From Mycolicibacterium goodii (GTDB lineage: Bacteria; Actinomycetota; Actinomycetes; Mycobacteriales; Mycobacteriaceae): a DNA stretch of 64,000 nucleotides. A program made the position numbers and the translations under genes. The DNA is taken from positions 1,736,001 through 1,800,000 of the forward strand of contig NZ_CP012150.1 in the NCBI RefSeq assembly GCF_001187505.1. Reading direction: 5' to 3'. The notes beneath the pieces are model-generated. The model was given only the letters and a program-made list of their open reading frames with translations, had not been told where the DNA came from and ran no database searches. Below are positions 1-64,000 of the stretch, in pieces. Positions within the stretch are counted from its first letter, which is position 1. Each line of letters starts with the position of its first letter.

Positions 1-27
1 GTGTCGCGCATGTCGATCGGCGGTCGA

Positions 28-1299
28 ATGAACCCGGGCGTGAGACCGGTCGGCTTCATCGCCGACGACATCACCGGGGCGACGGACCTGGCCAGCGCGC
101 TCGCGAAACGCGGGCTCGACACCCGGTTCGCCTTCGGCACCACCGCGGTGCCGGACGACGGAGGGGATGCGATCGTCGTCGCCCTGAAGATCCGCGCCGT
201 GCCTGCGGCCGAGGCGCGTGCAGCCGCGACGGAGGCCGCGAAGGCACTGCTCGCCGTCGGCGCCGAGCAGCTGTTCTCCAAGTACTGCAGCACATTTGAT
301 TCGACCGCGGACGGCAACATCGGACCCGTCGCCGATGCGCTCATCGACATGACGGGCGCTCGGCGAGTCGTGCACTGCCCGTCCTACCCGGCGAACGGGC
401 GAACGGTCTATCTGGGCCATTTGTTCGTCGGTGACCAGTTGCTCAGCGAGTCACCGATGCGCGACCATCCGCTCAATCCGATGCGGGATTCGTATCTGCC
501 GCGCCTGCTCGCCGCGCAGACACAGCGCGGTGTCGCGTCGATGAGACTGTCCGTCCTCGACGCCGGATCGGAGGCAATTGCGTCGTGCCTGAACGAGATT
601 ACCGAACAGAGCGTCGGCGCCCACCATGTCGTCGCCGACGCCGTCCGGGATGCCGACCTCGACGCGATTGCCTACGCCACGACGGGTGACGGGCTCGCGG
701 CGGGCGGTGCCGGGTACGGAGCTGCCTTCGCCGCGGCGGCGCATGCTCGCGCCGGTCACCGGACTGCGGATACCGGGCAGCGGCCCGTACCACCGCCCGG
801 GCCGACCGCGATGCTGGCGGGCAGCCTCTCCGGTGCGACGCGCGAACAGGTGCAGACGTTCGACGGGCCGACACTGACCCTCGGTGTCATCGACCTCGTC
901 GACGGGGACCATGCGGTGCAACGCTCGCTCGAATTCGCCGAACACCGCCTGGCCGAAGGACCGATTCTGATCACCACCGACCACGATTCCGTCGGGATAC
1001 GAGCGGGCGCGACCGGGCTGAGCCGGGCACAGGCCGCCCGCAGAATCGAAACGGCCATGGGCCGCATCGCGGTTGGGCTCACGAAGCTCGGCGTCCGCCG
1101 GCTGATCGTCGCCGGTGGGGAGACCTCGGGTGCGGTGGCCGAGGCGCTCGCCCTGCGGTCGGCGCGGATAGGACCTGACATCACCGTCGGCGTCCCATGG
1201 CTGGTGGTCGATGACCGCAAACTGGCGGTCGCCTTCAAGTCGGGCAACTTCGGCGGGCCGTCGTTCTTTCGCGATGCGGTAAAGGTGGCGGGACCGTGA
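28..1299 (+). CDS. otnK: four-carbon acid-sugar kinase (OtnK/DUF1537 family)
   Basis: The N-terminus carries the family signature GFIADDITGATDLA, and the glycine-rich nucleotide-binding segment VAGGETSGAVAEAL lies near residue 360. Family members phosphorylate 3-oxo-tetronate or related four-carbon acid sugars at the C4 hydroxyl in the cytoplasm. Length of about 420 residues is normal. GTG at 1 and ATG at 10 are in-frame alternatives; ATG at 28 gives the usual short N-terminus, but sequence upstream of the window is not visible. The stop overlaps the start of the class II aldolase-type decarboxylase by 4 bp (GTGA), so the two are translationally coupled and probably perform consecutive steps. 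The exact sugar acid cannot be read from sequence. Confidence 0.85.
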   Translation: MNPGVRPVGFIADDITGATDLASALAKRGLDTRFAFGTTAVPDDGGDAIVVALKIRAVPAAEARAAATEAAKALLAVGAEQLFSKYCSTFDSTADGNIGPVADALIDMTGARRVVHCPSYPANGRTVYLGHLFVGDQLLSESPMRDHPLNPMRDSYLPRLLAAQTQRGVASMRLSVLDAGSEAIASCLNEITEQSVGAHHVVADAVRDADLDAIAYATTGDGLAAGGAGYGAAFAAAAHARAGHRTADTGQRPVPPPGPTAMLAGSLSGATREQVQTFDGPTLTLGVIDLVDGDHAVQRSLEFAEHRLAEGPILITTDHDSVGIRAGATGLSRAQAARRIETAMGRIAVGLTKLGVRRLIVAGGETSGAVAEALALRSARIGPDITVGVPWLVVDDRKLAVAFKSGNFGGPSFFRDAVKVAGP

Positions 1300-1937
1300 G
1301 CTTCGAGGACGCACAGCGGACCCAGATGGTGCGACTCGGCGCCGCCCTGTACGAACGGGGACTGACTCCGGGCCGCACCGGAAACCTCAGCGTCCGGGCG
1401 GGGGACCGGATCATGGTCACACCGACCAATGCGTGTCTGGGCCGGCTCGACCCCGAGCGACTCGCCGTGACATCGCTCGACGGGCAGCACCTCTCGGGAG
1501 ACCTGCCGTCCAAAGAGCTCGTCCTGCACCGCGCCCTCTATCGGCACCACCCCGCGTGTACCGCGGTGGCACACCTGCACTCCACCTGCGCAGTCGCCGT
1601 CTCGTGTCTACCGAACCTGTGTCCCGACGACGTACTGCCGCCGATCACCCCGTATTTCGTCATGCGCGTCGGACGCCTGCCGCTGATCGACTATGCGCCG
1701 CCTGGAAGCCCTGAGCTCGCCCAGTTGGTATCGAGGGCGGCAGAGCGCTCCCGCTCGGTGTTGCTGCGCAACCACGGGTCACTCGTCGCGGCGCAGTCGC
1801 TCGAGGGCGCGGTCGATGCCGCGGAGGAAATCGAGGAGACCGCGCGCCTGCACCTGCTCTTGGAAAACCGTTCGCCGACGTTGCTGACAGCCCAAGCGGT
1901 GGCAGAGCTGCACCGCCGTTTCCCCGCGACCGCCTGA
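1296..1937 (+). CDS. otnC: 3-oxo-tetronate 4-phosphate decarboxylase / class II aldolase (OtnC-like)
   Basis: A 213-residue class II aldolase/adducin-domain protein. The zinc-binding pair HLHS (in AVAHLHSTCAVA) and the later RNHGSLV motif supply the expected metal histidines, and GNLSVR near residue 32 is the conserved phosphate-loop segment. Family members decarboxylate or cleave phosphorylated sugar acids. The GTG start overlaps the stop of the acid-sugar kinase by 4 bp, the usual OtnK-OtnC pairing, in which kinase product becomes decarboxylase substrate and yields a triose phosphate. The permease that follows may import the substrate. A fuculose-phosphate-aldolase-like role is possible if the kinase has a different substrate. 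Confidence 0.8.
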   Translation: MSFEDAQRTQMVRLGAALYERGLTPGRTGNLSVRAGDRIMVTPTNACLGRLDPERLAVTSLDGQHLSGDLPSKELVLHRALYRHHPACTAVAHLHSTCAVAVSCLPNLCPDDVLPPITPYFVMRVGRLPLIDYAPPGSPELAQLVSRAAERSRSVLLRNHGSLVAAQSLEGAVDAAEEIEETARLHLLLENRSPTLLTAQAVAELHRRFPATA

Positions 1938-1991
1938 CACCCGTTGACCCACAATACGATCCCGTCCCACATTGCCGACCATTGGAGCAAC

Positions 1992-3473
1992 ATGAGGCCA
2001 TTTCAGGAGCTTTCGCCGACCGTGGCGCCGAAACCGACCCAGCCTCGGCTCGGCGGCAACATGGGCGTCATCAGTTTGATCTTCACCGTCATGGCCTTCA
2101 GCGCACCGGCTGTGGCTTTCCTCGGGTTCATCCCCGTGGCCATCGCTTTGGGTAACGGTGTCGGCACGCCGGTGGCCTTTCTGGCCTGCGGGGTCGTGGT
2201 AGCGCTCGTGGCCGTGGGGCTCACCAGAATGGCTCGGAGCCTGCCGAACCCCGGTGGCTTCTACGCGTTCATCAGTGCCGGCCTGGGCAAGACCGTCGGC
2301 CTCGGTGCCGGATTCGCCGCGATCATCATCTATTACGTCGCGTGCATGAGCACCTACGCACTGGGCGGTATCGCCATGAGGACGATCGTCGCCGACGTCT
2401 TCCACGGGCCCGCCCTGCCGTGGTGGATCTTCGCCGCGGCACTCTGGGGGATCGTCGGAGTGCTCGGCTACTTCAGAGTCGATTTCTCCGCCCGGGTATT
2501 GACGGTTTTCCTCGGGCTCGAGTTACTGCTCCTGGCCGCCTACGACGTTTCGGTGTTGATCCGCGGCGGAGCCGACGGTCTGTCCCTGGATTCGTTCCAT
2601 CCGGAGAACATCTTCTCGGGTTCGGTGGCCATCGCGTTCATGTTCGGCGTCGGGTTGTACGGCGGGTTCGAGGCGACGGTGATCTTTCGTGATGAGGTGC
2701 GTACCCCGGAGCGGACGATTCCGCGGGCGACCTACGCGGTTGTGGCGTTGCTGGCCGTGATGTATTCGCTGACGGCGTGGCTGTTCATCAACGCGTACGG
2801 CCCCGTGGCGGTTCTCGATGTCGTCACGGCCGATCCCACCGCCGCAGCGACCGCGAGCATCAAGGAATTCACCGGCGAGTTCGCCTACACCATGGCAACC
2901 GTGCTGTTGCTGACGAGCGCGTTCGCCTCCAGCCTGGCCGCGCACTCTTTCACCACGCGATACGCCTTCAACCTCAGCGCCGACAAGATCCTGCACCATT
3001 CGCTCAGCCGGGTGCACAACACCCAGCTCTCCCCGCACCGCGCGTCGATCGCCATCAGCGTGGCGACGTTCGTCGGACTTGTCCCGCTGGTGCTGGCCCG
3101 GATCCCCGACTCCACCGTCTACGGTCGATTGAGCGGCGTCTACACCTACACTTTCCTGCTGTTGCTGATCCTCGTCGCGTTCGCAATCCCGGCCTATCTG
3201 ATACGACATCGAAAGACCGAAGAATCGATTGTCAAGCCCGCCGCCGCGTCCGGGCTTGCGGCCGTCATCCTCTGCATCGCTCTCTACCTCGCGACGGTCA
3301 ACTTCGAACTGATCACCGGTGCCACTGGAGCTTTGACAGTCGTTCTGCTGCTGCTCATCTATGGGATCGTCGCCGCGGGCATCGTGATGGCATCGATCTA
3401 TCGGCGAAAGCGGCCCGAGGTCTACGCGCGGATCGGCCGTGACGACACCAATCTCACGCGTGTCGACGGTTGA
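1992..3473 (+). CDS. APC-superfamily amino acid/polyamine permease
   Basis: An integral membrane transporter of about 493 residues with roughly twelve hydrophobic segments, beginning at SLIFTVMAFSAPAVAFLG and ending near residue 480. The first helix has the helix-breaking glycine/proline pattern typical of APC transporters, and GVGLYGGFEATVIFRDE matches the conserved helix-6 region. ATG 1992 is preferred because GGAG lies 5 bases upstream; an in-frame TTG at 1944 is the alternative. It follows otnC by 54 bp on the same strand and may be co-transcribed, importing an amino acid or a sugar-acid precursor. The substrate cannot be assigned. It ends 7 bp from the convergent dioxygenase gene. Confidence 0.82.
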   Translation: MRPFQELSPTVAPKPTQPRLGGNMGVISLIFTVMAFSAPAVAFLGFIPVAIALGNGVGTPVAFLACGVVVALVAVGLTRMARSLPNPGGFYAFISAGLGKTVGLGAGFAAIIIYYVACMSTYALGGIAMRTIVADVFHGPALPWWIFAAALWGIVGVLGYFRVDFSARVLTVFLGLELLLLAAYDVSVLIRGGADGLSLDSFHPENIFSGSVAIAFMFGVGLYGGFEATVIFRDEVRTPERTIPRATYAVVALLAVMYSLTAWLFINAYGPVAVLDVVTADPTAAATASIKEFTGEFAYTMATVLLLTSAFASSLAAHSFTTRYAFNLSADKILHHSLSRVHNTQLSPHRASIAISVATFVGLVPLVLARIPDSTVYGRLSGVYTYTFLLLLILVAFAIPAYLIRHRKTEESIVKPAAASGLAAVILCIALYLATVNFELITGATGALTVVLLLLIYGIVAAGIVMASIYRRKRPEVYARIGRDDTNLTRVDG

Positions 3474-3480
3474 CTCGGCA

Positions 3481-4326
3481 TCAGCGGATCGGTTCGTCGC
3501 CGAGCACCGTGGTGCGCAGCAGGTGGCGCGGCGAGTCGGGGTCGTACGGGGCCGCGCGGTGCAGCACCCCCTGGTTGTCCCAGATGACCGTGTCGCCGAC
3601 GGACCACCTGTGGCTGTACACCTTGTCGGGTGTGGTGGTGCGGGCCAGCAGCTCGTCGAGCAGCGCGCGGCCCTCATCGCGGTCCATACCGACGATGTAG
3701 TCCGCAGAAGCCCCGAGCACCAACGACTTGCGGCCGTTGCGGTGGGTCCACACCATCGGGTTCTCGTGGGTCGGTCGGGCGGCCCACCGCTGTCGCTGCT
3801 CGGGTGTCGGGTCGGGGTAGACCCGCCGCTGTGACGCTTCGAGGGAATGGACGACGCGCAGTGTCCCGTAGCGTTCCTTCTCGTCGTCGTCGAGGGATTC
3901 GTAGGCCGCGTAGGCGTTGGCGAACTCGGTCTCCCCGCCGCGGGCGGCCACCTCGATCGCGGACAGCACGGTGGCCTTCTGCGGGCACTCGTCACCCAGC
4001 GGTGTGCAGCCGTCGATATGCCAGTCGAATGTGGCCTTCAGATACTCCGCCGCCCCGTTCTTGGTCCGGTCGAGCGTGATCGGGTAGATACCCGACACCG
4101 GGTGGTGGCCGTCGGCCGACCGGTCGACCTCACCGAGGCGCTGCGAAAACGCCACCTGGGCATCGGGTTCCAGATGCAGACCGCGGAACACCAGGACACC
4201 GTTGTCCTCAAGGGCGTCGAGCACTGCCGCGGCGATGACGTCGTCGGTGGCCAGTCGCTCGGGGTCGATGCCCACCACCTCGACACCCACCGACGCGGTC
4301 AGCTTGTTGATGGTCAGCACACTCAT
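3481..4326 (-). CDS. TauD/TfdA-family Fe(II)/2-oxoglutarate-dependent dioxygenase
   Basis: A 281-residue member of the taurine dioxygenase family. The HxD iron motif is in DWHIDGCTP, the distal histidine in VLHRAAPYD, and the 2-oxoglutarate-binding arginine shortly after in RHLLRTT. These enzymes hydroxylate their substrate next to a heteroatom or a carboxylate, consuming oxygen and 2-oxoglutarate. ATG 4326 has GGAGA upstream and places the conserved LTASVGVEVVGID at the normal N-terminal position. It is the last gene of a minus-strand run with ferredoxin reductase, SDR, Rieske oxygenase and a small companion protein, suggesting another oxidative step in the same catabolic route. Substrate unknown. 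Confidence 0.85.
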   Translation of the reverse strand: MSVLTINKLTASVGVEVVGIDPERLATDDVIAAAVLDALEDNGVLVFRGLHLEPDAQVAFSQRLGEVDRSADGHHPVSGIYPITLDRTKNGAAEYLKATFDWHIDGCTPLGDECPQKATVLSAIEVAARGGETEFANAYAAYESLDDDEKERYGTLRVVHSLEASQRRVYPDPTPEQRQRWAARPTHENPMVWTHRNGRKSLVLGASADYIVGMDRDEGRALLDELLARTTTPDKVYSHRWSVGDTVIWDNQGVLHRAAPYDPDSPRHLLRTTVLGDEPIR

Positions 4327-4366
4327 CGGCGTGTCTCCTCGGTTTCGGTACGGGTCACGGCGCGGC

Positions 4367-4696
4367 TCACGGTGCTGGCTCGCCGGTGCGCACCATGACG
4401 GCATCGGCCGAGTCGACCGGGGCGGGTTGGTGCATGATCTCGACCGACATGGCGACCATGATCAGCGAATAGATGAGGTGCAACAGGTTGACGGCATCCT
4501 CGGGCATGTCGTCGAGGGGATACTTGTCGCAGTACTCGATCGCCTCATCCAGGCGCGGGAAGAACGCGTCGTAGAACTCGTGCAACGCGGGCATGGTGCT
4601 GCTCACCCGTTGCTCCCACCGCTCGGTTTCGGTTGCCAAGCACCATGTTTCGGCGTAGGGATCGAGCTCGGCGAAGGCACTGGGTAGGCGCGCCAT
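4367..4696 (-). CDS. small Rieske-associated protein, 109 aa (copy 1)
   Basis: No known function is recognised. The protein is acidic and helical, with the core EYCDKYPLDDMPEDAVNLLH followed by a hydrophobic LIYSLIMVAM stretch. Its start lies 1 bp beyond the stop of the upstream Rieske oxygenase, so translation is coupled. A protein of the same length (109 aa) and clear similarity (YCDKFPLDDLPEDVLNLLRL) follows the second Rieske gene at 9648-9977, and no classical small beta subunit is present in either operon. I infer a dedicated partner or assembly/stability subunit of this oxygenase type. The hydrophobic stretch is too short and isolated to call a membrane anchor. Confidence 0.75.
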   Translation of the reverse strand: MARLPSAFAELDPYAETWCLATETERWEQRVSSTMPALHEFYDAFFPRLDEAIEYCDKYPLDDMPEDAVNLLHLIYSLIMVAMSVEIMHQPAPVDSADAVMVRTGEPAP

Positions 4697-4697
4697 G

Positions 4698-5963
4698 TCA
4701 CACCCCCGCCGTGGCGTGCGCACGCTGATAGGCCTCGACCCAGTCGACGGCGACCCTGTGCAGGTGGCGCACCAGGATCTCCTGATCGTTGAGCGGATAG
4801 TCGTCGATGACGTCGTACTCCAGCGCGGCCTGGGTACCGCCGAGCATGCCCGCGTCCTGCAGCGCGAACTCCTTGAGCACCACCGCGGCGACCTCGTGTT
4901 CTATGCGCTCCCGCACGGTGCGCGCCGGATGGAAGTAGGTGAACGCCTCGAAGCGGTGCGTGTTGTGCGATGTGGGCCAGTACCGGTACAGCAGGTACCA
5001 ACCCCCGTAGATCAGGATCTCGAGGTTGGGGAAGATCTGGAAATTGCTTATGCCCCATGGCTCGATGCCGCCCGGGTTGAGCCCCGCGGGCAGGTCACCG
5101 ATGTCGGGGGTGCGCCACGGCCCCACCAGACCGCTCCCGGTGACCCGCTCGATCGGGTACATGTACTCCGGTGCCAGCAGCCAGCGCCGGGTGCCTGCCG
5201 TGGACACCAGGCGGTGCGGCCCGTCGATCTGGAAATGTCCACAGGTGAAACCCGCGTTGGGATCTCGGACCTCGGGCGGCACCTGCTGGGTGTGCAGCGA
5301 CGGCACGTGGTAGTACTCCTGGAACGCGTCGGCGAAGATCTTCCAGTTGCTGTTGTTGTGCGCAACCCAGTCGTAGCGTTCGGTGAGCAGCCCGAACGGG
5401 TAGTCGTCGAGGCCGGTCACCATGGGGCCCAGAAACTCCCGCAGGCTCTGGCGCGGTTCACGGTCGAAGTTGACGAACACGAACCCGGCCCAGACATCGC
5501 AGTGCACCTCGACCAGACCGAATTCGCCGGCATCGAAGCCGGCGAACCGGCCTGCGTCGGGAGCGGCAACCAGTGCGCCGTCGAGGCCGTACCGCCATCC
5601 GCAGTGCCTGCATGCGAATTCTGTTCCGGTGCTGCGCAATTCGGTGGCACGGAAGTCCGGGACCGCGACGCTGTGGCCGCGTCGGCGACACACGTTGTGG
5701 AACGCGCGGATCCGTTCGTCGTGCCCCTTGACCAGCAGCAGCGACGCGTCGGCGGCCTCGATCCGGCGGGTGATGTAACTGCCGACGTCGGGGGTCTCTT
5801 CGACGCGGCTGACGTTGAGCCACGCGCGTCTGAAGATCGCCTCACGTTCTGCGGCGTAGAACTCCGGGGAGATGGAGTCGCGGAACGGGATCGGCCCGGT
5901 ACCGAGCTCTGGATAGTGTGCGGTCCATGACCCTTCGGCCGGCTTGGGCCACCTGGTCGCCAT
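4698..5963 (-). CDS. Rieske-type oxygenase alpha subunit with altered [2Fe-2S] ligands
   Basis: A 421-residue aromatic-ring-hydroxylating oxygenase alpha subunit. The Rieske domain occupies about residues 45-150. The mononuclear iron site is intact around residues 206-224 (NWKIFADAF then YHVPSLH, His219 and His224). In the Rieske site the canonical CxH reads C92-R-R94 and the canonical CxxH reads C118-R-H-C121, so both histidine ligands are replaced while all cysteines remain. The paralogue at 9995-11260 has the normal CRH and CKYH. Neighbours are a ferredoxin-type reductase, SDR and the 109-aa companion. It may bind an unusual cluster or act without electron entry through this centre. Substrate unknown. 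Confidence 0.88.
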   Translation of the reverse strand: MATRWPKPAEGSWTAHYPELGTGPIPFRDSISPEFYAAEREAIFRRAWLNVSRVEETPDVGSYITRRIEAADASLLLVKGHDERIRAFHNVCRRRGHSVAVPDFRATELRSTGTEFACRHCGWRYGLDGALVAAPDAGRFAGFDAGEFGLVEVHCDVWAGFVFVNFDREPRQSLREFLGPMVTGLDDYPFGLLTERYDWVAHNNSNWKIFADAFQEYYHVPSLHTQQVPPEVRDPNAGFTCGHFQIDGPHRLVSTAGTRRWLLAPEYMYPIERVTGSGLVGPWRTPDIGDLPAGLNPGGIEPWGISNFQIFPNLEILIYGGWYLLYRYWPTSHNTHRFEAFTYFHPARTVRERIEHEVAAVVLKEFALQDAGMLGGTQAALEYDVIDDYPLNDQEILVRHLHRVAVDWVEAYQRAHATAGV

Positions 5964-6017
5964 GTGAACCTCCGTGTGGGTGGTGGATGGGGATGTCTGC
6001 CGCGGTCACCTGCCCGG

Positions 6018-6761
6018 TCACATCACCGCGCCGCCGTTGACGCCGAGGGTCTGTCCGGTGATGAACCCGGCTTCATCGGAGCACAGGAAGCCGACCGCGG
6101 CGGCGATGTCGGCCGGTGCGCCGAGCCTACCGAGCGGGATGTTGGCGGCGATGGTCTCGTTCGGCGGCAGGTGGCCCGCGGCCTGCGACGCGTGCTGCAT
6201 CGGGGTCTCGATGCCCGACGGGGGAATGTTGTTGACCGTGATGCCGTGCGGTGCGTATTCGCGGGCAAGGGATTTCGTCAATGTCAGCAGCGCGCCTTTG
6301 GAGGACGCGTAGTGCGCCGCGAACGGTGTGCCGCGTTGTGCGCTGGATGAGGAGATCAGCACGATGCGGCCCCACCCGGCGTCGACCATGTCGGGCAGCG
6401 CCACCTGGCAGCAGCGGAAGGTGCCGCTGAGGTTCACGTCGATCATCTGCGCCCACGACTGCTCGGTGATGTCCGCGAACGACGCGTAGCCGAACATGCC
6501 CGCGCAGGTGACCAGGATGGCGACGGCACCGAGCTCACTGCGGACCTTGGCGAAGGCCTCCTCGACCGCGGCACGGTCGGTGACATCGGTGCCGACCGCG
6601 AACGCGGTCACCCCCTCGGCCCGCAGGTCGTCGCTGACGCGTTGCGCGGCATCGACATTCACGTCCAGCACGGCGACCTGGTGGCCGCGCCTGCCCAGTT
6701 CGTGGCAGGTCGCCTCGCCCATGCCCGACGCGCCGCCGGTCACCACCGCCACTCGGCTCAT
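6018..6761 (-). CDS. short-chain dehydrogenase/reductase (SDR)
   Basis: A classical SDR of 247 residues. TGGASGMGEA near residue 8 is the glycine-rich NAD(P) loop, LDVN about residue 32 ends the second strand of the Rossmann fold and suggests NAD(H), and the catalytic Ser and YxxxK appear as LISSSSAQ and HYASSK. The C-terminal NGGAVM is typical. The start (ATG 6761) overlaps the stop of the upstream ferredoxin reductase by 4 bp, so the genes form one operon with the Rieske oxygenase downstream. A dehydrogenation of a cis-diol or alcohol made by the oxygenase is the natural inference; the exact alcohol is not determinable. Confidence 0.85.
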   Translation of the reverse strand: MSRVAVVTGGASGMGEATCHELGRRGHQVAVLDVNVDAAQRVSDDLRAEGVTAFAVGTDVTDRAAVEEAFAKVRSELGAVAILVTCAGMFGYASFADITEQSWAQMIDVNLSGTFRCCQVALPDMVDAGWGRIVLISSSSAQRGTPFAAHYASSKGALLTLTKSLAREYAPHGITVNNIPPSGIETPMQHASQAAGHLPPNETIAANIPLGRLGAPADIAAAVGFLCSDEAGFITGQTLGVNGGAVM

Positions 6762-7828
6762 TCGTACACCACCTTCACCGTGCGACTCGTGGGCAGCGCC
6801 TGGCAGGTCACCACCCATCCCTCGGCGACCTCGTCGTCGTCGAGGGCGTCGTTGTTCAACAGCCGCGCACTGCCTTCCACCACCTGACCGATGCATGTTC
6901 CACAGGTGCCGACCTCGCACGAGGACGGGGCCCGCAATCCGGCCAGGCGTGCGGTCTGCAGCAGCGTGGTACCGGCCCGGTAGGGCTGGGTGACCGTGGT
7001 CCGCCCCAGCACGATGGTCACCTCTTCGGTGCCGGCCGATTGCGCGGCGGCCTGCGCTGTGACCGGAGCGAGGCTGAAGCGCTCCAGATGCACCCGCTCG
7101 GCGGGAGTCCCCGCGTCGAGCAGGACGCGTTCGACGGTGTCCATGAACGGGGCCGGTCCGCACACGTAGTAGTCGGCATCTTCGGTACCGACACCGCCAC
7201 CGGCGCAGAGGAATTCGGCGACGTGCCGCGCGGACACCACCCCGTCGTCGGCGTCGAGATGATGATGCAGCTGCAGGCGGTCGCGGTGGGTGTCGGTCAG
7301 CCGGGCCAGCGCGTCGCCGAAGATCACCGACTCGGCGTCGCGGTTGGCGTAGAACATCCGGGTGCGTCGCGTGGTCGCGGCGAGTGTGGTGTTCACCAAG
7401 GAGAACACCGGTGTGACGCCGCTGCCCCCGGCGAACGTGACGACGTCGCGGTCGGCCGCGGTGAGCACGAAGCGTCCGTCGGGTGCGGCGGTGAGCAGCA
7501 CGTCGCCCGCGGCGACGGTGTCGTTGAGCCAGTTCGACACCACACCGTCGCGGTCGCGTTTGACGGTGATCCGCAGATCGGGGTCGACCTCGGGCGACGA
7601 CGACATCGAATAGCAGCGCCGGTGTTCGGTGCCGCCGACGGTCACCTTGATCGTGACGAATTGTCCTGCCGCGTAACGGAATCGATCCGAGAAGTGCTCG
7701 GGGACATCGAGGATCAGCGATACCGCGTCGGCGGTCTCGCGGATGACGTCCTTGACCCGCAGCGGCGTGAAACCGTCGGCGTCGGTGCGGCCGGCGGAAC
7801 GGTCGAGGGGTGCTGTCGATGTCTCCAT
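6758..7828 (-). CDS. ferredoxin-NAD(P)H oxidoreductase component (KshB-like)
   Basis: The protein has an FAD-binding domain (RCYSMSSSP, about residues 80-90), an NAD-binding domain (FAGGSGVTP and YVCGPAPFMD) and a C-terminal plant-type [2Fe-2S] domain with CEVGTCGTC and a later cysteine in VVTCQA. This order is that of KshB/PaaE-type reductases that feed electrons to Rieske oxygenases. The ATG at 7828 is preferred over an in-frame ATG at 7861 because a good -10 (TACTGT) and the 20-bp operator lie immediately upstream, which would make the message almost leaderless. It is the first gene of the operon reductase-SDR-Rieske-companion-TauD and may serve both Rieske proteins. Confidence 0.88.
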   Translation of the reverse strand: METSTAPLDRSAGRTDADGFTPLRVKDVIRETADAVSLILDVPEHFSDRFRYAAGQFVTIKVTVGGTEHRRCYSMSSSPEVDPDLRITVKRDRDGVVSNWLNDTVAAGDVLLTAAPDGRFVLTAADRDVVTFAGGSGVTPVFSLVNTTLAATTRRTRMFYANRDAESVIFGDALARLTDTHRDRLQLHHHLDADDGVVSARHVAEFLCAGGGVGTEDADYYVCGPAPFMDTVERVLLDAGTPAERVHLERFSLAPVTAQAAAQSAGTEEVTIVLGRTTVTQPYRAGTTLLQTARLAGLRAPSSCEVGTCGTCIGQVVEGSARLLNNDALDDDEVAEGWVVTCQALPTSRTVKVVYE

Positions 7829-7838
7829 CGCTTGCAAC

Positions 7839-7858
7839 AGTATCAAGTACTTGTCATT
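7839..7858 (-). promoter_or_regulatory. 20-bp operator/promoter element, copy 1
   Basis: Read on the minus strand the element is AATGACAAGTACTTGATACT. It has a CAAG-TA-CTTG palindrome at its centre and its right end overlaps a -10-like TACTGT just upstream of the ferredoxin-reductase start; TTGAGA 18 bases before that can serve as -35. The same 20 bp with one substitution lies at 11359-11378. It sits in the gap between the MarR gene and the reductase operon, so MarR is the obvious candidate ligand, although the core also resembles the reported KstR2 motif. Confidence 0.6.
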
Positions 7859-7896
7859 CATCTCAAGGGTCGGCCGCACGTCGGATGGAGGACGGA

Positions 7897-8352
7897 TCAG
7901 GCCGGGCCGACGTGGTCGTCGTGCACGGTGTGGCCGGTGCCCTGCTCGATCACGCGGCGCAGCAGCCCCCGCAGCTGCTCCTGCTCGTCGCGGGAGAGCA
8001 CGCCGAACACCTTCTCGTGCGCCGCGACCGCGTCGGCGACCACGGCCGAGGCGACCGCGCGTCCCTCGTCGGTGAGGAACACCTGCAGGATGCGTCCGTG
8101 CTGCGGATCCTGCTTGCGCTCGACGAGTCCGCGTTTCTCCAGTGCGGTCAGGGCGAGTTGCACACCCTGCGGCGTGATCAGCAGGCGCCTTGCCAGTTGG
8201 GCCGCCGACAGGCCGGGTTCGTTGCTGAGCTGGCGCAGCACGCCGATCTGGGCGGTGCTGACGCCGTGGTCCTTGACGGCGTCGTTGACCGCGGTGAGCG
8301 AGAAATAGAACGCCTGCTTGAGCCACCACAAGGTGTTGTCGGTGAGTTCCAT
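7897..8352 (-). CDS. MarR-family transcriptional regulator
   Basis: A 151-residue winged-helix regulator. The recognition region is LSAAQLARRLLITPQGVQLA (about residues 48-67), followed by the wing segment KRGLVERKQDPQHGR and C-terminal dimerisation helices. It is the last gene of the minus-strand operon Rieske2-companion-amidohydrolase-marR, starting 30 bp after the amidohydrolase stop. No operator lies directly before it, but the operon's own promoter region and the next operon both carry the same 20-bp element, consistent with one MarR protein repressing the whole island and itself. The inducer is probably an aromatic or phenolic acid-like substrate, which is inference from the family only. 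Confidence 0.88.
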   Translation of the reverse strand: MELTDNTLWWLKQAFYFSLTAVNDAVKDHGVSTAQIGVLRQLSNEPGLSAAQLARRLLITPQGVQLALTALEKRGLVERKQDPQHGRILQVFLTDEGRAVASAVVADAVAAHEKVFGVLSRDEQEQLRGLLRRVIEQGTGHTVHDDHVGPA

Positions 8353-8382
8353 GCTCGTCTCCTGCCGTGCGTCAACTCGACG

Positions 8383-9651
8383 CTAGCGCACCGCGGTGTT
8401 CGACGACCCGCAGTGTTTGATGACCGAGCCGTCCTTCATCACGAACCGGACGTCGAGCGTCGCGGCGATGTCGCTGGTCGGATCACCGGGCACGGCGACG
8501 ACGTCGGCCAGGTAGCCCGGCGCGAGCCGGCCCAGCTCGTCTCCGGCGTCCACCAACTCGGCGGCCACCACGGTGGCGGCCTGCAGCGCCTGCATCGGGG
8601 TCATGCCGCGCTCGACCAGCGCACCGAGCTCCTTGGCGTTCTGCCCGTGCGGTATCGCCGGGGCGTCGGTGCCGCACGCGATGCGCACCCCGGCGGCGAT
8701 CGCCCTTGGCAACATGGCTTTTGCTTTCGGGAAGACGTCGAGCGCCTTCTTGCGCAGCTCGGGGGCGATGCGGTCGATCGCCATGGCGTCGGTGAGATAC
8801 GTGGTCGACACCAGGAACGTGCCGTGGTCGGCCATCATCTGGATGGTCTCGTCGGTGGCCAGGAACCCGTGCTCGATGCAGTCGATACCGGCCCGGATGC
8901 AGGCCCGGATCGCGGTGTCGCCGACCGCGTGCGCGGCCACCTTGACCCCGGCGCGGTGCGCCTCGTCGGCGATCGCGGCCAGTTCGGCGTCCCCGTACTG
9001 CTGGGCGCCCGGTGCGGTGCTGTGCGACATCACCCCACCGGAGGCCGAGACCTTGATCAGCTTGGCGCCGTGGCGGATCTGGTAGCGCACACATGCGATG
9101 ACGTCGGGCACCCCGTTGGCGATGCCCTCGGCCACCGACAGCGGCATGATGCCCGGCGCCAGACGCTGGAACACCGTGGGATCGAGGTGCCCGCCGTAGG
9201 GCGTGACGGCGTGCCCGGCCGGGTAGATGCGGGGGCCGGAGTGCCAGCCCTGGTCGATCGCGCGCTGCAGCGCCACGTCGAGCAGATAGCCACCGGTCTT
9301 GACCATCAATCCGAGGTTGCGCACGGTCGTGAACCCGGCTGCCACGGTGGTCCGCGCGTTCACCGCGCCCCGCAGCGTGCGGTATGCCGGATCGTCCTGC
9401 ACGCCGTGCATCGGCGACGGCAATCCCTCCGGGCCACCCGGACCGCCGATGAGCAGGTTGAGCTCCATGTCCATCAGACCGGGCAGCAGGGTCGCGTCAC
9501 CGAGGTCGATGACGGTCGCGTCCGGTGGCCGTGGCGCCTCGGGGTCGACGCTGGTGATGCGGTTGCCCTCGATGACCAGGACGGCCGGCGAGCGGATGAC
9601 CCCGGCGGCGACGTCGACCCAGCGCGCCGCGCGCACCACCGTGTGCGTCAC
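8383..9651 (-). CDS. amidohydrolase-superfamily protein lacking the HxH motif
   Basis: A 422-residue amidohydrolase of the imidazolonepropionase/prolidase-like group. The carboxylated-lysine region LIKVSASGGVMS (K200), the metal histidines in VAAHAVGD (H241) and CIEHG (H261) and the aspartate in ACGTDAP (D329) are all present. The usual first-strand HxH, expected after PGLMD, reads E63-L-N65 instead, so two metal ligands are missing. GTG 9651 overlaps the stop of the upstream 109-aa protein by 4 bp. It may be mononuclear, have altered chemistry or be inactive. Its position between the Rieske-associated protein and MarR suggests it handles an amide, lactam or cyclic intermediate. Confidence 0.85.
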   Translation of the reverse strand: MTHTVVRAARWVDVAAGVIRSPAVLVIEGNRITSVDPEAPRPPDATVIDLGDATLLPGLMDMELNLLIGGPGGPEGLPSPMHGVQDDPAYRTLRGAVNARTTVAAGFTTVRNLGLMVKTGGYLLDVALQRAIDQGWHSGPRIYPAGHAVTPYGGHLDPTVFQRLAPGIMPLSVAEGIANGVPDVIACVRYQIRHGAKLIKVSASGGVMSHSTAPGAQQYGDAELAAIADEAHRAGVKVAAHAVGDTAIRACIRAGIDCIEHGFLATDETIQMMADHGTFLVSTTYLTDAMAIDRIAPELRKKALDVFPKAKAMLPRAIAAGVRIACGTDAPAIPHGQNAKELGALVERGMTPMQALQAATVVAAELVDAGDELGRLAPGYLADVVAVPGDPTSDIAATLDVRFVMKDGSVIKHCGSSNTAVR

Positions 9652-9977
9652 GGAACGGGCTCGGCGACGCAATCCAACCAGGTCGCACCGGAATCGGGTA
9701 CCCGCGGCTGTTTCCAGCACTCCACCGGGAAGGACACCGTCACCATCGAATACAGCAGGCGCAGCAGGTTGAGCACGTCCTCGGGCAGATCGTCGAGGGG
9801 GAACTTGTCGCAGTAGGCGATCGCCTCCTCGGCCCTAGGCGTGATGGCGTCGTAGAAGGCCTGGATCTCGGTCATGGTGCTGGCCAACCGTTTTGCGTAA
9901 CGGTCCGGTTCACTGGCCAGGCACCAGTCGGAAAACGGTTCCAGGTCGGCGAATTCGGCGGGCAATTTGTCGGTCAT
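9648..9977 (-). CDS. small Rieske-associated protein, 109 aa (copy 2)
   Basis: A paralogue of the protein at 4367-4696, with the shared core AYCDKFPLDDLPEDVLNLLR and a tail ending in VAEPVP. It follows the second Rieske oxygenase with a short gap and overlaps the amidohydrolase start by 4 bp. ATG 9977 gives exactly the same length as the other copy; an in-frame GTG at 9989 is the alternative. Function is unknown. The double occurrence immediately after a Rieske alpha gene, in an operon without a beta subunit, argues for a physical or functional partnership with the oxygenase. Confidence 0.72.
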   Translation of the reverse strand: MTDKLPAEFADLEPFSDWCLASEPDRYAKRLASTMTEIQAFYDAITPRAEEAIAYCDKFPLDDLPEDVLNLLRLLYSMVTVSFPVECWKQPRVPDSGATWLDCVAEPVP

Positions 9978-9994
9978 TTTGTCGGGCACGAAGT

Positions 9995-11260
9995 TCACAC
10001 TCCTGCGGTTCTGCGCCGGTAGTCCTCGATCCAGGTTGCGGTCTCCTTGTGCAGGTGCCGCAGCAGGATCTCCTGGTCGCACAGCAGGAACTCGTCGACG
10101 ACACGGGTCTCGATCATGCTCTGAGTGGCCTCGAGGGTGTTGGCGTCCTGCAGGCCGTACTCCTTGAACGACGCCGCCGCGAGTTCCTGGGCCAGCCGTT
10201 CGCGCGGTGTGCGGGCCTGCGGGAAATACAGCGTGCACTCGAAGGTGTGGGTGTTGTACGACGTCGGCCAGTAGTGGTACGTCAGGTACCAGCCCTGCCC
10301 CCAGAACAGCATCACGAAGTTCGGAAACAGTTGGAAGCTGTCGAGCCCCCACGGATCACACCTGGCCGGGTTCAGCCCCGCCGGCATCTCGCCGAGGTCG
10401 GGTTTGTCCCACGGCCCGAAAAGCCCACTGCGGCAGATGTCCTCGATCGGCTTGCGCATCTCGTCGGGCATCTCCCAGGCGCGCACGCCGGAGGTGCTCA
10501 CCAGGCGGTGCGGTCCCTCGATGCGGTAGTGCGGCGCCTCGAACCCGGCCTCGGCGGCGGCCTTCGAGTAGGCGGTGGGTGACTGGTTCGCATGCAGCAC
10601 CGGTGCGTGGTAGAACTCCTGGAACGCATCCATGTAGAGCTTCCAATTCGCCTTGACCTCTGAGCGATACGTGAATCGCGAGGTCATCTTGTCGAACGGA
10701 TAGCCCTGCAGGTTCGTGATCATGGGACCGAGGAATTCGCGCAGCGACTGTTCGGGTTCCTTCGCGAAGTTCACGAAGATGAAGCCCTCCCACACCTCGC
10801 AGTGCACCGGCACCAGACCGTAGCGGCTCTTGTCGAGGTCGAAGAACTCGTCCTCCTGCTGCACGAAAGTCAGTTCACCGTCCAGGTCGTACCGCCAGGC
10901 GTGGTACTTGCAGGTGAACTGCCTGCACACCCCGCTGGTGTCCTGCTGCGGCATGTCGTCCCACACCAGCTTGTTGCCGCGGTGCCTGCACACGTTGTGG
11001 AAGGCGTTGATCTCACCGGATTTGTTGCGCACCACGATGATCGAGGTGTTGGCGGCCTTCATCTCCTTGGTGAAGTAGCTGCCCTTGCGGGCGAGCAGCT
11101 CGACGCGGCCGACATTCAGCCACGCCCGTTTGAAGATCGCCTTGCGTTCCAGTTCGTAGATCTCGGGGCTGATCGAGTCCTCGTAGGACACCGGACCGGT
11201 GCCCAGTTCCGGATAGTGCTGAGTCCAACTGCCCTCAGCCGGTTTGGGAAACCGAGCCAT
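9995..11260 (-). CDS. Rieske-type oxygenase alpha subunit (canonical ligands)
   Basis: A 421-residue Rieske non-heme iron oxygenase alpha subunit, clearly paralogous to the protein at 4698-5963. The Rieske ligands are canonical: C91-R-H93 and C117-K-Y-H120. The mononuclear site shows NWKLYMDAFQ and YHAPVLH (His218, His223), with a glutamate three residues before the first histidine. ATG 11260 has AAGGAG upstream. It heads the operon oxygenase-companion-amidohydrolase-marR and is divergent from the aldehyde dehydrogenase operon across a 143-bp region holding the second 20-bp operator. Such enzymes hydroxylate, dealkylate or dihydroxylate aromatic or quaternary-amine substrates; which applies here is not clear. 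Confidence 0.9.
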   Translation of the reverse strand: MARFPKPAEGSWTQHYPELGTGPVSYEDSISPEIYELERKAIFKRAWLNVGRVELLARKGSYFTKEMKAANTSIIVVRNKSGEINAFHNVCRHRGNKLVWDDMPQQDTSGVCRQFTCKYHAWRYDLDGELTFVQQEDEFFDLDKSRYGLVPVHCEVWEGFIFVNFAKEPEQSLREFLGPMITNLQGYPFDKMTSRFTYRSEVKANWKLYMDAFQEFYHAPVLHANQSPTAYSKAAAEAGFEAPHYRIEGPHRLVSTSGVRAWEMPDEMRKPIEDICRSGLFGPWDKPDLGEMPAGLNPARCDPWGLDSFQLFPNFVMLFWGQGWYLTYHYWPTSYNTHTFECTLYFPQARTPRERLAQELAAASFKEYGLQDANTLEATQSMIETRVVDEFLLCDQEILLRHLHKETATWIEDYRRRTAGV

Positions 11261-11358
11261 ACCCGCTCCTTCGCGATGCGATCCGACCGATGACGCCGAC
11301 GCGTGGCTGACACGCCGGTGCGCGATTCGAAGTCGACGGTAGACCGCGGTTCCGTCAA

Positions 11359-11378
11359 TGACAAGTAGTTGATACTCT
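11359..11378 (+). promoter_or_regulatory. 20-bp operator/promoter element, copy 2
   Basis: The sequence AATGACAAGTAGTTGATACT matches the element before the ferredoxin reductase at 19 of 20 positions. Its right end overlaps TACTCT, a plausible -10 for the aldehyde dehydrogenase at 11404. It lies in the divergent region between the second Rieske operon and the aldehyde dehydrogenase operon, where one bound regulator could control both directions. Confidence 0.6.
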
Positions 11379-11403
11379 CGAATGGCGAAGGCAGGAGGAT
11401 GCA

Positions 11404-12876
11404 GTGGACCAGCATCTCGGGGAGCACCTCGGTGTCGAAGCCGACTGGTCGTTCGACAACGATCCGGCCGGCGATCCGGCCGCCACCATCGAGGTGATCT
11501 CCCCGCACACCGAGCAGCCCATCGCCCGCGTGGCCGCGGCTGACGCCGCCGGGATTGACCGAGCGGTGGCCGCGGCGCGCGCCGCCGTCGACGACGGGCC
11601 GTGGCCGCGTATGGCACCCGGCGACCGCATCGCCGCGGTACGCCGCCTCGCCGAGATCTACACCGCCCGCCGCGACAACATGGCCCGGCTGATCTCGGCC
11701 GAGATCGGGGCGCCCATCAGCTTTGCGCAGCGGGCCCAGGTCGGGCTTGCGACGATGATGATGTCGGCGTTCTGCGACATCGCCGAGAACCATCCGTGGA
11801 ACGAGGAGCGCACCGGATTCTTCGGGTCGCCGATCCGCATCCAGAAGAACCCCGTCGGCGTCGTCGCGGCGATCGTGCCGTGGAACATGCCGCAGTTCCT
11901 GACCATCACGAAGCTGATCCCTGCGCTGCTTGCCGGATGTGCGGTGGTGCTCAAACCCGCGCCGGAGTCACCGCTGGACGCGCTGCTGCTGGCCGACATG
12001 ATCGGCGAGGTCGGCCTGCCCGACGGCGTGGTCAGCGTGGTGGCCGGGGACGCAGGTGTCGGCGCGCATCTGGTCGGCCATCCTGGCGTCGACAAGGTGT
12101 CGTTCACCGGGTCGAGCGCGGCCGGGCGCGCGGTCGCGGCTGCCTGCGCCGCCAACCTCACCAGGGTCAGCCTCGAACTCGGCGGCAAATCGGCCGCGAT
12201 CGTGCTCGACGACGCCGATCCACAGCTCGTCGCCGCAGGCATCCGCTCGGCGAGCCTGTCGAACAGCGGCCAGATCTGTAATGCGTTGACCCGCATCGTC
12301 GTTCCCGCGGCGCGGCAGCAGGAGTTCGTCGACGCCCTGGCCGACCGGATGAGCAGCATCGTCGTCGGCGACCCGGCCGACCCGGCCACCGAACTCGGCC
12401 CGCTGGTGTCGCGGCGCCAACAGCAACGCGTGCGCGACTACATCGACCTTGGCGTGCGCGAGGGCGCACGCCTGGTGTGCGGCGGCACCGGCCTGCCCGA
12501 CGGCATCGAGCGCGGGTGGTACGTGCGCCCGACGCTGTTCGCCGATGCGGACAACTCGATGCGCATCGCGCGCGAAGAGATCTTCGGACCGGTGCTCACC
12601 GTGATCCCCTACGCAAATGAGGACGAGGCCGTCGCGATCGCCGACGACTCCGACTACGGCCTGGCCGGATCGGTGTGGACCGCCGACACCGACCGCGGCA
12701 TCCGCATCGCCGAACGCGTCCGAACCGGCACCTTCGGGGTCAATCAGGGGTACACAATGGACCCGTTCGCACCATTCGGCGGCGTCAAGGACAGCGGCTA
12801 CGGCCGAGAACTGGGCACCGAAGGGCTCGACAATTACCTCGACACCAAATCCATCGCCGTCGCGGCCCGGCGGTGA
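11404..12876 (+). CDS. NAD(P)-dependent aldehyde dehydrogenase
   Basis: A 490-residue aldehyde dehydrogenase. PWNMPQF marks the nucleotide-binding domain, LELGGKSA carries the general-base glutamate, and NSGQICNALTR carries the catalytic cysteine; EEIFGPVL and PFGGVKDSGYG follow in the expected order. The GTG start has GGAGG about 5 bases upstream and follows the second operator element. It is the first gene of a plus-strand operon with an amidohydrolase-2 protein. In the catabolic island it would oxidise an aldehyde formed by oxygenation, dealkylation or C-C cleavage. Confidence 0.88.
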   Translation: MDQHLGEHLGVEADWSFDNDPAGDPAATIEVISPHTEQPIARVAAADAAGIDRAVAAARAAVDDGPWPRMAPGDRIAAVRRLAEIYTARRDNMARLISAEIGAPISFAQRAQVGLATMMMSAFCDIAENHPWNEERTGFFGSPIRIQKNPVGVVAAIVPWNMPQFLTITKLIPALLAGCAVVLKPAPESPLDALLLADMIGEVGLPDGVVSVVAGDAGVGAHLVGHPGVDKVSFTGSSAAGRAVAAACAANLTRVSLELGGKSAAIVLDDADPQLVAAGIRSASLSNSGQICNALTRIVVPAARQQEFVDALADRMSSIVVGDPADPATELGPLVSRRQQQRVRDYIDLGVREGARLVCGGTGLPDGIERGWYVRPTLFADADNSMRIAREEIFGPVLTVIPYANEDEAVAIADDSDYGLAGSVWTADTDRGIRIAERVRTGTFGVNQGYTMDPFAPFGGVKDSGYGRELGTEGLDNYLDTKSIAVAARR

Positions 12877-12889
12877 CCGGAAGGAAGAC

Positions 12890-14041
12890 ATGACCGGATC
12901 GCCTGCGAAAGCCACGCCGAGAATCCCCGCCACCGAGCGCACCGCGGTGCGTTGCGTCGACTCCGACGTCCACCCGGTACCGCGTCGCGGCGTCCTGGGG
13001 GAGTACATCCCCGAGCCGTGGCGCAGCAGCTATTTCGGCACGCACGACGTCGGTGAACTGATCTACTACGACGCCCCCGACTACGCCCACGCCTACGCGA
13101 TGCGCGTCGACACGTTCCCGGGCGACGGCGAATTCGCGGGCAGCGACCCCGATCTCGCGTTCCGCCAGCTCATCATCGAGGCCGGCGCCGACATCGCGAT
13201 CCTGGAACCCGCGGCGTACTCGGCGCACATCCCCGAGGCCAACCACGCCATGAACTGCGCACTCAACGACTGGCAGGCCAACCACTGGCTGGACCGCCAC
13301 AACAACTGGCACGAGCGGTGGCGCGGATCGATCTGCCTGGCGGTCGAGGCGCCCGAACTCGCGGCGCGGGAGATCGAACGGTGGGCCGGGCATCCCTACT
13401 TCGCGCAGTGTCTGATCAAGGCCGAGCCGCGGCCGTCCTGGGGTGACCCGAAATACGACCCGCTGTGGGCCGCGGCGACCAAGCATGACATCGTGGTGAG
13501 CTGCCACCTGTCCCGCGGCGAGTACGACGAACTCCCGGCACCGCCCGTGGGCCTGCCGAGCTACAACCACGATTTCATGGTCACCTACTCGCTGCTGGCG
13601 GCCAATCAGGTGATGAGCCTGATCTTCGACGGCGTGTTCGACCGGTTCCCGACGCTGCGCATCGTGTTCGTCGAGCACGCGTTCACCTGGATCCTGCCGC
13701 TGATGTGGCGCATGGACGCGATCTACCAGCGCCGCAAATCCTGGCTGGACATCAAGCGCAAACCCAGCGACTACGTCAAGGAACACATCAAGTTCACCAC
13801 CCAGCCGCTGGACTACCCCGAGGACAAGACCGAACTGTCACGGGCGCTGGAGTGGATGGAATGCGAGAAGATCCTGCTGTTCTCCTCGGACTACCCGCAC
13901 TGGACCTTCGACGACCCCCGTTGGCTCGTCAAGCATCTGCCCGAGCATGCGCGTGAGGCCGTGATGTTCCGCAACGGCATCGAGACCTACAAACTCCCCG
14001 ACACCGTGCCGGTGCTCGAGGGACAGGTCCGGGTGTTCTGA
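12890..14041 (+). CDS. amidohydrolase-2 family (ACMSD-like) metal-dependent hydrolase/decarboxylase
   Basis: A 383-residue TIM-barrel protein of the Amidohydro_2 family. DSDVHP near residue 24 is the N-terminal metal motif, CHLSRG and FVEHAFTW carry mid-barrel histidines, and FSSDYPHWTFDDP near residue 330 carries the conserved aspartate. Related proteins decarboxylate or hydrolyse aromatic ring-cleavage products and are common in mycobacterial catabolic clusters. ATG 12890 has GGAAGGA upstream and follows the aldehyde dehydrogenase by 13 bp. The end is followed by a long inverted repeat. It is likely a lower-pathway enzyme of the Rieske island. Confidence 0.82.
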   Translation: MTGSPAKATPRIPATERTAVRCVDSDVHPVPRRGVLGEYIPEPWRSSYFGTHDVGELIYYDAPDYAHAYAMRVDTFPGDGEFAGSDPDLAFRQLIIEAGADIAILEPAAYSAHIPEANHAMNCALNDWQANHWLDRHNNWHERWRGSICLAVEAPELAAREIERWAGHPYFAQCLIKAEPRPSWGDPKYDPLWAAATKHDIVVSCHLSRGEYDELPAPPVGLPSYNHDFMVTYSLLAANQVMSLIFDGVFDRFPTLRIVFVEHAFTWILPLMWRMDAIYQRRKSWLDIKRKPSDYVKEHIKFTTQPLDYPEDKTELSRALEWMECEKILLFSSDYPHWTFDDPRWLVKHLPEHAREAVMFRNGIETYKLPDTVPVLEGQVRVF

Positions 14042-14045
14042 AATC

Positions 14046-14113
14046 CTGCGCGAGCAGACACAAAATTGCCCATTTTTGCTCCGAAACCGGGAGTTTTGCG
14101 TCTGCTCGCGCAG
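14046..14113. repeat. inverted-repeat element, copy 1 (putative bidirectional terminator)
   Basis: Two 20-bp arms, 14046-14065 and 14094-14113, pair with one mismatch around a 28-nt loop. The arm contains CGAGCAGACxCAAAA. The element lies between the converging ends of the amidohydrolase-2 and FAD-oxidase genes. A second element of the same sequence and layout lies at 19390-19447, also between convergent genes. A hairpin terminator or a small dispersed palindromic repeat are both possible. Confidence 0.7.
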
Positions 14114-14119
14114 CAGAAA

Positions 14120-15511
14120 TCACGGGCGCAGAACCGCGCCCGGGTTGAGGATGCCGAGCGGATCCAGGGCATCCTTGACGCGACGCGTCAGCGCCATCAC
14201 GTCCTCGCCGAGTTGTCTGGGCAGCCAATCCCGTTTGAGCCTGCCGACGCCGTGTTCACCGGTGATGGTGCCGCCCATCGCGATCGCGAGGTCCATCACC
14301 TCGCTGAAGGCGCGTTCGGCCCGCGCGCACGCCGCGGCGTCGTCGGGATCGAAAACCACCACCGGGTGGGTGTTTCCGTCGCCGGCGTGCGCGACGACGC
14401 AGATCAACACCTCGCATTCGGCCGCGATGCGGTTGATACCGCCCAGCAACGCGGGCAGGCTCGGGATCGGCACGGTGACGTCTTCGAGCAGCAACGCGCC
14501 CAGTCGCATGAGCGCAAGGGCGACCATACGCCGGGCCGCCGTGAAACCGGCACCTTCCTCGGGGTCGTCGGTGGCGAAAACCTCCGTGGCCCCGCAGGAC
14601 TGGCACGCATCGACGATGTGGGCGACCTCGACGGCGGCATCACCCGAGGAGTCGGACTGGATGAGCAGCAGCGCCTGCGCCGACCGGTCGAGGCCCATGC
14701 GGCCGTAATCCTCGACGGCGTTGATGCTGGCATGGTCCATCAGCTCGAGCATCGCGGGCCGCACCCGCGCGGTGATCGCCACCACCGCGTTCGCCGCGTC
14801 CTGCACGGACGAGAATACCGCCACCACCGTCGAGGGCTGTGACTGCGCAGGAATCAACCGCAGGGTGACCTCGGTGATCACCCCGAGGATGCCCTCCGAA
14901 CCCACGAACAGTTTCGTCAACGACAGGCCCGCAACGTCTTTGAGCCGCGGACCACCGAGTGTCACGGCGGTGCCGTCGGCCAGCACCACCTCCATGCCCA
15001 GCACGTAGTCGCTGGTGACGCCGTACTTCACGCAGCACAGACCGCCGGCGTTGGTTGCGGCGTTACCGCCGATCGAGGAGATGTCGAACGAGGAGGGATC
15101 CGGCGGATACCACAGGCCGTGCTGCGCCGCCGCCCGTTTGACATCGGAGTTCAGCGCTCCCGGTTGCACCACGGCGACGCGGTTGTCGGGATCGATACGG
15201 ATGTCGCGCATCTTCTCGGTGCTCAGGACGATGCACCCGTCGACGGCGTCCGCCCCACCGGAGAGCCCCGATCCGGCGCCTCTCGGCACCACGGCGACGC
15301 GGTGCCTGCTGGCCCAGCGCAGGACGCTCTGCACATCCGCGGTGCAGGTGGCCCGGACGACGGCCAGGGGCAGACCGGCCCGCGGGTCGGCCGCGGCGTC
15401 GCGGCGGTATCCCTCGATCTGGTCGGCGTCGGTGAGCAGCGCGTGGGTCGGCAGGTCGGCGGCCAACTCGGCCAGGGCGGAATCCACCTGGCCAGTGTAG
15501 GAGCGCCGCAT
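14120..15511 (-). CDS. FAD-linked oxidase (GlcD / D-2-hydroxyacid dehydrogenase type)
   Basis: A 463-residue protein with a PCMH-type FAD domain (VVPRGAGSGLSGGA about residues 75-90, then SSIGGNAATNAGG) and the C-terminal FAD-oxidase domain with AHAGDGNTHP and GEHGVGRLKRDWL, the histidines that bind metal and substrate. Relatives oxidise glycolate, D-lactate or other D-2-hydroxy acids. It is a stand-alone minus-strand gene; the esterase further along on the same strand is 75 bp away. No membrane segment or partner Fe-S subunit is seen, so the physiological electron acceptor is unclear. Confidence 0.88.
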   Translation of the reverse strand: MRRSYTGQVDSALAELAADLPTHALLTDADQIEGYRRDAAADPRAGLPLAVVRATCTADVQSVLRWASRHRVAVVPRGAGSGLSGGADAVDGCIVLSTEKMRDIRIDPDNRVAVVQPGALNSDVKRAAAQHGLWYPPDPSSFDISSIGGNAATNAGGLCCVKYGVTSDYVLGMEVVLADGTAVTLGGPRLKDVAGLSLTKLFVGSEGILGVITEVTLRLIPAQSQPSTVVAVFSSVQDAANAVVAITARVRPAMLELMDHASINAVEDYGRMGLDRSAQALLLIQSDSSGDAAVEVAHIVDACQSCGATEVFATDDPEEGAGFTAARRMVALALMRLGALLLEDVTVPIPSLPALLGGINRIAAECEVLICVVAHAGDGNTHPVVVFDPDDAAACARAERAFSEVMDLAIAMGGTITGEHGVGRLKRDWLPRQLGEDVMALTRRVKDALDPLGILNPGAVLRP

Positions 15512-15586
15512 CGGGTCACGACGATTTTTCGTCCACCGGGCGTTTTGCGCATCCGGCGTCCGGTAGCGCCGGTCATGTAGGGATGA

Positions 15587-16798
15587 TCAACGGTTCTGCG
15601 CCACACCGCGTTTGGCGAGCACCCAGTTGAGGAACTTCTCGACCGCGTCGGCGGTGAAGTGCCCGTGCGGCGAGCCGAAGAAGTCGAACGCGTGCTGGGC
15701 GTGCGGGATCTCGGCGTACACCGTGGGTGACTTCGACACCGTGCGCAGCGCCGCGACGAAGTCGCGGCCCTCGACCACCGGGATCAACGAGTCGTTGGTG
15801 CCGTGCAGCACGAAGAACGGCGGCGCATCGGGATGCACCAGCGTGATCGGCGATGCATCGCGGTACAACTCGGCGTTGCCGTCGAGTGGGCGTTTGACGA
15901 TGAGCCGCTCCAGGATCTCCATGAACTCGGTGCGACCGGGTCCGGTGGTGCTGTACCAGTCGTAGCGGCCGTAGACCGGCACCGCGGCCACCACCGATGT
16001 GTCGGCGTCCTCGAAACCGGGCTGCCACTTCGGGTCGTTGGGGGTCAGCGCGGCCAGTGCGGTGAGGTGCCCACCCGCCGAACCTCCGGTGATACAGACG
16101 GATTCGGGATCACCGCCGTACTCGGCGATGTGCGCCTTGACCCATGCCAGCGCCCGTTTCACGTCGACGATGTGATCGGGCCAGCTGTGTCTTGGGCTGA
16201 TCCGGTAGCCGATCGACACGCAGATCCAACCCTGCTCGGCCAGGTGGCTCATCAGCGGATACGACTGCGGTCGGCGCATCCCGATCATCCATGCCCCACC
16301 GGGCACCTGCAGCAGCACCGGCGCCCTGCCGTCGCGGGGAAGGTCCGGACGCATCCAGATGTCGGCCAGGTTGGAGCGGTGCGGGCCGTACCGCACGGTC
16401 TGGTTGGCGTAGCGGCGGCGTGACCAGGATGTGCGGATCACGCCGCCCGGACGCTTCGCCCGACGGGCCACCGCATAGTCGGCGCCGAGCGCCGAGCGCA
16501 GCGGTTCCTCGAAGAACCGGCGCGACGTGCGGTTGCGCCGATGCACGACGTACAACAGAGCCCAGGTGACGGCCTTGAGCACCAACGAGATCCGGCCCGA
16601 TGTGGTCCGGTAGTCGCCCCGGACGGCGCGGCGCAGCACGTCGAGCGCCGAGACGGTGGTGAGCAGCGGACCGTTCTCCGAGGTGGGCCAGCCGAACGCG
16701 AACGCCACCACCGTCGAATAACCTTTGCGGCCGAAGGGCTTGACGGCGTTGACGGCGTTGAGCAGCTCCGCCGACGCGGTGAGCAACGGCTCAGCCAT
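15587..16798 (-). CDS. alpha/beta-hydrolase esterase/lipase (hormone-sensitive-lipase-like)
   Basis: A 403-residue hydrolase. The nucleophile motif GGSAGG and the oxyanion-region VPGGAWMIG (variant of HGGG) are clear, with the acid residue in HGTNDSLIPV and the catalytic histidine in HAQHAFDFF. Mycobacterial Lip proteins of this type have a long N-terminal extension of about 130 residues, also seen here, which may associate with membrane. ATG 16798 overlaps the stop of an upstream coding remnant of a CoA ligase. A lipase followed by fatty acyl-CoA ligase is a natural pair, so the ligase seems to have been lost here. Confidence 0.86.
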   Translation of the reverse strand: MAEPLLTASAELLNAVNAVKPFGRKGYSTVVAFAFGWPTSENGPLLTTVSALDVLRRAVRGDYRTTSGRISLVLKAVTWALLYVVHRRNRTSRRFFEEPLRSALGADYAVARRAKRPGGVIRTSWSRRRYANQTVRYGPHRSNLADIWMRPDLPRDGRAPVLLQVPGGAWMIGMRRPQSYPLMSHLAEQGWICVSIGYRISPRHSWPDHIVDVKRALAWVKAHIAEYGGDPESVCITGGSAGGHLTALAALTPNDPKWQPGFEDADTSVVAAVPVYGRYDWYSTTGPGRTEFMEILERLIVKRPLDGNAELYRDASPITLVHPDAPPFFVLHGTNDSLIPVVEGRDFVAALRTVSKSPTVYAEIPHAQHAFDFFGSPHGHFTADAVEKFLNWVLAKRGVAQNR

Positions 16799-16871
16799 TC
16801 ACCCACTCCTGCAGTTCGCGGCGTGCGATCTTGCCGGTGCCGTTTCGGCGAAGTCTGATCTCACCTGGGTC
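16791..16871 (-). pseudogene. 3' remnant of an acyl-CoA synthetase (fadD-like)
   Basis: This stretch translates to the classical C-terminal end of an AMP-forming ligase: GEIRLRRNGTGKIARREL, then QEWVNG and a TGA that overlaps the esterase start codon. The lysine of NGTGK corresponds to the catalytic lysine of the family. Upstream the frame loses similarity and meets a stop within about 80 bp, so the body of the enzyme is absent. It looks like the scar of a deletion between the nat promoter region and the end of a fadD gene. Confidence 0.55.
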
Positions 16872-16924
16872 GGTATCGGTTGCGGCCACGGGTTCCCTAG
16901 CAGTGAATCTGAACAGGCATGAAT

Positions 16925-16938
16925 TGGAACGTGTTCTG
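16925..16938. promoter_or_regulatory. KstR-like operator candidate
   Basis: TGGAACGTGTTCTG matches the reported mycobacterial KstR consensus TnnAACnnGTTnnA except for the final base. It lies between nat and the ligase remnant/esterase pair and could control the minus-strand genes. A single short match in a 64-kb window can arise by chance. Confidence 0.35.
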
Positions 16939-17038
16939 ATTCGTCATCCTACCCAGGCGGCTGTCGGGGCTTCGCCGTCTTCGGATGCCGGTGCCGAAAC
17001 TTGACCTGAACCACTGTCGAGGTTGGACGATGGCGGGT

Positions 17039-17869
17039 ATGGCGATGGACCTGAGCGGTTACCTCACGCGGATCGGCTTCGACCGCCCCCTGCATCCCGA
17101 TCTCGACACACTTCGTGCGATCGTCGCGGCCCACAACCGGTCGATCCCGTTCGAGAACCTCGACCCGCTGCTCGGCATCCCGGTGGCCGACCTCAGCGCC
17201 GAGGCGCTGGCCGCCAAGCTGGTGGACCGCCGCCGCGGCGGCTACTGCTACGAGCACAACGGCCTGCTCGGGTACGTGCTGGAGGGCCTGGGCTTCACAG
17301 TGGACCGGCTGTCCGGGCGGGTGGTGTGGATGCAGGAGGCCGACGCGCCGCTGCCCGCCCAGACCCACAATGTGCTCTCGGTCGCGGTGCCGGGTGTCGA
17401 CGGCCGGTATCTGGTCGACGTGGGTTTCGGCGGCCAGACCCTGACCTCGCCGATCCGGCTGCAGGCAGGCCCGGTGCAACAGACCCGCCACGAGCCCTAC
17501 CGGTTGACCCGAACCGGCGATGACGATCACGTGCTGGCAGCCCAGATCCGCGGCGACTGGCAACCGCTGTACATGTTCACCACCGAGCCGCGGCCCCGCA
17601 TCGACCTGGAGGTCGGAAGCTGGTATGTCTCAACGTATCCGGCGTCGCACTTCGTCACCGGCCTCAACGTCGCCGTGGTCGCCGACGACGCACGCTACAA
17701 CCTGAGGGGACGCAACCTGGCGATCCACCGCCCCGGCGGCACCGAACGGATCCGGTTCGACACCGCAGCGCAGGTGCTCGGCGCGCTGCACGACATCTTC
17801 GGCATCAACCTGGCCGATCTGGCCGATCATGACGTCGAGGCACGCGTCGCCGAGGTGCTCGACACCTGA
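17039..17869 (+). CDS. nat: arylamine N-acetyltransferase
   Basis: A 276-residue NAT that transfers the acetyl group of acetyl-CoA to arylamines and hydrazines, including isoniazid. With ATG 17039 the catalytic triad falls at Cys70 (RRGGYC), His110 (AQTH) and Asp127 (RYLVD), the numbering known for the M. smegmatis enzyme, which fixes this start over the in-frame ATG at 17030. SIPFENLDPLLG and GFGGQTLTSPIRL are family-conserved. In many mycobacteria nat sits near cholesterol-catabolic genes; here the neighbours are an esterase on one side and an AraC-like gene on the other, so it appears to be transcribed on its own. Confidence 0.95.
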   Translation: MAMDLSGYLTRIGFDRPLHPDLDTLRAIVAAHNRSIPFENLDPLLGIPVADLSAEALAAKLVDRRRGGYCYEHNGLLGYVLEGLGFTVDRLSGRVVWMQEADAPLPAQTHNVLSVAVPGVDGRYLVDVGFGGQTLTSPIRLQAGPVQQTRHEPYRLTRTGDDDHVLAAQIRGDWQPLYMFTTEPRPRIDLEVGSWYVSTYPASHFVTGLNVAVVADDARYNLRGRNLAIHRPGGTERIRFDTAAQVLGALHDIFGINLADLADHDVEARVAEVLDT

Positions 17870-17933
17870 GCCGGGGGAGCACAGCAAGAAAAGTCATGTC
17901 GCGGTCGGAGCTGACCGACCATACTCGGTGAAC

Positions 17934-18848
17934 GTGAGTGTGGAATCCACCGGGCGCGACCGGTTGCGCGAACTGCTCGACGCCGTCGTCGACGCCGAGA
18001 ACGCGGGAGTTGGTGACATGGCCCGCAACAGCTACGCCTCGGAGTTCCACTTCTCCCGGCAGGTGCGCCGGCTCACCGGCGAGCCGCCCGCCGCGCTGCG
18101 GCGGCGCATCATGCTCGAACGCGCGGCGTGGCGGCTGCGCCGAGGTGCCGGTGTCGCGGAAGTCGCTGCGGCGGAGGGATGGTCGTCGCCGGAGGTGTTC
18201 TCCCGCGCGTTCCGCCGTGCCTTCGGGGTGCCGCCGTCGCGGGCCGGGGACATCGGATTCCGGCTGCCCGCACCCAACGGTGTGCACTTCCATCCGCCGC
18301 AGGCGCTGTGGTGCGACGGCGGGGCGACCGAAGGCGGGCCCGACATTGCGCAGTTCATGCTCGTGCACGACATCGCCGACACGGCCTACCTGATCGAGCA
18401 GGCGAGTCAGCTGACCGAAACCCAGTGGCGCGACGAGATTTCGCCCGGACAGATCGTGCTGGAGTGGGACGGGCCCGAGCCCAGCGTGGCGGCGGTTCTC
18501 GCGGCGATCGTGTGGTCCAAACAGGTCTGGCTGGCCACGATCGAGGGGCGCGACTTCCCGTCCCGCGACACCACGGCGAAGGCCGCGCCGCACGAGTTGG
18601 CCGCGCATCACGATGTGATCGGAAACCGTTGGACGACAGTGGTATCGGAGTACTCCGCGGCCGGCCGCCTCGGCGACACCGTGATCGACGCACTGTGCGA
18701 CCCGCCGGAGTCGTTCCAGCTCTACGGCATCGTCGCGCACGTGCTCACCTACTCGGCGCACCGGCGTGGTCTTGCCCGCGCGATGCTTTCACGTCACGGA
18801 ATCGACACCGACCATGGTGACCCACTGGAATGGATGAGAAGGGACTGA
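17934..18848 (+). CDS. AraC-type HTH regulator fused to a DinB-like domain
   Basis: Residues 1-105 form an AraC-type DNA-binding domain with two helix-turn-helix units; the second is GVAEVAAAEGWSSPEVFSRA followed by FRRAFGVPPS. Instead of an effector domain before it, a C-terminal region of about 180 residues follows with the pattern of DinB/YfiT helical-bundle proteins (FMLVHDIADTAYL and IVAHVLTYSAHRRGL). GTG 17928, 17934 and 17940 are all possible starts. It is followed after 3 bp by the RibD-like reductase and is probably co-transcribed with it, a pairing seen where small-molecule-modifying proteins are regulated. The ligand is unknown. Confidence 0.78.
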   Translation: MSVESTGRDRLRELLDAVVDAENAGVGDMARNSYASEFHFSRQVRRLTGEPPAALRRRIMLERAAWRLRRGAGVAEVAAAEGWSSPEVFSRAFRRAFGVPPSRAGDIGFRLPAPNGVHFHPPQALWCDGGATEGGPDIAQFMLVHDIADTAYLIEQASQLTETQWRDEISPGQIVLEWDGPEPSVAAVLAAIVWSKQVWLATIEGRDFPSRDTTAKAAPHELAAHHDVIGNRWTTVVSEYSAAGRLGDTVIDALCDPPESFQLYGIVAHVLTYSAHRRGLARAMLSRHGIDTDHGDPLEWMRRD

Positions 18849-18851
18849 ACT

Positions 18852-19379
18852 GTGAAGACCGTCTACTACACCGCTTCGAGCCTCGACGGCTACATCGTCG
18901 ACGAGCACGAAAGCCTCGACTGGCTCATCACGCGTGACATCGCACCCGACGGGCCGTTCGGCTACGAGACATTCATCGAGACCATCGGCGCGCTCGTCAT
19001 GGGCGCGAGCACCTACGAATGGGTGGTCAGGCACGGCGACTGGTCCTACGATCAGCCCGCCTGGGTTCTGACCCACCGTCCGGAGATCGCCGCCGAGAGC
19101 CACCCGATCCAGGTGTTCACCGGCGAGGTCACCGACCTGCACCCGAAACTCGTTGCGGCAGCGGGCGGTAAGGATGTCTGGGTGGTCGGCGGCGGCGATG
19201 TGGCCGCGCAGTTCGCGGCGGCCGACCTGATCGACGAGATCATCGTCAGCTACGCGCCGTGCACCCTCGGCGCCGGCTCTCCGGTGCTGCCGATGCGTTC
19301 GGAGTGGGTGCTCGCCGAGTGTGCCCGCAACGGGGAATTCGTGTGCGCCCAGTTCAAGCGCCCGGTTGTGCACACCTAG
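18852..19379 (+). CDS. dihydrofolate-reductase-fold protein (RibD C-terminal family)
   Basis: A 175-residue protein with the RibD C-terminal/DHFR-like fold: the start YYTASSLDGYI, the GASTYEW loop and the nucleotide-binding VWVVGGGDVAAQF. It lacks a deaminase domain, so it is not a bifunctional RibD. Such stand-alone proteins are NADPH-dependent reductases of unknown substrate; some mycobacterial members can reduce dihydrofolate weakly. It starts 3 bp after the AraC/DinB gene and ends close to the second inverted-repeat element. Confidence 0.82.
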   Translation: MKTVYYTASSLDGYIVDEHESLDWLITRDIAPDGPFGYETFIETIGALVMGASTYEWVVRHGDWSYDQPAWVLTHRPEIAAESHPIQVFTGEVTDLHPKLVAAAGGKDVWVVGGGDVAAQFAAADLIDEIIVSYAPCTLGAGSPVLPMRSEWVLAECARNGEFVCAQFKRPVVHT

Positions 19380-19389
19380 ATCCCCCTCG

Positions 19390-19447
19390 CGAGCAGACGC
19401 AAAATTGCCTGATTTCCTTGGAAAAAGGGCAGTTTTGCGTCTGCTCG
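19390..19447. repeat. inverted-repeat element, copy 2 (putative bidirectional terminator)
   Basis: Arms 19390-19409 (CGAGCAGACGCAAAATTGCC) and 19428-19447 pair at 19 of 20 positions around an 18-nt loop. The arms share CGAGCAGAC-CAAAA with the element at 14046-14113. Both copies lie between convergent genes. Confidence 0.72.
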
Positions 19448-19454
19448 GCAAAGG

Positions 19455-20939
19455 TTATGCAGGGGTGTAGCCGAACGGCAGCAGCACGCTCTTGGACTCG
19501 CAGTAGCCCGCGATGCCCTCGGGTCCGCATTCGCGGCCGATGCCGGAGTTCTTGTACCCGCCGAACGGGGCGCCCGGATCGAATGCGTACATGTTGATGC
19601 CGTAGGTGCCGGTGCGGACCTTCGACGCGATCTCGACACCCTTGGCGTAGTCGGTGGTGTACACCGAACCGGCCAGGCCGTACACCGAGTCGTTGGCGAT
19701 GCGCACCGCGTCGTCCTCGTCCTCGAACGGGATCACCACGAGCACCGGCCCGAAGATCTCCTCCTGCGCGATCGTCATCGAGTTGTCGACGTCGGCGAAC
19801 ACCGTGGGCTGCACGAACCAGCCGGAGTCCAGGCCCTCGGGGCGGCCGCCGCCGGTGACCAGGCGCGCACCCTCCTCGAGGCCCTTCTTGATGTAGCCCT
19901 CGACGCGGTCCCGCTGCTTCTCGCTGATCAGCGGACCCACCATCGCCGCCGCATCGTCGGGCAGCCCGACCTGCATCGCGGCCACGCCCGCGGCGATCTT
20001 CTCCACCACCTCGTCGTAGCGCGAGCGCGGCGCCAGGATGCGGGTCTGGCCGACACAGGCCTGACCGGAGTTCATCAGGCCCGAGAACAGCAGCATCGGC
20101 AGCGTCGAGTCCAGGTCGGCGTCCTCGAGGATGATCGCCGCGGACTTGCCGCCCAGTTCCAGCGTGCAGGGCTTGAGTTTCTCGGCGGCGATGCGGCCGA
20201 TCTCGCGGCCCACCGCGCTGGAACCGGTGAACGTGAACTTGTCGAGCGCCGGGTTGTCGGTCAGCGCCCGGCCGGTCTCCGGGCCACCGGGTACCACCGA
20301 CAGCACCCCCTCGGGCAGGCCGGCCTCGAGGAACTTCTGGGCCATCAGGTTGGTGGTCAGCGGTGTCTCGGCGGCCGGCTTGAGCACGATCGTGCAGCCC
20401 GCGAGCAGCGCCGGCCCCAGCTTGTTGGCCGCGAGGAAGAACGGGACGTTCCATGCGACCACGGCGCCGACGACGCCGACGGGCTCCTTGAGCACAAGGG
20501 TCTGGCCGTAGATGCCGTCGCGGATGTCCTTCCAGGCGAACTTGTCGGCCGCCGATGAGTAGAACTGCAGCGTCGACATGGCCGCCCCGTACTGCATCAT
20601 GTCGACGATGGTCTGGGGCTGACCGGTCTCGAGCTTGAGCAGCCGTTTGAACTCGTCGGCGCTCTCCTCGATCAGCGCGGTCGCCCTGGCCAGCACGGCC
20701 TGACGTTCCTGCGGCGTCATCCGGGGCCACGGCCCCTCGTCGAACGCCTTGCGCGCGGCGGCGCAGGCCGCGTCGACGTCGGCCTTGGTCGCCAGCGGCG
20801 CCTGACCGACCTTCTCGCCGCTCGCGGGTGAGAACACCTCGATGATCTCCGACGACGAAGGCTCGACCCACTGGCCGCCGATGAACAGTTTGTCCCAGTT
20901 CGTCGTGGCCGCCGGCGCGGCCGATGCAGTCTGTGTCAT
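19455..20939 (-). CDS. aldehyde dehydrogenase (Rv0223c-like)
   Basis: A 494-residue aldehyde dehydrogenase with AWNVPFFLAANK in the cofactor domain, LELGGKSAA for the base and NSGQACVGQTRI for the catalytic cysteine, then EEIFGPVLVV and PFGGYKNSGIG. ATG 20939 is preferred to an upstream in-frame ATG at 20993 because it gives the family's usual N-terminus. The order aldehyde dehydrogenase, methyltransferase, divergent glycosyltransferase is that of M. tuberculosis Rv0223c-Rv0225. A KstR-like site lies 32 bp before the start, which may link it to sterol or lipid breakdown. Substrate unknown. Confidence 0.88.
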   Translation of the reverse strand: MTQTASAAPAATTNWDKLFIGGQWVEPSSSEIIEVFSPASGEKVGQAPLATKADVDAACAAARKAFDEGPWPRMTPQERQAVLARATALIEESADEFKRLLKLETGQPQTIVDMMQYGAAMSTLQFYSSAADKFAWKDIRDGIYGQTLVLKEPVGVVGAVVAWNVPFFLAANKLGPALLAGCTIVLKPAAETPLTTNLMAQKFLEAGLPEGVLSVVPGGPETGRALTDNPALDKFTFTGSSAVGREIGRIAAEKLKPCTLELGGKSAAIILEDADLDSTLPMLLFSGLMNSGQACVGQTRILAPRSRYDEVVEKIAAGVAAMQVGLPDDAAAMVGPLISEKQRDRVEGYIKKGLEEGARLVTGGGRPEGLDSGWFVQPTVFADVDNSMTIAQEEIFGPVLVVIPFEDEDDAVRIANDSVYGLAGSVYTTDYAKGVEIASKVRTGTYGINMYAFDPGAPFGGYKNSGIGRECGPEGIAGYCESKSVLLPFGYTPA

Positions 20940-20970
20940 GGCGGTCACACTACCCACTTCCGGATGAAAC

Positions 20971-20984
20971 GAGAACCTGTTCCA
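20971..20984. promoter_or_regulatory. KstR-like operator candidate before the aldehyde dehydrogenase
   Basis: GAGAACCTGTTCCA matches TnnAACnnGTTnnA except for the first base. It lies 32 bp upstream of the aldehyde dehydrogenase start on the minus strand, a suitable operator position. Confidence 0.4.
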
Positions 20985-20994
20985 ATTGTGCAAA

Positions 20995-21759
20995 TCACCG
21001 GGGTTGCAGGACCAGCACCAGATTGCTCACCGCGAATTCCCGAAAACCCGGGACCGACGTCATCCACCACGCCCATCGCGGGTGGTAGCGGGGAAAAGCG
21101 GCGACCAGCGCGCCGGTGTGGCGGGCCCACTGCAAGCCGTCGGCGGCCGACACCGCGAACAACGACGAACCGTAGTCATTTTTCGCCCGGTGCCCGTGCT
21201 TGCGCGCGTACCGCTCGGCGGCCCGCGCCCCGCCCAGGTAGTGGGTGAGCCCCATCTCGTGCCCGCCGAACGGGCCGAGCCACACCGTGTACGACAACAC
21301 CGCCAGACCACCCGGACGCGTCACCCGCAGCATCTCGTTGCCCAGCCGCCACGGGTGCCGGACGTGCTCGGCGACGTTCGACGACAGGCAGATGTCGACG
21401 CTGGAATCGGCGAACGGCAGCGCCGTGCCGGAGGCCCGGACGAACACCCCGGCACCCGGCTCACCGGCCGGACCTGCGTGCATCTCGCGGGGATCGGGTT
21501 CGACGCCCAGGTAGCGCATTCCGGCTCCGGCGAATGCCGACGCGAAGTATCCCGGTCCGCCGCCAACGTCGAGCACCGTGCGATCGGCGGGTGAGGTACC
21601 GGTCACGCCGGTCCACAGATCGGCCACCATCGCGACGGTGTCGGCCGCGAGCGCGCCGTAGAACCGGGCCGGCTCGGACTGCTCGAAGCGGAACTGTGAC
21701 AGCAGGCGCACCGACCGGCCAAGCGTCGCCCGGCCGGCGAAGCGGTCGGTGGGATCCAC
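20995..21759 (-). CDS. SAM-dependent methyltransferase (Rv0224c-like)
   Basis: A 254-residue class I methyltransferase. Motif I is TVLDVGGGPGYF (about residue 62), motif II LGVEPD, and FADSSVDICLSSNVAEHV is the motif IV region of the UbiE/type-11 group. The GTG at 21759 stands 6 bases after TAGGTT on the minus strand, a -10 to start spacing typical of leaderless mycobacterial transcripts. It is divergent from the glycosyltransferase, with only 33 bp between the starts, the same arrangement as Rv0224c/Rv0225. A role in modifying an envelope glycan or lipid is inference from that pairing. Confidence 0.86.
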   Translation of the reverse strand: MDPTDRFAGRATLGRSVRLLSQFRFEQSEPARFYGALAADTVAMVADLWTGVTGTSPADRTVLDVGGGPGYFASAFAGAGMRYLGVEPDPREMHAGPAGEPGAGVFVRASGTALPFADSSVDICLSSNVAEHVRHPWRLGNEMLRVTRPGGLAVLSYTVWLGPFGGHEMGLTHYLGGARAAERYARKHGHRAKNDYGSSLFAVSAADGLQWARHTGALVAAFPRYHPRWAWWMTSVPGFREFAVSNLVLVLQPR

Positions 21760-21765
21760 CCGCTC

Positions 21766-21785
21766 AACCTACTCACCGGTACTCT
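21766..21785. promoter_or_regulatory. back-to-back -10 elements of two leaderless genes
   Basis: On the minus strand TAGGTT (21771-21766) is followed by 6 bases and GTG 21759. On the plus strand TACTCT (21780-21785) is followed by 7 bases and ATG 21793. Both fit the TAnnnT consensus at leaderless spacing, so the whole divergent promoter fits in about 33 bp. Confidence 0.5.
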
Positions 21786-21792
21786 CGATTCG

Positions 21793-22968
21793 ATGTCTGC
21801 CCGGTCCGAGTCCGCCCCGCACGTGCGGAGCGTGCTGCTGCTCTGCTGGCGCGACACCGGCCACCCGCAGGGTGGCGGCAGCGAGGCGTACGTGCAGCGC
21901 ATCGGCGCCCATCTCGCGAACCGCGGGGTGAACGTCACACTGCGGACCGCGCGGTACCCCGGCTCGGCGCGCACCGAGGTGATCGACGGTGTGCGCATCA
22001 GCCGCGGCGGCGGGCCTTACACCGTCTACATCTGGGCGGGGCTGGCGATGGTGCTCGCCCGGATCGGGCTGGGACCGCTGCGCCGGGCGCGGCCGGACGT
22101 GGTGGTCGACACCCAGAACGGGCTGCCGTTCCTGGCCCGTCTGGCGTTCGGCAGGCGCGTCGCGGTGCTCGTCCACCACTGTCACCGCGAGCTGTGGCCG
22201 GTGGCCGGTCCGGTGATGGGCCGGATCGGGTGGTTCGTCGAGTCGTGGCTGTCGCCGCGGCTGCACCGCCGCAACCAGTACGTCACGGTGTCGCTGCCCT
22301 CGGCCCGCGACCTCAACGAGCTCGGCGTCGACTCGCGGCGTATCGCGGTGGTACGCAACGGCCTCGACGAGGCGCCCGCGGCCACCCTTGAGCTGCCGCG
22401 GTCGAAGACACCGCGGCTGGTGGTGCTGTCACGGTTGGTGCCGCACAAGCAGATCGAGGACGCGCTGGAAGCCGTCGCGCGGCTGCGTGCCGACGTGCCC
22501 GAGGTGCATCTGGACATCCTCGGCGACGGCTGGTGGCGGCAACGGCTGGTCGAGCACGCCGAACTGCTCGGCATCACCGATGCGGTCACGTTCCACGGCC
22601 ACGTCGACGAGGACACCAAACACCGCATCCTGCAACGCAGTTGGGTGCATGTACTGCCGTCGCGCAAGGAGGGCTGGGGTCTGGCGGTGACCGAGGCCGC
22701 GCAGCACGCCGTTCCCACGATCGGGTACCGCTCGTCGGGCGGGCTGACCGATTCCGTCGTCGACGGGGTCACCGGTGTGCTGGTCGACGACCGCGACGGT
22801 CTGGTCGCCGGGCTGCGCAGGCTGGTGTCCGATCCGGTGCTGCGCATGCAACTGGGCACCAAGGCGCAGACCCGCAGCGACGAGTTCTCCTGGGCGCAGA
22901 GCGCCGACGCGATGCGCACCGTGCTCGAATCGGTGCGCGCGGGCCGCTACCTCAGCGGGCTGGTCTGA
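21793..22968 (+). CDS. glycosyltransferase family 4 (Rv0225-like)
   Basis: A 391-residue GT-B glycosyltransferase. WRDTGHPQGGGSEAY near the N-terminus is the acceptor-side glycine-rich loop, VVLSRLVPHKQIEDAL the donor-domain start, and VLPSRKEGWGLAVTEA contains the EX7E-type nucleotide-sugar motif. Retaining GT4 enzymes use UDP- or GDP-sugars or polyprenyl-phosphate sugars on the inner membrane face. Synteny to Rv0225, beside genes for lipoglycan and mycolate processing, suggests envelope glycan synthesis; the sugar is not known. Its last 22 bp overlap the convergent eda gene. Confidence 0.88.
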   Translation: MSARSESAPHVRSVLLLCWRDTGHPQGGGSEAYVQRIGAHLANRGVNVTLRTARYPGSARTEVIDGVRISRGGGPYTVYIWAGLAMVLARIGLGPLRRARPDVVVDTQNGLPFLARLAFGRRVAVLVHHCHRELWPVAGPVMGRIGWFVESWLSPRLHRRNQYVTVSLPSARDLNELGVDSRRIAVVRNGLDEAPAATLELPRSKTPRLVVLSRLVPHKQIEDALEAVARLRADVPEVHLDILGDGWWRQRLVEHAELLGITDAVTFHGHVDEDTKHRILQRSWVHVLPSRKEGWGLAVTEAAQHAVPTIGYRSSGGLTDSVVDGVTGVLVDDRDGLVAGLRRLVSDPVLRMQLGTKAQTRSDEFSWAQSADAMRTVLESVRAGRYLSGLV

Positions 22969-23597
22969 CCGCCCTGAACAGCCGCTGACCGGGCGGTCCT
23001 GGCGAGCTCGGCCACGGCGGCCCAGTCCTGCCGTGCGACCACATCGGCGGGTGTCAACCAACTGCCGCCCACGCACCCGACGTTCGGGCTCGCCAGATAG
23101 TCGCCCATGTTGGCGGGCGTGATCCCACCGGTGGGGCAGAACCGCGCCGCGGGCACGGGCGAGTGGATGGCGCGCAGATAGGCTGCGCCGCCTGCCGGTT
23201 CGGCCGGGAAGAACTTCAGCTCGGTGTACCCCTCCTCCAGCAGGGTGAGCACCTCCGACACCGTGGACACCCCGGGCAGGTGCGGTAACCCGCTGTCGCG
23301 CATGGCCGTTCGCAGCGCGGGGGTGCTGCCCGGCGATACCAGGAACTGGGCGCCGTTGGCCGCGGCCTGCTGCGGTTGCGCCGTGTCGACGACGGTGCCC
23401 GCGCCGACCAGGATTTCGGGCACCTCATCGGCGATCCGCTTGATGGCTTCCAGCGCCGCCGGGGTGCGCAGCGTCAGTTCGATGACCGGCAGCCCACCGT
23501 CGACGAGCGCCTTGGCGATCGGCACCGCGTCCGCGGCGTCGTGCACCACGACGACCGGGATGACGGGAACGAGGTCGAGCAGAGAATCCGAACTCAT
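22947..23597 (-). CDS. eda: 2-keto-3-deoxy-6-phosphogluconate aldolase
   Basis: A 216-residue class I aldolase splitting KDPG into pyruvate and glyceraldehyde 3-phosphate. IELTLRTP carries the catalytic glutamate, VGAGTV the phosphate-binding region, ELKFFPAE the Schiff-base lysine and FCPTGGI the C-terminal phosphate loop. ATG 23597 overlaps the edd stop by 4 bp, making it the third gene of the zwf-edd-eda operon, a complete Entner-Doudoroff route from glucose 6-phosphate. The C-terminal 22 bp overlap the convergent glycosyltransferase, so the last residues are constrained by both genes. Confidence 0.93.
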
Positions 23598-25435
23598 ACG
23601 GCACTCCTGAAGATCGTGGCGCCCTCGTCGGCCGGGCCGACGCTGGCACGCAAGCTGGCGAAAAGTTCCCGGCCGGTCCCGGTCCACTCGTCGGCGGTGG
23701 GGGCCTGCCCGGTGCTGGGGCGGGCGGCCAGGTCCCCGGCCGCCACGTCGACCGACAACGTACCGGTGACGGCGTCGACGGTGATCATGTCACCGTCGCA
23801 CACCCGCGCCAGCGGCCCGCCCGCGGCGGCCTCGGGCGTGACGTGGATGGCCGCGGGCACCTTGCCGGAGGCGCCCGACATCCGCCCGTCGGTCACCAGC
23901 GCCACGCGGAACCCGCGGTCCTGCAACACCCCCAGCGCGGGAGTCAGCTTGTGCAGTTCGGGCATGCCGAGTGCCTGGGGTCCCTGGTAGCGGAGCACGC
24001 CGACGAAATCCCGGTCGAGTTCGCCGTTCCCGAACGCCTCAAGGAACGACTCCTGGCTGTCGAACACGGCCGCGGGTGCGGTGACCGTGCGGTGTTCGGG
24101 GTCGACGGCCGAGGTCTTCATGACACTGGTGCCGAGATTGCCGGTCAGTGTCTTGAGCCCGCCGTCGGGGGCGAACGGGTCGTCGACGCCGCGCAGCACG
24201 GAGGGGTCCAGGCTGGCCGCCACACCCTCGCGCCAGCGCAGCGACCCGTCGTCGAGGACCGGTTCGGTGGTGTAGCGGCGCAGTCCGGGACCGGCGACGG
24301 TGGCGACGTCCTCGTGCATCAGACCGGCGTCGAGAAGGGACCGGATCAGGTAGGCCATTCCGCCCGCGGCCTGGAAGTGGTTGACGTCGGCCTTGCCGTT
24401 GGGATAGATCCGCGCCAGCAGCGGCACGACGGCCGAGAGATCGGCAATGTCGTTCCAGGTCAAGATGATTCCGGCGGCGCGGGCGATCGCGACCAGGTGC
24501 ATGGTGTGGTTGGTCGACCCTCCGGTGGCCAGCAGCGCGACCGCGCCGTTGACGACGGCGCGTTCGTCGACCACCGCGCCGACGGGGGTGTAGGCCTCGC
24601 CCAGGGCCGTCACCTGCGCGGCCCTGGCACCGGCCGCGGCGGTCAGCGCGTCGCGCAGCGGGGTGTCCGGGGTCACCAGGCTGGACCCGGGCAGATGCAG
24701 GCCCATCGCCTCCATCAGCAGTTGGTTGGAGTTCGCGGTGCCGTAGAAGGTGCAGGTGCCGCGGCCGTGATAGGACGCGGCCTCGGCGTCGAGGAGGGCC
24801 TCCCGGTCCACCTTGCCCTCGGCGTACATCTGCCGGATGCGGGCCTTCTCACCGTTGGGCAGCCCCGAGGTCATCGGGCCCGCGGGAACGAAGATGGCCG
24901 GCAGGTGGCCGAAGCTCAGCGCCCCGATCAGCATGCCCGGCACGATCTTGTCGCACACCCCGAGCAGCAGCGCGGCGTCGAACATGTCGTGGGACAGGGC
25001 GATTGCCGTCGACATGGCGATCACGTCGCGGGAGAACAACGACAACTGCATCCCGGCGCGGCCCTGCGTGATGCCGTCGCACATCGCCGGAACGCCACCG
25101 GCCACCTGGGCGATGGCGCCTGCGTGCAGCGCCGCGGCCTTGAGTTGGGCCGGATAGTCCTCGAACGGTTTGTGTGCCGAGAGCATGTCGTTGTACGACG
25201 ACACGATCGCCAGGTTGGGTTTGACGATGCGGCGCAACGCCTCCTTGTCGGCCGGTTCGGTCGCGGCGAATCCATGGGCCAGATTGGCGCACGCCAACCG
25301 GCCGCGGGCCGGACCGCGGTGCGACTGTGCGGCCATGCGCTCGAGGTAGGCGCCGCGGGTTGCGGCGCTGCGCTCGACGATGCGCCGCGTGACCTCGATG
25401 AGGACGGGATCGAGAACGGGATCGAGGGGGCTCAT
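23594..25435 (-). CDS. edd: 6-phosphogluconate dehydratase
   Basis: A 613-residue IlvD/Edd-family dehydratase that converts 6-phosphogluconate to KDPG. The Fe-S ligands are expected in [20 protein letters not shown] and [22 protein letters not shown] and [12 protein letters not shown] are family signatures. Length matches Edd rather than the shorter IlvD. It overlaps zwf upstream and eda downstream by 4 bp each, so the three enzymes are made together. M. tuberculosis lacks this block at the corresponding locus, which fits a saprophytic, sugar-using mycobacterium. Confidence 0.94.
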
Positions 25436-26919
25436 GCTGTTCCTCCATGCCAGCGCCTGCCGTCGCGTTCGATGAGCGTGGCGGCGTCTACGGGTCCATC
25501 GGTGCCTGCCGGGTAGGTCCGCGGCACCCGGTCGCAGTCCTGCCAGTGACGCAGGATGGGTTCGGCCCACGCCCAGGCCGCCTCGACCTCGTCGCGGCGC
25601 ATGAACAACGTCGGGTCGCCGCGCACGACGTCCATCAGCAGCCGTTCGTAGGCGTCGGGGGAGCGCTCCGCGAACGCCTCGGTGTAGTTGAGCGCCAACG
25701 ACACCGGGCGTAGGCGTCCGCCGGAACCGGGCTCCTTTGCGGTCATCTCCAACCGGATCGCCTCGTCGGGCTGCAGCGAGATGATCAGCCGGTTCGGTTC
25801 GGAGGAGCCTTCGATTCCCGGGAACATCGGCAGTGGAACGGGTTTGAACTGCACGACGATCTCGGAGAAGCGCTGCGACATCCGTTTGCCGGTGCGCAGG
25901 TAGAACGGCACTCCGGCCCAGCGCCAGTTCCTGATGTGCGCCTTGACCGCGACGAAGGTCTCGGTGTGGCTGTCCGGGTTGGCGACGTCCTCGCGGTAAC
26001 TTCCGACCACCTCACCGTCGACGAGGCCGGGACCGTATTGTCCGGTGACGGTGTCGCGCCGGGTTTCCTCGGCCGACAACGGTGCGAGGGCTTCGAGAAC
26101 CTTGCGCTTCTCGTCACGCACGGATTCCCGGTTGACGTGGGTCGGCGGTTCCATCGCCACCAGGCACAGCACCTGCAACAGGTGGTTCTGCAGCATGTCC
26201 CGCAGCGCACCGGAATGGTCGTAGTAGTCGCCGCGGGCGCCGACGCCCAGCGATTCGGACGCGGTGATCTGCACGTGGTCGATCCGGCTGGAATTCCACA
26301 ACGGCTCCAGCCAGGTGTTGCCGAAGCGCGTGACCAGCAGCTGCTGCACGCTCTCCTTGCCCAGGTAGTGGTCGATGCGGAAGATCTGGTGCTCGGCGAA
26401 CACGGCGCCGACGGCCTCGTTGATCTGCCGGGCCGAGGCCAGGTCCCGTCCGATCGGCTTCTCCAGGACGACCCGGGAGGACTCGGTGACCAGGCCCTGG
26501 GTGCCGAGGGCGGCGCAGATGGGCCCGAACAGGGCGGGCGCGCAGGCCAGGTAGAACACCCGGATGTCATGCCCGGATGGCCCGTCGGGTGATGTCAGGG
26601 CGGCGCCGATGGCCGGGTAGTCCGATGGTTCGGTGAAGTCGACGCTGACGAATCGCAGCCGGCTCAGGAACCGGTCGACGACCTCGTCGTCGAGGAGTTC
26701 TGGGTCGACGAAGCGGGAGAGTCCGGCGCGGACCGTGTTGCGGTATCCGGCGTCGTCGAGGCCGGCCTTGGCGACACCGATGATCCTGGTCGCGCCGGTG
26801 ATCTGGCCGTCTCGGTCCCGCAGGTACAGGGCGGGCAGGAGCTTTCGCGCGGCGAGGTCGCCGGTGCCTCCGAAGATCACGAAGTCGCAGGGGTCGACCG
26901 GACTGGGGGTTCGAATCAC
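25432..26919 (-). CDS. zwf: glucose-6-phosphate 1-dehydrogenase
   Basis: A 495-residue G6PD. The N-terminal [12 protein letters not shown] is the NAD(P)-binding loop and [13 protein letters not shown] is the family active-site signature with the substrate lysine. It makes 6-phosphogluconolactone and NADPH. The GTG start has AGGAGG 5-6 bases upstream. It heads the zwf-edd-eda operon and is divergent from a ROK-family regulator over 135 bp, the likely control region. No 6-phosphogluconolactonase gene accompanies it, so lactone hydrolysis must be encoded elsewhere or be spontaneous. Confidence 0.95.
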
Positions 26920-27054
26920 GAAGCCTCCTCAGGAGCTGGATCGATTCAGCCCTTGACGGTAGTCGGGTCTTAGGGCTTTCGCAAACGCACTTATGTACTT
27001 CAAATACCTAAATGGCGGGTAGTTTGTTTGCTCCCGCCGCGACAATGCTGTTCC
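26920..27054. promoter_or_regulatory. zwf-ROK divergent control region
   Basis: The 135 bp between the two divergent starts contain an AT-rich segment at about 26990-27012 (ACTTATGTACTTCAAATACC) unlike its surroundings, the natural place for promoters and for a ROK-protein operator. I could not define a convincing palindrome. Confidence 0.35.
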
Positions 27055-28251
27055 ATGGAAGCCATGCCGCCTCCGACGACACTGGTGTCGCCCACCGCGG
27101 GCGAGGTCTTCGCCCTGATCAGAGATCGCGGCGCGATCACCCGCGGGGAGCTGGGGCGGCTCACCGGCCTGTCCCGCACCGCGGTCACGGCCCGCGTTGC
27201 GGCGCTGGAGGCCCGGGGCCTGGTGACCGAGCGCGATCAGGCGTCGACCGGCGGGCGGCCCGCGGCCCAACTGACGTTCAACCTCGACGCCGGGGTGGTG
27301 TTCTCGGCGGCGATCGGACGCAGCCGCACCCAGCTCGCGGTCTGCAACCTCGCGGGCAGCATCCTGGCGGCCACCGACATCGACCAGGAGCCGGGGATCG
27401 CGCCCGACGACCTGATGCCCGATCTCGTCAAACGGCTCGACACGCTGCTCGACGAGTCGGGGCGGCGCGGCGTGCGCATCTTCGGCGTCGGGCTCAGCCT
27501 GCCCGGCACGGTCGATCAGGCCAGCGGCGCCAGCCTGGACTCACCGAACATGAGCGGCTGGGACGGCGTGCCGCTCGCCCCGTACTTCGCCGGCCTCACC
27601 GACGCACCGATCGTCATCGACAACGACGCCAACGCCATCGCCGTGGCCGAACGGCGCGGCGGCTACGGCGAATTCGACGACATGCTGGTGGTCAAGGCCT
27701 CCACCGGCCTGGCCGCCGGGCTCATCATGGGCGGGCAACTGCAGCGGGGAGCCGTGCAGGCGGCGGGGGAGTTCGGGCACAACAAGACCGCTGCCGCGGC
27801 CGGTGTGCACTGCCGGTGCGGCGACACGGGCTGTCTGGAGGCCATCGCGGGCGGCTGGGCGCTGGTGCGCGCGCTGCAGCGCGACGGCCGCGCCGTCAGT
27901 CACCTGCGCGACGTCGTCGCCCTCGCCCATGCGGGAGACGCCGAGGCGCGGCGGATGATCCGGGAGAGCGGACGCCACATCGGCGAGGTGCTCGCCGCCG
28001 CGGTCAACCTGCTCAACCCGGCCGTGCTGGTGATCGCAGGGGACATGGTGGGCGCGTATGACCTGTTCGTCGCGGGACTGCGAGAAACCTTGTACGGCAA
28101 CGCCACCGCGCTGGCCACCCGCACACTGCAGATCGTGCCGTCGATCCACCGGGAACGCTCGAGCATGGTCGGCTGTGCCGCCAACGTGCTCGACCTGGTG
28201 CTCAGCCCCAGTGCCATCGACGAAGCCATCGACGCCATCGACGGCGCCTGA
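27055..28251 (+). CDS. ROK-family transcriptional regulator
   Basis: A 398-residue ROK repressor. An N-terminal winged helix (ITRGELGRLTGLSRTAVTAR, about residues 28-47) precedes a sugar-kinase-like domain with VIDNDANAIAVAER, GEFGHNK and the zinc-binding CRCGDTGCLEAIAGG. The zinc motif and ATP-like fold are typical of NagC/Mlc/XylR-type regulators that sense sugars or sugar phosphates. It is divergent from zwf-edd-eda, so it probably regulates that operon. Its final 50 bp overlap the convergent membrane-protein gene. Confidence 0.88.
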   Translation: MEAMPPPTTLVSPTAGEVFALIRDRGAITRGELGRLTGLSRTAVTARVAALEARGLVTERDQASTGGRPAAQLTFNLDAGVVFSAAIGRSRTQLAVCNLAGSILAATDIDQEPGIAPDDLMPDLVKRLDTLLDESGRRGVRIFGVGLSLPGTVDQASGASLDSPNMSGWDGVPLAPYFAGLTDAPIVIDNDANAIAVAERRGGYGEFDDMLVVKASTGLAAGLIMGGQLQRGAVQAAGEFGHNKTAAAAGVHCRCGDTGCLEAIAGGWALVRALQRDGRAVSHLRDVVALAHAGDAEARRMIRESGRHIGEVLAAAVNLLNPAVLVIAGDMVGAYDLFVAGLRETLYGNATALATRTLQIVPSIHRERSSMVGCAANVLDLVLSPSAIDEAIDAIDGA

Positions 28252-29830
28252 GCACCGCTGCGACCATCCCGACCGCGCCGCCGGCCAGCACCGTCAGCCA
28301 CACCAGATGCGCGGCGATCAGCAGGCCGCGATGCGGGGAGGCCGGCGCGTCCCCGCCGATGCGTTGCACCGTGATCCCGGTGTCGGACTCCCGGACCACC
28401 CAGCCCACCCCCAGATTCGCCAGCTGCTGGGGCGACGCACCGGCGAGCAGCAGGCCCTGCACCTCGCGTGCCCGCGCGCCCTCGCCGGGCACGACGCGAC
28501 CCCCGATCAGCAGATCGCCCGTGGTCAGCACATCGGCCCGCAGCCAGCGCGGTAGCGGATCGAGAACCGTTCCCGCCCAAGAGAACTCGCGGATGCTGTC
28601 GGCCGGGAGTGCCACGACCGGGCGCGGGTCGGCGTTGATAGTCGCGGCCGCGGCGGCCCAGCTCGGCGGATACTGCACGGCGCGCATCTGATTGCCGACG
28701 CCCCACGCCAGATCGGGCAGCACGGCGATCAGCGCGACACAGCACATCGCCGGGGCCGCGGGGACCTGCAGTCGTCGCAGCATCATCGGTGCGGCGCCCG
28801 CGGCGAGCGCGTAGCCCGGCATCGCCAATGCCACCCACTTCTGACCGTCCCGCACGATCCCGAGCCCCGGCACGGCGTCGACCACCGTCTCCACGACGGC
28901 CAGCCCCGGGCCGGTGGCGATCAGCGCGGGCCCGACCACGGCCACCGCGGCGAGCACGAGCAGCGGCACCGCCGCGGGCCGACGGGCCACCAGCGGCAGC
29001 CCCGCGACCACCACCCCCACCAGCACCACGGTCGCGAGCACCGCGAACAGCGACGTGCGGGAGGCGGGCACGGCGTCGCCGTTCCAGATGCCGCCGAGAC
29101 CGGCCAGGCTGCCCAGCGTGGCGAGTCCGGGCTCGGCGCGCGCGGCGAACGCGCGCACCCCGGCCGACGGATCCGGGGATGACGCTACCGCTTCGCCCAC
29201 GAACGCGGCCACCAGCCACGGGCACGCCGCCAGCACCGCGACCCCGAGCCCGAGGCCCGCGACCCGCTCGGCCGCCCAGCCATCCCCAGGGGCGGCGACA
29301 CAGACCAGCGCCACGGTCGCGGCAAGCACCAGACCCGTCGGCGTCAGCCCCGCAAGCGCGATCCAGAACAGCACCCCCGCCGCCGCGTCGAACGACCCGC
29401 GCTCACGCAACCGCAGCACCGAGACCGCCACCCACGGCAGGCAGCCGTAGCCGACCAGCAGACTCCAGTGGCCCTGCAACAGCCGTTCGGCGACATACGG
29501 ATTCCAGACGGCCAGCGTCGCGGCCGTGAAACGTCCACCCGGACCGGCGTCGGGAATCACCAGCGCCACCAGACGTGCCGCCCCCCACCCGGCCGCCCAC
29601 AGACCGGCGATCAGCAGCGCCTTGACCACGACACCGCCGTCGAGCACCGACGAGGCCAGTGCGACCGCGAAATCCTGCGGCAGCGCGCGCGGCGCGGCCT
29701 CGGTGAGGCCCAGAGCCGCATCGGTCAGGTACGACCGCGGGGTCGAGACCGCGTCGCGCAGCAACAGGTAACCGGGTGCCAGCAGCGGGGCCGTCACCAA
29801 CAACGAAAGGGCCAGCGCGTACGCAGGCAC
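28202..29830 (-). CDS. multi-pass membrane protein (Rv0226c-like, putative GT-C glycosyltransferase)
   Basis: About 542 residues with ten or more hydrophobic helices, beginning YALALSLLVTAPLLAPGYLL, and a C-terminal soluble segment from about residue 410. ATLAVWNPYVAERLLQGHW after the first helices resembles loops of mycobacterial GT-C-type membrane proteins. GTG 29830 lies 30 bases after the stop of the DUF3068 gene, so the pair is an operon in the same order as Rv0227c-Rv0226c. Its extreme C-terminus (RRRRWRRWLRRWHWG) is read opposite the end of the ROK gene and is probably not functionally selected. Function is unproven. Confidence 0.75.
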   Translation of the reverse strand: MPAYALALSLLVTAPLLAPGYLLLRDAVSTPRSYLTDAALGLTEAAPRALPQDFAVALASSVLDGGVVVKALLIAGLWAAGWGAARLVALVIPDAGPGGRFTAATLAVWNPYVAERLLQGHWSLLVGYGCLPWVAVSVLRLRERGSFDAAAGVLFWIALAGLTPTGLVLAATVALVCVAAPGDGWAAERVAGLGLGVAVLAACPWLVAAFVGEAVASSPDPSAGVRAFAARAEPGLATLGSLAGLGGIWNGDAVPASRTSLFAVLATVVLVGVVVAGLPLVARRPAAVPLLVLAAVAVVGPALIATGPGLAVVETVVDAVPGLGIVRDGQKWVALAMPGYALAAGAAPMMLRRLQVPAAPAMCCVALIAVLPDLAWGVGNQMRAVQYPPSWAAAAATINADPRPVVALPADSIREFSWAGTVLDPLPRWLRADVLTTGDLLIGGRVVPGEGARAREVQGLLLAGASPQQLANLGVGWVVRESDTGITVQRIGGDAPASPHRGLLIAAHLVWLTVLAGGAVGMVAAVLRRRRWRRWLRRWHWG

Positions 29831-29859
29831 CGAACCGGACCGCAGCAGAACCGCAGTTC

Positions 29860-31056
29860 TCAGATCGGTCGGTCCGGCGGCAGATCGGTCGGGCGCTGCG
29901 CGGGCAGCTTCTCGGTCTTGGCCTCCGCGCCCGGCACCTGGATGCCCTGCGTATCGAAGAAGCCGTGGTCGGCGGTGTCCAGGCCCGGATCGATCAGCGT
30001 GGACTCCGCACGCAGCGCGAACGAGCCGACGACCGCGCCACCGACCAGCGACACCAGGCCGAGGGCGGTGAACGTGATCGGCAGGATCCGGGTCCACAGC
30101 GCGATGCGGTCACGCTCGTCGGACGCCGTGGCGACCTGCGATTCCACGCTTTCTTCGGTGGTGGTGACCTTGAAGTCGACGTAGGTCACCTCGGGCTTGA
30201 GGGCCTCGCGTGCGTAGTACTGGTAGCCGTGCTCTTCGCTCTTGACGATGGTGCCCGACACCGGGTCCACCCAGAATGTGCGCTGGGCGGCGTAGTACCG
30301 GTCCATCGTGATCGACTCGTCCGGCTCACCCGGCACGCCCCACACCTCGGCGCGCGCGGTCACCGACGCGTCCGCGTCGTCCTCGTACAGCGACGAGTAC
30401 TTGACCGGATCGGCCAGCTTGCCGTCGGCGTCGTAACCCACGTTCTGGACGAACCGGTAGGTCGTCAGCCCGTTGACGTCCTCCTCACCGTCGTAGTTGG
30501 CGTCGAACGCCTTCTGCGCGATCGGGTCGAAGAACGGATAGGTCTTCTTCTCGGTGTCGAACGGGAAGCGGTAGGTCAGGCCCTCGTGCGGCAGCGCGAT
30601 GTTGGTCGGCGGTTTCTCGTCCTCGATGGCGCGCGGCTTCTGCACGGCGCCACCCGGGTTGTTCTCGCTCGACACGGCCTCGGCGGTGTTGCGGTTCATG
30701 GTGACGGTGTCCACCATGGCCAGCAGCAGGCCGGTGTCCTGCTGGCGGTCGGTGCGGCGCAACGTCGTGCCCACCTGGAACGTCACCACCTCGGCGTTGG
30801 ACGGCGCCTCGACGCTCATCTGCTGCTGCAGCGCCACCGGCACATCGCGGTCGATCTTGAACCGTTCGGCGACCAACGACTCCGGGTCGAAGGCCGTTGC
30901 GGTCCCGTCGCTGACCAGCGTCGTGTCGATGTCCAGCGGGATCTTGGCGATTTTGCCCTTGGTGTAGGTGGTCAGCAGCAACGCGGCGATGAGCAGGGCA
31001 GCACCGAGCCCCAGAAGTGCACATGCCGCGATACGCAGCGCCACAGCGCGGTTCAA
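29860..31056 (-). CDS. DUF3068/PorA-family membrane protein (Rv0227c-like)
   Basis: A 398-residue protein with an N-terminal membrane helix (IAACALLGLGAALLIAALLL), a large exported domain and a second helix near residue 340 (ITFTALGLVSLVGGAVVGSF), then a short cytosolic tail. This is the DUF3068 architecture; family members in Corynebacterineae have been implicated in lipomannan maturation and lipoarabinomannan synthesis. TTG 31056 is preferred because AAGGAGG lies 6 bases upstream, better than GTG 31044 or longer starts. It leads the membrane-protein operon and is divergent from the acyltransferase gene, all in M. tuberculosis order. Confidence 0.82.
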   Translation of the reverse strand: MNRAVALRIAACALLGLGAALLIAALLLTTYTKGKIAKIPLDIDTTLVSDGTATAFDPESLVAERFKIDRDVPVALQQQMSVEAPSNAEVVTFQVGTTLRRTDRQQDTGLLLAMVDTVTMNRNTAEAVSSENNPGGAVQKPRAIEDEKPPTNIALPHEGLTYRFPFDTEKKTYPFFDPIAQKAFDANYDGEEDVNGLTTYRFVQNVGYDADGKLADPVKYSSLYEDDADASVTARAEVWGVPGEPDESITMDRYYAAQRTFWVDPVSGTIVKSEEHGYQYYAREALKPEVTYVDFKVTTTEESVESQVATASDERDRIALWTRILPITFTALGLVSLVGGAVVGSFALRAESTLIDPGLDTADHGFFDTQGIQVPGAEAKTEKLPAQRPTDLPPDRPI

Positions 31057-31222
31057 ACCGGGCCTCCTTCTATGTGGGCCGACTCGTCCTGAGGCAAACC
31101 CGTTCGACCCTAACAGCACTATTTAAGGCCATCACTTACTCCGAGTGCATATGGCGTGCATGTGCCCGGACCCGGCAACCCGCTGTTTGGCGTGGTCGCG
31201 ACCGGGCGGCACACTGGTCGCC

Positions 31223-32425
31223 GTGACCACCGAGCAATCCGCACCGGCTCCCGCGGCCGAGCGCGAGGTGGGCGGCACCCGCAGCTTCCTGCCCGCGGTC
31301 GAAGGGATGCGTGCGTGCGCGGCCATGGGTGTGGTGCTCACCCACGTGGCGTTCCAGACCGGCCACACCGGCGGGATGAGTGGTCGCATCTTCGGCCGGT
31401 TCGACCTGGCCGTCGCGGTGTTCTTCGCGCTCTCGGGCTTCCTGCTGTGGCGCGGGCACGCCGCCGCGGCCCGCGGACTGCGGCCCCGCCCGCGCACCGG
31501 GCACTACCTGCGTTCCCGGATCGTGCGCATCATGCCCGGCTATGTCGTGGCGGTGGTGGTGATCCTGCTGCTGCTGCCTGAGGCCAAGGCCGATCTCACG
31601 GTGTGGCTGGCGAACCTCACCCTCACCCAGATCTACGTGCCGCTGACGCTGACGGCCGGGCTGACCCAGATGTGGAGCCTGTCGGTGGAGGTCAGCTTCT
31701 ACCTGGCCCTGCCGCTGCTGGCGCTGCTGGCGCGGCGACTTCCGGTGCGCGCCCGGATCGGCGTGATCATCGCCGTCGCCGCGCTGAGCCTGCTGTGGGT
31801 GCGCATCCCGTTCGCGAGCGACACCGGGCTCAACCCGTGGAACTGGCCGCCCGCGTTCTTCTCGTGGTTCGCCGCGGGCATGGTGCTCGCCGAGCTGACC
31901 GTGAGCCCCTACGGCCGGGTGCACCGCCTGGCGCGCCGCCGCGTGCTGATGGCCGTCATCGCCGTCGTCGCGTTCGCGATCGCGGCGTCGCCGCTGGCGG
32001 GCCTGGAAGGTCTGCATCCCGGCTCGGTCGGCCAGGTCACGCTCAAGACCGCGATGGGCGCGGTGGTCGCCGGGGCGCTGCTGGCGCCGTTGGTGCTCGA
32101 CCACCCCGATACCCGGCACCGCATCCTCGGCAGCACCGTCATGGTGACGCTGGGCCGGTGGTCCTACGGGCTGTTCATATGGCATCTGGCGGCGCTGGCG
32201 ATGGTGTTCCCGATGCTGGGCGAGTTTTTGTTCAACGGCCGCATGCTGGTGGTGTTGATCCTCACCCTGGTGTTCGGGTTCGCGCTGGCAGCCGTCAGCT
32301 ACGCCCTGGTGGAGTCGCCGTGCCGCGAGGCGTTGCGCCGGTGGGAATACCGCCACAGCCGCCCGGTGCCGCCGCTGGACAGCTCGATCACCGCGGAGCC
32401 GGAGCCTGCCCCATCCTCGCGATGA
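31223..32425 (+). CDS. tmaT: membrane acyltransferase 3 (TmaT-like, trehalose mycolate acetyltransferase)
   Basis: A 400-residue Acyl_transf_3 protein with about ten membrane helices. FLPAVEGMRACAAMGVVLTH contains the conserved arginine-histidine pair of the family and FFALSGFLLWR follows. The gene corresponds by position to Rv0228, whose corynebacterial orthologue TmaT acetylates trehalose monomycolate before MmpL3-type export. The GTG at 31223 gives a normal N-terminus; longer in-frame starts are not supported. The last 38 bp overlap the convergent CoA-ligase gene. Assignment to TmaT rests on synteny and family. Confidence 0.75.
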   Translation: MTTEQSAPAPAAEREVGGTRSFLPAVEGMRACAAMGVVLTHVAFQTGHTGGMSGRIFGRFDLAVAVFFALSGFLLWRGHAAAARGLRPRPRTGHYLRSRIVRIMPGYVVAVVVILLLLPEAKADLTVWLANLTLTQIYVPLTLTAGLTQMWSLSVEVSFYLALPLLALLARRLPVRARIGVIIAVAALSLLWVRIPFASDTGLNPWNWPPAFFSWFAAGMVLAELTVSPYGRVHRLARRRVLMAVIAVVAFAIAASPLAGLEGLHPGSVGQVTLKTAMGAVVAGALLAPLVLDHPDTRHRILGSTVMVTLGRWSYGLFIWHLAALAMVFPMLGEFLFNGRMLVVLILTLVFGFALAAVSYALVESPCREALRRWEYRHSRPVPPLDSSITAEPEPAPSSR

Positions 32426-33884
32426 CCGCGTCGCGCACCGCCGAGCGGCGCGCCTTGCCCGCATCGTCGCGCAGCGGCTCGTCGACGAACTCGATGGTGT
32501 GCGGCACCTTGTACGACGAGATCGCCTCCCGCAGAAAGCCCTGCAGCGCGGCCTCGTCCAGTGCGGAGCCGGGAGCAATCTGCACGAGTGCGTGCGGCAC
32601 CTGACCGAGGTCGCCCCGGCCGCCGTGCGGCACACCGACGACCAGACACGACAACACGTCCGGGTGCGCCGACAGCGCGGCCTCGATCTCGGCCGGGTAG
32701 ACGTTGCGGCCGCCGACGGTGAACATGTCGACGCGGCGGTCGTTGAGGTACAGGAACCCGTCCTCGTCGAAATAGCCCAGATCCCCCAACGAGTCCCAGC
32801 CGTCGCGGCTTTTCGCCGTCGTGCCGACGTACCGGTAGGTCGGGGCGCTGCCCGGGGTCGGACGCAGGTACACCTCGCCGGTGACCCCGGGTGGGCATTC
32901 GTTGCCGTCGTCGTCGAGCACCTTCATCTGCCCGGCCACCACGACCCCGACCGAGCCCGGGTGGGTCAGCCACTGCTCACCCGAGATGAAGGTCAGGGCC
33001 TGAAGTTCGGTGCCGCCGTAGAGTTCCCACACCACCTGCGGGCCGAGCAGCTCGATCCAGGCCTGTTTGACCGCAGGCGGACACGGCGCACCGACGTGCC
33101 AGAACCTGCGGATGGACGACAGGTCGTAGGCATCCGGATCGGCCCGGTACACCGGCAGCAGACGCTGCATGATGGTCGGCACCGTGGTGAGGAACGTGAC
33201 GCGGTGCTCGGTGACCAGGCGCAGGAACTCGGCGGGTTCGAAGCGCGGCATCAGCACCAGGTGCTGACCCATCAACAACGCGATCGCGAACGTCGTGAAA
33301 CCCGTGTTGTGGCTCATCGGCACCGACATCAGCGTGACGTCGTCGGGTTCGGCGCCCAGTGGCGCGCCGATCAGCGCCGGGACACGGCCGTCGCCTCCCG
33401 CCTCGATCAGTTTTGGGCGGCCCGTGCTGCCGCCGGAGGCGATCGACTTCCACGTGGGCGACACCATCTCGGGCAGCGGATCGCCCGAGAGGTTCGGATC
33501 CGGTACGAAATCACCTGATATCCAGGGAATTTCGCCATTCGGATGGCGGCCCACCACCAGGGCGCGCCGTTTCAACCCGAGGATCGCCTCGAACTCGGCG
33601 TCGGGCATGCGGGGCGACAGCGGTTGAGGGACCGCGCCCAGCTTCCAGGTGGCCAGCGTCGCCTGCACCCACTCGATCGAGTTGGGCAGGCTGATCGTCA
33701 CGTAATCACCTTGTCCGACACCGAGTTCGGCGTAGGCACGGGCCAACTGGTTGGTGCTGCGGTCGAGTTCGCCTCTGGTCAGGGTGCGTCCCTGGCACGA
33801 CACCGCGGGACGGTCCGGGTCGGCGGCGGCCAGCTGTGCGACCTGGGTGCCGATCGGCGGCACGTCGAAACCCGGGCCGGCCAT
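32388..33884 (-). CDS. AMP-dependent acyl-CoA synthetase
   Basis: A 498-residue ligase. ASGGSTGRPKL is the ATP phosphate loop, ELYGGTELQA and SLGDLGYFDEDGFLYLNDR the adenylate-binding motifs, and DDAGKARRSAVRD supplies the C-terminal catalytic lysine. It activates a carboxylic acid as acyl-AMP and then CoA thioester; the closest-looking relatives act on cyclic or bile-acid-like substrates, so a medium, cyclic or aromatic acid is plausible. The ATG lies 2 bp after the expected stop of php upstream, so php and this gene form an operon. In M. tuberculosis the php neighbour is different. Confidence 0.86.
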   Translation of the reverse strand: MAGPGFDVPPIGTQVAQLAAADPDRPAVSCQGRTLTRGELDRSTNQLARAYAELGVGQGDYVTISLPNSIEWVQATLATWKLGAVPQPLSPRMPDAEFEAILGLKRRALVVGRHPNGEIPWISGDFVPDPNLSGDPLPEMVSPTWKSIASGGSTGRPKLIEAGGDGRVPALIGAPLGAEPDDVTLMSVPMSHNTGFTTFAIALLMGQHLVLMPRFEPAEFLRLVTEHRVTFLTTVPTIMQRLLPVYRADPDAYDLSSIRRFWHVGAPCPPAVKQAWIELLGPQVVWELYGGTELQALTFISGEQWLTHPGSVGVVVAGQMKVLDDDGNECPPGVTGEVYLRPTPGSAPTYRYVGTTAKSRDGWDSLGDLGYFDEDGFLYLNDRRVDMFTVGGRNVYPAEIEAALSAHPDVLSCLVVGVPHGGRGDLGQVPHALVQIAPGSALDEAALQGFLREAISSYKVPHTIEFVDEPLRDDAGKARRSAVRDAVIARMGQAPAPR

Positions 33885-33885
33885 G

Positions 33886-34864
33886 TCAGTAGCCCCCTTT
33901 TGCGGTGGAAGATCCGGCGTGGATTGTCCACCAGCATCGTGGTGATCTGTTCGTCGGTGACACCGCGCTGCTTGAGTGCCGGTATGACGTCGTTGTGGAT
34001 GTGCAGGTAGTGGCAGTTCGGCAGCGCCGCGGTGGTCAGCTCGTCGGGCAGCGCGTCGAAGTAGCACCAGGTGTCGTGCGACAGCACCATGCGATCGGCG
34101 TGCCCACGTTCACACATGGTCGCCACGGTCGCCACCCGCTGCTCGAACGGCAGGAACACGTCGATGCCGAACCGGTCCATGCCGATGTAGGAGCCGCCCG
34201 CGATGAGTTCCTCGAGATAGCCGATGTCGGTGGTGTCGCCGCAGTGCCCGATGATCACCCGGGTCAGGTCGACGCCCTCGTCGGCGAAGGCGGCCTGCTG
34301 CTCGAGCCCGCGGCGCGTCGCGGCGTGGGTGTGCGTGGAGATCGGCACGCCGGTCTGGCGGTGCGCCGCCGCGACCGCGCGCAGCACGCGCTCGACACCT
34401 GGCGTGACGCCGGGTTCGTCGGTGGCGCACTTGAGGATTGCCGCTTTGATGCCGGTGTCGGCGATGCCCTTCTCGATGTCGCGGACGAACATCTCGGTCA
34501 TGGGTTCGTCACCGTCCATGGCGGTACCCGGCCCGCGGAAGTGAAACGTCATCGGGATGTCGTTGTAGGTGTACAACCCGGTCGCGACCACGATGTTGAG
34601 TTCGGTGGCCGCGGCGATCCGGGCGATGCGCGGAATGTACCGGCCGAGCCCGATCACCGTGAGGTCGACGATGGTGTCGACCCCGCGCGCCTTGAGTTCG
34701 TCGAGCCGCGCGATCGCGTCGGCCTCCCGCCTGGCCTCGTCGCCCCACGATTCGGGATGGTTGAGCATCACCTCGGTCGTCATGACGAAGACGTGCTCGT
34801 GCATGAGCGTGACGCCCAGCCCGGCCGTGTCGATGGCCCCGGCGGCGGTGTTGACTGTCGGCAT
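33886..34864 (-). CDS. php: phosphotriesterase-like lactonase (PHP), 3' frameshift
   Basis: A PTE-family protein of about 326 residues. VTLMHEHVF carries the HxH metal pair, ILKCATDEPG the carboxylated lysine, THTHA and IIGHCGD the next histidines and VLSHDTWC the aspartate. It matches Rv0230c in length and position; family members hydrolyse N-acyl-homoserine or other lactones and weakly organophosphates. At 33893-33901 the run C5T4 (plus strand) puts the frame +1, replacing the expected end HRKGGY-stop (33886-33888) with a 35-residue read-through to 33779 inside the CoA-ligase start. Either a sequencing error or a recent mutation. Confidence 0.85.
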
Positions 34865-34922
34865 CCCGCCGATGCTAAATCGCCGGACCGCGGGTCGGGG
34901 TCGGAATCGGCCGGTCCGCCGC

Positions 34923-37788
34923 TCAGTCCGCCCATTCGATCGTGCGCAACTGGCGGCGTGAGCCGATGCCCAGCTTCACGAACACCTTTCGCAGATGCCA
35001 CTCCACCGTGTGGGTGCTGATGAAAAGCTGTGACCCGATCTCCTGGTTGGTCAGGCCGTCGGCGGCGAGGCGTGCGATCTGGGCCTCCTGCGCGGTCAGC
35101 TCGTCACCCGAACTCACCGGTTGTTTGCGGACCTTCTCACCCGTGGCGGTCAGTTCCCGGCGGGCGCGTTCGGCGAAACCGGCCGCGCCCATGCGGGTGA
35201 ACATGTCGAACGCGACACCGAGGTGACGGCGGGCATCGGACCGCCGGTTCGTCCGGCGCAGCCACTCGCCGTAGCGCAGATGCGTGCGCGCGAGTTCGAC
35301 GACGATGCGCGTGCGCTGCAGGCGCCCAATCGCTTCGGTGAACAACGTGTCGGCCGTGTCGCGATCGGCCAGCATCGCCTGGGCCGCCGCCAGCACGCCG
35401 CATCCCCAGTCGGTGCCGCTGCTGCCCACCAGCGCGGCCAGCTTGTCCGCGGCCTGCTCGGCGGCGTCGCGCCGGCCGGTGTGCACCGCGGCCTCGACCA
35501 GTTCCGTCAGGCACCAGCCGCCGAACCCGAGGTTCTCGGTGTCGCACGCCGGCCGGATCGCGGCGAACGCCTCCTCGTAGCGGCCCGCGCCGTTGTAGAT
35601 GAGCGCCGTGAAATAGCCGAGCACCGCCAGCAACCTGCCCTCGCCGTTGCGTTGGGCCGTCGCGGTGGCGGACTCGAGCAACGCGACGGTGTCCGCGGTC
35701 GGTCCGCGCCAGGCGGCCAGGTGCAGCCGGTGGTACCGCAACGGTTGGTCGTTGATCGCGACCGAGATCGCATTGGCTTCCGCCAGAAGTGTTTCCGCCG
35801 TGGCGAATTCACCGCTGAGCAGGTGCGCACCGGCTCGGCACGACAGCGCAGATGGCAGGATGGCCAGGGCCCCGGCATCCCGGGTGTATCGCACCATGGC
35901 ATCGGCGAGGTGCTCCATGAGGGTGTCGTCCCACAACTCGCCCACGGCGGATTCCTGCACGATCGGGAACCCCACGAAGATCCACGGCAACACTTGGCCG
36001 TCACCCTGCTGGGCTGAAGAACACCACAGCCGCAACGCTTTTCGCAGCGGTTCGACGGCGTCGCCGACACGTCCGGTAAGGCGTTTGGAGATGCCGTCGA
36101 GCAGCAGGGCGGTGGCATCGTCGCGGGACGAGCGCCGGTCGACGGCGGCCTGTGCGGCCTGCGCGGTGGTGACCAGCGCATCCGGGGCGCCGAGGTGACC
36201 GGCGTACATGGCCGCCGCGACCGCCTCCAGGTAGGTCTTGCGGGCCAGGCCGTCGTCCAGACCGTCCAGCCGGCCTGCGGCGTCGAGCAGCATGGCCGCG
36301 GCGTCCCGCAGTTGCGCGGGTCCGGAATCCTCGCGGCGGCTCTTACTGAACTCCATTTGGGCGCGCAACCGGGCGATCTGCGCCCGTTGCAGGTCCGACA
36401 GCGGGCTCAGTTCGGCGATGGCGAGCAATTCGTAGGCCGCCTCGGGATCGGCGGCATCGCGTTTGGCCTGGGCGGCCGCGATGGCCCGGGTGCCGCGCAG
36501 GGCGAGATCCGAACTCAGTACCGTGGCCCGCTCGAGAAATGTTGCCGCAGCGGCGATCCCGCCGCGCAGCTGGGCCCGGCCCGCCGACGCCTCCAGCTCG
36601 CCTGCGACCGCATCGGACGGTGCCGCCGCCGCGTTGGCGGCATGCCAGGCCCGCCGGTCGGGGTCCTGAACCGCGTCCGTCGCCGCCGCGAGCGCGCGGT
36701 GGGCGGTCCTGCGGTCATCCACGCTCGCGGCCCGGTATGCGGCCGAGCGGACCAGGGGATGGTGGAAGCGGATCCGCGTGCCGAACTCGATCAGACCGGC
36801 CGACTCGGCGGGCGCCAACGACGGCACCGGGATGCCGCGGTGGGCCGCGGCGCGTACGAACAGCGCCGCGTCCCCCACGGGTTCGGCCGCCGCGAGCAGC
36901 AGCAGCTGCCGGGCATCGTCGGGCAGCGACCGGATCCGTTGCGTGAAGCCGTCCTCGACCTGTCCCGCGGACCGGCGACCGCCGATCGTTCCGAATCCGC
37001 CCGCGAGTTCGGCGGCCGGGATGGTGCGCGGTACCTCCAGCAGCGCAAGGGGAATCCCGCGGGTCTCGGCCACCACCCGGTCACGCACCCGTTCGTCGAG
37101 GCGGCCCAGAACCACGGCGTCGAGCAGCTCACGGGCGTCGGCGTCGTTGAGGCCGTCGACGAACATCTCGGGCAGTCCGGCCAGCGGGCGGGCACCGTTG
37201 TCCCGCGCGGCGAATATCAGGCCGATCGGTTCGGCCAGCAGCCGACGCGCGACGAATGCCAAGGTCTGCACCGACACCTGATCGAGCCACTGCGCGTCGT
37301 CGACGATGCACAGCAGGGGTTTCTCGTCGGCCGCGGCGGCGATCAGGCTCAGCACCGCGAGCCCGACCAGGAAGCGGTCCGGGGTCTCGCCCCGTCCCGA
37401 GACCGAAGGCCACCGCGAGCGCGTCGCGTTGCGGTTCGGGCAGATCGTCGAGGTTGTTCATCAGGGGTGCGCACAGCTGCTGCAGACCCGCATAGGCGAG
37501 TTCCATGTCGGATTCGACACCTGCGACGTGCGTGACCCGGAATCCCTTCGCCTGTTGTGCCACGAAGTCCAGTAGCGCGGTCTTTCCGACGCCCGCCTCG
37601 CCGCGCAACACCAACACCTGACTCTGCGCCGACTGAACGTCGGCGATCAGCCGACGCAGCGCGTCGCACTCAGCGGTACGCCCGCGCAGGCGTCGCCCGC
37701 GGCCCGTAGCTTTCACAGCGTCCGTCCTCACGTCCGCCGTCGGCGGTCCGGCCTCCCCCGAGGAGATAGTAGTGATCACCGGCCGCAT
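34923..37788 (-). pseudogene. large AAA/TPR LuxR-family regulator, split by a +1 frameshift
   Basis: Read with one frame change, this is a LAL-type regulator of about 950 residues. The N-terminal part (GTG/ATG 37788) has Walker A GEAGVGKTALLD; the second part has Walker B CIVDDAQWLD, a long TPR-like helical middle and a C-terminal LuxR HTH (LTAQEAQIARLAADGLTNQE and TVEWHLRKVFVKLGI). The break lies at the G4 run complementary to 37390-37393: removing one base restores GETPDRFLVGLAVL in frame. As sequenced, the ATPase domain is split. Such proteins activate catabolic or secondary-metabolite genes; the CoA ligase/php operon and the flavoprotein gene are its neighbours. Confidence 0.75.
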
Positions 37789-37817
37789 CCGGCATATCGC
37801 AACTGCGCCGGCGCATG

Positions 37818-37850
37818 AAAACGCCCCGGCGGAGGAGATCCGCCGGGGCG
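37818..37850 (-). terminator. intrinsic terminator of the acyl-CoA-dehydrogenase-like gene
   Basis: Arms 37822-37833 and 37839-37850 form a perfect 12-bp GC-rich stem with a 5-base loop. On the minus strand the stem is followed directly by TTTT (37821-37818). It lies 47 bp after the stop of the flavoprotein gene on that strand, a rare clear Rho-independent terminator in mycobacterial DNA. Confidence 0.8.
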
Positions 37851-37896
37851 CCGGACCCTGATACAGGCAGTGTGGGGCCTTGGGGCCGTTGCAGTC

Positions 37897-39132
37897 CTAC
37901 TTGGCCGCGGCCTGTTCGAGGAGGAACTGGCCGACGTAGGTTCGCGTCTGATCCGCATTGAGCGGCTGGAACATCGAGGCGGCCGAATCTCGATACAGCC
38001 GCTCGAAGATGGTGCCCTTACGGAAGGACGAGCCACCGATCATGCTCATCGCGTGCCGTGACATGTGCAGGACGTTGTCCGCGATGAAGGTCTTGGCCAA
38101 GCCGAGGTAGGGGAAGCGGAGCTCGGCCGGCCACTCCTTGTCCTTACCCTCGAGCAGATCCTCGCATGTCCGGTGCAGCACCCTTCGCGACCACTCCACC
38201 CGCGAGGCGAAGTCACCGATCCCGTCGACGATGTGCCCGACGTCCTTGACCGCGGTGTCGGCGGCCACGATCGCGCCGAAGGTGGCGCCGAGGTGCTTTT
38301 TGGCCAGCGTGTTGGTGGCCTCTTCGAGGATGCGCTGCTGCATGCCCAGATAGATGCTGGCGAACATCAGCGATGCCCACTCCAGGGTGCCGAACGCGCC
38401 GGTTCGCCAGTGCGAGATGAAGCCGTCCTCGGGCACGAAGTAGCCATCGAAGACGATCGTCTGGGTTCCCGTGGCATGCATACCGAGTGCGTCCCAGGTT
38501 TTTTCGATGCGGATACCGTCACCCACACCGTTCTCGTCGACATCGAAGTTGCCGATGAACAGCTTCTCCGCGGCCACCCGCTCCTCGAAGGTCTCGGGGA
38601 GGTTGCCGTCGGCGTCGGTCTCGGTGGCGTTCGTCGTGATGATGCTGGCGGCCTCGCACAGTGTGCCCCAGGTCTTTTTGCCGTAGAGCTTCCAGCCGCC
38701 GTCCGGCTGGGGCACGGCCTTCATGTCGGCCAGACCGGAGAAGCCTGCGCGCTGCTCGGAGAACGGACCGAAGATCAGTTCGCCGTCGACGACGCGGCCC
38801 ATCCAGTACTTGTTCTGCTCCTCCGACATCAGATTCCCGGCGATACCCAACATGATGTAGTGCATGTTGTAGGCCAGCGTGATCGCTGAATCGCCCCGAG
38901 AGAGTTCGGTGACCACTTTGGAGACGTGGAGGATGTTGCCGCCGGGCCCACCGAATGCCCTGGGAACCGGTAGTGCGCCGAGCCCGGATTTCCTGAACAC
39001 ATCGATCGACGGGTAGGCGAAAGTGTTCTCCGCGTCGTACTTGGGGCCGATTTCGCGGAAGAACTGCGACACTTCCTGCGCCTTGGCGAAGTACGGTTCG
39101 AATTCCTCGTCGGTCATGTCCTGTTCGAGCAT
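37897..39132 (-). CDS. acyl-CoA-dehydrogenase-fold flavoprotein (possible flavin-dependent monooxygenase)
   Basis: A 411-residue protein of the acyl-CoA dehydrogenase superfamily. The N-terminal helical domain with LGALPVPRAFGGPGG, the beta domain (FGPFSEQRAGFSG, then GKKTWGTLCEAASIITTN) and the C-terminal FAD-binding helices are present. The catalytic base of true dehydrogenases cannot be placed with confidence, and a flavin reductase is encoded in the divergent operon, so a two-component flavin monooxygenase (DszC-like group) is a real alternative. ATG 39132 has AGGAG 5 bases upstream; an in-frame GTG at 39138 overlaps that site. A strong terminator follows. Confidence 0.78.
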   Translation of the reverse strand: MLEQDMTDEEFEPYFAKAQEVSQFFREIGPKYDAENTFAYPSIDVFRKSGLGALPVPRAFGGPGGNILHVSKVVTELSRGDSAITLAYNMHYIMLGIAGNLMSEEQNKYWMGRVVDGELIFGPFSEQRAGFSGLADMKAVPQPDGGWKLYGKKTWGTLCEAASIITTNATETDADGNLPETFEERVAAEKLFIGNFDVDENGVGDGIRIEKTWDALGMHATGTQTIVFDGYFVPEDGFISHWRTGAFGTLEWASLMFASIYLGMQQRILEEATNTLAKKHLGATFGAIVAADTAVKDVGHIVDGIGDFASRVEWSRRVLHRTCEDLLEGKDKEWPAELRFPYLGLAKTFIADNVLHMSRHAMSMIGGSSFRKGTIFERLYRDSAASMFQPLNADQTRTYVGQFLLEQAAAK

Positions 39133-39395
39133 GGTCACTCCTGATCGCTATTGGTGTCCGGTCGTCCCCATGGTTTCTGAGCCCCACTGACCGCACACCT
39201 CTCCCCAGGGGGAACTAGCTCCGGCATCGGGGGAGATCACCCCCGGCGGCAGCGCTACAGGACCGGTGGGAGGTCGGGCCATGTCCCCCCTACGGGCAGG
39301 TGCTTTCCTCCCCCCGATAGTCGCCGGTACGGGGGCGTCATCCATAGCCTCGACAGCGTCCGACTTGCATTCCGACGCGAGGAGTTGAATTTCCG
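39133..39395. promoter_or_regulatory. divergent control region with CCCC/GGGG boxes
   Basis: This 263-bp gap separates the flavoprotein gene from the SnoaL-ligase operon. It is rich in paired C- and G-runs: CTCCCCAGGGGGAAC (about 39197-39211), CGGGGGAGATCACCCCCGG (about 39226-39244), TCCCCCCTACGGG (about 39283-39295) and TCCTCCCCCCGATAG (about 39305-39319). Similar boxes occur near 60400 and 61180-61215. They may be sites for the cluster's GAF-LuxR regulators. No coding sequence is seen. Confidence 0.4.
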
Positions 39396-39851
39396 ATGAG
39401 CCATTCGTTCGCGGTCAAATGGTTGAAAGCGTTTCGTACCAGCGCGGAGGCTGTGGTCGCCCTCTACGCCGACGACTTCCTTTTCGAAGACCCGATTCTT
39501 GCGCAGCGGATCACCTCGAAAGAGGAATTGCTGCGGGTATTCGCCCCGTACGCCAACAAAGACACCGAAAACGGGATAGGAATCAACAACTTCCGTATCG
39601 ACGAGGTGGTCGGTGACGAGAATGCCGCCATTTATCGGTGGACCTGGAATGCGCCCACCGCGACGGCCTTCGTCGGTGTCCCCACCAACGGCAGGGTCCC
39701 GGGCGCGCGTGGCCTGACCTTCCACATCTACGACACCGACGGCCGCATCAAACGGGAGGCGAGCTTCTGGGACGTCTCGACTGCCGTCCGCGACCTCGGT
39801 CTCCCCGTCGATCCCACCGCCGTGGCCAAGAAGTCGCCGGCACTGGTCTGA
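39396..39851 (+). CDS. SnoaL-like (NTF2-fold) protein, copy 1
   Basis: A 151-residue protein with the NTF2/SnoaL pattern: VVALYADDFLFEDPI near residue 22 and a C-terminal IYDTDGRIKREASFWD strand pair. SnoaL-like proteins act as cyclases, isomerases, hydrolases or binding proteins for small hydrophobic molecules. It is the first gene of the plus-strand operon and is followed 11 bp later by a diverged duplicate. Shared motifs VALYADD, APYANKD/APFANKD and FxGVPT show common origin. Its role in the pathway is unknown; isomerising or hydrating the oxygenase product is possible. Confidence 0.75.
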   Translation: MSHSFAVKWLKAFRTSAEAVVALYADDFLFEDPILAQRITSKEELLRVFAPYANKDTENGIGINNFRIDEVVGDENAAIYRWTWNAPTATAFVGVPTNGRVPGARGLTFHIYDTDGRIKREASFWDVSTAVRDLGLPVDPTAVAKKSPALV

Positions 39852-39862
39852 AAGGACTCTCA

Positions 39863-40375
39863 ATGAAGCTCGACACCTCGCAAGCCAAACAGCACGCCCA
39901 GCGGTGGGTGGATGCGCTGACCAGTGACACGGCAGCCGCAGTGGCGCTCTATGCCGACGACCTGGTGTACGACGATCACGGCGACTCCGATCACATGATC
40001 GACACTGCCATCACCAAGGCCGAGCTGGAACCGCGATTGGCGCCCTTTGCCAACAAGGATCCCGACACCGGCGAGGGTGTACATGATTTCGTGGCCACCG
40101 AGGCATTCCAGCTCGCCGGGGTGAACGGACAGCCGGCAGTCGTGATCCTGTGGGAGTGGACCGGGCGTGGGCTGGAAACGTTCCGCGGCGTGCCGACCGA
40201 GGGCAAAAACCTCACCACCAGGGGCATCACCTGGCACCAGTTGGACGCCGACGGCAAGATCGCGCGCGAGACCACGTACTGGAATGACACGCCGGTGTTG
40301 CAGGAACTCGGGCTGCCGATCGTCACCCCGCCGTACTGGGTCGAGGGCTTCGACCCGGCTTCGCTGACGGGATAG
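39863..40375 (+). CDS. SnoaL-like (NTF2-fold) protein, copy 2
   Basis: A 170-residue SnoaL-like protein, a diverged tandem paralogue of the preceding gene. It has VALYADDLVYDDHGDSDHM near residue 25, FRGVPTEGKNLTTRG in the middle and DADGKIARETTYWND near the end. The acidic-histidine cluster (DDHGDSDH), absent from copy 1, could bind metal or be catalytic. GGACT stands shortly before its ATG, and only 6 bp separate it from the ligase. Function is not assignable beyond the fold. Confidence 0.75.
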   Translation: MKLDTSQAKQHAQRWVDALTSDTAAAVALYADDLVYDDHGDSDHMIDTAITKAELEPRLAPFANKDPDTGEGVHDFVATEAFQLAGVNGQPAVVILWEWTGRGLETFRGVPTEGKNLTTRGITWHQLDADGKIARETTYWNDTPVLQELGLPIVTPPYWVEGFDPASLTG

Positions 40376-40381
40376 TCTCGC

Positions 40382-41989
40382 GTGGCCAACGATGGTATGT
40401 GGGGCGTGTTGCCTGATGTCCTCGATCGTGCGTGCGCCTATTACGGTGAGCGCACCGCGATCCTGGACGCGGCGACCGGCGTCGGTATCACCTATCGCGA
40501 ACTGGGCCGGTGGCGCAACCAAATTGCTCACGCGTTGATTGCCAGCGGGGTGCAGAAGGGCGAACGGGTGGGGCTGCTGATGCCCAACTGCCTGGAATTC
40601 ATCCCGATCCAGCAGGCGATCTGGACCGCCGGCGCGGTGCTGGTACAGATGCCGACTCGGGCCGCGGCCGACGGTTTCCGGTCCAACCTCGCCCAGACCG
40701 ACGCGACCACGCTGCTCTATCACGCGAAGTTCGAAGATGCCGTCGCCGCGATCCGCGGGGAACTGCCCAAGCTACAGACCCTGATCCGGGTCGGAACCGT
40801 CGACGGCGACGAAAAGGTCGAGGCGCTGGACTTCTCGGCTCTGGTGGCCGGGCGATCCACGGAGCGGCCACAGGTCGACATCGACGAGCACGACGAGGCG
40901 TACGTGCTGTTCACATCGGGAAGCACGGGTGAACCCAAAGGCGTTGTGAACTCCCACTTCACGTGGAGTTACTACAGCATCTCGGCGGGCCTGGAGATCG
41001 CTGACATCCGGTTCGGCGAGGTGTTCGCACATGGTGCACCGCTGACCCATTTCACCCAGATCTTCGTGATGCCGACGTTCGTCCGCGGCGGCACCAACGT
41101 GATGCTTCCGGGCCTGGAACCGGAATCGTTGCTCACCTTCATCGAGCGACACGGCGTCACCGCGGTCGCGCTGGTGCCCACCATCGTCTATCTGCTGCTC
41201 GATCACCCTCGTCGCGGCGAGTTCGACCTGAGCACGTTGCAGACCGTGGTCTACGCGGGATCCCCGATCACTCCAGAGCGGCTGCGCCAGGCGCTCGAAG
41301 CGTTCGGTCCGATCTTCATCCAGACCTACGCGGGCACCGAACCCGGTTACGTGGCCTGCTTACGCAAGCACGAGCACCTCCAACGCGACGGTGAATCCGT
41401 CGAGGACTGGACGGCGCGCCTTGCCGCCGCGGGCCGGCCGATGTTCCAGGTCCGGGTGAGCATCCAAGACGAAAACGACCGGATTCTGCCGGTCGGGGAG
41501 GTCGGCGAGATCTGTTCGCGTCAACTGGGGCAGATGCTGGGTTACCTCGATCCGTCCCGCAACGCCGAGACCCTGCGGGACGGCTGGGTGCACACGGGCG
41601 ACATCGGCCACCTCGACGACGAGGGATACCTCTACATCGTCGACCGTAAGAAAGACATGGTGGTCAGCGGCGGATTCAACGTGTTCCCGCGGCAGGTCGA
41701 GGATGTGCTGGCCACGCACACCGCGGTGGCTCAGGCTGCGGTGATCGGCGTTCCGCACGAGAAGTGGGGCGAGGCGGTGATGGCCGTCGTGGTGCCCCGC
41801 AGCGGTGAGATCACCGGGCCGGCGCTGGAATCCGAACTCATAGGGCATGTCAAGGCCGCACTGGGCAGTGTCGCCGCCCCCAAGACCGTCCTGTTCGTCG
41901 ACAGCCTCCCGCTGAACCCGGCAGGCAAGGTCGACAAGAAAGCCATCCGTAAACCGCACTGGCGCAATCGAACACGTCAGGTCGGCTGA
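40382..41989 (+). CDS. AMP-dependent acyl-CoA synthetase/ligase
   Basis: A 535-residue class I adenylate-forming enzyme. VLFTSGSTGEPKGVVNSH is the phosphate loop, TYAGTEPGYVAC the adenine motif, HTGDIGHLDDEGYLYIVDR the ribose motif and NPAGKVDKKAIR the catalytic lysine. The GTG start is 6 bp after the second SnoaL gene. It would convert a carboxylic acid, presumably the product of the aldehyde dehydrogenase next door, to its CoA thioester for the CoA-dependent steps encoded at 48-58 kb. Substrate size cannot be deduced. Confidence 0.88.
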   Translation: MANDGMWGVLPDVLDRACAYYGERTAILDAATGVGITYRELGRWRNQIAHALIASGVQKGERVGLLMPNCLEFIPIQQAIWTAGAVLVQMPTRAAADGFRSNLAQTDATTLLYHAKFEDAVAAIRGELPKLQTLIRVGTVDGDEKVEALDFSALVAGRSTERPQVDIDEHDEAYVLFTSGSTGEPKGVVNSHFTWSYYSISAGLEIADIRFGEVFAHGAPLTHFTQIFVMPTFVRGGTNVMLPGLEPESLLTFIERHGVTAVALVPTIVYLLLDHPRRGEFDLSTLQTVVYAGSPITPERLRQALEAFGPIFIQTYAGTEPGYVACLRKHEHLQRDGESVEDWTARLAAAGRPMFQVRVSIQDENDRILPVGEVGEICSRQLGQMLGYLDPSRNAETLRDGWVHTGDIGHLDDEGYLYIVDRKKDMVVSGGFNVFPRQVEDVLATHTAVAQAAVIGVPHEKWGEAVMAVVVPRSGEITGPALESELIGHVKAALGSVAAPKTVLFVDSLPLNPAGKVDKKAIRKPHWRNRTRQVG

Positions 41990-42005
41990 AGAAAGGACGC
42001 TCGGG

Positions 42006-43508
42006 ATGACTGAGCACTACTCGATGTACATCGACGGCAAGTGGGTCGACACGGACGAGGTGTACGAGATCCGCAGCCCGGCAACCGAAGAACTGGTCGC
42101 CACGGTCGCCAAGGGCAACACCGAACTGGTCGACGCCGCCGTGGAGGCAGCCAAGGGGGCGTTCGCGGAGGGGACGTGGCGCCGGACACCGCCGGCCCAG
42201 CGGGCCGCGATCATCAACACCGTCGCCGAGCGGCTCGGTGCCCGGGCCGAGGAGCTCGCGGCCCTGCAGACACGGGAGAACGGGGCGACGATACGGATCA
42301 CCAGCGCTCTGCACGTGGGACTGTCGGTCGCCCAGATGCAGTACCTGGCGGCCATCGCACAGACCTACCAGTGGGAGACGCTCGGGCCGGCCATCGAACC
42401 CGTCGCGGCAGACGGTCTCGTCGTACGGGAACCGCTCGGTGTGGTCGCGGCGATCGTGCCGTGGAACATCCCGCTGCTCACCACGGTGTGGAAAATCGGT
42501 CCCGCCCTGGTGGCCGGCAACTCGGTGGTGCTCAAGCCCGACGAGCATGCGCCCCTGCTGGCACTGGAACTGGCGCGCGAATTCGACGCAGTCGGGCTGC
42601 CTCCCGGGGTGCTCAACGTGGTGACCGGCGACGGTGAACCGGTGGGTGCGCATCTGTCCGGGCATCCGGATGTGCGGAAGGTTGCGTTCACCGGATCGAC
42701 CGCGGTGGGCAAGAGCATCCTGCGTCAGTCGGCGGACACGGTGCGGCGGGTGACCCTGGAACTCGGCGGCAAGGGCGCGAACATCATCCTGGACGATGCC
42801 GACATCGACATGGCGATCGACGGTGCCCTGTTCGCGTGCATGGCCAACAACGGCGAGGCGTGTGAGGCGGGCACCCGTCTGCTCATCCCGGCCTCGCGGC
42901 GAGGCGAGATCGTGGACAAGCTACTGGCGCGGGCCTCGACGCTACGGGTCGGAGACCCACTGGACCCGGCCACCCATATCGGGCCGATCATCTCGGCGAC
43001 CCAGCGCGACCGGATCCTGAACTACTTCCGGATCGCGGCCGAGGAGGGCGCCACCGCCGCCCTCGGCGGAAAAGCCCCCTCGGGAGCGGAGTTCGACAAG
43101 GGCTACTGGATCGAGCCGACGATCTATCTCGATGTCACCAGCAACATGAGGATCGCCACGGAAGAGGTGTTCGGACCGGTGCTGGTTGTGATGACCTACG
43201 GCACCGACGAGGAGGCGCTCGCAATCGCCAACGACACGAATTACGGGCTCTCGGCTGGTGTCTGGGGCAGCGAAGAGCGCGCGACGGCGCTGGCGCGGCG
43301 ACTGGAGGCCGGCATGGTGTGGGTGAACAACTGGCACGTCATCCATCCGGCCTATCCCTTCGGTGGTTACAAGGAGAGCGGTCTGGGCCGTGAAGGAGGC
43401 CCGAACGCGATCGACGAGTACGTCGAGGAGAAGTTCATCTCCGTCGATCGGTCCGGCGGTATCGAGAACAAGGCGTTCGCCATCGTGATCGATCCTGCCC
43501 GGCACTGA
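42006..43508 (+). CDS. aldehyde dehydrogenase
   Basis: A 500-residue NAD(P)-dependent aldehyde dehydrogenase. PWNIPLLTTVWKIGPAL lies in the cofactor fold, LELGGKGANI holds the base, and NNGEACEAGTRLLI holds the catalytic cysteine in a somewhat unusual context (EACEAG rather than GQxC). EEVFGPVLVV and PFGGYKESGLGREGG complete the pattern. It follows the CoA ligase by 16 bp with an AGGACG-like ribosome site. Oxidation of an aldehyde to an acid followed by CoA activation is the natural reading of this gene pair. Confidence 0.88.
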   Translation: MTEHYSMYIDGKWVDTDEVYEIRSPATEELVATVAKGNTELVDAAVEAAKGAFAEGTWRRTPPAQRAAIINTVAERLGARAEELAALQTRENGATIRITSALHVGLSVAQMQYLAAIAQTYQWETLGPAIEPVAADGLVVREPLGVVAAIVPWNIPLLTTVWKIGPALVAGNSVVLKPDEHAPLLALELAREFDAVGLPPGVLNVVTGDGEPVGAHLSGHPDVRKVAFTGSTAVGKSILRQSADTVRRVTLELGGKGANIILDDADIDMAIDGALFACMANNGEACEAGTRLLIPASRRGEIVDKLLARASTLRVGDPLDPATHIGPIISATQRDRILNYFRIAAEEGATAALGGKAPSGAEFDKGYWIEPTIYLDVTSNMRIATEEVFGPVLVVMTYGTDEEALAIANDTNYGLSAGVWGSEERATALARRLEAGMVWVNNWHVIHPAYPFGGYKESGLGREGGPNAIDEYVEEKFISVDRSGGIENKAFAIVIDPARH

Positions 43509-43530
43509 GAGCGGCAACGAGGAGAAGTCG

Positions 43531-43980
43531 ATGACGACGGCGACTGCAGCGTCCGACACATCGGGATCCGGGAACACACCGAGGCCGCGACTGCGCTTCG
43601 GTGTGGAATCCGGCAATACGTTGTGGACCAACGGATCCGATGACGTGCTCCGGATCAGGGCGGCGGACCTCCGGGATCTCGCGCACAAGGCGGCCGCGGC
43701 CCGCGAGGATGCGCCACATGCTGTGGTCGTCGTCGACATCGACGTACTGATCGCCCAGGACATCCGGACGGCCCGGGCGGCATTGAGCGATTCGGGTTAC
43801 GAGTGCGGCGACCGGATGGTGTACGTCGGTACCCCGGCCGGACTGGCCGGATTGGTCGCCGACATCCACGCCCTGGGCATCGCCGACGGCGCGGTTCTGG
43901 TGCCGTTGGGCGGCGACGGCGTTCTGCAGTTGATCCGCGACGTCGTGGTACCCGAATTGCACACGCTGGCGGGGGCGTGA
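43531..43980 (+). CDS. small protein resembling the C-terminal part of luciferase-like monooxygenases
   Basis: A 149-residue protein without a firm family. From about residue 65, the pattern [20 protein letters not shown], then [19 protein letters not shown] and IRDVVVPEL, resembles the last third of NtaA/SsuD-type luciferase-like monooxygenases. The TIM barrel with flavin and active-site residues is absent. It overlaps the start of the flavin reductase (TGATG), so the two are coupled. It may be a remnant kept as a partner of the reductase, or a separate domain now acting alone. Function unknown. Confidence 0.6.
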
Positions 43981-44471
43981 TGGTCAGCGCTGAGCAGTAT
44001 CGCGCGGCACTTCGGCGTCATCCCGCCGGTGTGGCCATCGTGACCTTGATGTCGACAGATGGGCCCGTGGGTTTCACCGCAACCTCGTTCGTCTCGTTGT
44101 CCCTGAATCCTCCGTTGATCTCGTTCAACATCACAGAGACCTCGTCGAGCATCGAGGCGATGCGTGCGGCCACATCGGTTGTCGTTCACCTACCAGGTGT
44201 CGAGCAATTCGAACTGGCACAACGATTTTCACGCTCCGCTGAGCACCGGTTCGCGGATCCCTCACTATGGGACCTGCTACCCACGGGTGAACCGGTGCTC
44301 CACGGGGTGCCGACGTGGTTGCGGGCCGGCGTCGAGCGTCTCATCGACGCCGGTGACTCCACGTTGGTCATCGGCGCGGTTGCGCAGATCCATTGTGCGG
44401 ATCCAGTCGTGTGCCCTGAACCGTTGCTGTACCACAACGGTGCCTACCTGCGTACGCAATCGCTCGGTTGA
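43980..44471 (+). CDS. flavin reductase (HpaC-like)
   Basis: A 163-residue FMN-binding split-barrel reductase. The signature [20 protein letters not shown] followed by [16 protein letters not shown] is that of NAD(P)H:flavin reductases of two-component monooxygenases. It provides free reduced flavin to a partner oxygenase; the acyl-CoA-dehydrogenase-fold protein at 37897-39132 is the most likely partner in this cluster. ATG 43980 overlaps the stop of the small luciferase-like gene. It ends immediately before the convergent GAF-LuxR gene, with no bases between the two stops. Confidence 0.85.
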
Positions 44472-45662
44472 TCACCCGCCCTGCAGGGCCCATGCGATCG
44501 CCTGGGCGCGGTTGACCGCGCCGTACTTGCGGAGGATGTGCTTGACGTGTGATTTGACGGTGCCCTCGGTGATCACCAGCTGCTCGGCGATCTCATGGTT
44601 GCTCGCCCCGGTCACCATGAGCCGCAACACCTCCGACTCGCGTTCGGTCAGCTCGACCCGATGTGGTGGGCGCGCGCCGGCGGGGGCGTCCTGGTCATCT
44701 TCGGTCGGCCGGTTGTCATCGGCCCAGGTGGCCAACGCGACACTCGTATCGCACAGGTCGTCGATCTGGTCGACGGTGCCGGCGAGCAGGTCTCTGATGT
44801 GGTCGCGCTGTCGGCGCAGGTTCTCCATGAGAGCGGCGCGTTGGTAGATGTGGCTGAACCCATCGGCGAACGCCCACAACACATCCCGGTCGGCTTCGTC
44901 CACCCGGGTGTTCTCCGGGTAGTGGTCGGTGTGCAGGAACCCTATGACGTCGCTGCCCTGCACGAGTGGTGCGACCACATACGAGCGGGACTGGCCCGCC
45001 TGCACGATCAATGGGCGATACACCGGCGCGTCGGTGGTGTCCTGGATCAGGCAGGGTTGGCGCCGCGACAGTGACAACGCTTCGGGGGTGGCATGCATCA
45101 GAGGCACCGTCTGGTTCTGCCAGTTGCTGAACCAGGACCGCTCGGCGGGTTCGGTCCGATCCATCAGGATCATCGGTTTCCACCCGCCGGCATCCACCGT
45201 TGAAAGGACGGCACGGCGGAAACCGAGCCGGAAAACCAACTCGTGACAGGCGTTGTCGATGAGAGCCGCCGTGGTCGGCATGGCGCGCAGCCTGTTGAGG
45301 CTGATCGCGCAGTCGGCCAGGCGCTGGCTGCGCACACCGGTCTCGAACAGGTACCAATCCAGGGCCAGCTGCTGCAGTTGTAGCAGCAGGGTGCTCAGGC
45401 GGTGTTCGGCTTCGCGATCCGAACTGCGCACGGCCTGCAGTCGGCGAACGCACAGCCGAGAGAAGTCCGATATGACCTCGCCTATCCGGATCGGCGATGA
45501 GGGTTCGAGTTCGGCCGGTTGCTCGGTTCCGAGGACTGCGGCGGCCCGCACGCGCAGTGCCGCGAAGCGTTCGTCGAACTCCGCTTGTTTCGACATCCAG
45601 TCCGAGCGGGCCTTTCCGGTGCCGGTGGCGCGGGAGGACTCGGCGCCGATGAGGACGCTCAT
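44472..45662 (-). CDS. GAF-domain LuxR-family regulator 1
   Basis: A 396-residue regulator with a GAF-like sensor region (about residues 140-280: LGFRRAVLSTVDAGGWKP, VVAPLVQGSDVIGFLHTDH) and a C-terminal LuxR HTH (LTERESEVLRLMVTGASNHE, then TEGTVKSHVKHILRKYGAVN). It overlaps the upstream paralogue by 4 bp. GAF-LuxR proteins of this type are activators of catabolic operons in actinobacteria and usually sense a substrate or metabolite directly. It lies between the two halves of the catabolic region and probably controls both. Confidence 0.86.
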   Translation of the reverse strand: MSVLIGAESSRATGTGKARSDWMSKQAEFDERFAALRVRAAAVLGTEQPAELEPSSPIRIGEVISDFSRLCVRRLQAVRSSDREAEHRLSTLLLQLQQLALDWYLFETGVRSQRLADCAISLNRLRAMPTTAALIDNACHELVFRLGFRRAVLSTVDAGGWKPMILMDRTEPAERSWFSNWQNQTVPLMHATPEALSLSRRQPCLIQDTTDAPVYRPLIVQAGQSRSYVVAPLVQGSDVIGFLHTDHYPENTRVDEADRDVLWAFADGFSHIYQRAALMENLRRQRDHIRDLLAGTVDQIDDLCDTSVALATWADDNRPTEDDQDAPAGARPPHRVELTERESEVLRLMVTGASNHEIAEQLVITEGTVKSHVKHILRKYGAVNRAQAIAWALQGG

Positions 45663-46738
45663 CGGCGGGACCTGTTCTCGCCGCGGGTTTCGCGTAGATA
45701 GTAGGAGATGGCTGCAGCCCGGTTGCCGGCGTTGAGTTTGTGCAAGATGTGCTTCACGTGCGATTTCACGGTGCTCTCTGCCACGGTCAGTTGATCGGCG
45801 AGCTGAGCGTTGGTCGCTCCGCTGGCCAGGAGCGCAAGGACTTCACGCTCGCGGCTGGTCAACGTGGTCAGCCGAGACGAGTCCCGGCGTTCGGAGGACG
45901 GGTTGGAGCTCGTGCGACAGATCTTCGGTGGCGCCGCGGACTCAGGCGCCTCGGGTTGCGGCAGAGCAACGGTGTTGACGCGGAGAGGTTTCGGGGCGGT
46001 CACGTCGGCGGAGGTGACAGACCGTGCCGCGGCGTCACAGGCGTCGAGGACGTACTTGCGCTGACGGTCGATGCGTTCGATGAGCAGAGTCTGTTCGTAA
46101 GACAGCCCGACGCCGTCTGCGAACATGCGGAGCAGATCACGGTGCGCTACGGTCAACGGCCGGCCGTCGCTCGGGCGGTCGGCGTGTAGCAGACCGATCA
46201 CCGTAGAACCTGCCGTTATGGGGGCGACAACGTACTCGCTGGTCTGCATGCGCTCGAGCAGCTGCCGGTGCACGCGGGCCTCGTGTTCGGCGTCGAGAAC
46301 CAGAGCAGGTAACCGGCGCCTCACCACCTCGGCCTCCACCAACGGTGAGGCAAGAGGAATCTGCAGATCCTCGATCCGTCCGCCGGGGCGGCCGTCGAAC
46401 ACCACGCTGGGCTGCCGCTGCCCGTCGGCCTCGTAGACGACGTCCGGAAACCAGGTGGACCCACTGACCCGGGACAGCATCACACGGTGGAACACCCCTG
46501 AGGCGGCCAGTGCCTTGGGTGCATATTCCAGCACTGCCGTGGGCGAGGTGGTACGTCGCACCTCTGCGAGTGCGGCGAGCAGCGCATCGAGGGCCGCTGA
46601 TATCTGCTCACCCGGTGATGCGAGGTCGCGGTTGGGCCTGCGATCGGCCCCAGATGCGGGCTCGCTCAGCAACATTGTCGCGGTCGATGATGACCGGATC
46701 AGAAGCTCGGTGCCGATGGGATGCTCCTCGATGGTCAC
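45659..46738 (-). CDS. GAF-domain LuxR-family regulator 2
   Basis: A 359-residue paralogue of the next gene. The GAF-like region spans about residues 60-230 (VFHRVMLSRVSGSTWFPDV, VVAPITAGSTVIGLLHADR) and the HTH is LTSREREVLALLASGATNAQ then AESTVKSHVKHILHKLNAGN. The start is GTG 46738. The two regulators are co-transcribed and coupled by an ATGA overlap, so they may act as a heteromer. The 190-bp upstream region is shared with the divergent nitronate-monooxygenase-like gene and carries a TTAGTAAAT half-site. Confidence 0.86.
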   Translation of the reverse strand: MTIEEHPIGTELLIRSSSTATMLLSEPASGADRRPNRDLASPGEQISAALDALLAALAEVRRTTSPTAVLEYAPKALAASGVFHRVMLSRVSGSTWFPDVVYEADGQRQPSVVFDGRPGGRIEDLQIPLASPLVEAEVVRRRLPALVLDAEHEARVHRQLLERMQTSEYVVAPITAGSTVIGLLHADRPSDGRPLTVAHRDLLRMFADGVGLSYEQTLLIERIDRQRKYVLDACDAAARSVTSADVTAPKPLRVNTVALPQPEAPESAAPPKICRTSSNPSSERRDSSRLTTLTSREREVLALLASGATNAQLADQLTVAESTVKSHVKHILHKLNAGNRAAAISYYLRETRGENRSRR

Positions 46739-46805
46739 AACGCGAATGCGCTTCGCGATTTACTAACGTGTGCACATCATTCGTGATGCGCATCACTTTG
46801 TCAAA

Positions 46806-46821
46806 CCCCTTGTGATCTGCG
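46806..46821 (+). repeat. 16-bp direct repeat, copy 1
   Basis: CCCCTTGTGATCTGCG occurs here and again, identical, at 47941-47956; the core GTGATCTG also occurs at 61224-61231 just before the mce promoter. All three lie upstream of plus-strand genes of the same cluster, suggesting an activator-binding element. Confidence 0.45.
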
Positions 46822-46888
46822 TTTTTCTCTTGAAGCGGTATCGGCCCGGCTCTTGGCGGCGGTTGTGTTGACAACGACGATCCGGCAC

Positions 46889-46908
46889 TAGTAAATCTCA
46901 ATTCACTA
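46889..46908. promoter_or_regulatory. inverted-repeat operator, site A
   Basis: TAGTAAATCTCAATTCACTA is an 8-4-8 inverted repeat (7 of 8 positions pair). The same pattern, TAGTnnATnnnnATTCACTA, occurs at 47967-47986 and a related one at 61107-61126. It lies 21 bp before the nitronate-monooxygenase-like start. The divergent TetR at 60.4-61.1 kb is the likely ligand. Confidence 0.6.
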
Positions 46909-46929
46909 ACTTCAGAAGTGAGGGACGAG

Positions 46930-47889
46930 ATGAACCCGTTGCCTGCCGCATGGTCCGGCCGTTTGGTGCTGCCGGTGATCGCAGCGCCGATGACGAACGT
47001 GTCCGGGCCGGAGCTGGTGATTGCGGCGTGCCGGGCCGGGGTGATCGGTTCCTTTCCCACCCACAATGCGACCTCGCCGGACGATCTCGACGTCTGGCTG
47101 CGCGAGATCACCTCGCAGACCTCGGGGGCCCGGTGTGCACCGGTGGCGCCGAACTTGGTGGTGCACCGCAGCAACGCGCGACTGCAGGCCGACCTGGACT
47201 GCCTGATACGCCACCGGGTCGAATTGGTCATCACCAGCGTGGGATCCCCGGCCACGGTGGTGGACCGGTTGCACGACATCGGGGCCCAGGTGTACGCCGA
47301 TGTGGCGAGCCTGCGGCACGCCTGGGCGGCACTCGACTCCGGGGCCGACGGCCTGGTGCTGTTGACCGCGGGAGCCGGTGGACAGACCGGCTGGGCCAAC
47401 CCGCTGGCCTTCCTGAGCGCCGTCCGCCGGCGGTTCGACGGTCCCCTTGTGCTCGCGGGAGGGATCGCCGACGGTCGGTCGGTTCTTGCCGCGCAGGTGG
47501 CAGGCGCCGATCTGGCCTACGTCGGCACGCGGTTCATCGCCACATCGCAGAGCCGGGCGAGCGACGAGTACCGCCGCGCCGTGGTGGATTCGACGCTCGA
47601 CGATGTCCGGTTGTCAGACCGGGTGGGAGGCATCCCGGCCAGCCTGCTGTCGGAGTGGCTGGATCAACATGAGGTCAAAACATCCGGTGGCGACAGCGAT
47701 TGCGGCCGTAGAGGATTCGCCCAGGACCGGTTGCTGTCGAACGGCGCCGCATGGAGTGCGGGGCACAGCGTCTCCGGCGTGCACGGCGTCACCACGGTCG
47801 ACGAACTGGTGGCCGAGTTGGCCGTCCAGTACGAGGCGGCCCGTGCCGAACTCGCCGCGCTGTGTGCGCTGGGTGGGCGGGTGCGGTAG
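46930..47889 (+). CDS. nitronate monooxygenase / 2-nitropropane dioxygenase-like flavoprotein
   Basis: A 319-residue TIM-barrel FMN protein of the NPD family. LPVIAAPMTNVSGPELVIAA opens the barrel, GAGGQTGWANP and LVLAGGIADGRSV are the phosphate-binding loops, and GADLAYVGTRFIAT closes it. In catabolic clusters such proteins often act as enoyl reductases or alkyl-nitronate oxidases rather than true nitronate monooxygenases. ATG 46930 with GAGGGA upstream is preferred to GTG 46918. It is preceded by operator A and followed by a perfect palindrome; the carboxylase genes come next on the same strand. Confidence 0.82.
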   Translation: MNPLPAAWSGRLVLPVIAAPMTNVSGPELVIAACRAGVIGSFPTHNATSPDDLDVWLREITSQTSGARCAPVAPNLVVHRSNARLQADLDCLIRHRVELVITSVGSPATVVDRLHDIGAQVYADVASLRHAWAALDSGADGLVLLTAGAGGQTGWANPLAFLSAVRRRFDGPLVLAGGIADGRSVLAAQVAGADLAYVGTRFIATSQSRASDEYRRAVVDSTLDDVRLSDRVGGIPASLLSEWLDQHEVKTSGGDSDCGRRGFAQDRLLSNGAAWSAGHSVSGVHGVTTVDELVAELAVQYEAARAELAALCALGGRVR

Positions 47890-47892
47890 TGC

Positions 47893-47906
47893 CCCGTTCG
47901 AACGGG
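47893..47906. repeat. 14-bp perfect palindrome
   Basis: CCCGTTCGAACGGG lies 3 bp after the stop of the nitronate-monooxygenase-like gene. It could be a short hairpin at the transcript end or a protein site; there is no following T-run. Confidence 0.35.
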
Positions 47907-47940
47907 CTTCGTCACCTGTTGGGGGTGTTTCCTTCTGGCC

Positions 47941-47956
47941 CCCCTTGTGATCTGCG
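47941..47956 (+). repeat. 16-bp direct repeat, copy 2
   Basis: Identical to 46806-46821 (CCCCTTGTGATCTGCG). It lies 10 bp before operator B and 48 bp before the carboxylase start codon. Confidence 0.45.
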
Positions 47957-47966
47957 CCGACGCGCT

Positions 47967-47986
47967 TAGTTTATTCGCATTCACTA
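47967..47986. promoter_or_regulatory. inverted-repeat operator, site B
   Basis: TAGTTTATTCGCATTCACTA, flanked by T and A to give TTAGT...ACTAA. The right arm ATTCACTA is identical to that of site A and the spacing is the same. It lies 17 bp before the start of the carboxylase beta-subunit gene. Confidence 0.6.
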
Positions 47987-48003
47987 ACGACATAAGGACA
48001 TCG

Positions 48004-49602
48004 ATGCCAGCCCTGTCATCGGAGATCGATCCCCACTCCGAAACCTTCATCAGCAACTACGAAGTGCAGTCCGCGGCCGTTGCGGCGCTCAACGAGCAGC
48101 TGGCGATCGTCGCCGCCGGCGGTGGTGAGCGCTACGTCAAACGCCACCACGACCGCGGCCGCCTGCTGGCGCGTGAGCGCATCGAGCTGCTCCTCGACCG
48201 CGACGCTCCGTTCCTGGAGCTCTCGTCCCTGGCCGCGTGGGGAACGGAGTTCAACGTCGGTGCCGCAATCGTCACCGGCGTCGGCGTGGTCAGCGGCACG
48301 GAATGCATGATCATCGCCCACGACCCCACTGTGCGGGGTGGCACGATGAACCCGTACACGCTGCGCAAGAACCTGCGCGCGCTGGAGATCGCGCGGGTCA
48401 ACCGGCTACCGGTGCTGTACCTGGTGGAGTCCGGCGGTGCCGATCTGCCCACACAGTCAGAGCTGTTCGTGCACGCCGGCCGCATCTTCCGGGACCTCAC
48501 CGAACTGTCCTCGATGGGTATCCCCAGCGTGGCGATGGTCTTCGGCAACTCCACCGCGGGCGGCGCCTACGTGCCCGGCATGTGCGACTACGCCGTGCTG
48601 GTCGACAAGCAGGCCAAGGTCTTCCTCGGCGGCCCGCCGCTGGTCAAGATGGCGACCGGGGAGGACGCCGACGACGAGTCCCTCGGTGGGGCGGACATGC
48701 ACACCAGGGTCTCCGGTCTCGGTGACTACTTCGCGGTCGACGAGGTCGACGCCATCCGCATCGGCCGCGACATCGTGGCGCACCTGAACTGGCGCAAACT
48801 CGGGCCGGGACCGAGCCAACCCGCCGACGATCCGCTCTACGACAGCGAACAGCTGCTGGGGATCGCCTCGGGCGATTCCCGCGTACCGTTCGATCCCCGC
48901 GAGGTGATAGCGCGCATCGTCGACGGGAGCCGGTTTTCCGAGTACAAGCCGCGGTGGGGGACCAGCCTGGCCACCGGATGGGCCTCGATACACGGATTCC
49001 CCGTCGGCATCCTGGCCAACACCCGAGGTGTGCTGTTCAGTGAAGAGTCCAAGAAGGCAACGGAATTCATCCTGCTGGCGAACCAGACCGACACGCCGCT
49101 GATCTTTCTGCAGAACGTCACCGGCTTCATGGTCGGCACCGAGTACGAGCAGGGCGGCATCATCAAGGACGGCGCCAAGATGATCAATGCCGTCACCAAC
49201 AGCATGGTCCCGCACATCACCATCAACATGGGCGGATCTTTCGGCGCGGGCAACTACGGGATGTCCGGACGGGCCTATGACCCGAGATTCATGTTCAGCT
49301 GGGTCAACGCCAAGCTGGCGGTCATGGGTGCCCAGCAGCTCGCCGGCGTGCTGTCGATCGTGGGCAAGGCCGCGGCCGAGGCCGCGGGCCGGGAATTCGA
49401 TCACGAGGCCGACGCCAAGCGCACCAAGGAGATCGAGGAACAGATCGAGCGCGAATCGCACGCGTTCTTCAACTCCGCCCGCATCTATGACGATGGGGTG
49501 ATCGACCCACGCGACACCCGGTCGGTGCTCGGAATCGCGCTTTCCGCAGCACATTCCAACGTGGTCTCCGGACGCCGCGGCTTCGGCGTGTTCAGGATGT
49601 GA
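48004..49602 (+). CDS. acyl-CoA carboxylase, carboxyltransferase (beta) subunit
   Basis: A 532-residue biotin-dependent carboxyltransferase of the methylcrotonyl-/geranyl-CoA carboxylase type. Paired crotonase domains are seen: LVESGGADLPTQSELF and GNSTAGGAYVPGMCDY in the N-domain, and FLQNVTGFMVGTEYE and INMGGSFGAGNYGMSGRAYD in the C-domain. It transfers CO2 from carboxybiotin to the gamma carbon of a beta-methyl enoyl-CoA, or to the alpha carbon in propionyl-CoA-type enzymes. ATG 48004 with AAGGA upstream is preferred to longer in-frame starts. It overlaps the alpha-subunit gene; together with DUF1446 and dehydrogenase genes this favours an Atu/Liu-like route. Confidence 0.88.
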   Translation: MPALSSEIDPHSETFISNYEVQSAAVAALNEQLAIVAAGGGERYVKRHHDRGRLLARERIELLLDRDAPFLELSSLAAWGTEFNVGAAIVTGVGVVSGTECMIIAHDPTVRGGTMNPYTLRKNLRALEIARVNRLPVLYLVESGGADLPTQSELFVHAGRIFRDLTELSSMGIPSVAMVFGNSTAGGAYVPGMCDYAVLVDKQAKVFLGGPPLVKMATGEDADDESLGGADMHTRVSGLGDYFAVDEVDAIRIGRDIVAHLNWRKLGPGPSQPADDPLYDSEQLLGIASGDSRVPFDPREVIARIVDGSRFSEYKPRWGTSLATGWASIHGFPVGILANTRGVLFSEESKKATEFILLANQTDTPLIFLQNVTGFMVGTEYEQGGIIKDGAKMINAVTNSMVPHITINMGGSFGAGNYGMSGRAYDPRFMFSWVNAKLAVMGAQQLAGVLSIVGKAAAEAAGREFDHEADAKRTKEIEEQIERESHAFFNSARIYDDGVIDPRDTRSVLGIALSAAHSNVVSGRRGFGVFRM

Positions 49603-51617
49603 GGAACGTGATCAGCACTCATCAACCCATCGGCAAACTGCTCATCGCCAACCGCGGTGAGATCGCCTCGCGGATCATCCGCACCGCACGCGAGATGGAC
49701 ATCGCCACAGTCGCGATCTACTCCGACGCCGACCGGTTCGCACCCTACGTCAGCTTGGCCGACGAGGCGGTGCACCTGCCCGGCACCGCGCCTGCAGATA
49801 CCTACCTGCGGGCCGACCTGGTGTTGGCCGCAGCCGTGAACACCGGGGCCGACGCCGTCCACCCTGGGTACGGCTTCCTCTCGGAGAATGCCGATTTCGC
49901 CAGAGCGTGCGCCGATGCGGGCGTGATCTTCGTCGGACCGAGCCCCGAGGCCATCGCATCCATGGGCTCGAAGATCGCCGCCAAGGAGCTGATGGCGGAA
50001 GCGGGTGTACCGGTATTGCCCGGCGTCACCGTGGGCGCCGATCAGGGCGCCGACCCGGACGGTCTGCGCAAGGCCGCCGCCGACATCGGATTCCCGATCC
50101 TGGTCAAGGCGGCGTTCGGCGGCGGTGGACGAGGAATGCGGATCGTCTCCGACGAAGACGAGCTGCTCGATGCGGTTGCCGGTGCGCGGCGGGAGGCAGC
50201 TTCGGCGTTCGGCGACGGAACGGTGTTCCTGGAGAAGTTCGTGGAGTCACCTCGACACATCGAGGTCCAGATCTTCGGCGACAGCCACGGGACGGTGGTG
50301 CACCTGGGCGAGCGGGAATGTTCCGTCCAGCGTCGCTACCAGAAGATCATCGAGGAAGCGCCTTCGACGGCCGTGGACCCGGCACTGCGTGAGGAGCTGG
50401 GACGGGCTGCCGTGACCGCGGGCAAGGCGCTGGCGTATGAGGGGGCAGGCACCGTCGAGTTCGTGATGGCGCCGGACGGCTCGTTCTACTTCCTCGAGGT
50501 CAACACCCGACTGCAGGTCGAACACCCGGTGACCGAGCTTGTCACCGGAATCGACCTGGTACGCGCACAGTTGCTGGTCGCCGCAGGCGAGCCGCTGCCG
50601 GACGAGATGCTGCACACCGAACCGAACGGACATGCGGTCGAGGTTCGGCTGTACGCAGAAGATGTCGCGGGCGGTTTCGTTCCCGTGTCGGGAACGCTGC
50701 ACACGCTGGAGTTCCCCGATCTTCCCGGCGTGCGTATCGACGCCGGATTCACCTCCGGATCGACCGTCAGCACGTTCTACGACCCCATGCTCGCCAAGGT
50801 GATCGGTTACGGCCGGACCAGAGACGAGGCCTGCAGCCGTGTGGCACGGGCACTGCGCGAGAGCCGGATCCACGGCGTCGTCACGAATCGTGATCTGCTG
50901 GTGGGGATCCTGCGCGAGAACGACTTCCGTTCCGGGGCCATCGACACCGGCTACCTGCAGCGCCATGATCCCGCACAGCTGGGCGTGGCGGATCCGGCCG
51001 CGGTGCGCACCCATGCGGTGGCTGCGGCACTGGCGTCGATGGCCCAGCGACGCAGGCAGGCCACAATTCTGCCGGGACTTCCCTCGGGGTGGCGCAACCT
51101 GGCGAGTCAGGACCAGGTGGTGCGGTACCGCGTCGGCGACGACACCGTCGAAGTGCGCTATCGGGTGCAGCGAGAGGGAATCACTGTCGCGATCGGGGAC
51201 TGGCAACCGCAGGTACGGATCGTCCGTGCCGCCGCCGACCTCGTCGACGCCGAGATCGACGGCGTGCGGCGGCGCTACCGGGTGGCAAGGTTCGCAGATG
51301 TCGACTATGTCGACAGCACGTTGGGATCAACTGCGCTGCAGGAGATTCCGCGATTCCCCGACCCCAGCACCATCCAGGAGGCCGGGTCGTTGCTGGCCCC
51401 CATGCCCGGAGCGGTGGTGCGTGTGGAGGTCAGCGAGGACGACGAGGTGCGCCTGGGAGACACCATCGTCGTGCTGGAGGCCATGAAGATGGAACACACC
51501 GTGCGCGCCCCGTCGGATGGTGTCGTCGTGTCGATCGCGGTCAGGCCAGGTGATCAGGTGGATTCGGGCCAGGTGCTGGCTGTGGTCTCCGGCCTCGACG
51601 AGGAGACGGTGTCATGA
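49599..51617 (+). CDS. acyl-CoA carboxylase, biotin carboxylase/BCCP (alpha) subunit
   Basis: A 672-residue alpha chain. The biotin carboxylase domain begins KLLIANRGEIASRIIRTA, carries the ATP loop AAFGGGGRGMRIV and the signature FLEVNTRLQVEHPVTE, and the C-terminal biotinyl domain has LEAMKMEHTV with the biotinylated lysine. The GTG at 49599 overlaps the stop of the beta gene by 4 bp; an in-frame GTG at 49608 is the alternative. With the beta subunit it forms a carboxylase holoenzyme. Length suits methylcrotonyl/geranyl-CoA carboxylase alpha chains. Confidence 0.9.
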   Translation: MRNVISTHQPIGKLLIANRGEIASRIIRTAREMDIATVAIYSDADRFAPYVSLADEAVHLPGTAPADTYLRADLVLAAAVNTGADAVHPGYGFLSENADFARACADAGVIFVGPSPEAIASMGSKIAAKELMAEAGVPVLPGVTVGADQGADPDGLRKAAADIGFPILVKAAFGGGGRGMRIVSDEDELLDAVAGARREAASAFGDGTVFLEKFVESPRHIEVQIFGDSHGTVVHLGERECSVQRRYQKIIEEAPSTAVDPALREELGRAAVTAGKALAYEGAGTVEFVMAPDGSFYFLEVNTRLQVEHPVTELVTGIDLVRAQLLVAAGEPLPDEMLHTEPNGHAVEVRLYAEDVAGGFVPVSGTLHTLEFPDLPGVRIDAGFTSGSTVSTFYDPMLAKVIGYGRTRDEACSRVARALRESRIHGVVTNRDLLVGILRENDFRSGAIDTGYLQRHDPAQLGVADPAAVRTHAVAAALASMAQRRRQATILPGLPSGWRNLASQDQVVRYRVGDDTVEVRYRVQREGITVAIGDWQPQVRIVRAAADLVDAEIDGVRRRYRVARFADVDYVDSTLGSTALQEIPRFPDPSTIQEAGSLLAPMPGAVVRVEVSEDDEVRLGDTIVVLEAMKMEHTVRAPSDGVVVSIAVRPGDQVDSGQVLAVVSGLDEETVS

Positions 51618-52372
51618 GCGTCGACTACGAGGTGCGCGGCGGTGTCGCCTGGCTGACCATCAATCGTCCCCAAGCGCGTAACAGCCTGAACAAGGCGGTC
51701 CGCGACGGGTTGTTCGACGGGGTCCGCAGGTTCAACGACGACACTGCGGCCAAGGTGCTGGTGCTCACCGGCGCCGGGGACAAGGCGTTCTGCGCCGGCG
51801 GTGATCTCAAAGAGATGTCCGAGGAGCAGCTGACCGTTCCGCCCATCGATTTCGTGCCGCAGTTCGGGCGCAACATCATGGTGCACAAGCCCACCATCGC
51901 CGCGGTCAACGGTGTCGCGTTCGCTGGGGGCTTTTTGCTCGCGCAGACGTGCGACCTGTGTGTGGCCTCGACCACAGCCAGGTTCGCCATCACCGAGGCC
52001 AAAGTGGGCCGGGGATCACCGTGGGCGGCGCCGCTCCCGCTGATGATCCCGCGGCGCATCGCGATGGAGCTGGTGCTCACCGGAGCGCCGATCTCGGCGG
52101 CGCGCGCCCACGAGATCGGCTTCGTCAACCGGCTGGCCGAGCCCGCCGATCTGCATGCGGTGACGCAGGAACTGGCCGAGCAGATCGCGGCGAATGCACC
52201 GCTGTCGGTGGCGGCGGGTAAGCGGACCGCGACACTGACCGCCGAGCATCCGCTGAGCGAGGCGTTCGATATTGCCGAATCGATCTGGGAGCCGGTCTAT
52301 CTGAGCGGAGACGCCCAGGAGGGGATGGCGGCCTTCAAGGAGAAGCGCTCCCCGGTATGGAAGGGATGTTGA
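51614..52372 (+). CDS. enoyl-CoA hydratase/isomerase family protein 1
   Basis: A 252-residue crotonase. FCAGGDLKEMSEEQ forms the first oxyanion half, AFAGGFLLAQTCDLCVA the second, followed by AKVGRGSPWAAPLPLMIPRR. The residues usually acting as acid/base glutamates are not clearly conserved, so the reaction (hydration, isomerisation or hydrolysis) is open. ATGA overlaps with the alpha carboxylase upstream and TGATG with the next gene show tight coupling. Hydration of the glutaconyl-CoA made by the carboxylase, as AtuE/LiuC do, is the most economical role. Confidence 0.85.
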   Translation: MSVDYEVRGGVAWLTINRPQARNSLNKAVRDGLFDGVRRFNDDTAAKVLVLTGAGDKAFCAGGDLKEMSEEQLTVPPIDFVPQFGRNIMVHKPTIAAVNGVAFAGGFLLAQTCDLCVASTTARFAITEAKVGRGSPWAAPLPLMIPRRIAMELVLTGAPISAARAHEIGFVNRLAEPADLHAVTQELAEQIAANAPLSVAAGKRTATLTAEHPLSEAFDIAESIWEPVYLSGDAQEGMAAFKEKRSPVWKGC

Positions 52373-53163
52373 TGGCGCTGGACTACGGCAGGCTCCTCGG
52401 CGAGCTGCGTTTCGAGTCTGAGCTGCTGACCGGTCATCTGCAGGAACTGCCGTTCGAGCAGTGGGGCCGCGCGACACCGGCGGTGGGGTGGGGGATCCAG
52501 GACCAGGTCTCGCATCTGGCGTTCTTCGACGATGCCGCGAGACTGGCCCTGACCGACCCGGACGAGTTCAGGGCGATGGCGGACGAGCTGATGGCCGGCG
52601 GCATGGACTTCCCGGATCGGATCGCCGAACAACACCGCATCTTGGCGCCCGACGAGCTGACGCGGTGGTATGTGACCGCACGCCGGGATCTCCTCGCGGC
52701 GTTGGCCGATGACGATCCCAAGCGCCGCATCCCATGGTTCGGCCCCGACATGAGCGTGGCATCTTCGGCCACCGCGCGACTCATGGAGACGTGGGCACAC
52801 GGACGCGACATCTACGAGACCCTTGGTGTGCAGCCGCCGGTGAGCCCCGGCTTGCGCAGCATCGCACATCTCGGTGTGTCGACCTTCGCCTTCTCCCACC
52901 GCCTCAACGGGTTGGACGTGCCCAGCGAGGCCGTTGCGGTGCAATTGAAGTCACCGGACGGCGAGACCTGGGCCTGGGGCCCCGATGACGCCGCGAACAG
53001 GATCGTTGGTAGCGCCGAGGATTTCGTCCTCGTCGTCACGCAACGCCGACACTGGACGGACACGGGGCTCACCGTCGAAGGGCCGGTGGCCACGGGGTGG
53101 ATGGAGGTGGCCCAGGCCTTCGCCGGGGCGGCCACGAAGACTGAGCCGAAGGTGCGGCCGTGA
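52372..53163 (+). CDS. DinB-like TIGR03084-type metal-binding protein
   Basis: A 263-residue protein of the mycothiol-dependent DinB/maleylpyruvate-isomerase-like superfamily. The N-terminal four-helix bundle includes VSHLAFFDDAARLAL and METWAHGRDI, giving the expected histidine triad, and IPWFGPDMSVASSATARL is typical of the TIGR03084 group. Relatives use mycothiol as a cofactor or bind metal; their role in CoA-dependent pathways is unknown. ATG 52372 is favoured by AAGGGA upstream; ATG 52366 is possible. It lies between the hydratase and AtuA-like genes with overlaps at both ends. Confidence 0.78.
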   Translation: MALDYGRLLGELRFESELLTGHLQELPFEQWGRATPAVGWGIQDQVSHLAFFDDAARLALTDPDEFRAMADELMAGGMDFPDRIAEQHRILAPDELTRWYVTARRDLLAALADDDPKRRIPWFGPDMSVASSATARLMETWAHGRDIYETLGVQPPVSPGLRSIAHLGVSTFAFSHRLNGLDVPSEAVAVQLKSPDGETWAWGPDDAANRIVGSAEDFVLVVTQRRHWTDTGLTVEGPVATGWMEVAQAFAGAATKTEPKVRP

Positions 53164-54917
53164 CGAGGCGTGCGGTCCGGATCGGCAACGTGTCCGGTTT
53201 CTACGGAGACCGGCACTCGGCGATGCGGGACCTGGTCTCCGCGGCCGAGATCGATGTCATCACCGGCGACTACCTCGCCGAGCTCACCATGCTCATCCTG
53301 TGGAAGGCGCGCAAGAAGAATCCCGAAACCGGGTATGCGCACACGTTCCTCACCCAGTTCCGCGAGGTGGCCGAGGAGTGCGCGCGCCGGCGGATCAAGG
53401 TCGTGGTGAACGCGGGCGGGCTCAACCCCGCAGGGATGGCACAGCGGGTTCGGGAGTTGGTCGCCGAGCTCGGTGTCGACCTCAGGGTGGCCCACGTCGA
53501 AGGAGACGACCTGATGGCCCGGCTGCCGCAGCTCATGGCGCAGGGCATCGACTTCATCAATATCGACACGGGAATTCCGCTGCGCGCCATAGATTTCGAA
53601 CCGGTGTCGGCCAACGCCTATCTGGGCGGCTGGGGGATCGCATCGGCGCTGGCTCGGGGTGCGGACGTGGTGGTGACCGGCAGGGTGACCGACGCCGCGC
53701 TTGTGGTGGGTGCCGGTGCCTGGTGGCACGGGTGGGCGCGCGACGACCACGACGCGCTGGCCGGCGCCGTCGCCGCCGGTCACATCATCGAATGCGGTCC
53801 GCAGGCCACAGGTGGAAACTATTCGCAGATCAAAGAAGTCACCGACCGGCGCTATCCGGGTTCGCCGATCGCCGAACTGGCGCACGACGGCAGCTTCGTG
53901 ATAACCAAGCCGACCGGCAGCGGAGGCGTGGTGACGCCGGGCACCGTGACCGCCCAGCTGCTGTACGAGGTCGGTGCGCCCGCCTACGTGAACCCCGATG
54001 TGGTGGCACATTTCGACACATGCAGCATCGCGCAGGTCGGTGAGAACCGCGTGCAGGTCAGCGGAACGGTCGGCACCCCACCACCGGAGTCGCTCAAGGT
54101 CGCGATGAACTACATCGGCGGCTTCCGCAACACCATGACCATGGCGTTGACCGGGCTCGACATCGATGAGAAGGCCAAGTGGGCTGTCGAGGAGCTCATG
54201 ACGATCCTGGGCGGGCATGAGCAGTTCGACAGCGTGGACATCCAGCTGCTGCGCTACGACACACCGGATCCGACGCGCATGGAGCAGGCCACCGCCCATC
54301 TCCGGGTCACCGTCAAGGATCGTGACCGCGCCAAGGTCGATCGTGCGTTCTCCAATGCGGTCATCGAGCTGTACGTCGCCGGGTACGCCGGCTTCTACAC
54401 AACGACACCGCCCACCTCTGCCAGCGAATTCGGTGTCTACTGGCCGACATTGATCCCGGCGTCCGAAGTGCAGCACACGGTGGTGCACGCCGACGGAACG
54501 CGGGAGCTGATCGAGCACGCGGCCGTGACGGCGGAGGTGACTGCGGCGCAGGCGCCGCAACCACCGGCTCCGCGAGATCTCGGGCCCACCTCGCGCAGGC
54601 CCCTGGGCACGATTGTGGCGACCCGCTCTGGAGACAAGGGCGGAAACGCCAACGTCGGGGTGTGGACCGACACCGACGAGCGCTGGGAATGGCTGCGCGC
54701 GCACCTCACCGAGCGAAGGTTCGGCGAACTGGTGCCAGAGGCCCACGGACTGACCATCCGGCGGTTCGAGTTCCCGAACCTCAAGGCGCTCAACTTCGTC
54801 GTCGTCGGATTCCTCGGAGACGGCGTGGCGTCATGCACGCGACCCGATGCCCAGGCCAAGAGCCTCGGTGAGTACCTGCGGGCCGTCAACACCGACATAC
54901 CCGACGCATTGATCTGA
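53160..54917 (+). CDS. AtuA-family (DUF1446) protein
   Basis: A 585-residue protein with the full DUF1446 architecture. The N-terminal region starts VRIGNVSGFYGDRHSAMRDL and contains INIDTGIPLRAIDFEPVSAN and VVTGRVTDAALVVGA; the separate C-terminal domain (about residues 475-585) contains ATRSGDKGGNANVGVW. AtuA is encoded in the acyclic terpene (citronellol/geraniol) cluster of Pseudomonas, where its biochemical role is not established. The GTG overlaps the preceding stop by 4 bp. This is the marker gene that points to an Atu-like pathway rather than plain leucine degradation. Confidence 0.88.
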   Translation: MTRRAVRIGNVSGFYGDRHSAMRDLVSAAEIDVITGDYLAELTMLILWKARKKNPETGYAHTFLTQFREVAEECARRRIKVVVNAGGLNPAGMAQRVRELVAELGVDLRVAHVEGDDLMARLPQLMAQGIDFINIDTGIPLRAIDFEPVSANAYLGGWGIASALARGADVVVTGRVTDAALVVGAGAWWHGWARDDHDALAGAVAAGHIIECGPQATGGNYSQIKEVTDRRYPGSPIAELAHDGSFVITKPTGSGGVVTPGTVTAQLLYEVGAPAYVNPDVVAHFDTCSIAQVGENRVQVSGTVGTPPPESLKVAMNYIGGFRNTMTMALTGLDIDEKAKWAVEELMTILGGHEQFDSVDIQLLRYDTPDPTRMEQATAHLRVTVKDRDRAKVDRAFSNAVIELYVAGYAGFYTTTPPTSASEFGVYWPTLIPASEVQHTVVHADGTRELIEHAAVTAEVTAAQAPQPPAPRDLGPTSRRPLGTIVATRSGDKGGNANVGVWTDTDERWEWLRAHLTERRFGELVPEAHGLTIRRFEFPNLKALNFVVVGFLGDGVASCTRPDAQAKSLGEYLRAVNTDIPDALI

Positions 54918-54932
54918 GGAGAACTGACCGAC

Positions 54933-56069
54933 ATGGACTTCCGCGAACCCGACGAGCTCCGCGACCTGCGCGCCGCGGTCGCCGCGATCGCCGACAAGTA
55001 CGGGCCTGTGTACTTCGCGGAACGGGCGACGGCCCACGAACCCACCGACGAACTCTGGAAGGATCTTGCGGAGCACGGGTTCATCGGCATCAATTTCCCC
55101 GAGGAGTTCGGCGGCGGGGGAGGGGGAATGGTCGAACTCGCCATCGTCTGTGAGGAGACCGCCGCTCGCGGGTGCCCGCTGCTGCTCATGCTGGTCTCCA
55201 GCGCGATATCGGGTGAACTGCTCTCCCGCTACGGCAGCATCGAGCAGCAGAAGGACTGGCTGCCGCGCATGGCCTCCGGAGAAACCAAGGTGGTCTTCGC
55301 CATCACCGAGCCCGACGCCGGGTCCAACACGCGCCAGATCGCCACGACGGCGGTACGCGACGGCGGCGACTACGTGATCAACGGCACCAAGTACTACATC
55401 TCCGGCGTGGACGAGGCCGGGGCGCTCATCGTCGTCACACGGACTGCGCCGGAACGTCTTTCGCTCTTCCTGGTGCCCACCGATGCGCCGGGCCTGGTCA
55501 AGCATCGGCTCCCGGTGGGCATCAACCTACCCGAGAAGCAGTTCACACTGCACTTCGACGATGTCCGGGTTCCGGCCTCGAATCTCGTGGGCGCGCAGCA
55601 CGAGGGCTTCAAGCAGGTGTTCGACGGACTCAATCCCGAACGCATCACGGGGGCCGCGGTGTGCGTGGGTATCGGCAGGCATGTGGTCGAGAAGGCCGCC
55701 GACTACGCGCGTCAGCGGTCGGTGTGGGGTCCACCCATCGGCACGTATCAGGCCATGGCGCACCCGCTGGCCAAGGCGAAGATCGAGGTGGACATGGCGG
55801 CGATCGCCACCAGCAGGGCTGCCTGGCTGTTCGACAACCGGTTGCCGGCCGGCGAGGCGTCGAACATCGCGAAGTACCTGGCGGCCGAGGCGGCCGTCGC
55901 TGCAGCGGATCATGCCATCCAACTCCACGGCGGTAACGGCATCTCCGCCGAGTACGGTCTGCTGCCGCAGTGGGGCCTGGCCAGACTGCTGCAGATCGCA
56001 CCGGTCAGCCGGGAGATGATCCTGAACTACGTTGCGCAGCACAGTCTCAACTTGCCGCGGTCGTACTGA
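54933..56069 (+). CDS. acyl-CoA dehydrogenase (AtuD/FadE-like)
   Basis: A 378-residue acyl-CoA dehydrogenase. FGGGGGGMVELAIVCEETA lies in the N-domain, VVFAITEPDAGSNTRQI and YYISGVDEAGALIVVTRT form the flavin/substrate beta domain, and YARQRSVWGPPIGTYQAMAHPL followed by QLHGGNGISAEYGLLPQ form the C-terminal helical domain. It would introduce the alpha,beta double bond that the carboxylase pair needs next to a methyl branch, as AtuD (citronellyl-CoA) or LiuA (isovaleryl-CoA) do. It follows the DUF1446 gene by 15 bp with GAGGAG upstream. Confidence 0.88.
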   Translation: MDFREPDELRDLRAAVAAIADKYGPVYFAERATAHEPTDELWKDLAEHGFIGINFPEEFGGGGGGMVELAIVCEETAARGCPLLLMLVSSAISGELLSRYGSIEQQKDWLPRMASGETKVVFAITEPDAGSNTRQIATTAVRDGGDYVINGTKYYISGVDEAGALIVVTRTAPERLSLFLVPTDAPGLVKHRLPVGINLPEKQFTLHFDDVRVPASNLVGAQHEGFKQVFDGLNPERITGAAVCVGIGRHVVEKAADYARQRSVWGPPIGTYQAMAHPLAKAKIEVDMAAIATSRAAWLFDNRLPAGEASNIAKYLAAEAAVAAADHAIQLHGGNGISAEYGLLPQWGLARLLQIAPVSREMILNYVAQHSLNLPRSY

Positions 56070-56070
56070 C

Positions 56071-57099
56071 GTGAAGTTCGGTCTGCAGCTCGGATACTGG
56101 GCCACGCAGCCGCCGACCAACCATGCGGAGTTGGTGGCCGCGGCCGAGGAGGCCGGTTTCGACACGGTGTTCACCGCCGAGGCGTGGGGTTCGGATGCGT
56201 TCACGCCGTTGGCGTGGTGGGGGCGTGAGACGACGCGGCTGCGGCTGGGCACGTCGGTGGTGCAACTGTCGGCGCGTACCCCCACGGCGTGCGCGATGGC
56301 GTCGCTGACCCTGGACCACCTCTCGGGTGGCCGGCACATCCTGGGGCTGGGGGTGTCCGGGCCGCAGGTGGTGGAGGGCTGGTACGGGCAGCGTTTCCCC
56401 AAGCCGCTGGCCCGCACCCGCGAGTACATCGACGTGATCCGGCAGGTGTGGGCCCGCCAGGCGCCGGTGAGCAGCGGCGGGCCGCACTACCCGCTGCCGC
56501 TGACCGGTGCGGGCACCACCGGGCTGGGCAAGGCGCTCAAGCCCATCACCCATCCGCTGCGCGCGGACATCCCGATCATGCTGGGTGCCGAGGGGCCCAA
56601 GAACGTGGCGTTGGCCGCGGAGATCTGCGACGGCTGGCTGCCGATCTTCTACACACCGCGCATGGCCGACACCTACAACGCGTGGCTCGACGAGGGTTTC
56701 GCGCGGCCCGGTGCGCGTCGCACCCGCGAGACCTTCGAGATCTGCGCGACCGCCAACATCGTCATCACCGAGGACCGGGCCGCGGCGTTCGCGGCGATGA
56801 AGCCCTATCTGGCGCTGTACATGGGCGGTATGGGCGCCGAGGACACCAACTTCCACGCCGATGTCTACCGCCGCATGGGCTATGGCGAGGTCGTCGACGA
56901 CGTCACCAGGCTGCTGCGCGGCCATGGGAGAGAGGAAGCGGCACAGGCGATTCCCGATGAGGTGGTCGACGACGCGGCGATCGTGGGCGACGTCTCCTAC
57001 GTGCGCGAGCAGATCAAGGTGTGGGAGGCCGCAGGCGTCACCACCATGGTCGTCAATGCCCGCAGTCCCCAACACATCCACCAACTGGCTTTTCTGTGA
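56071..57099 (+). CDS. luciferase-like F420-dependent oxidoreductase 1 (TIGR03559/Rv3520c type)
   Basis: A 342-residue LLM-fold enzyme. KFGLQLGYWATQPP opens the barrel and FTAEAWGSDAFTPLAWWGRE, LDHLSGGRHILGLGVSGPQV and PIMLGAEGPKNVALAAEICD carry the cofactor-binding signature of mycobacterial F420-linked members. These enzymes transfer hydride between F420 and an alcohol, ketone or enoyl substrate. GTG 56071 starts one base after the preceding TGA. In the cluster it could replace a nicotinamide-dependent alcohol dehydrogenase or enoyl reductase. Confidence 0.85.
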   Translation: MKFGLQLGYWATQPPTNHAELVAAAEEAGFDTVFTAEAWGSDAFTPLAWWGRETTRLRLGTSVVQLSARTPTACAMASLTLDHLSGGRHILGLGVSGPQVVEGWYGQRFPKPLARTREYIDVIRQVWARQAPVSSGGPHYPLPLTGAGTTGLGKALKPITHPLRADIPIMLGAEGPKNVALAAEICDGWLPIFYTPRMADTYNAWLDEGFARPGARRTRETFEICATANIVITEDRAAAFAAMKPYLALYMGGMGAEDTNFHADVYRRMGYGEVVDDVTRLLRGHGREEAAQAIPDEVVDDAAIVGDVSYVREQIKVWEAAGVTTMVVNARSPQHIHQLAFL

Positions 57100-57108
57100 A
57101 GGACGAAC

Positions 57109-57861
57109 ATGCTGGAGATCTCCGACCGCAACCGGGTCCGCACCATCACCCTGGCGCGCCACGATGCGCTCAACGCGTTCGACGAGTCGCTCTACGACGC
57201 CACCGCGATCGCCCTGAGGGACGCCGCCACCGACAGCGATGTCGCGGTGGTGGTGCTCACCGGGTCCGGCCGGGCCTTCTGTGCCGGAACCGATCTCAAG
57301 GAACTGCACGCCAGGGCGACGAAGAACGGCTTCGTTCCGGGGGAGTACGGCTTCAACGGGCTGATGGATGTTCTCGCCGAGTTCCCCAAACCGTTGATCT
57401 GCGCGGTCAACGGTGTCGGGCTGGGCATCGGCACGACCATCCTGGGGTTCGCCGACCTGGCGTTCATGTCCACCACAGCCCGGTTGAAGTGTCCGTTCAC
57501 CAGCCTGGGGCTGGCACCGGAGGCTGCATCGTCGTATCTGCTGCCGGCCCTGGTGGGCCGGCCGAACGCGGCCTGGATCCTGATGTCCTCGGAGTGGATC
57601 GACGCCCAGCAGGCACTCGACATGGGCCTGGTGTGGCGGCTGTGTGAGCCCGACCAGCTCGACGACGAAGTGCGGCGGCACGCGGAACTGGTTGCCAAGC
57701 ACCCGATCTCGAGCTTGGTCGCCGTGAAACGGACCCTCACGGCACCGCACATCGAGGCGGTGCGCGCCGCGTTGGCCCGAGAGGACGCCTATCTCGATGA
57801 GCTGCTGGGGGCACCGGCGAGCATGGCGGCACTGGCGCGGTTCGTCGGCAAGCGCGACTAG
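57109..57861 (+). CDS. enoyl-CoA hydratase/isomerase family protein 2
   Basis: A 250-residue crotonase. FCAGTDLKELHARATKN supplies the first oxyanion half and VNGVGLGIGTTILGFADLAF the second; the conserved glutamate region LGLAPEAASSYLLPALVG fits enoyl-CoA hydratases/isomerases (LAPE-S motif). It has AAGGACG upstream. As the last gene of the long plus-strand run, it is followed by an unusual TTAA-rich non-coding stretch, so the operon probably ends here. It may act on the CoA ester after chain shortening. Confidence 0.86.
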   Translation: MLEISDRNRVRTITLARHDALNAFDESLYDATAIALRDAATDSDVAVVVLTGSGRAFCAGTDLKELHARATKNGFVPGEYGFNGLMDVLAEFPKPLICAVNGVGLGIGTTILGFADLAFMSTTARLKCPFTSLGLAPEAASSYLLPALVGRPNAAWILMSSEWIDAQQALDMGLVWRLCEPDQLDDEVRRHAELVAKHPISSLVAVKRTLTAPHIEAVRAALAREDAYLDELLGAPASMAALARFVGKRD

Positions 57862-58132
57862 CGCTAAGAGTCTGGGTTAAGACGACTTAAGACGACTTAA
57901 GACGACTTAGGAAGCTAACGGCCATCGGGTAGAGCTGTGAATCGAACTAAGGGCTTAGGTTCAGAGAGCTAACGCGCTTAAGGAGCAAGTCAAGGGCGTA
58001 AGCGAGCTCAGTGGCCGATCGCTAAAGACCTTAGTAGTCACGGTAATTCGGCCCTTGACGGCATACCGGGGAGCTGTGTACCGTCTGGCTCCAACCCAGC
58101 CGGCGGGGCTGGATCAGCAAAAGGAGAAGCAC
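57862..58132. repeat. TTAA/CTAA-rich intergenic region with 10-bp direct repeats
   Basis: The region contains three tandem copies of GACGACTTAA (57881-57910, the third ending TTAG) and about fourteen CTAA/TTAA/TTAG/GTAA steps in 185 bp, several spaced 10 bp apart. Such AT steps are rare in the flanking GC-rich DNA. GTCAAGGGC at 57989-57997 is complementary to GCCCTTGAC at 58051-58059, the latter overlapping the -35 element of the next gene. No protein-coding pattern is seen. Confidence 0.6.
58055..58084 (+). promoter_or_regulatory. SigA-like promoter of the 86-residue protein
   Basis: TTGACG (58055-58060) and TACCGT (58079-58084) are separated by 18 bp and lie about 48 bp before the GTG start, leaving a short leader with AAAGGAGA as ribosome site. 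This is one of the best consensus-like promoters in the window. Confidence 0.55.
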
Positions 58133-58393
58133 GTGAGCGAACCGAACAAGTTCTACGAGTTCATCTTCGGTACCGACGACCCGAACATCCGTTATGTGGA
58201 TCCGGACGGGTACGCACCGAGCATTGCTTTCCGTGTCGACGGGAAGCCGGGTACACGGGCGGCGAAGGTGTTGGTCGACGCCAACGCAGACTTCAGTAAC
58301 GAGCTCGTCGAAGCCTACCTTTATATGGATTCTGCTCAGTTGCGGACGCTCGCAGAGGACGCTCTCCGCGCCGCCGAGCTTCTGGACGCCTAG
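58133..58393 (+). CDS. small conserved-looking protein, 86 aa, unknown function
   Basis: The GTG start has AAAAGGAGAA 6-7 bases upstream, a strong ribosome site, and a good SigA-type promoter before it. The product is acidic, begins SEPNKFYEFIFGTDDPNIRY and ends in a helix (LRTLAEDALRAAELLDA). No cysteine pair, signal peptide or membrane helix is present. I do not recognise the family. Its separate promoter and position between the carboxylase operon and the convergent F420-enzyme gene suggest a binding, regulatory or chaperone-like role within the cluster. Confidence 0.7.
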   Translation: MSEPNKFYEFIFGTDDPNIRYVDPDGYAPSIAFRVDGKPGTRAAKVLVDANADFSNELVEAYLYMDSAQLRTLAEDALRAAELLDA

Positions 58394-58400
58394 ACATGCC

Positions 58401-59447
58401 CTAGCCCCGTGCGGCGGCGGCGCGCGCACCGGCGACGATCGCCGCCGCCGTATCGTCGCTCAGCGGATACGGCGTGAGCAATGTGAAACGGTCGACCAGT
58501 CCGCCGAATCGGATGGCCACCTCGGCCCCGGCCTCGGTCGGATCTCCCACGACGGCAAAGGTGTTGAGCACCTCGTCGTCGATCAGGGCGCTCATCGTCG
58601 CCCACTCCCCGGCCTTGGACAGCCGGTGTAGTTCGGTGTGCAGGTCGTGCCATCCGTGTAGTTCGAGGACGTGACGGTAGGCCGGTGTGGACCCGTAGAA
58701 CGCGATCTGGCGCCGGACGGCGTGGACGGCCCGGGCCATCTCCTCATCGGTGCTCCCGGAGGCGATCAGGCCCGGATAGGAGACGGTGAACTCGGCACGG
58801 CTGCGGCCGGCCTGCCGCAACTCGACGGCGATGACCGGTTGGGTGACTTCACTGAGGTAACGCTGCGTGGTGAAACCGTGCACCAGCAGGCCGTCGGCTA
58901 CACGGGCCGCGACGCGGGTCATCTTGGGCCCGACCGCCGAGATCACGATCTTGGGTTCGCCGTGAGGATGCGGAGCCGGGGTGAACATCGGGGTCATGAG
59001 CGTGTGCTGGTAGTAGTCTCCCCGGAAATCGAGACGCTCACCGGTCCGCCACGACCTCCAGATCGCCCGGACGGCATCGACATACTCCGACATCCGTTCG
59101 GCGGGGGCCGACCACGGCATCGAGAACCGGCGCTCGATGTGTGCCTGTATCTGGGTGCCGAGCCCGAGCACGAACCGCCCGCCGCTCATCTCCTGAAGAT
59201 CGTTGGCCGCCATGGCTGTCGTCATGGGGCTGCGGGCGAATGCCACGGCGATGCCGGTGCCCAGCTGGACAGTGGTGGTGGTCATCGCCGCCACCGCCAG
59301 CGGCAGAAACGGATCCCTGTCCACATCGGTGGACCAGATGCCGTCGAAGCCGATGTCCTGGGCGCGTGCAGCCTGGCCGACGACGGCGGTGATGCCGGTG
59401 TCGTCGGCGCCCGAGACCGCGCCCCCGATGTTGCAGTCGATGTGCAC
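58401..59447 (-). CDS. luciferase-like F420-dependent oxidoreductase 2 (TIGR03617 type)
   Basis: A 348-residue LLM enzyme. FDGIWSTDVDRDPFLPLAVA, LQEMSGGRFVLGLGTQIQAH and RRFSMPWSAPAERMSEYVDA are characteristic of the mycobacterial TIGR03617 group, believed to use F420. It starts with GTG 59447, 9 bp after the stop of the upstream membrane-protein gene, so the two form a minus-strand operon. It shares only the fold with the plus-strand enzyme at 56071-57099. A second F420-linked redox step in one cluster suggests several hydride transfers on the substrate. Confidence 0.85.
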   Translation of the reverse strand: MHIDCNIGGAVSGADDTGITAVVGQAARAQDIGFDGIWSTDVDRDPFLPLAVAAMTTTTVQLGTGIAVAFARSPMTTAMAANDLQEMSGGRFVLGLGTQIQAHIERRFSMPWSAPAERMSEYVDAVRAIWRSWRTGERLDFRGDYYQHTLMTPMFTPAPHPHGEPKIVISAVGPKMTRVAARVADGLLVHGFTTQRYLSEVTQPVIAVELRQAGRSRAEFTVSYPGLIASGSTDEEMARAVHAVRRQIAFYGSTPAYRHVLELHGWHDLHTELHRLSKAGEWATMSALIDDEVLNTFAVVGDPTEAGAEVAIRFGGLVDRFTLLTPYPLSDDTAAAIVAGARAAAARG

Positions 59448-59456
59448 GGTGCTGAC

Positions 59457-60305
59457 TCAGCCGGCGAGCTGAGCCTCTGGCGGCGCGGTGCGCTCGGATG
59501 CCGGAGTGCCGTTGTCCGGCAGCCTCTTCGGAAGAAAGAAGGCGGCGAGCCCGCAGATGGTAACCGCGCACAGGGCGATCGAAGCGAGTGTCGAGGCGAA
59601 GATCAGTGGTGTGGACGCCAGCCCGTTGTCGAGATGCATCCCGATGATGACGGGGTAGCCCAGACCGAAATTGGCACCGAAGAACGTCACCGGGAAGAGC
59701 ACGAACAGGCCCAGCAACTCCCACCACCGGGATGCGCGGCGCCAGACGAGTACCGCGGTCACGGTGAAGAGCACCACCTGCGTGCCCTCCAGGACTCCGA
59801 TGACAAGCGGATAGTTCCAGACCCGGAGAACGTGCGGGCCGTAGTAGGTGTAGACATCCGTTCCGGTGCCGATGACCTCGAAGATGCACGACGTGACGAT
59901 CTCCAGTCCCCACAGGGCGAACAGGCCCTTTCGGTTGAACCGTCCTTCGTAGATGGGCCGTCCGGCGTACAGGCATGCGCCGGCATACAGGATGATGTAG
60001 CCGCTGTGGGTCCAGTTCGGTTGGGGAATCCCGAAGGCGGAGAAGTGCATCAGTCCGGCGCCGGGTTGACCGTTTTGTGCGTCGTAGAACCACAGATCGA
60101 ACGCGACGTCGTACAGGGGTTCGGCGTAGGCGCCGACACCGGCGGCCGCCACCGCGAAGAGATAGAACGGTGTGCGTTGCCTGCGGCCGAGGCGAATCGC
60201 GATGACGACCAACACCAGCGTGATGGCCCAGCTCGCGACGGTGAAGATGTTCTGCCACATGAGGCTGACGTCGTGCGTCATCACCTCGGAGGTCATCCGG
60301 CCCAT
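59457..60305 (-). CDS. multi-pass membrane protein (possibly AveC-like)
   Basis: A 282-residue protein with about seven hydrophobic helices; the first is IFTVASWAITLVLVVIAIRL and the last IALCAVTICGLAAFFL. Between them are conserved-looking polar loops (YAEPLYDVAFDLWFYDAQNG and FGIPQPNWTHSGYIILYAGA). The pattern resembles actinobacterial proteins annotated as AveC-like, but I cannot confirm this. ATG 60305 has AAGGAG 7 bases upstream; longer upstream frames are not supported. It is co-transcribed with the F420 enzyme and may be a membrane enzyme acting on the same hydrophobic substrate. Confidence 0.7.
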   Translation of the reverse strand: MGRMTSEVMTHDVSLMWQNIFTVASWAITLVLVVIAIRLGRRQRTPFYLFAVAAAGVGAYAEPLYDVAFDLWFYDAQNGQPGAGLMHFSAFGIPQPNWTHSGYIILYAGACLYAGRPIYEGRFNRKGLFALWGLEIVTSCIFEVIGTGTDVYTYYGPHVLRVWNYPLVIGVLEGTQVVLFTVTAVLVWRRASRWWELLGLFVLFPVTFFGANFGLGYPVIIGMHLDNGLASTPLIFASTLASIALCAVTICGLAAFFLPKRLPDNGTPASERTAPPEAQLAG

Positions 60306-60426
60306 GCGTGCTCCTTCCTCAACGCCGCGACAGTGAAATGTGAAGTGCCCGTGTGGCTCACGTGAAAGGGACGCTAGCTGCGGTGAGGCGCGATCAAATC
60401 CCCCGCTGGGAGGTGTTGCGCTCTCC

Positions 60427-61065
60427 TTATGGGGTGCGACGGCGTGCGGTGAGAATGCTGCGTGCGGAATCGGCGAGAAGTACCCTGAGCCGGTCGTCGG
60501 CGAGACCGGTGTTGTGGAACAGGGGTGACTGAATGGCGCCGATGGCGGCATGCACGATGACCCGAGCCTCGGTGTCGTCCAGGTCCTCGCGCAGTTCGTT
60601 CACGAGATGGACCCATTCCTCGAGGTACAGCCGCTGTTTGCGGCGGAGCCTCCGGCGGTCCTCCTCCGGGAGGTTGTTGATCTCGTTGTGGTAGACCTGC
60701 GCAAGCTGACGGTCACCGACCACGAACTCGACCTGGCCCTCGATCAACTCCTCCAGTGCTTTTGACAGTTCGTCGGTCTCGTCGAGGATGCGCGCTTCCT
60801 CGACGATGAGATCGTCGATCACCTGGTCGAACAAAGCGACCAGGATGGCGGACTTGCTGTCGAAATGGCGGTAGACGCCGGACCCGGTGATGCCGGCGGC
60901 GTTTCCGATGTCAGCTATCGAAACCGCGTGAAAACCCTTGCGGCCGATCAGTTCAGAGGCCGCCTGCAGAATCCGGTTTTTGCGGTCGGGATCGCGGGTT
61001 CTGGTCTTGGCGGTGTCTGGGGGCAGGTCGACGGGGATGAGCAGACCTCCTAAGTGTATGTCCAC
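60427..61065 (-). CDS. TetR-family transcriptional regulator
   Basis: A 212-residue TetR protein. The HTH is in the N-terminal third (ASELIGRKGFHAVSIADIGN then AAGITGSGVYRHFDSK), and the C-terminal helices (about 85-205) form the ligand domain, here of the KstR2/FadR-like fatty-acyl-sensing size. GTG 61065 is the longest plausible start; a strong AGGAGG inside the first codons hints that translation may begin later. It is divergent from the mce operon; operator C lies between them and a TAAGTG-CACTTA palindrome covers its own start. A role as repressor of mce and of the carboxylase operon is inferred. Confidence 0.85.
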   Translation of the reverse strand: MDIHLGGLLIPVDLPPDTAKTRTRDPDRKNRILQAASELIGRKGFHAVSIADIGNAAGITGSGVYRHFDSKSAILVALFDQVIDDLIVEEARILDETDELSKALEELIEGQVEFVVGDRQLAQVYHNEINNLPEEDRRRLRRKQRLYLEEWVHLVNELREDLDDTEARVIVHAAIGAIQSPLFHNTGLADDRLRVLLADSARSILTARRRTP

Positions 61066-61068
61066 TTA
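61051..61068. promoter_or_regulatory. palindrome over the tetR start
   Basis: TAAGTGTATGTCCACTTA has perfect 6-bp arms with a 6-bp spacer and covers the proposed GTG start. The half-site resembles TTAGTGAAT of operators A-C, but the spacing is 4 bp shorter. It could serve autoregulation. Confidence 0.4.
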
Positions 61069-61106
61069 TTATTCAGCGCGGTCGGGCTGGGTGTATCTCG
61101 CAGTGT

Positions 61107-61126
61107 AAGTGAATCTTAAATTACTA
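61107..61126. promoter_or_regulatory. inverted-repeat operator, site C
   Basis: AAGTGAATCTTAAATTACTA pairs imperfectly (5 of 8 arm positions) but has the same half-sites and spacing as sites A and B. It lies 42 bp upstream of tetR and 123 bp upstream of the small ORF before yrbE, where repression of both directions is possible. Confidence 0.55.
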
Positions 61127-61236
61127 ACTCGATAATTACGCGTTTCGCCGCCGCGCGCATCCGGAGGCGAGGTTGTGCCCCTGGAGGGGGACCCATCTCC
61201 CCCCGCGAGGAGGGGAAACGGCCGTGATCTGTGCCA

Positions 61237-61242
61237 TACATT
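61237..61242 (+). promoter_or_regulatory. -10 element of the mce operon (leaderless)
   Basis: TACATT fits TAnnnT and is followed by exactly 6 bases before GTG 61249, which puts the expected transcription start on the first base of that codon. GTGATCTG, shared with the upstream regions of two other cluster genes, lies just before it. Confidence 0.5.
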
Positions 61243-61248
61243 TTCGGC

Positions 61249-61362
61249 GTGTTCTTCAACGAGGGGTTCCTGCCGATGCGGTTCGCGTACGCCGGACGGC
61301 AAAGCGGTGGCGTGGCCGGTGGCCGAGAGCACACCATGCCGACGTATCGGGGTGCACCGTGA
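61249..61362 (+). CDS. 37-residue leader ORF upstream of yrbE
   Basis: A short ORF starting with GTG (VFFNEGFLPMRFAYAGRQSG...) and ending in TGA that overlaps the GTG start of the first yrbE gene by 4 bp. There is no ribosome site before it, but its GTG sits at the predicted transcription start of TACATT, as in leaderless mycobacterial messages. Translation of this ORF could therefore deliver ribosomes to yrbE. It has no recognisable family, and its codon pattern alone does not prove translation. Confidence 0.4.
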   Translation: MFFNEGFLPMRFAYAGRQSGGVAGGREHTMPTYRGAP

Positions 61363-62129
61363 TCGCGCTGGGACCGGCGGCCAAGCCGGTGGGTGCACTC
61401 GGCGGTTTCTTCGCGATGACGCTCGATGTCTTCGTGACGATCGCCCGACCGCCGTTCGCGTGGCGCGAGTATCTGGACCAGACCTGGTTTGTCGCCCGGG
61501 TGTCGCTCGTACCGGCCCTGATGTTGACGGTTCCCTATACCGTGCTGCTGGTCTTCACCTTCAACATCCTCCTGATCGAGTTCGGCGCCGCCGACTTCTC
61601 CGGCACCGGCGCGGCGATCGGCACGGTGAGCCAGATCGGACCGATCGTGACGGTGCTGGTCGTGGCCGGTGCCGGCTCGACAGCGATGTGTGCTGACCTG
61701 GGCGCCAGGACGATTCGTGAGGAACTCGACGCCATGCGGGTGATGGGTATCGATCCCATCCAGGCGCTCGTGGTGCCGCGGGTGCTGGCGGCGACGACCG
61801 TTGCACTCGCATTGTCGGCGACGGTCATCATGGTCGGGTTGGCCGGTGGCTTCACGTTCGCGGTCTTCATCCAGCACGTGCCTCCGGGCTCGTTCGTGGC
61901 CGGTCTGACCGTCCTGACGCATGGGGCCGACGTCGCAGTGGCATTGGCCAAAGCCGCGTTGTTCGGCCTGTCGGCCGGGCTGATCGCCTGTTATAAGGGC
62001 ATTTCGGTTGGGGGCGGCCCGGCCGGTGTCGGCAACGCGGTCAACGAGACGGTCGTGTTCACCTTCATGGCACTGTTCGCGATCAACGTCATCGCCACGG
62101 CGGTCGGTGTGAAGATCACGGTGGTGTGA
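61359..62129 (+). CDS. yrbEA: YrbE-family permease subunit A of an Mce transporter
   Basis: A 256-residue MlaE/YrbE integral membrane protein with about five to six helices. The coupling motif is EELDAMRVMGIDPIQALVVP, and the C-terminal half has the conserved ISVGGGPAGVGNAVNETVV loop. YrbE pairs form the permease of Mce systems that import lipids or sterols, driven by an MceG-type ATPase encoded elsewhere. The GTG at 61359 overlaps the small upstream ORF by 4 bp. Length is normal with this start; the longer frame back to 61173 is not supported. Confidence 0.9.
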   Translation: MIALGPAAKPVGALGGFFAMTLDVFVTIARPPFAWREYLDQTWFVARVSLVPALMLTVPYTVLLVFTFNILLIEFGAADFSGTGAAIGTVSQIGPIVTVLVVAGAGSTAMCADLGARTIREELDAMRVMGIDPIQALVVPRVLAATTVALALSATVIMVGLAGGFTFAVFIQHVPPGSFVAGLTVLTHGADVAVALAKAALFGLSAGLIACYKGISVGGGPAGVGNAVNETVVFTFMALFAINVIATAVGVKITVV

Positions 62130-62130
62130 C

Positions 62131-62991
62131 GTGGTCGCGATGAGTTCTGTCGTGCAGCAGCGATTCCCAAGGTTGAGCAACCGTCTCGATCGAATTCGAG
62201 CGGCCTGGAACGGAATCGGCGTCCAGACCCAATTCTATGCGCGGGCCATCGGATCGATCGGCGACGCCGCGATGAACTACCGCACCGAACTCATCCGACT
62301 GATCGCGACGATGGGGCTCGGTGCCGGAGCGCTGGCGGTCGTCGGCGGTACGGTCGCCATCGTCGGGTTTCTGACCATGACCACCGGAGCCCTGGTCGCG
62401 GTCCAGGGCTACAACCAGTTCGCCTCCGTCGGTGTTGAGGCGCTCACCGGTTTCGCCTCGGCGTTCTTCAACGTCCGGCTCATCGCGCCGGGAACCACCG
62501 CGGTCGCGCTGTCGGCGACCATCGGCGCCGGTGCGACCGCTCAGTTGGGAGCCATGCGCATCAACGAGGAGATCGACGCATTGGAGGTCATCGGTATCCG
62601 CAGCGTCAGCTATCTGGCATCGACCAGGGTCGCCGCGGGGGTGATCGTCGTGATCCCGTTGTACTGCGTCGCGGTGATCATGTCCTTCATCTCATCGCGC
62701 CTGGGTACCACGGTGATATACGGGCAAGGGTCCGGTGTGTACGACCACTACTTCAACACGTTCCTCAACACCGACGACCTGTTGTGGTCGTTCGGCCAGT
62801 CCGTGGCTATCACCGTCGTGATCATGCTGGTCCACACCTACTACGGGTACACCGCCTCGGGCGGTCCCGCGGGCGTGGGTGAGGCGGTCGGACGCGCCGT
62901 GCGGACCTCGTTGATCGTGGCCGCCATCGTCGTGGTGATGATCTCGCTCGCGTTGTACGGCCAGTCCGGCAATTTCCACCTGGCGGGGTGA
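62131..62991 (+). CDS. yrbEB: YrbE-family permease subunit B of an Mce transporter
   Basis: A 286-residue MlaE/YrbE protein, partner of the preceding gene. It has an amphipathic N-terminal segment, the motif NEEIDALEVIGIRSVSYLAS and the C-terminal TASGGPAGVGEAVGRAVRTS. The start is GTG 62131, one base after the upstream stop, or ATG 62140. The two YrbE subunits and the following Mce protein are in the canonical order of mycobacterial mce operons. Substrate specificity is set by the Mce proteins and cannot be read here. Confidence 0.9.
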   Translation: MVAMSSVVQQRFPRLSNRLDRIRAAWNGIGVQTQFYARAIGSIGDAAMNYRTELIRLIATMGLGAGALAVVGGTVAIVGFLTMTTGALVAVQGYNQFASVGVEALTGFASAFFNVRLIAPGTTAVALSATIGAGATAQLGAMRINEEIDALEVIGIRSVSYLASTRVAAGVIVVIPLYCVAVIMSFISSRLGTTVIYGQGSGVYDHYFNTFLNTDDLLWSFGQSVAITVVIMLVHTYYGYTASGGPAGVGEAVGRAVRTSLIVAAIVVVMISLALYGQSGNFHLAG

Positions 62992-62994
62992 GTC

Positions 62995-64000
62995 GTGCAA
63001 CCAAAATTCAGGGAAAGTCGGATCAAGCCGGCGTGGTGGACTTTGATCCTCATCGCGGCTCTCGGTGTTTTCTTCCTCACGACGGGTTCGCTGTTCGCGG
63101 GAACCTTCCGCGAGTTCGTGCCGGTGACACTGGTGGCCGATCGCTCGGGCCTGGTGATGGAGACCGGAGCGAAGGTGAAACTCAACGGCGTCGAGGTGGG
63201 CCGCGTCAGCGAGATCCGCGGCGGTGCCTCGGGGGCGAGCATGCAATTGGAGATAGAACCCGATCAAGTCCGGTACATCCCGGCCAACGTCGAGGCGAGG
63301 ATCACTGCGACAACGGCATTCGGCGCGAAGTACGTCGACCTGAGCTACCCGGACAAGCCGGCAGGTGAGCGGCTGGCCGCCGGTGCGGTGCTGCATTCAC
63401 GCAACGTCAGCACCGAGGTGAACACGGTGTTCGAGAACCTCACCGACGTCCTGAGGATGGTCGACCCCGCCAAGCTCAACGCCGTCATCTCGGCCCTTGC
63501 CGAGGGATTGCGCGGCCAGGGGGAGAGCATGGGGCAGGCCATCACCGACGCGAATCAGGTTCTGGCGGAAATCAATCCGCGACAAGACGTCATCCGGGAG
63601 GACTGGCGTGCCATGGGCGACGTCAGTGCCGCATACGACCGCGCGGCCGACGACATCGTGAAGATTCTCGACGCAGGCACCACCGCGGCTGAGACGATCA
63701 CCTCCCACCGGTCCGAACTCGACACGCTGCTGCTCAACGTGATCGGCTTCGGCAGGGCAGGTGTCGATCTGCTGGCCCCCAACTCTGCGAACCTCGTGAA
63801 TGCGGTCAATGGCTTCGCGCCCACCTCGGATCTGCTGATGAAGTACCAGCCTGAGTACACCTGTCTGCTCGACGGATCGGTCTCCCTGCTGCAGAACGGT
63901 CACGTCGACGCGTTCGGCGCCAACGGCCGCACGGCGATCTTCGACATCGGGCTTCTGCTCGGCAACGATCCGTACCACTACCCGGACAACCTGCCGATCG
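62995..64000 (+). CDS. Mce-family protein (MceA position), truncated by the window end
   Basis: The GTG lies 3 bp after the yrbEB stop and the frame is open to the window end (335 codons). An N-terminal signal anchor (about residues 12-34, WWTLILIAALGVFFLTTGSL) is followed by the MlaD/Mce domain (VPVTLVADRSGLVMETGAKV, then LNGVEVGRVSEIRGG) and the helical Mce4_CUP1-like region from about residue 130. It is the first Mce protein of the operon and is exported to the periplasm, where Mce proteins form a lipid-conducting tunnel. The remaining mceB-F genes are expected beyond the window. Confidence 0.9.
   Translation, partial: MQPKFRESRIKPAWWTLILIAALGVFFLTTGSLFAGTFREFVPVTLVADRSGLVMETGAKVKLNGVEVGRVSEIRGGASGASMQLEIEPDQVRYIPANVEARITATTAFGAKYVDLSYPDKPAGERLAAGAVLHSRNVSTEVNTVFENLTDVLRMVDPAKLNAVISALAEGLRGQGESMGQAITDANQVLAEINPRQDVIREDWRAMGDVSAAYDRAADDIVKILDAGTTAAETITSHRSELDTLLLNVIGFGRAGVDLLAPNSANLVNAVNGFAPTSDLLMKYQPEYTCLLDGSVSLLQNGHVDAFGANGRTAIFDIGLLLGNDPYHYPDNLPI

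Follow-up and report, generated by a model that had tools for sequence, protein, structure and literature searches.

A mycobacterial gene island that looks built for uptake and breakdown of a terpene-like compound, with a linked mce operon

The window analysed here is a stretch of 64,000 nucleotides from Mycolicibacterium goodii (GCF_001187505.1, contig NZ_CP012150.1, positions 1,736,001-1,800,000 of the forward strand). About twenty adjacent genes within it look built as a set for the uptake and breakdown of an oily, terpene-like compound (Table 1). Gene content was established computationally, and curated Pfam families bore out every gene named in a preliminary description of the sequence: the carboxylase pair, two crotonases, a DinB-like protein, AtuA, an acyl-CoA dehydrogenase and an F420 enzyme; the upstream oxidase-fold flavoprotein (ACAD-fold), aldehyde dehydrogenase (ALDH) and CoA ligase (FadD), to which an NMO-type flavoprotein can be added; and the downstream TetR and mce operon (yrbEA, yrbEB and the start of mceA). 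That list was correct as far as it went, but two SnoaL/NTF2 genes and a flavin reductase were missing from it and two starts needed correction. The accD gene probably starts at 48004 and not at 47947, since many orthologues are 532 aa long (the Met is residue 20 of the open reading frame), and yrbEA starts near 61359, the M. peregrinum orthologue being 256 aa long. The LuxR/GAF regulator pair and the second F420-type oxidoreductase belong to the gene set. NCBIfam models yielded nothing above cut-off for the carboxylase subunits, both hydratases and AtuA.

Table 1. Genes and operator sites of the island, in window coordinates.
Feature	Coordinates	Strand	Basis and remarks
acad37, ACAD-fold flavoprotein	37897..39138	-	Pfam; candidate oxygenase of a two-component flavin monooxygenase
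SnoaL/NTF2-fold protein 1 (151 aa, 16.7 kDa)	39396..39851	+	Pfam SnoaL_2 6.7e-10
SnoaL/NTF2-fold protein 2 (170 aa, 18.6 kDa)	39863..40375	+	Pfam, paralogy, structure model
Acyl-CoA ligase, FadD-type	40382..41989	+	Pfam 1.1e-71
Aldehyde dehydrogenase	42006..43508	+	Pfam 1.4e-162
Conserved protein, family without name	43531..43980	+	No Pfam match above cut-off; present in many clusters
Flavin reductase	43980..44471	+	Pfam PF01613 1.8e-30
GAF-LuxR regulator	44472..45662	-	Pfam
GAF-LuxR regulator	45659..46738	-	Pfam
Operator 1, before nmo	46888..46909	.	34.4 bits, window's own site omitted from training
nmo, nitronate-monooxygenase/FabK-type flavoprotein	46918..47889	+	Pfam NMO 5.2e-28
Operator 2, just 5' of corrected accD start	47966..47987	.	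28.1 bits
accD, carboxyltransferase beta subunit (AtuC/GCC-like)	48004..49602	+	Pfam Carboxyl_trans 4.3e-133; selectivity site; tree
Biotin carboxylase alpha subunit, BT (BT_MCC_alpha) and BCCP domains, AtuF-like	49599..51617	+	Pfam
ech1, enoyl-CoA hydratase 1 (AtuE-like)	51614..52372	+	Pfam ECH 5.6e-52
DinB/MDMPI metal-binding protein	52357..53163	+	TIGR03084, 331 bits (cut-off 248)
AtuA with C-terminal AtuA_ferredoxin domain	53160..54917	+	Pfam 1.5e-168; fold; predicted citramalate-lyase-type lyase
Acyl-CoA dehydrogenase, AtuD-like position	54933..56069	+	Pfam
LLM F420-dependent oxidoreductase, Rv3520c subfamily	56071..57099 (ORF opens 56032)	+	TIGR03559, 489 bits (cut-off 335)
Enoyl-CoA hydratase/isomerase 2	57109..57861	+	Pfam
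llm58, LLM F420-dependent oxidoreductase, MSMEG_2256 subfamily	58401..59447	-	TIGR03617, 516 bits (cut-off 278)
x59, conserved membrane-type protein	59457..60302	-	No Pfam match; syntenic, accompanies tetR and llm58
TetR regulator, SACE_7040-like	60427..61065	-	Pfam TetR_N 3.1e-15; candidate operator reader
Operator 3, tetR-mce intergenic	61106..61127	.	30.5 bits
YrbEA, MlaE-type permease	61359..62129 (ORF opens 61173)	+	Pfam 8.2e-54
YrbEB permease	62131..62991	+	Pfam 4.9e-53
MceA, first 1006 bases	62995..64000	+	Operon continues beyond window

We compared synteny across 26 clusters, the window included; clusters L003, L005, L016, L019 and L045, in which AtuA is also at least 66%, were read only to 10-kb flanks. 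Counterparts of acad37 (73-87% identical) and of NTF2-fold protein 1 (74-92% identical) were each found in 19 of the 25 other clusters, and of the 20 clusters that have an upper module, the window among them, 17 carry the flavin reductase. By sequence, the relatives of acad37 among solved structures are ACAD-fold flavoproteins, DszC-type among them. This conserved upper module of flavoprotein, flavin reductase, NTF2 pair, ALDH and CoA ligase points to a starting compound other than that of the acyclic-terpene pathway of Pseudomonas. The gene listing lacked ech1 in three clusters (G018, G126 and G138). Counterparts of the TetR were 57-84% where they co-occur with the upper module and 63-71% beside the distant AtuA clusters L028 and L030-L034.

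Beyond the window, the mce operon continues as far as mceF (window-equivalent 70.7 kb) and in all encodes six Mce proteins and a pair of YrbE permeases. Synteny between island and mce operon was seen in four genera. The linked operons fall into at least three lineages, with orthologous ones in mycobacteria, suggesting that islands acquired or exchanged their mce partner on more than one occasion; in 12 of the 26 clusters mce was absent from the stretch covered, for some because the contig ends. As a control, none of 28 loci of the core AtuA paralogue had a listed mceB at a distance of 30 kb or less, in a comparison restricted to genomes with a single main contig, with the mceB listing limited by E-value and length so that distant mce types were uncounted, and with 11 genomes having no listed mceB on the AtuA contig left out. 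Of the two other genomes with a window-type cluster, both in many contigs, G018 has an mceB about 18 kb away, and the nearest listed mceB on the contig was about 85 kb away in G067.

A 22-bp operator precedes nmo, accD and the mce operon in the window. Clear sites were found in the window and in M. peregrinum and M. porcinum; those of G127 (16 bits) and R. koreensis (14 bits) were weaker and scarcely exceeded the best of five matches in a background scan (13.4 bits), and G137 reached only 9 bits. Four of the five background matches fell in stretches with unlinked mce operons. No site above 8 bits was found before seven linked mce operons (G039, G018, G125, G123, G130, N. elegans and N. jiangxiensis), while the yrbEA promoter of G126 is outside the stretch read. 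With a one-direction matrix, the tetR-mce gaps of G039, G123, G127 and G137 scored 10-11 bits; of these, only G127 and G137 remained above 8 bits with a symmetrised matrix. Two further matches occur genome-wide, one (5667066) within a called open reading frame and the other (2369529) with no window-type gene found nearby. Judging from the sequence, one operator, which we infer to be read by the TetR, apparently couples the nmo-accD and mce operons. Synteny in four genera and an operator common to the clade of the window support a real link between island and mce operon.

To place the carboxylase, we used the features said to separate geranyl-CoA carboxylase (GCC) from methylcrotonyl-CoA carboxylase (MCC), namely the Phe191 position and a 3-residue insertion before it (PMC4673880). 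The window beta subunit has no such insertion, as in GCC, and the Phe191 position is Ala in this subunit and its close orthologues and Gly in PaGCC and the core AccD2-type proteins. In the tree, it was the sister of the GCC clade and not within it, PaGCC clustering with L077-L080 and L100; it lacked the MCC signature of Phe plus insertion and did not group with MCC. Raw scores were higher to MCC (569 bits) than to GCC (466 bits), and this best-match placement was dropped in favour of the tree with PCC-type and MCC proteins from the same genome. A first tree rooted on MCC was unable to show the grouping. The alignment omits the near-duplicates L006, L083, L084 and L104 and weak or short matches, and several near-identical rows stay in it. 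The beta-subunit phylogeny proposed in the preliminary description thus showed no grouping with leucine-pathway or propionyl-CoA carboxylases, and a GCC-like assignment is supported.

The AtuA protein matched the citramalate lyase CmlA (CmlA/CmlB, PDB 9erq and 9evf) in structure across the full subunit, the two sequences being only weakly similar (E 0.0021; 19% identity). The fold offers a predicted function for AtuA (DUF1446), that of a lyase, for which a limited literature search found no precedent; the available part of PMC4097962 credits the step in question to LiuE.

Taken together, we think it probable, on comparative grounds, that the island is inducible and serves to take up and degrade a hydrophobic isoprenoid. 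The reactions and the Mce cargo we infer as follows. The Mce system would carry the compound across the envelope, and the ACAD-fold flavoprotein with its flavin reductase would oxygenate it to an epoxide, which the paired NTF2-fold proteins may open or rearrange to an aldehyde. ALDH and FadD would convert the aldehyde to the acid and its CoA ester, and shortening by beta-oxidation would halt at a beta-methyl (beta-branched) 2-enoyl-CoA, although the island showed neither a thiolase nor a hydroxyacyl-CoA dehydrogenase. The GCC-like carboxylase would then carboxylate the methyl group, hydratase 1 would add water, and AtuA, with its citramalate-lyase fold, would cleave the resulting 3-hydroxy-3-alkylglutaryl-CoA to acetate and a 3-oxoacyl-CoA. 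The TetR would act as a repressor on the single 22-bp operator, controlling the mce and nmo-accD operons jointly.

As to the compound, Mce systems carry large lipids, and a larger isoprenoid such as a rubber oligomer, squalene, or a resin or steroid side chain would be the best fit for the importer. The cluster of Gordonia polyisoprenivorans adjoins an mce operon, but the island proteins scanned with Pfam include no P450 or other ring-degradation enzyme, and we consider such a substrate somewhat unlikely. Mce uptake of isoprene oligomers has already been proposed for rubber degraders (PMC8235351), where import is likewise tied to isoprenoid catabolism; the catabolic genes differ (Lcp, OxiAB), and the available part of that source does not mention a common operator. 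The preliminary description called the combination one not known to be described, and a limited search on terpene/isoprenoid catabolism, carboxylase, mycobacteria and Mce indeed found no literature uniting Atu genes with Mce, although the uptake idea itself is, given the rubber proposal, not wholly new.

A special form of the preferred reading is an alpha-pinene-type pathway. The oxygenase would yield alpha-pinene oxide, the NTF2 pair would be the lyase giving isonovalal or novalal, ALDH and FadD would lead to novalyl-CoA, and one round of beta-oxidation would give 3,4-dimethylpentenoyl-CoA for the gamma-carboxylase and AtuA. In Nocardia the pinene oxide lyase is built from two different subunits, about 17 and 22 kDa in mass; the alpha-pinene oxide lyase of P. 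rhodesiae belongs to the NTF2 superfamily. In the island, two paralogous NTF2-fold proteins (34% identity) of 16.7 and 18.6 kDa stand beside FadD and ALDH, and no alcohol dehydrogenase was found among the proteins scanned with Pfam. By sequence, NTF2-fold protein 2 had a best match of only E 0.012 among solved structures; the fold matches of its model, among them SnoaL2, ketosteroid isomerase and the MonBI-MonBII epoxide hydrolase complex on a level with one another, select no function. Its best 120 of 157 relatives (72-100% identity) are, where named, ketosteroid-isomerase-like or NTF2. The lyase route is known from Nocardia P18.3 and strains of Pseudomonas and Sphingobium, with an oxygenase never identified according to the available parts of PMC7794910 and PMC4097962. 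NTF2 folds catalyse many reactions, however, a volatile C10 hydrocarbon may need no Mce importer, and the steps beyond novalal rest on general chemistry, so that we regard the alpha-pinene pathway as unlikely. The same low expectation attaches to the wider scheme of a cyclic-monoterpene system (e.g. for alpha-pinene) in mycobacteria and relatives, comprising a two-component flavin oxygenase, a heteromeric NTF2 epoxide lyase, a gamma-carboxylase tuned to beta-branched enoyl-CoA, an acetate-releasing AtuA with the citramalate-lyase fold and an Mce system under the same TetR operator.

Equally doubtful is the classical acyclic-terpene (citronellol/geraniol) pathway with an added Mce importer. The island shares AtuA, the carboxylase pair, hydratase, acyl-CoA dehydrogenase and CoA ligase with the Pseudomonas pathway (atuABCDEFGH), as well as a carboxylase pocket without the 3-residue insertion. 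In contrast, its beta subunit is sister to the GCC clade with Ala for Gly, the proteins scanned with Pfam include no short-chain dehydrogenase of AtuB/AtuG type, and the pathway as described has no place for the conserved oxygenase, flavin reductase and NTF2 pair; F420-type enzymes and the Mce operon are further extras. Of the original Atu-like proposal, the GCC-like carboxylase and AtuA are supported; identity with the Pseudomonas pathway is not supported.

Mce operons are abundant (five of six genes each in this genome, and further ones in others), and some might lie near any island; the clusters with no mce in the stretch covered and the three mce lineages would agree with the operon being just a neighbour. 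The common operator, the orthologous linked operons in mycobacteria and the absence of mceB near the 28 control loci make this quite improbable. A surplus methylcrotonyl-CoA carboxylase of leucine breakdown, as the top solved relative of the window subunit by sequence (an MCC beta subunit) might suggest, is very improbable, since the window subunit has neither the insertion nor the Phe and the genome encodes a separate AccD1-type protein (CT at 3592k) that has the MCC signature and pairs with Mtb AccD1 (support 1.0).

If the preferred reading of an inducible isoprenoid island is true, a shared operator would provide an Mce system with a defined partner in catabolism. The island also bears on the substrate of the mycobacterial AccD2-AccA2 carboxylase, the role of which is described as an open question in the available part of PMC4347857. 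Of 118 genomes of the genus, 115 have an AtuA match with an E-value of 1e-50 or lower; the top match is mostly of a core type (50-55%), and we take the core cluster to be of the accD2-accA2 type. It shares beta, alpha, AtuA, acyl-CoA dehydrogenases, crotonase and the type of selectivity site (with Gly) with the island, but 20 kb of sequence read at L081 showed no upper module. At the selectivity site, the presumed AccD2 homologue of M. goodii carries Gly and lacks the insertion, and it adjoins an AtuA gene, which makes a larger beta-branched enoyl-CoA a natural guess for the AccD2-AccA2 substrate.

The island is best read as a variant of Atu-type catabolism that is conserved in actinobacteria, has a different upper pathway and carries an attached mce operon. 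The preliminary description had proposed uptake and degradation of an isoprenoid or methyl-branched acid; this reading is supported in part, by the GCC-like carboxylase and the link to an mce operon, whereas the upper module points to another starting compound. As a whole, an inducible island for Mce uptake and degradation of a hydrophobic isoprenoid appears moderately probable, a confidence that was slightly reduced because the weaker mce-promoter sites score near the best background match; on the same grounds, the ratings of two rival readings, an alpha-pinene pathway and an mce operon that is merely adjacent, shifted slightly. All genes named in that description were borne out by Pfam and NCBIfam, and several were added to its list (table). 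The mce operon contains six mce genes and extends past the window end. The nearest named relatives of the window AtuA are from M. peregrinum and M. porcinum (84% identical).

Island features, operator sites and AtuA loci outside the island
Feature	Position	Detail
Window, in 7.1-Mb single-contig genome	G000:C1:1736001-1800000	
Two neighbouring SnoaL/NTF2-fold genes		151 and 170 aa; added
Flavin reductase		added
Two GAF-LuxR regulators		added
Second F420-type enzyme		added
Membrane-type protein without Pfam family	window 59457-60302	added
Large LuxR-type regulator	window 34923-37355	810 aa; adjoins island
Operator site	window 46888	34.4 bits
Operator site	window 47966	28.1 bits; 16 bases upstream of corrected accD start
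Operator site	window 61106	30.5 bits
Core paralogue cluster (L081)	G000:C1:2802001-2822000	AtuA, beta, alpha, acyl-CoA dehydrogenases, crotonase
Third own-genome AtuA gene (L082)	G000:C1:4140304-4142052	49%
Second AtuA cluster of G039 (L107, L092)	G039:C1:5960001-6000000	60% type; mceB about 23 kb away

To place the carboxylase, we used the selectivity rule in the available text of Jurado et al. (PMC4673880), by which MCC has Phe preceded by a 3-residue insertion and GCC has Gly without insertion. The window beta subunit has Ala at the Phe position and no insertion. Among 60 other AtuA-locus beta subunits, the insertion was absent from all but L037 and the residue was Ala or Gly in all but L096 (Thr); Gly was found in the core AccD2-type proteins (L081, L097-L099), L081 likewise being free of the insertion. 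The exception L037, a Myxococcota protein encoded beside AtuA, combines the MCC-type insertion with Ala. In a tree that included the window genome's own PCC-type and MCC proteins, the window beta subunit fell in a 54-member clade, weakly supported at its base (0.358), whose sister group was the clade of PaGCC (support of 0.978 for the two combined). The AccD1-type protein of the same genome paired with Mtb AccD1 (1.0). The window subunit did not group with the leucine- or propionyl-pathway carboxylases. A locus of another genome in the genus (L100, G046; AtuA 34%) has a beta subunit inside the PaGCC clade.

We compared 26 AtuA clusters, the window included (AtuA at least 66% identical, five further such loci left out), extending the comparison about 28-30 kb to either side unless a contig ended sooner. 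The order hyp43-LuxR-LuxR-nmo-accD-accA-ech1-mdmpi-atuA was retained in the 14 Mycobacterium-type clusters, one from a MAG titled only Actinomycetota, except that ech1 was absent from the gene listing of three (G018, G126, G138). The upper module (acad37 plus the NTF2 pair) was present in 20 clusters, namely 14/14 Mycobacterium-type, 4/5 Nocardia, R. koreensis and G. polyisoprenivorans, and 17 of these had the flavin reductase. It was missing from N. elegans, whose contig starts within the compared stretch, and from five core-only Rhodococcus and Gordonia clusters. R. koreensis has mce, TetR and the upper module with the main parts differently ordered. In many clusters the membrane-type protein is encoded together with tetR and llm58; R. 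koreensis has a second relative of it beyond the mce operon.

An mce operon lay within about 30 kb of 14 of the 26 clusters (Mycobacterium 10/14, Nocardia 2/5, Rhodococcus 1/3, Gordonia 1/4), in 13/20 with the upper module versus 1/6 without it. Of the four mycobacterial clusters without mce, the flank was cut by a contig end in G067, G138 and G139 but not in G128. As a chance control, we measured distances from AtuA loci to listed mceB genes in single-main-contig genomes: 2/2 window-type loci, 1/6 of the 59-66% class and 0/28 core paralogues (nearest 155 kb) were within 30 kb. A tree of 59 operons built on YrbEA-YrbEB, without the linked operon of G126, placed 8/9 mycobacterial linked operons, the window's among them, in a single clade (0.997) that also contained an unlinked operon of G039. 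The ninth, from G018, fell outside this clade; it lies at the other end of its cluster. A second clade (0.997) united the linked operons of Nocardia and Rhodococcus, whereas that of Gordonia was of a distant mce type.

Sequences resembling TTAGTKWATNNNNATTCACTAA precede nmo and occupy the tetR-yrbEA gap. Scanned with a symmetrised matrix trained on 11 mycobacterial nmo sites other than its own, two of them from its close kin, the window exceeded 8 bits at three sites. The background was five such matches (best 13.4) across 245 kb of other loci, four of them in stretches with unlinked mce operons, and one, with none above 12, in 1.28 Mb of Markov copies. A pattern search allowing 3 mismatches, less independent than the matrix because the window sites themselves had served to define the pattern, gave 3 window matches against 0.01 expected, and 5 in the whole genome against 0 in the control. 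Sites of at least 24 bits precede nmo in 14/14 Mycobacterium (ten being training sites) and 5/5 Nocardia clusters (none in training); sites of at least 18 bits, none in training, precede accD in 13/14 and 5/5.

A clear site precedes mce in the window (30 bits) and in both M. peregrinum and M. porcinum (26 each); those of G127 (16) and R. koreensis (14) are weaker, and that of G137 (9) is marginal. The matrix search found no match above 8 bits upstream of seven other linked mce operons, and the G126 promoter lay outside the sequence covered. Within the clade of the window, the mce operon clearly bears the island's operator, and it may do so in R. koreensis. In Gordonia, whose mce operon is preceded by the LuxR pair, an 18-bit site lies upstream of that pair. 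The clusters without a listed LuxR pair (R. kyotonense and Leaf278) have sites between a TetR gene and accD, which makes TetR the more probable reader of the operator.

As for other AtuA genes, the L081 layout appears to be that of the accD2-accA2 cluster. No carboxylase match was found in the 20 kb read around L082. In G022 and G100 (L093, L094), an AtuA gene appears split into two adjacent pieces in different frames.
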